In this document: piece by piece, positions 1 through 25,445 of the stretch | How positions within the stretch are numbered: position 1 is the stretch's first letter | Layout of the letters: the number at the start of each line of letters is the position of its first letter | Origin: a virus | Length of the DNA stretch: 25,445 bases | Virus record (IMG/VR): IMGVR_UViG_3300009161_001752 | Span: 1-25,445 of that record | Strand: one strand, 5' to 3' | Program-made: the position numbers and the translations under genes | The notes under the pieces: model-generated | Seen by the model: the letters and a program-made list of their open reading frames with translations, nothing else | Databases searched by the model: none | Told to the model about the DNA's origin: nothing

Positions 1-830
1 AACCTATTGATGATAAAGTCAAAAAAGAAAAGGTGTTGATGAATAATTATGAGATTTCTAATTTAGAAGATGATATGGTAACTACCAAAGATCATAGCAA
101 TTCTCTTCAATATGATATCACTAAATTTGAAAGTCACATTCAGGATACAACCAATCTCATATATGAAGTAACTTCCTTCAACAAAGAAATTGAAGCGTAT
201 AATAAAGAGATTGAACGGATTCGTAGCACTATGCATAAATCCGCAATCAAGGATGATCTTGTAGAGGAGAAAGAAAAACTCAAGATGTTTGAGGGTGGAC
301 TTGCTGCTTTAGATGAGGAAAAGTTAATTCATTCGAGTGATCTGATGTATCATGAATTCGCAGGTGAGTTACTTCGCGATGGGGGAGTCAAGGGAAAGAT
401 CATCAAGTATTATCTTCCTCACATGAATAAGTTCATCAATAAGTTTCTATCGTCCATGGATTTCTTTGTGCAGTTTCAACTGGATGAGGAATTCAATGAA
501 CAGATTAAATCTCGCTATCGTGATGATTTTAGTTACATGAATTTTAGCGAAGGTGAGAAAATGCGTATAGATCTGGCACTATTGCTAGCATGGCGAGAGA
601 TCGCAAGACTCAAGAATAGCGTCAGTTGTAATCTCTTGATTCTTGATGAGGTGTTCGACTCCTCTCTAGACTCCGTTGGCATGGACGAACTTATGAAACT
701 TTTAAAACTTATAAGCGACAAAGCGAATGTGTATGTTATTAGTCACAAAGCAGATCAACTTGTTGATAAATTTTCAACGATTATTTCCGTTGAGAAAAAG
801 AATAATTTTAGCAAGATCATATATAGTTAA
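1..830 (+). CDS. 46: Recombination endonuclease subunit gp46, SbcC/Rad50-like ATPase (5' end outside window)
   Basis: This is the C-terminal part of a Rad50/SbcC-type ATPase. The reading frame is open from base 3, so the gene begins before the window. With gp47 (nuclease) the T4 homologue processes DNA ends for recombination-dependent replication. The visible protein starts with charged, heptad-like helix (about nt 40-330), the end of the coiled coil. It then has the ABC signature around nt 538-600 (NFSEGEKMRIDLALLLAW), Walker B at about nt 633-660 (LLILDEVFD) and the H-loop at about nt 737-751 (VISHK). The combination of SbcC signature, Walker B and T4-like downstream neighbours makes the assignment firm. 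GTG at 33 and ATG at 39 are internal codons, not the true start. It ends 3 nt before the next gene. Confidence 0.95.
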   Translation, partial: PIDDKVKKEKVLMNNYEISNLEDDMVTTKDHSNSLQYDITKFESHIQDTTNLIYEVTSFNKEIEAYNKEIERIRSTMHKSAIKDDLVEEKEKLKMFEGGLAALDEEKLIHSSDLMYHEFAGELLRDGGVKGKIIKYYLPHMNKFINKFLSSMDFFVQFQLDEEFNEQIKSRYRDDFSYMNFSEGEKMRIDLALLLAWREIARLKNSVSCNLLILDEVFDSSLDSVGMDELMKLLKLISDKANVYVISHKADQLVDKFSTIISVEKKNNFSKIIYS

Positions 831-833
831 GAC

Positions 834-1154
834 ATGTCTAAAGTAGATACACTTAATTTTAGAGGAAAATTTCGGCAATATGATGTTGATGGTCATCCTT
901 ATATTTATTTTATAGGTGATTCTGTTGAACACAATTCTCAAATTTATGTTTGTGTAAAGGCAACAACCACTAAAATTCCAGGAACACAGGAAGGTTCAGC
1001 ATATTGGAAAGAAACTGGAGGAAATTTTGGTTTCTTTATTCAAGAACAATTACCAAAAAATGCTGAAGTTGGAGATAGATGGTATATTCCGTCTACAGCG
1101 ATAATGTACACTTATGTTAAAGAAAGAAATAATGCTTTTTGGGTTGAATTATGA
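834..1154 (+). CDS. Small protein with fibre-type GDxW module and possible carbohydrate-binding fold
   Basis: This 106-aa protein is not a recognised T4 core gene. Its second half (residues about 68-106) has the pattern GDRW-x8-Y-x-YV-x6-WVEL. The same pattern occurs in the collagen-like fibre proteins encoded at 17943 and 21866 (GDRW or GDQW, then a Y/F-rich strand, then QWVQ). Its first half (GDSV, IYVCVK, a P, then YWK) resembles both the C-terminus of the 17943 fibre (GDIVYDTNYIYVCIA) and the spacing of chitin-binding-type CBM5/12 domains. The fold assignment is inference; the internal resemblance is directly visible. The gene sits 3 nt after gene 46. No clear Shine-Dalgarno is seen before ATG 834, so translation may depend on coupling. 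Possible roles are a small virion or host-surface binding protein, or a displaced fibre fragment. Confidence 0.75.
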   Translation: MSKVDTLNFRGKFRQYDVDGHPYIYFIGDSVEHNSQIYVCVKATTTKIPGTQEGSAYWKETGGNFGFFIQEQLPKNAEVGDRWYIPSTAIMYTYVKERNNAFWVEL

Positions 1155-1171
1155 TTAAAACATGGTATAAT
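1144..1171 (+). promoter_or_regulatory. Candidate sigma70-type promoter upstream of gene 45 block
   Basis: A perfect extended -10 element (TGGTATAAT, -10 hexamer at 1166-1171) lies 16 nt after a partial -35 (TTGAAT, 1144-1149, four of six consensus positions). Transcription would begin near 1178 and could feed the 59-aa gene, 45, 44, 62 and regA. The -35 overlaps the end of the preceding gene. This is a motif match only. Confidence 0.4.
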
Positions 1172-1181
1172 AGGACAAGTT

Positions 1182-1361
1182 ATGAATAACACCAATACGG
1201 GGCGTAATGAATTTAAAGAAAAGCCAAAACCACCTAAACAATTGAAATCTGTTTCCCGTAAGGAAAAAGATTCAGAGAAGAATAGATCAAAACAACAACT
1301 GAAAAATTATGTCCAAAGCAACTTTGAGGACGATAATTTTGAAGATAACTTCATGAGGTAA
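1182..1361 (+). CDS. Hypothetical 59-aa charged protein just before the sliding clamp gene
   Basis: The frame ATG 1182 to TAA 1359-1361 encodes 59 residues with AGGA 6 nt before the start. Residues 1-45 are rich in Lys, Arg, Asn, Gln and Pro. The last 12 residues are acidic and aromatic (NFEDDNFEDNFMR), so charge is strongly polarised and the protein is probably disordered. It lies 3 nt upstream of gene 45, where T4 carries rpbA, but it is far shorter and shows no similarity to RpbA that I can recognise. Small T4 proteins that bind gp45 (gp33, gp55) do so through short acidic-hydrophobic C-terminal tails, so a clamp-binding role is conceivable but unproven. The gene is too short for strong coding statistics. 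Its tight fit between neighbours and its ribosome-binding site argue that it is real. Confidence 0.65.
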   Translation: MNNTNTGRNEFKEKPKPPKQLKSVSRKEKDSEKNRSKQQLKNYVQSNFEDDNFEDNFMR

Positions 1362-1364
1362 ATT

Positions 1365-2048
1365 ATGAGCACTGTGACTTTTTCGAAAAATACCCTAACA
1401 ATTCTTAAGAACTTCTCAAGTCTAAATTCCAATATTCTAGTAAAACCAGGAAATGTAATCAAGACGATTACACCATCCAAGACAGGTATGGCAGTCGCTA
1501 CCATTGAAGAAACCTTTAATGTTGAGTTCGGCATTTGGGATCTCAATAAATTTCTTGGTGTAGTCAGTCTCTTCAATACTCCAACATTCACCTTTGGAGA
1601 TAAGAGCGTCAAGATCAAGAATGGTGGAGATTCTGTAGTCAATTATTACTACTCAGAACCACGACTATTGACATGTCCTACAAAGGATGTCAATATGCCA
1701 GAAATCAATGTGAGTATTATTCTCACCGAAAAGAACTTCAATGAACTTCAGAAAGCAGCATCCGTGATGCAACTTCCTGATATGTCGTTTAAGTCTGACG
1801 ATGGTGACATTGTTGCTATGGTTTCTGATCTTGGAGATCCTACCAGTAATTCATATAAGGTAATTTCTGGGACAAAGTATAATGGTCCCGAATTCTTGTT
1901 TAACTTTAAGATGGAGAATATCAAGATTCTTCCTGGAGATTATAAGATTAACTTTGCCAAGAATGTTGTGGGTGAATTCATTCACCAGTCTATTCCTGTC
2001 AAGTACTGGTATGCGATGGAAGCAAATACCTCTAACTATGGATCTTAA
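1365..2048 (+). CDS. 45: DNA polymerase sliding clamp gp45
   Basis: At 227 aa this is almost the same length as T4 gp45 (228 aa). The homologue forms a trimeric ring that tethers gp43 polymerase to DNA, and in T4 it also activates late transcription through gp33 and gp55. The N-terminus (STVTFSKNTLTILKNFSS) and the repeated strand-helix-strand pattern fit the family. The neighbours 44, 62 and regA make the call secure. The start is ATG 1365, preceded by GAGGTAA at 1355-1361 with good spacing; that Shine-Dalgarno overlaps the last codons of the 59-aa gene. The stop is followed 2 nt later by gene 44. Late promoters downstream are consistent with a clamp-dependent late programme. Confidence 0.95.
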   Translation: MSTVTFSKNTLTILKNFSSLNSNILVKPGNVIKTITPSKTGMAVATIEETFNVEFGIWDLNKFLGVVSLFNTPTFTFGDKSVKIKNGGDSVVNYYYSEPRLLTCPTKDVNMPEINVSIILTEKNFNELQKAASVMQLPDMSFKSDDGDIVAMVSDLGDPTSNSYKVISGTKYNGPEFLFNFKMENIKILPGDYKINFAKNVVGEFIHQSIPVKYWYAMEANTSNYGS

Positions 2049-2050
2049 TA

Positions 2051-2995
2051 ATGAAACCAGAAAATTTTCTGTGGGTTGAAAAGTATCGTCCGCAGACCAT
2101 TGAAGATTGCGTTCTCCCCATGTCGCTGAAGTCTACCTTCAGCGACATGGTTGCTAAGGGAGAACCTCAGAATTTGCTCTTCTCTGGTACTGCTGGTGTT
2201 GGCAAGACAACAGTCGCAAAGGCACTCTGCAATGAGATGGAGTGTGACTGGATTATTATTAATTGCTCAGAGGAAGGAAACATTGACACGCTGCGAACAA
2301 AGATTCGTCAGTTTGCCAGTACCGTATCTCTGAGTGGGGATACTAAAAAGGTGGTCATTCTAGATGAGTTTGATTATTCAAATGCTAATAGCATTCAACC
2401 TGCTCTGCGAGGTGCTATTGAAGAATTTGCAAATAATTGTAGGTTTATCCTTACTTGTAACTATAAATCAAGAATTATTGAACCTATTCACTCTCGTTGC
2501 ACTTGTATTGACTTCGTACTTGCTGCCTCCGAAAAACCAACCATTGCCGCAAAGATGATGGAACGGTGTTCATATATTCTTAACCAAGAAGGTGTTAAGG
2601 CAGATAAGAAGGTTCTTGGTCAATTGATCATGAAGCACTTTCCAGATATGCGTAGAATTCTAAATGAATTGCAACGGTACGGAGTGTCTGGTACGATTGA
2701 TGTGGGAATTCTTTCCTCTATCGCAGAGGTAGAGATTAAGAACCTGATGACTGCACTTCGCAACAAGGATTTTGTCACGGTTCGTCGTTGGGCAGCACTC
2801 AATGCTGAAACCTCCCCCCAAGAGATCTATAGGAAAATCTACGATGCCCTTGGTGAGCATATGGAGAATCAGACCATTCCAGAGGCGATCTTGATAATCG
2901 CAGAGGCACAGTATCGCTCTGCTTTTGTTGCTGATCAAGAGATCAATCTTGTAGCGTGTCTAGTCCAGTTGATGATGTCTTGCGCTTTCAAATAA
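2051..2995 (+). CDS. 44: Clamp loader ATPase large subunit gp44
   Basis: This 314-aa AAA+ ATPase (T4 gp44 is 319 aa) opens the gp45 ring and loads it on primer-template DNA, as a 4:1 complex with gp62 in T4. Visible motifs are the N-terminal WVEKYRPQTIEDCVLP signature (residues 8-23), Walker A GTAGVGKT (46-53), Walker B VILDEFD (102-108), a sensor-1-like FILTCN (132-137) and the SRC arginine-finger motif (148-150). The start ATG 2051 follows gp45's TAA by 2 nt. A perfect 14-bp inverted repeat lies inside the coding sequence near codons 23-34 and is listed separately. All catalytic motifs are intact, so the protein should be functional. Confidence 0.97.
   Translation: MKPENFLWVEKYRPQTIEDCVLPMSLKSTFSDMVAKGEPQNLLFSGTAGVGKTTVAKALCNEMECDWIIINCSEEGNIDTLRTKIRQFASTVSLSGDTKKVVILDEFDYSNANSIQPALRGAIEEFANNCRFILTCNYKSRIIEPIHSRCTCIDFVLAASEKPTIAAKMMERCSYILNQEGVKADKKVLGQLIMKHFPDMRRILNELQRYGVSGTIDVGILSSIAEVEIKNLMTALRNKDFVTVRRWAALNAETSPQEIYRKIYDALGEHMENQTIPEAILIIAEAQYRSAFVADQEINLVACLVQLMMSCAFK
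2118..2150 (+). other. Perfect 14-bp inverted repeat inside gene 44
   Basis: Left arm CCATGTCGCTGAAG (2118-2131) and right arm CTTCAGCGACATGG (2137-2150) are exact reverse complements separated by the 5-nt loop TCTAC. It begins 67 nt into the coding sequence of gene 44. No run of T follows, so it is not a typical intrinsic terminator. It could be an mRNA structure that affects translation or stability, or a DNA-level site. Confidence 0.85.
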
Positions 2996-2996
2996 T

Positions 2997-3368
2997 ATGC
3001 TTTCCGATATCTTAAACTCAATCAATCAGACCAAGGAAAATCTCCTATCCAAAGACCCCCGTCTGGAGAAGGATTATGTTCCCTTTGTCATCAATAAATG
3101 CTTTTCGTATTTTCCCGATACCATCTTTTATGCCAATAGAATGAATCAGTCTGCATTCTTAGATAAAAAGATGCAATATGACTATTATATTCACTCAATA
3201 TCCAAGCGTAAGCGTTTTTCCAAGTGGATCAAATCCGAGGAAAGCAAGGATTTAGAGGTGATCAAGGAAGTCTATGGGTACTCAGATGCCCGTGCTAGGG
3301 AGGTAATTGACTTGCTTCCTATGGACAAATTACGCGAATTAATACAAAAAGGTGGTCAAAAACGGTAA
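2997..3368 (+). CDS. 62: Clamp loader small subunit gp62
   Basis: This 123-aa protein follows gene 44 by 1 nt. Position and sequence fit gp62, the single non-ATPase subunit of the T4 clamp loader, but it is much shorter than T4 gp62 (187 aa). Shortened gp62 proteins are, as I recall, usual in cyanophage-type T4 relatives. It shows the typical run DYVPFVINKCFSYFPDTIFY (about residues 25-44), a NRMNQ motif and a C-terminal helical part ending in RELIQKGGQKR. There is no Shine-Dalgarno before ATG 2997. Gene 62 is translationally coupled to gene 44 in T4, and the same is likely here. Confidence 0.92.
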   Translation: MLSDILNSINQTKENLLSKDPRLEKDYVPFVINKCFSYFPDTIFYANRMNQSAFLDKKMQYDYYIHSISKRKRFSKWIKSEESKDLEVIKEVYGYSDARAREVIDLLPMDKLRELIQKGGQKR

Positions 3369-3403
3369 AACCCTAAATATTTTCTATAATATGGAGCATT
3401 ATT

Positions 3404-3799
3404 ATGGAAGATATTTTTGAGGGATTGGGCGTGGAGATAACATTGAAAAGTGAAGAAGATTTCCTTAAAGTTAAGGAAACTCTCACTAGAATCGGTGTAT
3501 CTTCTAAAACTGAAAAGAAATTATATCAATCGTGTCATATACTACACAAGCGAGGTAGATATGCTATCATACATTTTAAAGAAATGTTTGTTCTTGATGG
3601 TCTTGACTCTGATATATCAGAAGACGATCTTGGTCGAAGAAATACAATAGTTAAATTGCTGGTAGAATGGGAATTGGTGAATGTGATAGATCCAAAACAG
3701 TATGAGCAACCACAACTTTCTCTTGCTAGATTGAAGATCATTCCGCATAAAGAAAAGAAAGAATGGACTTTGATTCCTAAGTATCACATCGGTAAGTGA
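3404..3799 (+). CDS. regA: Translational repressor RegA
   Basis: This 131-aa RNA-binding protein matches T4 RegA (122 aa) nearly end to end. Shared segments are VEITLK, EDFLKVKETLTR (about residues 19-30), LYQSCHIL (41-48), HFKEM and the C-terminal EWTLIPKYHIGK. In T4, RegA represses early mRNAs, including 44, 45 and its own, by binding their initiation regions. Here the start is ATG 3404, with GGAG at about 3392-3395 as ribosome-binding site. The protein has about 10 extra N-terminal residues (MEDIFEGLG) compared with T4. TATAAT at 3385-3390 could be a weak -10, but no -35 is seen. The gene is followed by sugar genes instead of gene 43. Confidence 0.97.
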   Translation: MEDIFEGLGVEITLKSEEDFLKVKETLTRIGVSSKTEKKLYQSCHILHKRGRYAIIHFKEMFVLDGLDSDISEDDLGRRNTIVKLLVEWELVNVIDPKQYEQPQLSLARLKIIPHKEKKEWTLIPKYHIGK

Positions 3800-3826
3800 C
3801 ATATATAAGTGTGGAGATTTTATATT

Positions 3827-4666
3827 ATGAAAAAAATGCAAGCAATTGGTGCTCCATTTCAAATAGAATATTCATCAAATTCTAATTTATTGCCACAATC
3901 CTTCAGTTGGATCGCGGAAGACTTTCCTGTAAAAGTTTTTATAGATGGTGGAATTGCCATCGGAATGTCTTATCAAAAGAAACCTGGAACACTGAAAATA
4001 GCATGGGTTTGCGAATCGCGTGCTATTTTTCATGCAATGAACTTTCCAAGAGAAGTTTGGGAAGAACAATTTTTAAATATTTGCGATTCATATGATCTTC
4101 TTTTTACTTCTGAGAAGAGTTGGTTGGGAAAGCATCCAAATGTAAGATATTGTCCAGCAGGAAGTAATCTTCCATGGATAAAGAACCAAGATATTTTTCC
4201 AAAAACAAAATTAGCATCTATGATTGCTTCTCCCAAGAAATTTGCATTTGGACATGCTATTCGTCATCAATTGGCAGAACAATATAAAAATAACCTTGAT
4301 CTGTATGGTGGAGTTCTTGGATCTCGTAGATTAAGTCCAGGTGTTCCGTGGGGCGATAAGTCTGAAGGACTGAATGATTATATGTTTTCTATTACTGTGG
4401 AAAATGATAAGTACAGTACATATTATACAGAGAAAATAACTGATTGTTTTGCTACGGGAACAATACCAGTATATTGGGGAGCACCAGATATTGGTGATAT
4501 CTTCAACAAAGATGGAATTATAGAATTAACTCCAGATTTTGATCCAAAAACATTGACAAAAGAACTATATGAAAGTAAACTTGATGCAGTAAGAGACAAC
4601 TTTAATCGGGTTAAAGAACTTGTTTCTGCTGATGATCAATTATTTAAATTAATCAATGAAAACTGA
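3827..4666 (+). CDS. GT10-family (fucosyltransferase-like) glycosyltransferase
   Basis: This 279-aa protein carries the family-10 alpha-1,3-fucosyltransferase donor motif at residues about 186-220: FSITVEN, then YYTEKITDCF, then GTIPVYWGAP. GT10 enzymes use GDP-L-fucose or close analogues. No signal peptide or membrane segment is visible, so it should act in the cytoplasm. The open frame extends back to GTG 3809, but ATG 3827 is preferred because GGAGA (3813-3817) sits 9 nt ahead of it. It is the first gene of the glycosylation island, 27 nt after regA, and overlaps the next gene by 11 nt. The GDP-mannose 3,5-epimerase encoded at 12470 could supply GDP-L-galactose, a donor that plant fucosyltransferases are known to accept; that link is inference. 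Confidence 0.88.
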   Translation: MKKMQAIGAPFQIEYSSNSNLLPQSFSWIAEDFPVKVFIDGGIAIGMSYQKKPGTLKIAWVCESRAIFHAMNFPREVWEEQFLNICDSYDLLFTSEKSWLGKHPNVRYCPAGSNLPWIKNQDIFPKTKLASMIASPKKFAFGHAIRHQLAEQYKNNLDLYGGVLGSRRLSPGVPWGDKSEGLNDYMFSITVENDKYSTYYTEKITDCFATGTIPVYWGAPDIGDIFNKDGIIELTPDFDPKTLTKELYESKLDAVRDNFNRVKELVSADDQLFKLINEN

Positions 4667-5324
4667 AATTGTATCCTTTTATTGTGATATAGATGATCGT
4701 ACATACTATAGCGATCACGCGCGTCGTCTGAGAATCAATTGCAATGAGAATAATATTCCACATGATATTCGCGAATTACCTTCGCGTGGTGAATACCGTT
4801 TAAATTGTCTTGCTAAACCAAGATTCATTCTTTCTGTGTTGGAAGAAAAGAAACGACCATTTGTGTGGATGGATGTTGATTCTTTGATTCATGCTGAACT
4901 TTCTATATTTGATACCCTGAAAGACAACTGCGATATGGCATTTGCATATCAAGGCAATCCTCCAGATGTGAATCCCAATTTACCCAAAGCATCACCAATT
5001 TATGTAAATTATACAGAAAAGACTATACAGTGTTTGACTTACTGGGTTGAACGATGCGAATTCAATGAAATGAATTTGGGTGTGAAATTTTTTGATCATG
5101 AAGTTCTGATGGGTGAAGTATTGCCAGAATTTTTATCCAAGATGCGAATTGGTATGCTTGGACATCCATATGCCATATGGCCTGGAACATCATTGCCAGA
5201 AGGATTCACGCCAATGATAACAATGGGAATTGCTGATGGAAAATCCAAAGAAAATTCACTGAGAGAAATGGGACTTCGAGAAGAAATCGTAAAATTTAAC
5301 TTAGTAGGTAATGCAAGTGAATAA
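4656..5324 (+). CDS. Putative GT-A glycosyltransferase with DxD motif
   Basis: This 222-aa protein has a typical GT-A start (strand, helix) and the segment KPRFILSVLEEKKRPFVWMD leading into D73-V-D75 (DVDSL), a metal and nucleotide-sugar binding DxD motif. After it come a substrate-side segment with FAYQGN (about residues 96-101) and a late FDHEVLMG. This is like bacterial and phage nucleotide-sugar transferases of GT77- or GT8-like type, but I cannot name a family with certainty. It begins inside the last codons of the GT10 gene and its 3' end overlaps the start of the next gene, which suggests coupled translation. Sugar and acceptor are unknown. No signal peptide is seen. Confidence 0.75.
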   Translation: MKTEIVSFYCDIDDRTYYSDHARRLRINCNENNIPHDIRELPSRGEYRLNCLAKPRFILSVLEEKKRPFVWMDVDSLIHAELSIFDTLKDNCDMAFAYQGNPPDVNPNLPKASPIYVNYTEKTIQCLTYWVERCEFNEMNLGVKFFDHEVLMGEVLPEFLSKMRIGMLGHPYAIWPGTSLPEGFTPMITMGIADGKSKENSLREMGLREEIVKFNLVGNASE

Positions 5325-6051
5325 ACAAGTTTTATTTTGGCAACCAGCTGGCATTGGTGATATATTCTTCTTACAGAAGGCAGCAAGACATTTTATATCT
5401 TCAGAATATGAAGTCATATGGCCTGTGATTCCAGAATTCCTATACATCAAGGATTACATCAAGGGAATCAATTTTGTAAATGTAAATGAAGATTTTCCTC
5501 GTAAGGAATTATATAAGACACCAATTGCAATCAATACAGAAGAATTCATTTATATTCCTTTTGATATTTCACATCATAGATTTGGTGTGCTACCGATGAA
5601 GGGCAAGTATCTGTTGATGCAATTCCTGGGATTTGATGTCAATGAAAATAATTGGAAAGATTATTTGCAATTTGAACGAAATCAAGAACGAGAGATTCGT
5701 TGTAAGGAAATCCTTGGTATAAAGAACGAACCATTTATTTTTGTGAATAATATGTTTGCTTCTCCACCTGATATGGTATACAGGGAAGTCAATATTACAA
5801 ATTCAAATATAAAGTGTGTATACCATAAACCAGAACATATCAAACTATTCAATGTATTTGATCTATGCTGGGTTATTGAGAATGCTGTAGAGATTCATAC
5901 AGTTGAAACTTCACTTTGCTATCTTGTTGAAAAACTAAATACTAAAGGAAAACTGAACATGTATTCGCGAAAAGTGAATGACAGATTGCAGAATCCAGAT
6001 TTTTCATATGTTGACCATATTTATAAAAAGGATTGGAATTATATAATATGA
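5311..6051 (+). CDS. Putative GT9-like (heptosyltransferase-like) GT-B glycosyltransferase
   Basis: The 246-aa protein opens with a strand followed by PAGIGDIFFLQKAARHF, the glycine-rich loop pattern (GxGD) seen at the N-terminus of ADP-heptose:LPS heptosyltransferases (GT9). Near the C-terminus, a VETSLCYLVEKL segment resembles the GT-B donor-site helix. Similarity is limited to these motifs, so GT9-like is inference. Start choice is uncertain: ATG 5311 has AGG only 2 nt upstream, while GTG 5317 has the same AGGT at 8 nt, a much better spacing, giving 244 aa. The gene overlaps the previous one by 14 nt and ends in an ATGA-type overlap with the next. LPS- or glycan-related function fits the context. 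Confidence 0.62.
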   Translation: MQVNKQVLFWQPAGIGDIFFLQKAARHFISSEYEVIWPVIPEFLYIKDYIKGINFVNVNEDFPRKELYKTPIAINTEEFIYIPFDISHHRFGVLPMKGKYLLMQFLGFDVNENNWKDYLQFERNQEREIRCKEILGIKNEPFIFVNNMFASPPDMVYREVNITNSNIKCVYHKPEHIKLFNVFDLCWVIENAVEIHTVETSLCYLVEKLNTKGKLNMYSRKVNDRLQNPDFSYVDHIYKKDWNYII

Positions 6052-6428
6052 TGCTTGAAGTTTCTATTGGCGAGGCAATTGACAAATATACAATTCTTAC
6101 AATCAAAGAAGAATGTATCAAAGACGAGAGAAAACTCGTAAATATTAAAAAAGAAAGAATGGAAATTGAAAAATCCCTGATAGATCAGGGATACTTTTAT
6201 TCATTCATCGAAGAGATGGCAGACTTGACTAAAGTAAATAAAACTCTTTGGGATATAGAAGATCAGATACGAATTAAAGAAGCAAATAAACAGTTCGATC
6301 ATGAGTTCATAGAACTTGCAAGATCTGTTTATATTACTAATGATAAAAGATTTGAAATTAAAAATCAAATCAATCAAAAGTCAAATTCGAATCTCAAAGA
6401 AGAAAAGTCGTATGCCAAATACAATTGA
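6048..6428 (+). CDS. DUF6165-like helical protein
   Basis: This 126-aa protein starts MMLEVSIGEAIDKYTILTIK, a pattern I associate with the uncharacterised DUF6165 family found beside glycosyltransferases in bacteria and phages. The remainder is almost entirely charged helix with coiled-coil character (EERKL, KKERMEIEKSL, ENKQFD-like segments) and ends in a basic tail. No enzyme motif is visible, so an adaptor or complex-forming role is possible, but no function should be assumed. ATG 6048 overlaps the preceding stop (ATGA); ATG 6051 is an equal alternative, and the in-frame TTG 6033 is unlikely. Its last 17 nt overlap the next gene. A hairpin at 6173-6192 lies inside it. Confidence 0.75.
   Translation: MMLEVSIGEAIDKYTILTIKEECIKDERKLVNIKKERMEIEKSLIDQGYFYSFIEEMADLTKVNKTLWDIEDQIRIKEANKQFDHEFIELARSVYITNDKRFEIKNQINQKSNSNLKEEKSYAKYN
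6173..6192 (+). other. Intragenic hairpin (8-bp stem) followed by T-rich bases
   Basis: ATCCCTGA (6173-6180), loop TAGA and TCAGGGAT (6185-6192) form a perfect 8-bp stem, followed by ACTTTTATT. It looks like a weak intrinsic terminator, but it is within the DUF6165-like coding frame, so it may only attenuate transcription or may be incidental. Confidence 0.5.
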
Positions 6429-7122
6429 TATATCAGATATAACATTTCTTGGAGTGGACGGTGTTGGTAATGATGCAACTATATTGCGTTCATTAAAATA
6501 CAGCAAACAATTTTTTCCAAATGCTAAAGTTAAATTTTTAACTTCAGGAAATCATCATTCAATCGATCCTGATATTGAACATGTGCAAATACGAAATCTT
6601 GGATACGATGAATTTAGCAAATTCTGTTTAACTGAATTGTATCGGTATTTTGATACTAGTTATATGATATATTGTCATGGTGATGGGTTTGCCACAAATC
6701 CAAATGCATGGACTGGTGAATTTTTAAAATATGATTATCTAGGAGCACCTTGGCCAAGATCTAATCTAGAAAGAAGTTCAAATAGATGGGAATTGGTTAA
6801 AAAAGCGTACTACGAATCACAAAAAACTTATTTTGTTGGGAATGGTGGATTTTCATTTAGATCTAAAAAATTAATGGAATCTGTAAGTCAACTGTACAAA
6901 GATGAATATTATGGTATACCAGAAGATCTTGTCATAGCAATAATCATGCGAAAACAACTGGAAAAACAAGGATTTAAATTTACAAGTGATATAGGAGTTG
7001 CTGGTAAGTTTTCATGTGAAGCACCCTTTGTAGATGGATACATACTTTCATCGGATGAGAGTTTTGGATTCCATTGTGGTGGAACTCATCCCCACAAAGT
7101 GAAATTATTGGAGACTGTATGA
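6412..7122 (+). CDS. DUF5672-family putative glycosyltransferase (copy 1)
   Basis: This 236-aa protein shows the DUF5672 pattern. An N-terminal strand (ITFLGVDGVG) is followed by MIYCHGDGF, NPNAWTGEFLKYDYLGAPW, VGNGGFSFRSKKLM, an acidic ED (PEDLVI) and a C-terminal FGFHCGG. The family is believed to be GT-A-like and occurs in sugar gene clusters; the HGDGF and GNGGFSFRS blocks probably bind donor and acceptor. It is a paralogue of the protein at 10390. The frame extends upstream to 6316, but ATG 6412 (MPNTIDIS) is preferred because homology with the paralogue begins there. The stop forms an ATGA overlap with the epimerase at 7119. Confidence 0.85.
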   Translation: MPNTIDISDITFLGVDGVGNDATILRSLKYSKQFFPNAKVKFLTSGNHHSIDPDIEHVQIRNLGYDEFSKFCLTELYRYFDTSYMIYCHGDGFATNPNAWTGEFLKYDYLGAPWPRSNLERSSNRWELVKKAYYESQKTYFVGNGGFSFRSKKLMESVSQLYKDEYYGIPEDLVIAIIMRKQLEKQGFKFTSDIGVAGKFSCEAPFVDGYILSSDESFGFHCGGTHPHKVKLLETV

Positions 7123-8114
7123 AGGTTTTAATTACTGGTGTTGCTGGTCTTTTAGGTTCTCGTCTTGCTGATTGGTTGATTGAGAATGACAAAGCAACGG
7201 TGTATGGTATTGATGATCTTTCTGGTGGATACATCCAGAATGTAAATTCTAAAGTTGTTTTTTACAACTACGACCTTACAAGCAATAGCAAAAAAATAGA
7301 ATATCTTTTCAAGGAACATAAGTTTGATTATGTCTTTCATTTTGCCGCATATGCTGCTGAAGGGTTAAGTCCTTTCATTCGTCAATATAATTATGAAAAT
7401 AATCTGATTGCAACTACAAAGTTGATCAATCTTAGCATCAAGCACAAGATCAAGAGATTTGTATTTACATCGACCATGGCAGTTTATGGCAATGGTGAAG
7501 TTCCCTTCAAGGAATCGCATCAGCAAGCACCAATAGATCCATATGGCATTGCAAAATATGCGTGTGAGATGGATCTCCATGTTGCAGGAGAACAGCATGG
7601 TCTTGATTGGTGTATCTTTAGACCTCACAATGTATATGGTGTCAATCAAAACATCTGGGACAAGTATAGAAATGTTTTAGGTATTTGGATGTATCAGCAT
7701 CTTAACGGTATGCCAATGACGATCTATGGTGATGGAGAGCAAACCAGAGCATTTAGTTATATTGATGACTGTGTTCCATACTTTTGGATGGGTGCTATTG
7801 AAGATAAGGCATCAAAGCAAATATTCAATATTGGTGGAGATGATCATATTTCTATAAATGATGCTTGCAATTTGTTAATTGATGTGATAGGATCTGGAAC
7901 CAAACAACATCTTGAACAACGACATGAAGTAAAACATGCATGGGTGACGCATGATAAGATCAAGGATGTTCTTGGATATAAGCAAGTAACAACTCTAAAA
8001 GACGGATTGAGTAAGATGTGGGAGTGGGCAAAAACTCAACCAATGCGTGAAAGAAAACTATGGTCGAAGTATGAATTAGATGTGGGCATTTACAACTATT
8101 GGAAAGTGAAATAA
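7119..8114 (+). CDS. NAD-dependent sugar-nucleotide epimerase/dehydratase (extended SDR)
   Basis: The 331-aa protein is a complete extended short-chain dehydrogenase/reductase of the UDP-glucose 4-epimerase type. It has the NAD-binding GVAGLLG (residues 7-13), an acidic ribose-binding D32, the HFAAYAAEG region (74-82), catalytic S/T in FTSTMAVYG (116-124) and Y142-x3-K146 (PYGIAKY). GEQTRAFSYIDD (206-217) follows. Exact substrate cannot be read from sequence. ATG 7119 overlaps the preceding stop and has GGAGA 4 nt before it. Its last 262 bp (residues about 246-331) are duplicated at 9544-9805, listed separately. The aminotransferase at 8116 starts 1 nt after its stop, suggesting a keto- to amino-sugar route. 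Confidence 0.9.
   Translation: MKVLITGVAGLLGSRLADWLIENDKATVYGIDDLSGGYIQNVNSKVVFYNYDLTSNSKKIEYLFKEHKFDYVFHFAAYAAEGLSPFIRQYNYENNLIATTKLINLSIKHKIKRFVFTSTMAVYGNGEVPFKESHQQAPIDPYGIAKYACEMDLHVAGEQHGLDWCIFRPHNVYGVNQNIWDKYRNVLGIWMYQHLNGMPMTIYGDGEQTRAFSYIDDCVPYFWMGAIEDKASKQIFNIGGDDHISINDACNLLIDVIGSGTKQHLEQRHEVKHAWVTHDKIKDVLGYKQVTTLKDGLSKMWEWAKTQPMRERKLWSKYELDVGIYNYWKVK
7853..8114 (+). repeat. Duplicated epimerase 3' segment, copy A
   Basis: This segment aligns without gaps to 9544-9805 (offset 1691), with about 30 mismatches by hand count and one block of 67 identical bases (7921-7987 versus 9612-9678). It encodes the last 86 residues plus stop of the epimerase. Similarity stops sharply upstream of TATAAATG. 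Confidence 0.9.
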
Positions 8115-8115
8115 T

Positions 8116-8751
8116 ATGGCACAAGGTGTACATAAAATTACAGAACAGTTCGAGGAAAAGGTAGCAGAATATACTGGTGCGCCTTATGCTGTTGCTCTTG
8201 ACAACATGAGTAACGCATTGTTTCTTGCTTTGTATTATGAGAAAGTTCAAGGACTTGAGATCACAATACCAGCAAGAACTTATATGTCAGTTCCCTGTGA
8301 AATTATTCATGCTGGTGCAAAAGTAAAATTTGAACCAGTCGAAGGAACCAAGATCAAAGGTGGGTATCAACTAAAACCAACAAAGGTTTGGGATTGCGCA
8401 TTGCAATTCACAACAAACATGTATGTGCCAAATACACATATGTGTTTATCTTTCACTGGACCATATAAGCATCTTAAATTGGGCAAGGGTGGCATGATAA
8501 TTACTGATGATGTGGATGCGTACAAGTGGTTCAAGAAAGCAAGATTTAGTGGAAGAAATGAGTGTTCTTATCACGAAGATACATTTGATATGTTGGGGTG
8601 GAACTTCTATATGATGCCAGAGATTGCTGCCCGTGGTCTTCTTCTGATGACACAGTTTTATAATCTTGATGGCACTCCAAAACACAATCCAGATCTTGAA
8701 TTACCATATCCAGATCTTTCAAAGCATCCAGTATATACAGATAGTAAATAA
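8116..8751 (+). CDS. DegT/DnrJ/EryC1-type sugar aminotransferase, lacking the C-terminal domain
   Basis: The 211-aa protein matches the PLP-binding large domain of DegT/DnrJ/EryC1/StrS aminotransferases. It has ALDNMSNALFLAL (about residues 27-39), the PLP-ring aspartate in VWDCALQF (D93), the Schiff-base lysine region SFTGPYKHLKLGKGG (K118 probable) and the GWN-x5-PEIAARGL segment that normally precedes the small domain. Full enzymes are about 360-400 residues, so the C-terminal small domain is absent. The next gene begins at the stop (TAATG overlap), so there is no room for a frameshifted remainder. It may work as a minimal enzyme, pair with another protein or be decayed. It follows the epimerase by 1 nt. 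Confidence 0.82.
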   Translation: MAQGVHKITEQFEEKVAEYTGAPYAVALDNMSNALFLALYYEKVQGLEITIPARTYMSVPCEIIHAGAKVKFEPVEGTKIKGGYQLKPTKVWDCALQFTTNMYVPNTHMCLSFTGPYKHLKLGKGGMIITDDVDAYKWFKKARFSGRNECSYHEDTFDMLGWNFYMMPEIAARGLLLMTQFYNLDGTPKHNPDLELPYPDLSKHPVYTDSK

Positions 8752-9497
8752 TGATTCATATATTTTTTAGACATTATAATGTTGGTGGAAGCAATAATGC
8801 TGCAAGACAAGACAATCGTTATCAAGCACGATCTGCTCGTCGTTGGGGAAATGTAGACAATTGGTTTAATTATGAAAAAGTATTTTTAAATCTTCTTCGT
8901 ACTACTGCTGGTGCTAATGTTAAGATTAATGTTGTTATGGATGGCATCATCGAAGAAAATTGGATTGCAAAATACAAAAATAAATTTACACCATATGAAA
9001 TTGTCGGTGGAACTGATTTTGCGTCATTTTTTCCAACAATGGATATTGTAAAAAATGATACATCTATTCGACAAAATGATATAGTTTATCTTTTAGAAAA
9101 TGATTATCTTCATGTTGATGGATGGGTTTCAAAGGTAGAAGAACTCTACACAATGTACAATGATAATGTAAGTTATGTTTCACTATACGATCATTTGGAT
9201 AAATACATTTATGATCATTATTCGCATTTGAGGGAAAAGATTATTATAACCAGAACCCATCACTGGAGAACTACCCCAAGCACAACGGGAACATTCATGT
9301 TAAGTAAGAAAATCTTCGATGAGGATTATGATGTTCATTCGACACGAAAAGAAGATCATGGTAAATTTGTATGGTTACAAGAAAATAGAAAAAGATTTCT
9401 GTTGACTCCTATCCCTGGATTATCAACTCATTGTGTTGGAGAATGTTCACCCACAATTGATTGGCAAGCAATTAGCGATAGAGAGGTAATACAGTGA
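8751..9497 (+). CDS. Putative glycosyltransferase, GT-A-like
   Basis: This 248-aa protein begins with a short strand (IHIFFRHYN) and has a GT-A-like layout: INVVMDG (residues about 59-65), NDIVYLLENDYLHVDGW (about 108-124) where END may replace a DxD, and TPSTTGTFMLSKKIF (about 175-189). A conserved-looking PGLSTHCVGE (222-231) lies near the end. I cannot place it in a named family. Its position among sugar-transfer genes supports a glycosyltransferase role, which remains inference. Start ATG 8751 overlaps the preceding TAA by one base; the stop overlaps the next start codon (GTGA). Confidence 0.6.
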   Translation: MIHIFFRHYNVGGSNNAARQDNRYQARSARRWGNVDNWFNYEKVFLNLLRTTAGANVKINVVMDGIIEENWIAKYKNKFTPYEIVGGTDFASFFPTMDIVKNDTSIRQNDIVYLLENDYLHVDGWVSKVEELYTMYNDNVSYVSLYDHLDKYIYDHYSHLREKIIITRTHHWRTTPSTTGTFMLSKKIFDEDYDVHSTRKEDHGKFVWLQENRKRFLLTPIPGLSTHCVGECSPTIDWQAISDREVIQ

Positions 9498-9805
9498 ATA
9501 CAGTTGAAGAATCGTATCGTGCATTGTCTTTGAGTGCATCGGATATAAATGATGCTTGCAATTTGTTAATTGATGTGGTAGGATCAGGTACTAAACAGCA
9601 TCTCGAACAGAGACATGAAGTAAAACATGCATGGGTGACGCATGATAAGATCAAGGATGTTCTTGGATATAAGCAAGTGACATCTTTAAAAGATGGATTG
9701 GGTAAAATGTGGGAATGGGCAAAGACCCAACCCATGCGGGAGAGAAAGTTATGGGATAAGTATGAATTGGATAAAGGAATTTACAACTATTGGAAAGTGA
9801 AATAA
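9494..9805 (+). CDS. Epimerase C-terminal fragment, translated or relict
   Basis: This 103-aa frame has 17 unrelated N-terminal residues followed by 86 residues that match the end of the epimerase at 7119, with only 5 differences. It lacks the NAD-binding and catalytic parts of an SDR, so it cannot be an enzyme by itself. It keeps a good start: GTG 9494 in a GTGA overlap with GAGAGGTAA ahead. Most of the roughly 30 base differences from the parent are silent, so the sequence diverged under protein-level selection either before or after truncation. Likely origin is a deletion or recombination between two related epimerase genes that fused another gene's first codons to this tail. It may be a relict or a small binding protein. 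Confidence 0.7.
   Translation: MNTVEESYRALSLSASDINDACNLLIDVVGSGTKQHLEQRHEVKHAWVTHDKIKDVLGYKQVTSLKDGLGKMWEWAKTQPMRERKLWDKYELDKGIYNYWKVK
9544..9805 (+). repeat. Duplicated epimerase 3' segment, copy B
   Basis: This is the partner of 7853-8114, collinear and ungapped to the stop codon. Bases after the stop differ (AATATGG in copy A, AAAATGA in copy B), so the duplicated unit ends almost exactly at the end of the coding sequence. Confidence 0.9.
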
Positions 9806-9807
9806 AA

Positions 9808-10332
9808 ATGAATAAACCAAATTTAAAACAAGAAAGAATGCATGGAATGGGAGATGCTGGTGGAGTTAATTATATAGAAGGATTAGATGAACTTTGTTTA
9901 TTTTTTAAAATGAACAAAAATCATAAAGTTCTAGAATTAGGTTGTAATGATGGAGTTAGCACATCTTTATTTGCATACTATGCTGATGTTGTTGATACTG
10001 TTGATATAGTTTTAACAGAAAAAATGAAAAATATTTTAAATTTTCATAAAAACATTAATTTTAAACAAGGAAGTATTTCTCAGATAGTTCCAAATTTAAT
10101 TGATGATTATTATGATTTTATTTATATTGACGCAGATCATTCTTTTCATTCTGTAGTACATGATATAAATGTTAGTCTTCCAAAATTAAAAAAAACTGGA
10201 ATAATGTCTGGACATGATTATATACCAGATAGTCCAACATTATTTGGAGTAAGTCAAGCAGTAAATAGTTTATTTAATATTGAAAAAATTAAAGTTTTTT
10301 CTGATTATAGTTGGGCAATTATTGGAGAATAA
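9808..10332 (+). CDS. Class I SAM-dependent methyltransferase (Methyltransf_24-like), copy 1
   Basis: The 174-aa protein has the SAM-binding motif VLELGCNDGVSTS (residues 41-53), an acidic strand end about 20 residues later (VDTVDIV), and YDFIYIDADHSFHSVVHDI, the motif-IV region typical of small Methyltransf_24-type sugar or glycan methyltransferases. Substrate is unknown; context suggests O-methylation of a sugar. The frame extends to 9790 inside the previous gene, but ATG 9808 (MNKPNLKQ) is the sensible start. The ribosome-binding site is poor (GGAAAG about 10 nt upstream). A paralogue lies at 11113, with a DUF5672 gene between the two. Confidence 0.82.
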   Translation: MNKPNLKQERMHGMGDAGGVNYIEGLDELCLFFKMNKNHKVLELGCNDGVSTSLFAYYADVVDTVDIVLTEKMKNILNFHKNINFKQGSISQIVPNLIDDYYDFIYIDADHSFHSVVHDINVSLPKLKKTGIMSGHDYIPDSPTLFGVSQAVNSLFNIEKIKVFSDYSWAIIGE

Positions 10333-10337
10333 AATTC

Positions 10338-10376
10338 ATGAAATGTTTAGTAATTGCAATGGTCTTACTATACTGA
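10338..10376 (+). other. Possible 12-codon micro-ORF or gene-start relict
   Basis: The gap between 10332 and 10390 contains ATG 10338 with GGAGAA 8 nt upstream. It encodes MKCLVIAMVLLY and then stops. The sequence looks like the first beta strand of a Rossmann-type or glycosyltransferase protein. It may be the leftover start of a deleted gene, or a short leader whose translation opens the next start region. Evidence is only the start, ribosome-binding site and hydrophobic strand. Confidence 0.25.
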
Positions 10377-10389
10377 AACGAGTTGGTTC

Positions 10390-11109
10390 ATGATAGATTT
10401 ATCAAAAGTAACTTTAGTCACTATAGATGGTACTGGCAAAGATACTTCCAAACTTATTGAAGTAATCGATATCTGCACTCGTAAAATAAACTTTGGGTCT
10501 GTTATTTTGATTACAGCAGATCCAGACATTCAGACTACTGCTAAAGTGACAATTCATACAATTGACAAGATGTCATATCCAGAGTATAATACATTTTGTA
10601 TAACGGATTTGAATAAATATGTCAATACAGAATTTTGTTTGATTGTTCAGACTGATGGATTTATCTGCAAACCAACAAACTGGACAGATGAATTTTATAA
10701 CTATGATTACATCGGTTGTCCGTGGATGGATGCCGAACCTGGATATTTTCCTTGGGTTACTGAACCAAAGTATCAAGTTGGTTGTGGTGGATTTTGTTTC
10801 CGTAGTAAGAAATTACTACAAACAGGAGCAAATATAAGCAGGGAATTTATCTCAAGAATGACACACGCAGGAATGGGTGAGGATGTAATCATATGTGTAT
10901 CACTGAGGGATTATTTTGAAAAAATGGATTGTAAGTTTCCAACAGGAGAATTTGCAAAGAAGTTTGCACTAGGGAGTGCTCCGCTAAAGGAAAATCAATT
11001 GGAAACTACATTTGGATTCCACAGCAATGAATATATGTCGGAAGTTAAAAAAATGATTGAAAGATGGGATGAATATGAAATTACAAGAAATACTAACAGA
11101 GGAAATTAA
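10390..11109 (+). CDS. DUF5672-family putative glycosyltransferase (copy 2)
   Basis: This 239-aa paralogue of the 6412 gene product shares the same blocks in order: VTLVTIDGTG (residues 6-15), LIVQTDGF, TNWTDEFYNYDYIGCPW, VGCGGFCFRSKKLL, a GED near residue 165 and TTFGFHSNE towards the end. HGDGF of copy 1 is QTDGF here, and the insert after the CPW/APW motif differs, so the two copies probably use different substrates. The frame extends to TTG 10354, but ATG 10390 fits the paralogue start. Upstream Shine-Dalgarno is weak. A perfect consensus sigma70 promoter sequence lies inside the gene at 10562-10590. Confidence 0.85.
   Translation: MIDLSKVTLVTIDGTGKDTSKLIEVIDICTRKINFGSVILITADPDIQTTAKVTIHTIDKMSYPEYNTFCITDLNKYVNTEFCLIVQTDGFICKPTNWTDEFYNYDYIGCPWMDAEPGYFPWVTEPKYQVGCGGFCFRSKKLLQTGANISREFISRMTHAGMGEDVIICVSLRDYFEKMDCKFPTGEFAKKFALGSAPLKENQLETTFGFHSNEYMSEVKKMIERWDEYEITRNTNRGN
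10562..10590 (+). promoter_or_regulatory. Perfect-consensus sigma70 promoter motif inside a coding sequence
   Basis: TTGACA (10562-10567), a 17-nt spacer and TATAAT (10585-10590) match the bacterial housekeeping consensus at all 12 positions with the ideal spacer. It would start transcription near 10597, within the second DUF5672 gene, and could supply the methyltransferase, GT17 and epimerase genes downstream. Such a match could also arise by chance in AT-rich DNA. Confidence 0.4.
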
Positions 11110-11112
11110 TTT

Positions 11113-11652
11113 ATGAAAGTTAGACCAATGCGACCACTTGAAGGTGTACAAGGATTGATTGATATTTGCGATTTTGTTTCTAGTAACATTAAAGTAGAAA
11201 CTGCTTTAGAGTTGGGATCATATATTGGAGAATCAACTGTTACATTTGCTAAAAATTTTAAAGATTTAAAAATTTTGTATGCAGTCGATCCGTTTAGTTT
11301 AAATTTTAATTCTGATAATTTATTTGATGAAGAAAATATAGAAGGAATAATGAACATTTTCTATAAAAATATTGAACAATATCCATCAATCAAGCATATT
11401 AGAAAAGATTCAGAAAACGCATCAAAAGATTTTGAAAATAAAATTTTTGATTTCATTTATATTGATGGTTGTCACTCATTTGATTGTGTGATGAAGGATG
11501 TTAAATATTGGAAACCAAAAGTAAAAGAAAATTGTTATATGTCATTCCATGACATTGATTGGTATGAAGTTGTATCTGCATTATCTTTACATTTTGATAT
11601 CGATAACGGGTATATGACCAAAGACAACAGCATTACTTTTAGAGTTCAATAA
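11113..11652 (+). CDS. Class I SAM-dependent methyltransferase (Methyltransf_24-like), copy 2
   Basis: The 179-aa protein has SAM motif I as ALELGSYIGEST (residues 31-42), an acidic strand YAVDPFS after it and FDFIYIDGCHSFDCVMKDV, parallel to IDADHSF in copy 1. A MSFHDIDW segment follows, like the GHDY region of copy 1. It is therefore the same methyltransferase type but clearly diverged. Sugar or glycan O-methylation is the likely role given the neighbours. AGAGGAAA about 8 nt before ATG 11113 is a strong ribosome-binding site. It lies 3 nt after the DUF5672 gene. Confidence 0.82.
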   Translation: MKVRPMRPLEGVQGLIDICDFVSSNIKVETALELGSYIGESTVTFAKNFKDLKILYAVDPFSLNFNSDNLFDEENIEGIMNIFYKNIEQYPSIKHIRKDSENASKDFENKIFDFIYIDGCHSFDCVMKDVKYWKPKVKENCYMSFHDIDWYEVVSALSLHFDIDNGYMTKDNSITFRVQ

Positions 11653-11669
11653 AATTAAGAGGAATAAAA

Positions 11670-12473
11670 ATGCAAAGAAAAATATATGATTGTTTTCAAT
11701 TTTTTAACGAATTGGATATTCTTGATATTAGATTAAATGAATTGGATTCTCAAGTTGACTATTTTGTTATTGTTGAAGCAGAATTGAGTCATCAGTTAAA
11801 ACCAAAACCATTATATTTTAAAGAAAATAAAGAAAGATATTCTAAATTCTTGCATAAGATCATTCATGTTGTTGTGCCAGCAGATAAATTTGTATCGAAT
11901 ACGGTTCAGCATTTTGCTCATCATAATGATCAAATTCAAAGAAATTCTTTGAGAAATGGAATAGAAAATGCCAATGATGAAGATTTTATTATTATATCTG
12001 ATTTAGATGAAATTGTTTCTAGTAAAAAAATACAAGATTATAAAAATTCACAGTATTGGGAATCTCCAATACCTGTTATATTTGAACAAAATTTTTATTT
12101 ATGGTATTTGAATGCAAGAGCAGACGGATTCCCTTGGATTAATTCTGGAATGTGTTTAAAGAAAGATTTAGAGGAAATTGGAACAAGAGGATTCAAGGAT
12201 AACAAAACTTGTTTTACATTTCCTAGAATTAAAGATGGTGGTTGGCATTTTTCTTATATTGGAAATCCTAATACTGTAAAAACAAAACTTGATAATTTTG
12301 CACATACAGAATTCTCTCATCTAACTATTGATGACTTAAAAAAGAATAGAGAAAATTTAATCGACCCATTAGGGAGAAAAGACGAAGGTATAAATATAGT
12401 TGTAGACTCAATACAGACTATGCCACAGTATGTGCAGGATAATATAGAAAAATTCAAGGACTTTTTAATATGA
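11670..12473 (+). CDS. GT17-family glycosyltransferase
   Basis: The 267-aa protein begins RKIYDCFQFFNELDILDIRL, the hallmark start of Glyco_transf_17 proteins. It continues with VDYFVIVEAELSHQ (29-42), KPLYF, an FLHKIIHVVV strand (60-69), QRNSLRNGI (90-98) and the catalytic-type DLDE (111-114, IIISDLDEI). GT17 contains the eukaryotic bisecting beta-1,4 N-acetylglucosaminyltransferase and many bacterial and viral relatives; the donor here is unknown. Start ATG 11670 is preceded by AAGAGGAAT. The stop overlaps the next start (ATGA). A TATAAATA sequence at 12389-12396, within its last 85 bases, resembles a T4 late promoter and could serve the next gene. Confidence 0.9.
   Translation: MQRKIYDCFQFFNELDILDIRLNELDSQVDYFVIVEAELSHQLKPKPLYFKENKERYSKFLHKIIHVVVPADKFVSNTVQHFAHHNDQIQRNSLRNGIENANDEDFIIISDLDEIVSSKKIQDYKNSQYWESPIPVIFEQNFYLWYLNARADGFPWINSGMCLKKDLEEIGTRGFKDNKTCFTFPRIKDGGWHFSYIGNPNTVKTKLDNFAHTEFSHLTIDDLKKNRENLIDPLGRKDEGINIVVDSIQTMPQYVQDNIEKFKDFLI
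12389..12396 (+). promoter_or_regulatory. Possible late promoter box inside GT17 gene
   Basis: TATAAATA matches the T4 late -10 box exactly and lies 73 nt upstream of the GDP-mannose 3,5-epimerase start. Unlike the fibre-gene boxes it is inside a coding sequence and farther from the start codon, so it may be coincidental. Confidence 0.25.
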
Positions 12474-13498
12474 AAAATATATTGGTTTTGGGTGGTGGGG
12501 GATTTATTGGTTCTCATCTCGTTAAACGACTTAAAAATGAAGGAAATTATGTAAAGGTATGTGATCTTAAATATCCAGAATATTCTGCAAGCACAGCAGA
12601 TGATTTTATGATTGGAGATTTGCGCGATCAAGTGGTGTGCGACAAACTCTTTAATATGCATTATGACGAGGTTTATCAACTCGCTGCTGATATGGGTGGT
12701 GCAGGATATATCTTCACTGGAGAGAATGATGCAAATGTAATGCATAATTCCGCTCTTATCAATTTAAATATTGTTGAGCGTTGTATGCGTACTGGAGTAG
12801 GAAGAGTGTTTTATTCTTCATCTGCTTGCATGTACCCTGCATACAACCAGGAAGATCCAAATAATCCAAAGTGTTCAGAATCTTCCGCATACCCTGCTGC
12901 ACCAGATAGTGAGTATGGATGGGAGAAACTTTTCAGCGAAAGACTTTATCTATCTTATGCTCGCAATCATAAGTTGAATGTAAGGATTGCAAGATATCAT
13001 AATATCTTTGGACCAGAAGGCACATGGAAGGGTGGCAAGGAGAAAGCACCAGCGGCACTTTGCCGTAAGGTTATAGAAGCAAAAAATGGCACGATTGATG
13101 TGTGGGGTACTGGAGAACAAACTCGGTCATTCCTATATATCGATGAGTGTGTTGAAGCAACTCTAAGATTGATGCGATCAGATTTTTCTGGTCCAGTGAA
13201 TATTGGTTCAGAGGAAATGATAACAATTAATAATCTAGCAAAGATGGTTATTGATATCTCTGGAAAAGATGTTAAGATACACAATGTGAAAGGACCAGTT
13301 GGAGTTATGGGTAGAAATTCTGATAATAAACTCTATAAGGAAAAGATTGGTTGGGAACCATCGCAACCACTTTCTGTTGGTATTGAGAAAACTTACAAAT
13401 GGATTGAAACTCAGCATGAGGATTGTTCGTCATTTACTAGCGTTCCAGTTCATGCAAATTCCGCACAACTGGACATGGAAGATAAACATAGAAAGTAA
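12470..13498 (+). CDS. GDP-mannose 3,5-epimerase-like enzyme
   Basis: The 342-aa protein follows plant GDP-mannose 3,5-epimerase closely. It has NAD-binding GGGGFIG (8-14), VYQLAADMGG (68-77), SSSACMYP (116-123) with C120, Y149-x3-K153 (EYGWEK), the long HNIFGPEGTWKGGKEKAPAA (177-196) with K192, and then TRSFLYIDECVEA. With a constant offset of 25, these match the catalytic C145, Y174, K178 and K217 reported for the Arabidopsis enzyme. The reaction gives GDP-L-galactose, and GDP-L-gulose as a side product, from GDP-D-mannose. The start shows ATGA coupling with AAGGA 9 nt upstream. The last about 25 residues look unstructured. All catalytic residues are present. Confidence 0.92.
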   Translation: MKNILVLGGGGFIGSHLVKRLKNEGNYVKVCDLKYPEYSASTADDFMIGDLRDQVVCDKLFNMHYDEVYQLAADMGGAGYIFTGENDANVMHNSALINLNIVERCMRTGVGRVFYSSSACMYPAYNQEDPNNPKCSESSAYPAAPDSEYGWEKLFSERLYLSYARNHKLNVRIARYHNIFGPEGTWKGGKEKAPAALCRKVIEAKNGTIDVWGTGEQTRSFLYIDECVEATLRLMRSDFSGPVNIGSEEMITINNLAKMVIDISGKDVKIHNVKGPVGVMGRNSDNKLYKEKIGWEPSQPLSVGIEKTYKWIETQHEDCSSFTSVPVHANSAQLDMEDKHRK

Positions 13499-13499
13499 A

Positions 13500-13655
13500 A
13501 TGCATTACATCATCGTATATGAAGATGGTAAACCATTCTTGTCAATACCGACATATGAAAAGAATGTTGATGTGGACAAGATAGTCAAAGACTACAGATT
13601 GAATAAAACTGTAGTAATCAAAGTAGAAGAACAAGATAAATTTATAGGATGGTAA
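13500..13655 (+). CDS. Hypothetical 51-aa protein
   Basis: A short frame from ATG 13500 to TAA 13655 fits exactly between the epimerase stop (1 nt earlier) and the next gene (3 nt later). The product starts with a strand pattern (MHYIIVYEDGKPFLSI), then a helix-like KNVDVDKIVKDYRL and a final strand with VVIKVEEQDKFIGW. It looks like a compact folded alpha/beta domain. No family is recognised. The ribosome-binding site is weak, so it may be coupled to the epimerase. Confidence 0.6.
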   Translation: MHYIIVYEDGKPFLSIPTYEKNVDVDKIVKDYRLNKTVVIKVEEQDKFIGW

Positions 13656-13658
13656 ACA

Positions 13659-14525
13659 ATGAAAATTGTATTTTTTAATCATCACCCAGATGAAATGTAT
13701 TGGCATATTAAAACTTTTGAAGCACTTGGTCATGATTGTCATGTTGCTACTAGAAAATTAACACTAGAATGTGGAGAGAATTATTGCTCTTTTGACGAAG
13801 AGGGGCATGTTCAAAAAGGTCCAGTATTCTATAAATGGGAACATCTTCACCCAGACATGAACTTGAAATTTACTGACACTATTCATGGATTTGATGCTGC
13901 TGTTACAATCAGTGGAAAGATTCCATATGTGCTCGCACCAAAAATGAAAGTCTTTGCTTGCGTAGTAGTTAAGTTTGATATTGATAAGTTTAATGGTGTG
14001 GATAATATCATCAAGATCATAGCACATCCAGATGCTAAACAATGGAATGGACATTTTGTTCCAAAGTTTGTTCCGCAATATGGAAAGATCGGTCCACAGA
14101 CTTATATCAGTCAGTTGATGGAGAGATATTATACCATGTATCTTGCAGACTTGATGAAGTTGAAGCAAGAAGGATTCCCAGTCATTGTTTCTGGTGCAAT
14201 CGAAGCACCAGATGGAGTTGTTCACGATCTTCGTCTATTGGAACAAACTAGATTTCTAGTTCACGACAAGGCATATGGGATTTCATGTGGTGCTGTTCTC
14301 AAAGCATTGGACTCTGGATGTAAAATTTATATGACAAAGAAAAATAGAATTGAAACTGGTCTTTCTGATATTCCAGATGAATGTTTCATATTTAATGATG
14401 ATATATCAATTAAAGATGCATACGATAAGTATGCTGATTATGATAAATCTCATATTCAAACCTTGTTTAGAAATGTGAGAAATTTAGATAATGCTGTCAA
14501 CCATTTATCCAATTTACTAAAATGA
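13659..14525 (+). CDS. Putative GT-B glycosyltransferase
   Basis: The 288-aa protein starts with a Rossmann strand and loop (KIVFFNHHPDEMYWHIKTFE), with VFACVVVKFDI (98-108) in the middle. It ends with a typical GT-B donor-domain series: FPVIVSGAIE (174-183), DLRLLEQTRFLVHDKAYGIS (191-210), GAVLKALDSGCKIYMTKK (212-229) and LSDIPDECFIF. Such an alternation of strands with a small-residue helix before a strand is characteristic of GT4-like enzymes, but the family cannot be fixed by eye. Good Shine-Dalgarno (AGGATGG) before ATG 13659. The stop overlaps the next start (ATGA). Donor and acceptor are unknown. Confidence 0.65.
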   Translation: MKIVFFNHHPDEMYWHIKTFEALGHDCHVATRKLTLECGENYCSFDEEGHVQKGPVFYKWEHLHPDMNLKFTDTIHGFDAAVTISGKIPYVLAPKMKVFACVVVKFDIDKFNGVDNIIKIIAHPDAKQWNGHFVPKFVPQYGKIGPQTYISQLMERYYTMYLADLMKLKQEGFPVIVSGAIEAPDGVVHDLRLLEQTRFLVHDKAYGISCGAVLKALDSGCKIYMTKKNRIETGLSDIPDECFIFNDDISIKDAYDKYADYDKSHIQTLFRNVRNLDNAVNHLSNLLK

Positions 14526-15358
14526 TATCGGTATTTGGATCTAGTGGATTTATTGGGTCTAGATTTGTTGATACATTCAAAGACAAATGTATCGCTATAC
14601 CTAGAGAATGTAATACACCACAATCTAATACTGTTCTTTATTTAATAAGCACAGTTGATAATTATAATGTATATACAGATCCATATTTGGATGTTAATAC
14701 AAATCTCATAAAACTAATAAATGTTCTTGAACAGTGTAAAAACTTTTCAGAACCATTAACATTTAATTTTATCAGTTCTTGGTTTGTGTATGGAAAGACT
14801 AATGAATTTCCAGCAAAGGAAACTTCAATTTGCAATCCCAGAGGATTTTATTCGATTACTAAATATGCAGCAGAAAGAATGGTTGAATCTTATTGTGAAA
14901 CTTTTAACATCAACTATAAGATAATGCGATTGACCAATATAATTGGTCCTGGTGACAAAAAAGTATCCAATAAGAAGAATGCATTGCAATATATGTTCAA
15001 TCAGTTGAAATCCAATGATCAGGTCAAATTGTATAATAATGGAGAAGTTATTAGAGATTATATGGGTGTTGATGATTGTTGTAATGCTATAATGACATGT
15101 ATTGATAATGCAGATAATAAATCCATAACAAATATTTCCAATTCAGAACCAACAAAGATAAAAGATATAATCAATTATGCTAAAGTTAAGTTAAATTCTC
15201 AAAGTGAAATATTATCAATAGATACACCACAATTTCATAAAACTGTTCAAATTGAGAACATGTATCTTGACAATACCGCTCTTTGTATGCTAGGATATAC
15301 ACCAAAAAGCACTGTGTATCAGTGCGTAGATTCTATATTGAAAATAAACAATGATTAA
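14522..15358 (+). CDS. Extended SDR sugar-nucleotide epimerase/dehydratase
   Basis: The 278-aa protein has NAD-binding GSSGFIG (6-12), FISSWFVYG (83-91) with the catalytic Ser region, Y110-x3-K114 (FYSITKYAAE) and RLTNIIGPGD further on. This identifies an extended SDR acting on a nucleotide sugar. It is shorter than most UDP-glucose 4-epimerases and dehydratases (about 310-350 aa), mainly through short loops after the first strand, and the acidic ribose-binding residue is not obvious. It directly precedes, with 8 nt overlap, the E1-type 3-dehydratase gene, so it may act before or after that enzyme in making a CDP-deoxy sugar; this is inferred from position. Confidence 0.82.
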   Translation: MISVFGSSGFIGSRFVDTFKDKCIAIPRECNTPQSNTVLYLISTVDNYNVYTDPYLDVNTNLIKLINVLEQCKNFSEPLTFNFISSWFVYGKTNEFPAKETSICNPRGFYSITKYAAERMVESYCETFNINYKIMRLTNIIGPGDKKVSNKKNALQYMFNQLKSNDQVKLYNNGEVIRDYMGVDDCCNAIMTCIDNADNKSITNISNSEPTKIKDIINYAKVKLNSQSEILSIDTPQFHKTVQIENMYLDNTALCMLGYTPKSTVYQCVDSILKINND

Positions 15359-16688
15359 TTTAAACACTGATAATCTTATTAAAGAAAAGTTATCAAAATT
15401 GATAACAGAGATTGTGATTTCATCTAAAAAAGAATGGATTCCAGGTATTGATTGGATTTCATATGCTGGATCTTTTATGGATGAAAACGAGTATATTGCT
15501 GCCGTCGAATGCCTATTGGATGGTTGGTTTGCTCTCGGTGAAAATGGTATTAAATTTGAAAGACAATTTAAATTTCATATAGGGAAAAATTATGGGTTAT
15601 TGACGAATAGTGGATCTAGTGCAAATTTATTGATGGTTTCTGCGCTTAAATCTAAAAATTTATACAATTTGCCAGTAGGATCAAAAATAATAACTCCATG
15701 TGCTGGATTTCCAACAACAGTAAATCCAATATTGCAAAATGGTTTTGTTCCTGTTTTTGTGGATATAGAAATTGAGACTCTTAATATTGATTTGGATCAA
15801 TTTGAAAAGGCAGCAAAAGATGGAGCAAGTGCAGTAATTTTTGCACATGTTTTAGGTAATCCTCCAAACATGGATCGTGTTATGGAGATCGTAGACAAAT
15901 ATAATCTTATTTTACTTGAAGATTGTTGTGATGCTCTTGGTAGTTCTTTTGATGGTAAACTTTTGGGATCGTTTGGTCAATTTGCATCATGTTCTTTTTA
16001 CCCAGCACACCATATTACAATGGGAGAAGGTGGATTTGTTGGATGTAGAACAGAAGAACAAGAAACAGTAATTAGAAGTATTCGTGATTGGGGTAGAGGT
16101 TGCTATTGCTCTGGTAAAGGTTCTGCTTGCCTGAAGAATGGAATGTGTAAAAAGAGATTCAGCAATTGGTTGCCAGATATGCCAGATGTAATTTTTGATC
16201 ACAAATATATTTACGATGAAATTGGTTATAATTTAAAACCACTAGATTTGCAAGCAGCTATTGGTCTAGTTCAGATTAAAAAAATACCTGAAATTATAAA
16301 AATAAGAAAGAATAATTTTAACAGATTATATTCTATATTTTCGAAATATGAAACAATATTTCATTTGCCCAAAGCAACTCAAAATTCAGATCCTTCATGG
16401 TTTGCATTTCCATTGACCGTGAGGGATGGTGTTCAGTTAAATAGATCTGATTTTACTTTATATCTTGAAAATTGTAAAATACAGACTAGAAATTATTTTG
16501 GTGGTAATTTATTACTTCAACCAGCTTATCGTGGATTGTATAGTGGAAACGCAATGATAGATTTTCCAGTTGCAACAAAAATTACAAAAGATACTTTCTT
16601 TTTAGGTACAAGTCCAGTAATTTCAGATCAACAACTTGTCTACATAGAAGAGAAAGTGAATGAATATTTTCAGTCAGTCAAGTTTTAA
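15351..16688 (+). CDS. RfbH/E1-type CDP-4-keto-6-deoxyglucose 3-dehydratase
   Basis: The 445-aa protein belongs to the DegT fold, but the PLP-lysine position is histidine: SFYPAHHITMGEGG puts H220 there, the hallmark of the E1 dehydratase (RfbH, AscC, DdhC) of 3,6-dideoxyhexose synthesis. E1 also carries a [2Fe-2S] cluster; here C193, C251 and C253 keep the C-x57-C-x-C spacing, and C260 or C266 could be the fourth ligand in a loop longer than usual. GYNLKPLDLQAAIGL (around 295-310) is the expected family segment. The reaction removes the C3 hydroxyl of CDP-4-keto-6-deoxyglucose and needs electrons from an E3-type reductase, which is not in this window. It overlaps the SDR gene by 8 nt. Confidence 0.9.
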   Translation: MINLNTDNLIKEKLSKLITEIVISSKKEWIPGIDWISYAGSFMDENEYIAAVECLLDGWFALGENGIKFERQFKFHIGKNYGLLTNSGSSANLLMVSALKSKNLYNLPVGSKIITPCAGFPTTVNPILQNGFVPVFVDIEIETLNIDLDQFEKAAKDGASAVIFAHVLGNPPNMDRVMEIVDKYNLILLEDCCDALGSSFDGKLLGSFGQFASCSFYPAHHITMGEGGFVGCRTEEQETVIRSIRDWGRGCYCSGKGSACLKNGMCKKRFSNWLPDMPDVIFDHKYIYDEIGYNLKPLDLQAAIGLVQIKKIPEIIKIRKNNFNRLYSIFSKYETIFHLPKATQNSDPSWFAFPLTVRDGVQLNRSDFTLYLENCKIQTRNYFGGNLLLQPAYRGLYSGNAMIDFPVATKITKDTFFLGTSPVISDQQLVYIEEKVNEYFQSVKF

Positions 16689-16699
16689 GAGTATTAATT

Positions 16700-17914
16700 A
16701 TGAAACCAAAAATTGCACTATCTATGATCGTTAAGAATGAATCTCATATTATTCATGAGTGTTTGAATTCTATTTACAAGTACATTGATTACTGGATTGT
16801 TTCCGATACTGGATCCACCGATGGAACTCAAGATATCATTAAGAATTTCTTTGCAGAAAAAGGAATTCCTGGTGAGATTCATCAAGATGAGTGGAAGAAC
16901 TTTGGTCACAATAGAACACAGGCACTTCGCCATTGTGATGGTAAGTGTGATTATATCTGGATGATTGATGCGGATGACTGCATAGAAGGTGATTTTAAAT
17001 TTCCATTAGAAATGACAGCAGATGGATATGTGATTCGCATGGGTCGCGAAGATTTCTCTTGGTGGAGAACTCAAATTTTCCGAATGGATGCCAAGTGGGA
17101 ATACAAAGGTGTTCTTCACGAATATCCAGCATGTGCTAAAGAACAACCAATGCTTACAAAGATTGAAGGAAAGTATAATCTCAATGCACGAACTCTTGGT
17201 GCAAGAAATGTTGGAATTACTCCAGTAGAAAAATACAAGAGAGATGCCGATATGCTTGAAATTGCAATGGTGGATGAACCAACCAACACTAGGTATCAAT
17301 TCTATCTTGCACAATCGTATTTTGATTCTCAGCAATGGGAAAAGTCTGAGGCAGCATATAAGAAGCGTGCTGAAATGGGTGGATGGGCAGAGGAAGTTTA
17401 TTACGCACTTTATCGTGTTGCTGTTTGTCGCGCAATGTTGGATAGACCGTGGCCTGAGATTCAAGCATCATTCCTTGATGCATATAATTATCGTCCAATT
17501 CGTTCCGAACCGTTGGTCCATATTTCCCAAGTTCTTCGTCAAAAATATAATCAACCAGCAGCTGCATTTGTGTTTGCACGAATGGCAGCAGAAATGCCAC
17601 TACCTCAAGGTGAGATTCTATTTGTTCCTGATGCCATTTATAACTTTGTGGCATTAGATGAACTTGGAGCAACAGCATTTGCTGCTGGTAGACCAGAACT
17701 TGGATTTCTTGCGTGTAAGAAACTTTTGGAAGAAAATAGACTACCAAAGGGCGAAATTGACAGAGTTCAGCAAAATTATAATCAATATAAAACAATTCTT
17801 GAACAAATAGATCAACAACGAAAACAATACGAAGCACACATACAAAAAACACAACCAGTTCCTGAAATTAAATCCCAAAAATTTAAGGAACGAAAGAAAC
17901 AAAAAGTTAAATAA
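16700..17914 (+). CDS. GT2 glycosyltransferase with TPR-like C-terminal domain
   Basis: The 404-aa protein starts ALSMIVKNESHIIHECLNSI (6-25), the classic opening of GT2 enzymes, then VSDTGSTDGTQDII (34-47) and the metal-binding D90-A-D92 (WMIDADDC). A WEYKGVLHEY acceptor-side segment (127-136) follows. Residues about 190-330 are helical repeats (YQFYLAQSYFD, WEKSEAAYKKRA, FARMAAEM) that look like TPRs. The last about 50 residues are Gln/Lys-rich, ending in KERKKQKVK. Similar GT2-TPR proteins glycosylate proteins or act in polysaccharide synthesis. No membrane segment is seen. The ribosome-binding site AAGAG precedes ATG 16700. It is the last island gene, 28 nt before the first fibre gene. 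Confidence 0.88.
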   Translation: MKPKIALSMIVKNESHIIHECLNSIYKYIDYWIVSDTGSTDGTQDIIKNFFAEKGIPGEIHQDEWKNFGHNRTQALRHCDGKCDYIWMIDADDCIEGDFKFPLEMTADGYVIRMGREDFSWWRTQIFRMDAKWEYKGVLHEYPACAKEQPMLTKIEGKYNLNARTLGARNVGITPVEKYKRDADMLEIAMVDEPTNTRYQFYLAQSYFDSQQWEKSEAAYKKRAEMGGWAEEVYYALYRVAVCRAMLDRPWPEIQASFLDAYNYRPIRSEPLVHISQVLRQKYNQPAAAFVFARMAAEMPLPQGEILFVPDAIYNFVALDELGATAFAAGRPELGFLACKKLLEENRLPKGEIDRVQQNYNQYKTILEQIDQQRKQYEAHIQKTQPVPEIKSQKFKERKKQKVK

Positions 17915-17919
17915 TTTTG

Positions 17920-17927
17920 TATAAATA
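17920..17927 (+). promoter_or_regulatory. T4-type late promoter box for first fibre gene
   Basis: TATAAATA, the exact T4 late -10 consensus, lies 15 nt before ATG 17943 in the short gap after the GT2 gene. The leader to the start codon shows no good Shine-Dalgarno. Confidence 0.75.
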
Positions 17928-17942
17928 GTGCTATAGTAAACT

Positions 17943-19718
17943 ATGGCATTTCCAATAAATCCAATTTCAGGAACCACACACGGCGTTAATAGTCGTGTGT
18001 GGTCATATAATGGCATCGCGTGGGATAGACTAGATCTAGGAACTAGCACAGGGGGTTCTGGTGGTATTAGTGGTCCTTATGTAATATCCATAAACGGATT
18101 CATTGGTGGGGTCACGCTCTCAGCGGGGTCTGGTATCACTCTAAGTGGTACTGGTGGAATTATAACAATTTCCACTACTGGTACTGCTGGTCAAGGAACA
18201 ATATTCTATTATCAAGCTACTGGTCCAAGTTCTGGTATAACTACTGGCGACAGGTGGATGGATTCCGATACAGGAATTGAATTTGTATACATCAACGATG
18301 GCAATTCTCCACAATGGGTTCAACCATTAAATGCTGGAACCGTGGGACCAGCAGGTGCAGCAGGAAATACTGGTAATACTGGAAATACTGGTATTCAAGG
18401 AAATACTGGTAATACTGGAAATACTGGTTCTCCAGGTATTCAAGGCAACACTGGTAATACTGGAAATACTGGTTCTCCAGGTATTCAAGGAAATACAGGT
18501 AATACTGGTGCTACAGGTATTCAAGGAAATACTGGTAATACTGGTTCTCCAGGTATTCAAGGAAATACAGGTAATACTGGTTCTCCAGGTATTCAAGGAA
18601 ATACTGGTAATACAGGAAACAATGGAAACACAGGAAACACAGGTAATACTGGAAACACTGGTAATACTGGTAACAATGGAAACACAGGTGCTACTGGTTA
18701 TGGATATACTGCTGCTGGTATTTCTGGTGGGTTCCTTTGGATATCGCCAGTAGATGAATTTGGTATTCGTGGAGCATCATTCTCCATTGGATATGTTCAA
18801 GGTAATACAGGTAATACAGGAAACAATGGAAACACAGGTAATACTGGAAACACTGGTAACAATGGAAACACAGGTGCTACTGGATCTGGTTATACTGGAA
18901 TTGGTATATCTGGTGGATTCTTGTGGATATCACCAGTAAATAATTCTGGTAAAGGTGCTTCTTTTAGTATAGGATATGTTCAAGGAAATACTGGTAATAC
19001 AGGAAACAATGGAAACACAGGAAACACAGGTAATACTGGAAACACTGGAAACACAGGTTCAACTGGTGCTACTGGTTATGGATATACTGCTGCTGGTATT
19101 TCTGGTGGGTTCCTTTGGATATCGCCAGTAGATGGATTTGGTATTCGTGGAGCATCATTCTCTATAGGGTATGTTCAAGGAAATACTGGTAATACAGGAA
19201 ACACTGGTAATACAGGAAATACTGGAAATACAGGAAACACAGGTAATACAGGTGCTACTGGTAACACAGGTTCAACTGGTGCTACTGGTTATGGATATAC
19301 TGCCGCTGGTCTTTCTGGTGGATTCTTGTGGATATCACCTATAGATGGATTTGGTATTCGTGGAGCATCATTCTCTATAGGATATGTTCAAGGTAATACT
19401 GGTAATACAGGTGCTACTGGTCAAGCACCAATATTCTATTATCAAGCTACTGCTCCGACTTCTGGTATAACGACTGGCGACAGGTGGATGGATTCCGATA
19501 CAGGAATTGAATTTGTATATATCTACGATGGTAACTCTCCACAATGGGTACAACCATTAAATGCTGCATCTCAAGGTAGTCAATATCTCTACGAGTTGAC
19601 TCCCGCTTCCGCTACTGCGACAGGAACAAAAGGAGACATTGTTTACGACACAAACTACATCTATGTCTGCATAGCAACTGACACTTGGAAGCGGACAGCA
19701 ATTTCTACTTGGGTGTGA
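17943..19718 (+). CDS. Collagen-like virion fibre protein (591 aa)
   Basis: This mosaic fibre protein has several parts. A W-rich N-terminus (FPINPISG, then RVWSYNGIAWDRLDLG) is similar in type to the 19752 and 25185 starts. A PYVISINGFIGGV segment follows, then a GDRW module (nt 18201-18336), five Gly-X-Y tracts dominated by GNT (18345-19424), and four copies of a 35-aa module with SGGFLWISP between tracts. A second GDRW module (19431-19566) and a C-terminal strand-rich end (GDIVYDTNYIYVCIA, then TAISTWV) complete it. It probably trimerises through the collagen-like parts and forms a tail- or head-attached fibre. The start has an exact late box and an early hairpin. Location in the virion is not readable from sequence. 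Confidence 0.88.
   Translation: MAFPINPISGTTHGVNSRVWSYNGIAWDRLDLGTSTGGSGGISGPYVISINGFIGGVTLSAGSGITLSGTGGIITISTTGTAGQGTIFYYQATGPSSGITTGDRWMDSDTGIEFVYINDGNSPQWVQPLNAGTVGPAGAAGNTGNTGNTGIQGNTGNTGNTGSPGIQGNTGNTGNTGSPGIQGNTGNTGATGIQGNTGNTGSPGIQGNTGNTGSPGIQGNTGNTGNNGNTGNTGNTGNTGNTGNNGNTGATGYGYTAAGISGGFLWISPVDEFGIRGASFSIGYVQGNTGNTGNNGNTGNTGNTGNNGNTGATGSGYTGIGISGGFLWISPVNNSGKGASFSIGYVQGNTGNTGNNGNTGNTGNTGNTGNTGSTGATGYGYTAAGISGGFLWISPVDGFGIRGASFSIGYVQGNTGNTGNTGNTGNTGNTGNTGNTGATGNTGSTGATGYGYTAAGLSGGFLWISPIDGFGIRGASFSIGYVQGNTGNTGATGQAPIFYYQATAPTSGITTGDRWMDSDTGIEFVYIYDGNSPQWVQPLNAASQGSQYLYELTPASATATGTKGDIVYDTNYIYVCIATDTWKRTAISTWV
17973..18003 (+). other. Early-coding hairpin in fibre gene
   Basis: ACCACACACG (17973-17982) and CGTGTGTGGT (17994-18003) are a perfect 10-bp inverted repeat around an 11-nt loop, starting 30 nt after the start codon. 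No T run follows. In mRNA it could slow or gate translation of the fibre gene. Confidence 0.6.
18201..18336 (+). repeat. GDRW module, first DNA copy
   Basis: This 136-bp segment is nearly identical to 19431-19566 (offset 1230) in the same gene. It encodes the FYYQAT to QWVQPLNA module, with only a few substitutions. Confidence 0.85.
18345..18695 (+). repeat. Collagen-like Gly-X-Y tract 1 of 17943 gene
   Basis: About 117 codons of Gly-X-Y, mostly GNT with GSP-GIQ blocks. The nine-base repeat varies at silent positions (GGT/GGA, AAT/AAC, ACT/ACA). Further tracts follow at 18801-18881, 18984-19073, 19179-19286 and 19392-19424. Confidence 0.9.
18696..19391 (+). repeat. Four SGGFLWISP modules alternating with GNT tracts
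   Basis: Modules lie at 18696-18800, 18882-18983, 19074-19178 and 19287-19391, each about 34-35 residues. Each begins GY or GS, then GYTAAGISGGFLWISPV, and ends GASFSIGYVQ. Related copies are at 22064-22168 and 25377 onward in other fibre genes. Confidence 0.9.
19431..19566 (+). repeat. GDRW module, second DNA copy
   Basis: This is the partner of 18201-18336. The two copies flank the whole collagen-like part of the protein, so recombination between them would delete all Gly-X-Y tracts in frame (1230 bp is divisible by three). Confidence 0.85.
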
Positions 19719-19729
19719 TCGTTATGGAC

Positions 19730-19737
19730 TATAAATA
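19730..19737 (+). promoter_or_regulatory. T4-type late promoter box before 382-aa fibre gene
   Basis: Exact TATAAATA lies 14 nt before ATG 19752, in the gap after the 17943 gene. AAGGA (19741-19745) provides a ribosome-binding site immediately downstream. Confidence 0.75.
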
Positions 19738-19751
19738 TTAAAGGATAATAC

Positions 19752-20900
19752 ATGCCATTAGATTTCCCTCCATCCCCAGCACCGAATTATATTTATACCT
19801 TTGGCACTTCTTCTTGGAAGTGGACTGGTGATTCGTGGACAGTTTATTCTACTCCACTTTTGGGTAACACTGGTGCTACTGGCAACACAGGTGCTACTGG
19901 TCCAGTTGGTGATTATGTAATTACATTCAATGGAAGAACTGGTAACATTCAAGGTGTGACATCAATCAATGGTGCTACAGGTACTATAATAAATGTGGCA
20001 TTTACAAATCTAGGAAATACCTTTACTGTCAGACAGGTAATGAATGCTGGTCTTACGACTTCTTCTATAAATGTTGCTGGTGTAGCATCATTCAATCCAT
20101 CAAACAGCGGACAGAATACTTTAGGCGGAACAAGTACCACTCTTGCATCAACTGCCACGACAGTTCAGAATACAGCAGCACTGCTGACTATTTCAACCAC
20201 TTTCTTACCAGGAAACAATGCTACGCTCAGACTACAGGGATCTGATGGAAGTGGTGAAACTTCATATACTAATGATATTAAACCCCAGACTACACAGACT
20301 GGAAATTTAACACATACTCTGCCAGCGACTACAGGAACATTACTGAATGATAAATTACAGTATGTTGCTTCAATAAATGGAAGAACGGGTGACATTCAAG
20401 GTGTGACATCAATCAATGGTGCTACAGGTACTATAATAAATGTGGCATTTACAAATCTTGGAAATACCTTTAGTGTTTGTCAAGTATTCAATGCTGGCAT
20501 AACCGCCTCTGGTGGAATGACATTATTTGGATCATTAAATTCTTATAGTGGAATTTCTGCTTCTGGCATCACATCAGATTCTGGGTATAAAATAACAGCT
20601 GGTGCAATCAATGCCCAAACAGTAAGTTATACTATGCTAGGATCAGACAACGGCAAAATCATAACCATGAATCCTGCTTCTACAGGAATCACACTTACTG
20701 TTCCTACTGGATTGCCCATCGGTCACACAACAACAATTATTCGTCTTAGCTCTACTCTAAATGTTGGAATAAGTGCCGCTAGTGGTGTGACAATCAATAG
20801 TTTCCAGAATCAGAAAAATATTGCTGGTCAACATGCTGCTGTAAGTTTGATTTCTTATACCACCGATACATTCAATCTTGCAGGAGGACTGACAGGATGA
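19752..20900 (+). CDS. Fibre or tail structural protein (382 aa) with repeated NGxTG module
   Basis: The N-terminus (MPLDFPPSPAPNYIYTFG, then WKWTGDSW) closely matches the start of the gene at 25185, suggesting a shared attachment domain. A short Gly-X-Y stretch (GNTGATGNTGATGP) is followed by two near-identical modules starting FNGRTGNIQG and INGRTGDIQG. Then come beta-strand-rich repeats and a C-terminal part with TLTVPTGLPIGHTTTIIRL and a NLAGG end, as in phage fibre or baseplate-associated proteins. It is probably virion-exposed. AAGGA 6 nt before the ATG and a TATAAATA late box support the start. The stop overlaps the next gene (ATGA). The exact structural role is unknown. Confidence 0.82.
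   Translation: MPLDFPPSPAPNYIYTFGTSSWKWTGDSWTVYSTPLLGNTGATGNTGATGPVGDYVITFNGRTGNIQGVTSINGATGTIINVAFTNLGNTFTVRQVMNAGLTTSSINVAGVASFNPSNSGQNTLGGTSTTLASTATTVQNTAALLTISTTFLPGNNATLRLQGSDGSGETSYTNDIKPQTTQTGNLTHTLPATTGTLLNDKLQYVASINGRTGDIQGVTSINGATGTIINVAFTNLGNTFSVCQVFNAGITASGGMTLFGSLNSYSGISASGITSDSGYKITAGAINAQTVSYTMLGSDNGKIITMNPASTGITLTVPTGLPIGHTTTIIRLSSTLNVGISAASGVTINSFQNQKNIAGQHAAVSLISYTTDTFNLAGGLTG
19929..20025 (+). repeat. NGxTG module, DNA copy 1
   Basis: This 97-bp segment matches 20376-20472 (offset 447) with 3 mismatches. It encodes NGRTG through the LGNTF segment. The near identity at DNA level points to recent duplication or gene conversion. Confidence 0.88.
20376..20472 (+). repeat. NGxTG module, DNA copy 2
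   Basis: This is the partner of 19929-20025; 447 bp between copies keeps the reading frame. Confidence 0.88.
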
Positions 20901-21412
20901 TACTTCCTAATTGTCGTCCTGCATATTTAACACCAATACAGATCAAAGGATCCAATACTCCAGCAGCAGTGAATTGGACCAATATAAGATTTACCGCGTC
21001 TTCGGGAACACATCAATTCACAGAACAGCAAATAACAGGAATTTCAACTCCTATAGTTTTAAGTGTGAATGGAGCATGGGGATCCAATAGTACATTATAT
21101 TATCGTGTTGCTCCAACTACAACGCCATTGCCAAACCCTTTACTCAATAAAGATGTATTTGTAGGAGTAACAGCATTTGATTACGCTGTAGGATTTGGAT
21201 CATCCTCACAAGGATTCACTGCATGTCTTCCATTCAATAGTACTGGAAGCACTTTTGCAGTGAATAATAATGATTTTGTTGCATTTATATGCTGGGGTGC
21301 TGATCAGGCGCCTGGTCCATCAGTTATATTCCCAACATGGACAGTTACAGTCAATAACGAATCTGCTGGTGCAGCTACTTTGGATACTTTTGACGCAATA
21401 ACAAATCCATAA
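20897..21412 (+). CDS. Hypothetical virion-associated protein (171 aa)
   Basis: This protein is rich in Ser, Thr, Asn, Gly and aromatic residues with a beta-sandwich-like pattern: NWTNIRFTASSGTHQFTEQQ (about 26-45), PIVLSVNG, LYYRVAPT, DVFVGVTAFDYAVGFG and FPTWTVTVNN towards the end. No known family is recognised. AGGAGG (20882-20887) is a strong ribosome-binding site, and the start overlaps the stop of the 382-aa fibre gene, so the two are probably co-expressed late. A structural role beside the fibres is inferred from position and composition. Confidence 0.7.
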   Translation: MILPNCRPAYLTPIQIKGSNTPAAVNWTNIRFTASSGTHQFTEQQITGISTPIVLSVNGAWGSNSTLYYRVAPTTTPLPNPLLNKDVFVGVTAFDYAVGFGSSSQGFTACLPFNSTGSTFAVNNNDFVAFICWGADQAPGPSVIFPTWTVTVNNESAGAATLDTFDAITNP

Positions 21413-21415
21413 ATA
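21408..21415 (+). promoter_or_regulatory. Late promoter-like box before 143-aa gene
   Basis: CATAAATA differs from the T4 late consensus by one base. It sits 15 nt before ATG 21431, the same spacing as at 17920 and 19730. GGAGA (21420-21424) follows. Confidence 0.55.
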
Positions 21416-21430
21416 TAACGGAGAAATTAT

Positions 21431-21862
21431 ATGCCAGCATCACGGTACGATATTCAAGCAGATCAGGGAGCAACATTCAAGTTGCATTTGCATTATAAAT
21501 TTTCTGGTGGAACTGGAATTGATATTGGAAACTTTACAGGAAGAATGCAAGTCCGAAGATCCTCAAAAGATCCAAATGTTATTTTATTCTTAACTCAAAA
21601 TGGTGTTACTGGTGGTGGTATTACTGGAGAATTTGCTATTGGTAGTGGAATTGCTGGTAGTGGTGGAATTAGTTTCAATACTTCTATTTCTGGAGCAACA
21701 GCATTTACTGGTGGAATATTTCTAAGAGTTGATGCTGATACTATGACTAATGTTCCAAATGGAAAGCATTTTTATGATCTTGAATTAAAGAATTCGCTCA
21801 ATGAAGTGATGAGACTTATGGAAGGTTCATTTGAAGTCTCAAGAGAAATTACGAGAACATAA
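21431..21862 (+). CDS. Structural protein with Ig-like baseplate or fibre pattern (143 aa)
   Basis: The protein has the layout of small phage tail or baseplate beta proteins: an opening YDIQADQGATFKLHLHYK (5-22), GRMQVRRSSKDPNVILFL (37-54), a loop rich in Gly with GGITGEFAIGSG, and a closing HFYDLELKNSLNEVMRLM (113-130) followed by GSFEVSREITRT. This resembles the BppU N-terminal-like and cyanophage tail-fibre-associated domains, but the assignment is by pattern only. GGAGA lies 6 nt before the start. It is followed after 3 nt by the 989-aa fibre gene, so it may be an adaptor or attachment protein for that fibre. Confidence 0.72.
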   Translation: MPASRYDIQADQGATFKLHLHYKFSGGTGIDIGNFTGRMQVRRSSKDPNVILFLTQNGVTGGGITGEFAIGSGIAGSGGISFNTSISGATAFTGGIFLRVDADTMTNVPNGKHFYDLELKNSLNEVMRLMEGSFEVSREITRT

Positions 21863-21865
21863 CAG

Positions 21866-24835
21866 ATGGCAGAAGAGAAACCAATACTGGTAGTAACTCA
21901 AATTCCTCCGAACACAATTGTTACGGAGAGTTCTGCTAATAACTTAGTAGTCAATAACACATTACCATCCACAGTATTGATTGCTGCTGCATTGGGGCCA
22001 GCAATTGCTGGTGGTGCTGGTGCTCAAGGTATAAGAGGAACTACAGGTGCTACTGGTGCTACTGGTTCTGGTTATACTGCAATTGGTCTTTCTGGTGGGT
22101 TTCTTTGGGTTTCTCCTGTAAGTAATACTGGAGTTCGTGGAGCATCATTTTCCATTGGATATGTTTTAGGATCAACTGGTAACACTGGAAATACTGGTAT
22201 TCAAGGTAACACTGGTAACACTGGTAATACTGGTTCTCCAGGTATTCAAGGAAATACAGGTAACACTGGTAACACTGGAAATACTGGTTCTCCAGGTATT
22301 CAAGGTAACACTGGTAATACTGGAAACACTGGTTCTGATGGTTCTCCAGGTATTCAAGGAAATACAGGTAATACTGGTTCTCCAGGTATTCAAGGTAACA
22401 CTGGTAATACTGGAAACACTGGTGCTCCAGGTATTCAAGGTAACACTGGTAATACTGGTTCTCCAGGTATTCAAGGAAATACAGGTAATACTGGAAACAC
22501 TGGTTCTCCAGGTATTCAAGGAAATACAGGTAATACTGGTTCTCCAGGTATTCAAGGTAACACTGGTAATACTGGTAATACTGGTTCTCCAGGTATTCAA
22601 GGAAATACAGGTAATACTGGTTCTCCAGGTATTCAAGGAAATACAGGTAATACAGGTAATACTGGAAACACTGGTGCTCCAGGTATTCAAGGAAATACAG
22701 GTAATACTGGTTCTCCAGGTATTCAAGGAAATACAGGTAACACTGGTAATACAGGTATTCAAGGAAATACAGGTAACACTGGTAATACAGGTAATACTGG
22801 TTCTCAAGGTCCATCTGGTGGTGTTAATTTTGCTTTTGGTGCAACTGCTCCTTCCAACCCAACTGGTGGAGATCAATGGTTAGATAGCAATACTGGAGCA
22901 TTGCTCACTTATTTTTATGACGGAAATTCTTCTCAATGGGTTCAATTCCTTAAAGGAATTCCTGGTCCTCAAGGAGCAACTGGTCCGAGCGGAGTAGTCT
23001 CTGGTGATTATGTTGCTTTGTTCAATGGAAAAACTGGAAATGTTGGTATTTCTGCTGGATCGTTCATAACAATCACTCAAACAGGAAACACATTTACAAT
23101 ATCTTCTAGTGTAGGAACTGTTGCAGGTTCTACAGGAAATACTGGTGCTACTGGTTCTCCAGGTATTCAAGGTAACACTGGTAACACTGGTAATACAGGT
23201 ATTCAAGGTAACACTGGTAACACTGGTAATACAGGTATTCAAGGTAACACTGGAAATACTGGTAACACTGGAAATACAGGTATTCAAGGTAACACTGGTA
23301 ATACTGGTAACACTGGAAATACAGGTATTCAAGGTAACACTGGTAACACTGGTAACACTGGTATTCAAGGTAACACTGGTAACACTGGAAATACAGGTAT
23401 TCAAGGTAATACTGGAAATACTGGAGCATGTGGTCCAACCGATATACGATCAACAAATTCAGCATCCACATTCTATCCATTATTTGCTGGAGGTTCTGGA
23501 AATACTTACATTTATATTGATGATGTCACTACACCATTTACATATGTCCCAAGTAGTGGTGCATTAACAGCAAAGATATTCGCCATAGCAACTGGAGTTA
23601 ATTCATCCTCATTGAACGCAACCTATGTTGAATTTAATACTAGTACAGACTCATCAAGTGTTTCTGCTACCAATATTGGTAATGTTGGATCATCACCATT
23701 TACAGTTCAATCAAATGTTAAATTAAAATTAACTGCTCCAACTATAGAATTTTATGGATCTGGTTGGGGATATACATTCCCTGCATCAAATGGAACTACT
23801 GGTCAAGCATTACTGACAAGAGGTGATGCTGGACTTTATTGGGGAACGGTTTCTACATCTGGTGGTAGTGGAACAACTCTATTTGCTGGAAGAGGAATTA
23901 CTCTAACTACAGCATCCGCAGGAACTACAGTTGCTACTATTCTAGGAATGACCAGTGCGAATGATGGATTCTTGATTTCTGGTGGTATAACCCAAAGAAC
24001 TCTTGGATTTAGTGGTGGTGATGTGACAATTGAAGGTGGAACATTTGCATCAGTAATAACATTCCCAACTGTATCTACAACACTTGTTGGAATTCACAAT
24101 GCAGTAACTTCGTTCAATGGATCAACTGGTGATATTACATTCGCTGGTGGTGTTACTGGAGTGAATGGTAAAACTGGAAATGCTTTTGTGTTTGAATATT
24201 ATCTAGGGTTTACTTCCACCGTAAACACTTCAACATATCCAGAAGGTGGAACTGCTAATTATGCGTCAAATCAACCAGTATATTACAGTTCCTCACCATT
24301 TAATGATATAATATCATCGGGTAGAGCAAAACCAAATAGAGTTTATTTTAATCCATTTGTAATTCCAACCCAAACAACAATACAAATATTGCGACTTAGT
24401 GGATATCAAAACGGATTATGTGGTGGAACTGGAAATGTATTTTTAGGAATATATAATGCAAATTCTTATGGTATGCCAAAAGACAAACTATATTCGTCCA
24501 GCAGTCTAGTAGTATTAAGTGATTTTGCCAATACTCATGATTATAATCCTTCTGGATTGATTACTCTATCTCCTGGATATTATTATCTTGCAGCAGTATT
24601 TAATAATAATCCTACACTATATTCGTTTACTACTGGAGCGCAAACCAGTACAAGTCCATTTGGATCTCAAAATCTTGCTGGTGGATATCAGAACCGAGCT
24701 ATTATTATAGATCAGGGTGGATTTACCTTACCGATAAGTGGAATCACTAGTGGTGCTAGATTTGTTGATTATAGCGTTGGTGGAACATATACAAATCTTA
24801 TGGTAAGTCCACTAATAGAATTTAGGATTCTATAA
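21866..24835 (+). CDS. Giant collagen-like fibre protein (989 aa)
   Basis: The longest gene here has, in order, an N-terminal region (1-55), a SGGFLWVSP module (nt 22064-22168), a long Gly-X-Y tract of about 217 codons (22169-22819) built from GNTGNTG and SPGIQ blocks, a GDQW module and an NGKTGNVG segment (22820-23125). A second Gly-X-Y tract (23126-23434) follows. The non-repetitive C-terminal about 466 residues have beta-rich segments, another NGSTGD/NGKTGN pair and an ending with Tyr- and Ser-rich loops (NLMVSPLIEFRIL). The last part is probably the distal receptor-binding or trimerisation domain. No Shine-Dalgarno is seen; it is likely coupled to the previous gene. Confidence 0.88.
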   Translation: MAEEKPILVVTQIPPNTIVTESSANNLVVNNTLPSTVLIAAALGPAIAGGAGAQGIRGTTGATGATGSGYTAIGLSGGFLWVSPVSNTGVRGASFSIGYVLGSTGNTGNTGIQGNTGNTGNTGSPGIQGNTGNTGNTGNTGSPGIQGNTGNTGNTGSDGSPGIQGNTGNTGSPGIQGNTGNTGNTGAPGIQGNTGNTGSPGIQGNTGNTGNTGSPGIQGNTGNTGSPGIQGNTGNTGNTGSPGIQGNTGNTGSPGIQGNTGNTGNTGNTGAPGIQGNTGNTGSPGIQGNTGNTGNTGIQGNTGNTGNTGNTGSQGPSGGVNFAFGATAPSNPTGGDQWLDSNTGALLTYFYDGNSSQWVQFLKGIPGPQGATGPSGVVSGDYVALFNGKTGNVGISAGSFITITQTGNTFTISSSVGTVAGSTGNTGATGSPGIQGNTGNTGNTGIQGNTGNTGNTGIQGNTGNTGNTGNTGIQGNTGNTGNTGNTGIQGNTGNTGNTGIQGNTGNTGNTGIQGNTGNTGACGPTDIRSTNSASTFYPLFAGGSGNTYIYIDDVTTPFTYVPSSGALTAKIFAIATGVNSSSLNATYVEFNTSTDSSSVSATNIGNVGSSPFTVQSNVKLKLTAPTIEFYGSGWGYTFPASNGTTGQALLTRGDAGLYWGTVSTSGGSGTTLFAGRGITLTTASAGTTVATILGMTSANDGFLISGGITQRTLGFSGGDVTIEGGTFASVITFPTVSTTLVGIHNAVTSFNGSTGDITFAGGVTGVNGKTGNAFVFEYYLGFTSTVNTSTYPEGGTANYASNQPVYYSSSPFNDIISSGRAKPNRVYFNPFVIPTQTTIQILRLSGYQNGLCGGTGNVFLGIYNANSYGMPKDKLYSSSSLVVLSDFANTHDYNPSGLITLSPGYYYLAAVFNNNPTLYSFTTGAQTSTSPFGSQNLAGGYQNRAIIIDQGGFTLPISGITSGARFVDYSVGGTYTNLMVSPLIEFRIL
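22169..22819 (+). repeat. Long Gly-X-Y tract A of giant fibre
   Basis: About 217 codons of uninterrupted Gly-X-Y. Unit blocks are GSPGIQ followed by two to four GNT triplets; many neighbouring blocks are identical at the DNA level over 25-40 bases, with other blocks varied at silent positions. Confidence 0.9.
23126..23434 (+). repeat. Gly-X-Y tract B of giant fibre
   Basis: About 103 codons of Gly-X-Y. GIQ punctuates runs of two to four GNT triplets, with GSP only at the start and GACGP at the end. It is more regular than tract A. Confidence 0.9.
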
Positions 24836-25170
24836 TGAAAGTATTCAAACAATACAGTTTCAACGAACTCACACAAGAATCAACTTTAATAGATGATAGA
24901 GATTTTTATCATTGTAAACAATTTCAATTAAAAGAGCTAAGAAATATTGCTAACAAACTGATTATCTCTAGTGTTCCAGAATATAAGCAAAGAAACGCAG
25001 CACTTGGATTGCTGTCTGATGAAGAAACACAACAGATTAAAGATTCAATACAAGCAATAAGAACAATATCAAATCAAAAAGAAGCAGAGATACTCGCAGT
25101 TGTTTGGGATGGACAAGAATCCACAAGAGCAGAAGCGTGTGATATAGTTCAGAGGATATTCTGGGAATAA
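24835..25170 (+). CDS. Small helical protein after fibre gene, possible fibre-assembly factor
   Basis: This 111-aa protein begins on the last base of the giant fibre stop (TAATG) with AGGA 7 nt before the ATG. It is mostly helical: QFQLKELRNIANKLIISS (29-46), EYKQRNAALGLLSDEETQQI (49-68), IQAIRTISNQKEAEILAVVW (72-91) and a final AEACDIVQRIFWE. Small helical genes directly after long fibre genes often encode assembly chaperones, and the EYKQRNAALGL-type segment recurs in tail-associated phage proteins as far as I recall. The function is inferred, not shown. Confidence 0.6.
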   Translation: MKVFKQYSFNELTQESTLIDDRDFYHCKQFQLKELRNIANKLIISSVPEYKQRNAALGLLSDEETQQIKDSIQAIRTISNQKEAEILAVVWDGQESTRAEACDIVQRIFWE

Positions 25171-25173
25171 ATA
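25166..25173 (+). promoter_or_regulatory. Late promoter-like box before last fibre gene
   Basis: AATAAATA, one base off the T4 late consensus, overlaps the stop of the preceding gene and lies 11 nt before ATG 25185. No Shine-Dalgarno is seen. Confidence 0.5.
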
Positions 25174-25184
25174 ATTAAACTACC

Positions 25185-25445
25185 ATGCCACTAGATTTTC
25201 CTTCAAATCCAACCCTCAATTTACCATACACTTTCAACGGAACTCAATGGAAGTGGAATGGTTCTGCTTGGTTGATTGTTGGTGATAATTTTGGTACTAC
25301 AGGAGCAACAGGACCAGCTGGAAATACTGGAAACACTGGTAATAATGGAACAACAGGTAACACTGGTGCTACGGGATCTGGTTATACTGCTGCTGGTCTT
25401 TCTGGTGGATTCTTATGGATAACTCCAGTTTTATCTTCTGGTATA
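25185..25445 (+). CDS. Collagen-like fibre protein, N-terminal part (3' end outside window)
   Basis: The frame is open from ATG 25185 to the window end (87 codons seen). It starts MPLDFPSNPTLNLPYTFNG, then QWKWNGSAWLIVGDN, matching the N-terminus of the 382-aa protein at 19752. Gly-X-Y triplets follow (TTGATGPAGNTGNTG, then GNNGTTGNTGATG), and then a SGYTAAGLSGGFLWITP module, the sixth copy of that module in the window. It is clearly another collagen-like fibre of the same modular set; its full length is unknown. Confidence 0.88.
   Translation, partial: MPLDFPSNPTLNLPYTFNGTQWKWNGSAWLIVGDNFGTTGATGPAGNTGNTGNNGTTGNTGATGSGYTAAGLSGGFLWITPVLSSGI

Follow-up and report, generated by a model that had tools for sequence, protein, structure and literature searches.

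Organization of the locus

The window, as we call the whole stretch of 25,445 nucleotides analysed here, carries a sugar-enzyme island and collagen-like fibre genes, and the genome that hosts them is that of a freshwater T4-like phage. The island of about 14 kb running into fibre genes, described in the original prediction, is confirmed: regA lies on one side and the fibre genes on the other, all on the + strand; the gene block (3809/3827-17914) is uninterrupted, with genes that overlap or nearly touch, and the fibre genes start directly after it, at 17943. In Pelagibacter phage HTVC008M the site is nearly empty, a single small ORF separating regA from gp43, and in the window's own lineage dUTPase-MazG-gp43 closes the fibre cluster. 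From left to right, regA and the island genes are:

3404..3799, +, regA (PF01818, E 6.9e-41), left edge of the insertion site
3827..4666, +, GT10 (fucosyltransferase-family) protein (PF00852, E 5.7e-7, passing the cut-off), part of the conserved flank on the cassette's left
4656..5324, +, GT-A-fold glycosyltransferase (AlphaFold model, pLDDT 89), conserved left flank
5311..6051, +, protein without family assignment, possible glycosyltransferase by impression only
6048..6428, +, DUF6165 protein (PF19662, E 3.7e-11)
6316..7122, +, DUF5672 protein, candidate glycosyltransferase (PF18922, E 1.7e-16)
7119..8114, +, SDR nucleotide-sugar epimerase/dehydratase (PF01370, E 8.7e-46; PDB 4zrm, UDP-glucose 4-epimerase, E 3e-47)
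8116..8751, +, short DegT-family protein of 211 aa, probably truncated (PF01041 in two separated stretches)
8751..9497, +, candidate glycosyltransferase without family assignment
9494..9805, +, second copy of the 3' end of the 7119 SDR gene (sequence identity)
9790..10332, +, Methyltransf_24 protein (PF13578, E 2.4e-13)
10354..11109, +, DUF5672 protein, candidate glycosyltransferase (PF18922, E 1e-19)
11113..11652, +, Methyltransf_24 protein (PF13578, E 8.7e-17)
11670..12473, +, GT17 glycosyltransferase (PF04724, E 2.8e-23)
12470..13498, +, GDP-mannose-3,5-epimerase-like SDR (PDB 2c59, E 1.6e-94)
13659..14525, +, candidate glycosyltransferase without family assignment
14522..15358, +, SDR nucleotide-sugar enzyme (PF01370, E 1.9e-30)
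15351..16688, +, RfbH-type CDP-4-keto-6-deoxyglucose 3-dehydrase of the 3,6-dideoxysugar pathway (NF011936, 477 bits; PDB 3bcx, E 7.8e-109)
16700..17914, +, GT2+TPR candidate protein glycosyltransferase (PF00535, E 2e-14), final island gene

The island thus holds four supported glycosyltransferases (GT10, GT17, GT2+TPR and the protein at 4656-5324), three SDR sugar enzymes, the RfbH-type 3-dehydrase and two methyltransferases. The model of the 4656..5324 protein matches in Foldseek the GT6 enzyme BoGT6a (E 3.5e-8) and the PBCV-1 capsid glycosyltransferase 2p6w (E 1.5e-7). About nine glycosyltransferases had been predicted; these four stand, and up to five or six others are unproven. The two DUF5672 proteins gave no informative match in a PDB profile search, 5311..6051 matched neither Pfam nor PHROG, nor the PDB in a profile search with an alignment of 9, and 8751..9497 and 13659..14525 lacked both a family match and a useful match in single-sequence PDB searches. 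Because these PDB searches gave nothing useful, they were left out of the count; the DUF6165 protein, likewise with no informative match, is also not a confirmed glycosyltransferase.

The prediction of at least four sugar-nucleotide enzymes was borne out by the SDRs at 7119, 12470 and 14522 and the RfbH-type protein at 15351, plus the truncated DegT-family gene at 8116, whose homologue in the relative L088 appears longer. The score of the RfbH-type protein exceeds the curated cut-off of 423 bits, the protein has the PLP-site His motif (HHITMGEGG), and the YPAHHITMGEGG motif is present in its alignment to PDB 3bcx. No island protein contains a long hydrophobic segment, which fits an action in the cytosol.

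The collagen-like fibres

Behind the island, the fibre cluster comprises the following genes:

17943..19718, +, collagen-like fibre 1, 71 triplets, mostly GNT (PF01391, E 1.9e-31; PHROG tail fibre)
19752..20900, +, fibre-like protein with a short triplet run only (reading of the sequence)
20897..21412, +, small fibre-cluster protein (reading of the sequence)
21431..21862, +, tail-fibre assembly-like protein (phrog_1084, E 1.2e-19; phrog_3304, E 9e-7)
21866..24835, +, collagen-like fibre 2, 107 triplets, mostly GNT (PF01391, E 2.3e-49)
24835..25170, +, small fibre-cluster protein (reading of the sequence)
25185..25445, +, collagen-like fibre 3, only its start in the window (489 aa in the relative L612)

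The two long fibres score 108 and 165 bits against PF01391, whose gathering cut-off is 27.2. Several hundred Gly-X-Y triplets had been claimed; the window has 184 (runs of at least 6 triplets), and the 117.8-kb relative G097 has 246 across three collagen fibres (runs of at least 5). The predicted composition held: GNT makes up 110 of the approximately 178 triplets of the two long fibres, Thr occupies the Y position in 126 of the 184 triplets (68%; 53 of 71 in fibre 1), and Pro is found at just 21 of the 368 X and Y positions (6%). GNT is spelled by 8 and 6 different synonymous 9-mers, which indicates that an amino-acid motif is maintained and not merely a DNA repeat.

A candidate glycosyltransferase of the protein-modifying type at the fibre boundary

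The GT2+TPR gene ends at 17914, 28 bp from the first fibre gene. In a single-sequence PDB search its product found only four matches (E up to 1), all of them GmaR or SunS/ThuS, and the profile search returned the same proteins with E values of 3e-15 and 6e-12. The best Foldseek match of its model (pLDDT 91) is SunS (7msn, E 1.6e-15), and places 1-6 are all SunS/ThuS, spanning both the GT and the TPR domains (E 1.6e-15 to 1.4e-13). SunS and ThuS are peptide S-glycosyltransferases that modify Cys of bacteriocins, and GmaR is a flagellin O-GlcNAc transferase. Even though these are its best relatives in sequence (GmaR and SunS/ThuS) and in fold (SunS/ThuS), identity at the fold level is about 15-21%, and the protein is not a member of the SunS family itself, scoring 47.3 bits (E 1.3e-12) against TIGR04195, far below the equivalog cut-off of 350.

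Built from a GT-A domain with a TPR domain behind it, and with protein or peptide transferases as its nearest structures, the product of 16700..17914, which has a DADD motif, is a candidate enzyme of the protein-glycosyltransferase type, since its relatives with known acceptors are all protein or peptide glycosyltransferases. What is new here, as judged from sequence and predicted structure, is that the island gene adjoining the fibres encodes a GT2+TPR protein and that, among solved structures, its nearest relatives act as protein glycosyltransferases. An enzyme of this type joined to fibre genes suggests that the phage probably sugar-coats its own fibres. In INPHARED no close GT2-TPR was found; the best, at 36.6% (Tunturi_5), has no annotated collagen beside it.

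Comparison with known systems

A close parallel comes from the Clostridioides difficile spore exosporium (PMC7157674). There SgtA, described as a GT-A domain plus four C-terminal TPRs, has its gene directly upstream of bclA3, and in vitro it transfers GlcNAc in beta-O-linkage to Thr in peptides taken from the BclA3 collagen repeats. Both systems place a GT-A + TPR enzyme of similar size beside a collagen-like gene rich in Thr at Y, and this pairing, at a distance of 28 bp in the window, is repeated in further phages and in bacterial genomes. The window enzyme, a putative transferase, is likened to SgtA through the published architecture; SgtA-BclA3 belongs to a bacterial spore, has GPT triplets, and has no large sugar island described alongside.

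Glycosyltransferases amid tail fibres are also known from other T4-like aquatic phages, in the "host recognition cluster" of pelagimyophages, with collagen repeats in structural genes (PMC7029224). That cluster lies between VrlC and gp14 and was read as modifying host LPS, whereas that of the window lies between regA and dUTPase/gp43. Glycosyltransferases encoded by mycobacteriophages (Che8, Corndog, Myrna) act on virion proteins, as proposed here; according to the accounts of Freeman et al. 2023 in PMC12363180 and PMC12619734, the acceptors are capsid and tail-tube proteins rather than collagen. Mimivirus, a giant virus, does glycosylate its own collagen-like protein, through the bifunctional hydroxylase-transferase L230, which transfers glucose onto hydroxylysine (PMC9614988) and not onto Thr as proposed for the window.

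Linkage of the enzyme to Thr-rich collagen

Starting from collagen genes, a SunS-like GT was found in 24 of 50 contigs with Thr-Y collagen versus 4 of 46 with Lys-Y collagen (Fisher p 3e-5), and in 13 of 39 versus 4 of 46 after dereplication (p 0.006). The search of related genomes proposed originally did reveal co-occurrence, of Thr-Y collagen with the GT2-TPR. The SunS-like enzyme is missing from about half of the Thr-Y contigs (26/50), including one of 211 kb with 660 triplets and no Pro, and in Thr-Y contigs without it generic GT2 enrichment was not clear (5/26 versus 2/24 of the Lys-Y contigs tested).

A same-strand collagen gene lies within 700 bp of the GT in 10 of 17 GT clusters, where 2.8 would be expected (P 4e-5). 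Adjacency within 60 bp on either side was borderline (4/17, P 0.07), and within 100 bp downstream only it was not significant (2/17, P 0.18), so that only the 700-bp version of the test is strong. Among bacterial homologues of the GT2-TPR, a collagen-like gene lies no more than 6 kb away at 14 of 48 loci, at several of them immediately adjacent, and in nearly all of these genes Thr ranks first among the Y residues, alone or tied (386 of 415 in Pelistega suis). All five GT2-TPR phage records above 100 kb contain (GxT)3 runs, compared with three of nine complete T4-like phages without a close homologue.

What is linked genomically to GxT collagen genes is the GT2-TPR enzyme, not the island in its entirety, and the predicted pairing of island and fibres stands in that narrower form. 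Nor is Thr-Y obligatory in the collagen of phages with the enzyme: in about seven of them the next fibre gene encodes a collagen that is free or nearly free of Thr (among them L137, L159, L161, L162, L164 and L169), so relatives can keep the transferase without having Thr-Y collagen beside it. The same holds for the 153.8-kb relative G098, which has at least ten island genes (GT2-TPR at 58%, most others at 69-85%): Thr hardly occurs at Y in its collagen of 56 triplets, and elsewhere it has GPT only in short runs.

A proposed system and its alternatives

The reading that we favour, with modest confidence, is that a phage-encoded system O-glycosylates the phage's own fibres in the cytosol, begun by the GT2-TPR and equipped with an exchangeable glycan cassette. 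Within the cytosol of the host, island enzymes would supply unusual nucleotide sugars, with the RfbH-type enzyme probably yielding a 3,6-dideoxysugar. The GT2-TPR, its TPR domain gripping the peptide, would place the first sugar on side-chain hydroxyls of freshly synthesised fibre proteins, the likeliest acceptors being the Y-position Thr of GNT/GAT triplets. GT10, the 4656 GT-A protein, GT17 and others may extend and cap the glycan, and the two methyltransferases may modify it. Its purpose might be surface masking, adsorption control, protease resistance or triple-helix stability; that sugar stabilises a Pro-poor triple helix is speculation.

The island could instead change the host surface (LPS/O-antigen) during infection, excluding rival phages or aiding release, with the fibres merely sharing a host-recognition region. 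The RfbH, SDR and GT genes that it carries resemble those of O-antigen loci, and the host-recognition glycosyltransferases of pelagimyophages have been read as O-chain modifiers (PMC7029224). We consider this fairly unlikely, given that profile searches of the island genes found no flippase, polymerase, ligase or initiating membrane transferase, long hydrophobic segments are lacking, and the boundary enzyme is of the protein-transferase type, with homologues adjoining surface-protein genes. Glycosylation of phage DNA in the manner of T4 would agree with the T4-like background and with DNA being a frequent target of phage glycosyltransferases, but it is very improbable: no gene of the thymidylate-synthase/dCMP-hydroxymethylase family (PF00303) occurs in the ten clade contigs, which include 153.8 and 146 kb and of which none is certified complete, and several SDRs, RfbH and a peptide-type GT would be unnecessary. 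Modified bases might still arise by another route.

An action on other virion proteins, capsid or tail, instead of the collagen tracts is improbable in our view; the capsid and tail-tube glycans described for mycobacteriophages (PMC12363180, PMC12619734) and the virion proteins without long collagen tracts among GT2-TPR neighbours (L099) speak for it, and the recurrent linkage to collagen-like genes in phages and bacteria against it. Sugar and fibre genes might also both have been inserted between regA and dUTPase/gp43, flanking a resident GT2-TPR with another virion or cell protein as substrate. In L140, L142 and L147 the order is regA-GT2TPR-dUTPase, with neither island nor adjacent fibres, so this T4-like group may owe the adjacency to inheritance at an insertion hot spot, and the nearly empty site of HTVC008M and the dUTPase-MazG-gp43 end of the fibre cluster agree with this. 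Such hitchhiking is nevertheless quite improbable, as the enzyme is also linked to GxT collagen at other genomic places, both in bacteria and in the divergent phages L534-L537 and L546, and the L140 contig itself has collagen with GxT runs elsewhere.

Wider implications and cassette exchange

Own-fibre glycosylation would give a function, with a named enzyme and acceptor, to the glycosyltransferase islands often carried by T4-like phages of aquatic habitats, currently read as modifying host LPS, and phage fibres would join the known glycosylated collagens. A broader proposal, which we put forward tentatively and with some doubt, is that widespread GxT fibres of phages and bacteria are O-glycosylated on Thr by a linked GT2-TPR, sugar replacing hydroxyproline as the triple-helix stabiliser, while phages swap glycan cassettes ("glycotypes") behind a fixed initiator. 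Own-fibre glycosylation, if true, might also account for the cohesion of collagen that has scarcely any proline, or for the way in which phages alter their surface identity through sugar-cassette swaps.

The middle of the island is indeed an exchangeable cassette, which in the proposed system would dictate the type of glycan. In L007/L100 and L010/L096 it is swapped, with the GT2-TPR 99-100% identical, and the GT10 gene (3827..4666) is retained in relatives with a different middle cassette; the parts kept through the exchange are the flanking GT10/4656 pair and the GT2-TPR.

Gene content of the island and its collagen tracts

The window is a piece of a T4-like phage that carries gp46, the sliding clamp gp45, the clamp loader gp44 and gp62, and regA. 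On the 3' side of regA, tightly packed genes on one strand run from 3827 to 17914 (the island), followed by fibre genes up to the window end. The glycosyltransferases and candidates of the island are the following:

GT10 glycosyltransferase, by Pfam
GT17 glycosyltransferase, by Pfam
4656-5324, glycosyltransferase by predicted fold, nearest to GT6 and the PBCV-1 capsid glycosyltransferase
16700-17914 (+), last island gene (GT2-TPR), GT2 domain by Pfam
DUF5672 pair, DUF6165 and three unassigned island proteins, glycosyltransferase candidates only

Whereas the original prediction counted about nine glycosyltransferases, four are thus supported, three by Pfam and one by predicted fold, and the others remain candidates. 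Its sugar-nucleotide enzymes, at least four, hold up: a GDP-mannose-3,5-epimerase-like SDR, two further SDRs, and RfbH, a true member of its family (477 bits, cut-off 423) that points to a 3,6-dideoxysugar. The fibre tracts are indeed Pro-poor (6%) with Thr in the Y position of the Gly-X-Y triplet (Thr-Y, 68%), but they total 184 triplets, rather than several hundred, when stretches shorter than six are ignored, and varied synonymous codons encode them. A small ORF between gp46 and gp45 (834-1154) has a GDRW-type motif (FYYQAT..GDRWMDS) resembling the non-collagen domains of the fibres.

The enzyme at the island-fibre joint

GT2-TPR, a GT2 domain plus a TPR domain, ends 28 bp upstream of the first fibre gene. 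Its only PDB relatives in a single-sequence search were GmaR and SunS/ThuS, a relationship confirmed by profile search, and SunS and ThuS took places 1-6 in a structure search with its AlphaFold model (pLDDT 91). Membership of the curated SunS family was ruled out (47 vs 350 bits). The enzyme shares the published architecture of Clostridioides difficile SgtA, compared by the paper's description alone; the gene of SgtA lies immediately upstream of bclA3, and its product transfers GlcNAc to Thr of collagen-repeat peptides (PMC7157674).

Linkage of the enzyme to collagen-like genes

The co-occurrence in related genomes that had been proposed as a check was approached from three starting points: collagen first, enzyme first in phages, and enzyme first in bacteria. 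All sets are the matches listed rather than random samples, and counts carry no phylogenetic correction. For the first, contigs were picked by GNT, GxT or GxK collagen patterns, blind to glycosyltransferases; among the matches listed, 24 of the 50 Thr-Y contigs encoded a SunS-like enzyme, against 4 of the 46 Lys-Y (GxK) contigs (p 3e-5; dereplicated p 0.006). After dereplication, 10 of the 17 listed contigs that encode the enzyme have it on the same strand as a collagen gene and no more than 700 bp away, where 2.8 were expected (P 4e-5). Starting from the enzyme, collagen was found <=3 kb downstream in 15 of the 26 listed phage clusters with enough sequence, and a collagen-like gene <=6 kb away in 14 of 48 listed bacterial homologue loci from many phyla. 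Most of these bacterial collagen-like genes have abundant Thr at Y, and many directly neighbour the homologue; this frequency is far above background, since any Pfam collagen occurs in only 3 of 14 control genomes; some contigs counted as bacterial may be prophage. Some Acinetobacter homologues adjoin genes for ~1950-aa proteins, adhesin-like in appearance.

In Pelistega suis (L588:2-5920), a GT2-TPR homologue adjoins the gene of a 1973-aa protein in which 386 of the 415 Gly-X-Y triplets are Thr-Y (mostly GAT). A cyanophage, Synechococcus phage DSL-LC02 (L623, OR032571.1 44755-51199), has a layout that parallels the window: flanked by tail fibre genes, the gene of a GxT collagen-like protein is divergent from genes for a beta-mannosyltransferase and two FkbM proteins, one of them a methyltransferase with a 717-aa frame that has a TPR-like match.

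Exceptions, proposed mechanism and rivals

Even though the enzyme is linked to Thr-Y collagen, Thr-Y is not obligatory. The next fibre gene encodes a Thr-free or nearly Thr-free collagen in six or seven GT2-TPR phages, and the 153.8-kb relative G098 has ten or more window island genes, yet a 56-triplet collagen almost without Thr in Y, with short GPT runs elsewhere in the record. (GxT)3 runs occur in 5/5 GT2-TPR records >100 kb vs 3/9 complete T4-like phages without a close homologue. Conversely, a 211-kb contig without a GT2-TPR-type enzyme holds 660 triplets (71% Thr-Y, zero Pro), so sugar from GT2-TPR is not necessary for such tracts. A recurrent ~400-aa collagen-like protein stands 3' of GT2-TPR in L137, L156 (truncated), L159, L161, L162 and L164, with a nearly Thr-free, Lys/Gln/Asp-rich tract of 55-58 triplets.

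The most likely reading is that the phage would O-glycosylate its own fibres in the cytosol, that GT2-TPR would begin this glycosylation, and that the glycan would be exchangeable. Gene content, fold, linkage and cassette exchange are shown here; acceptor, residue, sugar and purpose are what we infer. The main rival is modification of the host surface by the island; next comes glycosylation of virion proteins other than collagen. Glycosylation is already known for phage virions and for viral collagen, and so are clusters of glycosyltransferases with fibres; their combination, and the naming of GT2-TPR as the proposed initiating enzyme of such fibre glycosylation, are new.

An exchangeable cassette

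In close relatives (regA 99% identity), the left flank (GT10 and the 4656 gene) and the right flank (GT2-TPR, 99-100%) are kept, and the island middle is wholly or partly swapped (L007/L100, L010/L096). Elsewhere regA is followed directly by GT2-TPR and fibres (L113), or by GT2-TPR and dUTPase with no island or fibres in between (L140, L142, L147), and the corresponding site of HTVC008M is nearly empty. In the lineage of the window itself, fibre genes continue as far as dUTPase, MazG-like and gp43. These layouts imply either that GT2-TPR was resident and gained sugar genes on one side and fibres on the other, or that all three arrived stepwise. Chiefly for this reason, adjacency inside this phage group calls for caution, and the linkage argument is carried by bacteria and by phages that are more divergent.

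A second copy of the 3' end of the SDR gene 7119-8114 lies 1.4 kb downstream (9494-9805), so that the two copies flank a short DegT gene and an unassigned gene; in the relative L010, the SDR and methyltransferase genes directly adjoin. This looks like a two-gene cassette inserted by recombination. The DegT protein (8116-8751, 211 aa) has about half the usual length and matches its family in two separate stretches, its gene being probably internally deleted and inactive. In G097, a 117.8-kb relative within the window lineage, two ORFs ~1.6 kb apart together encode the DNA polymerase gp43 (L613:3016-7228); between them lie an rRNA/tRNA-methyltransferase-like gene and two further ORFs, both small.
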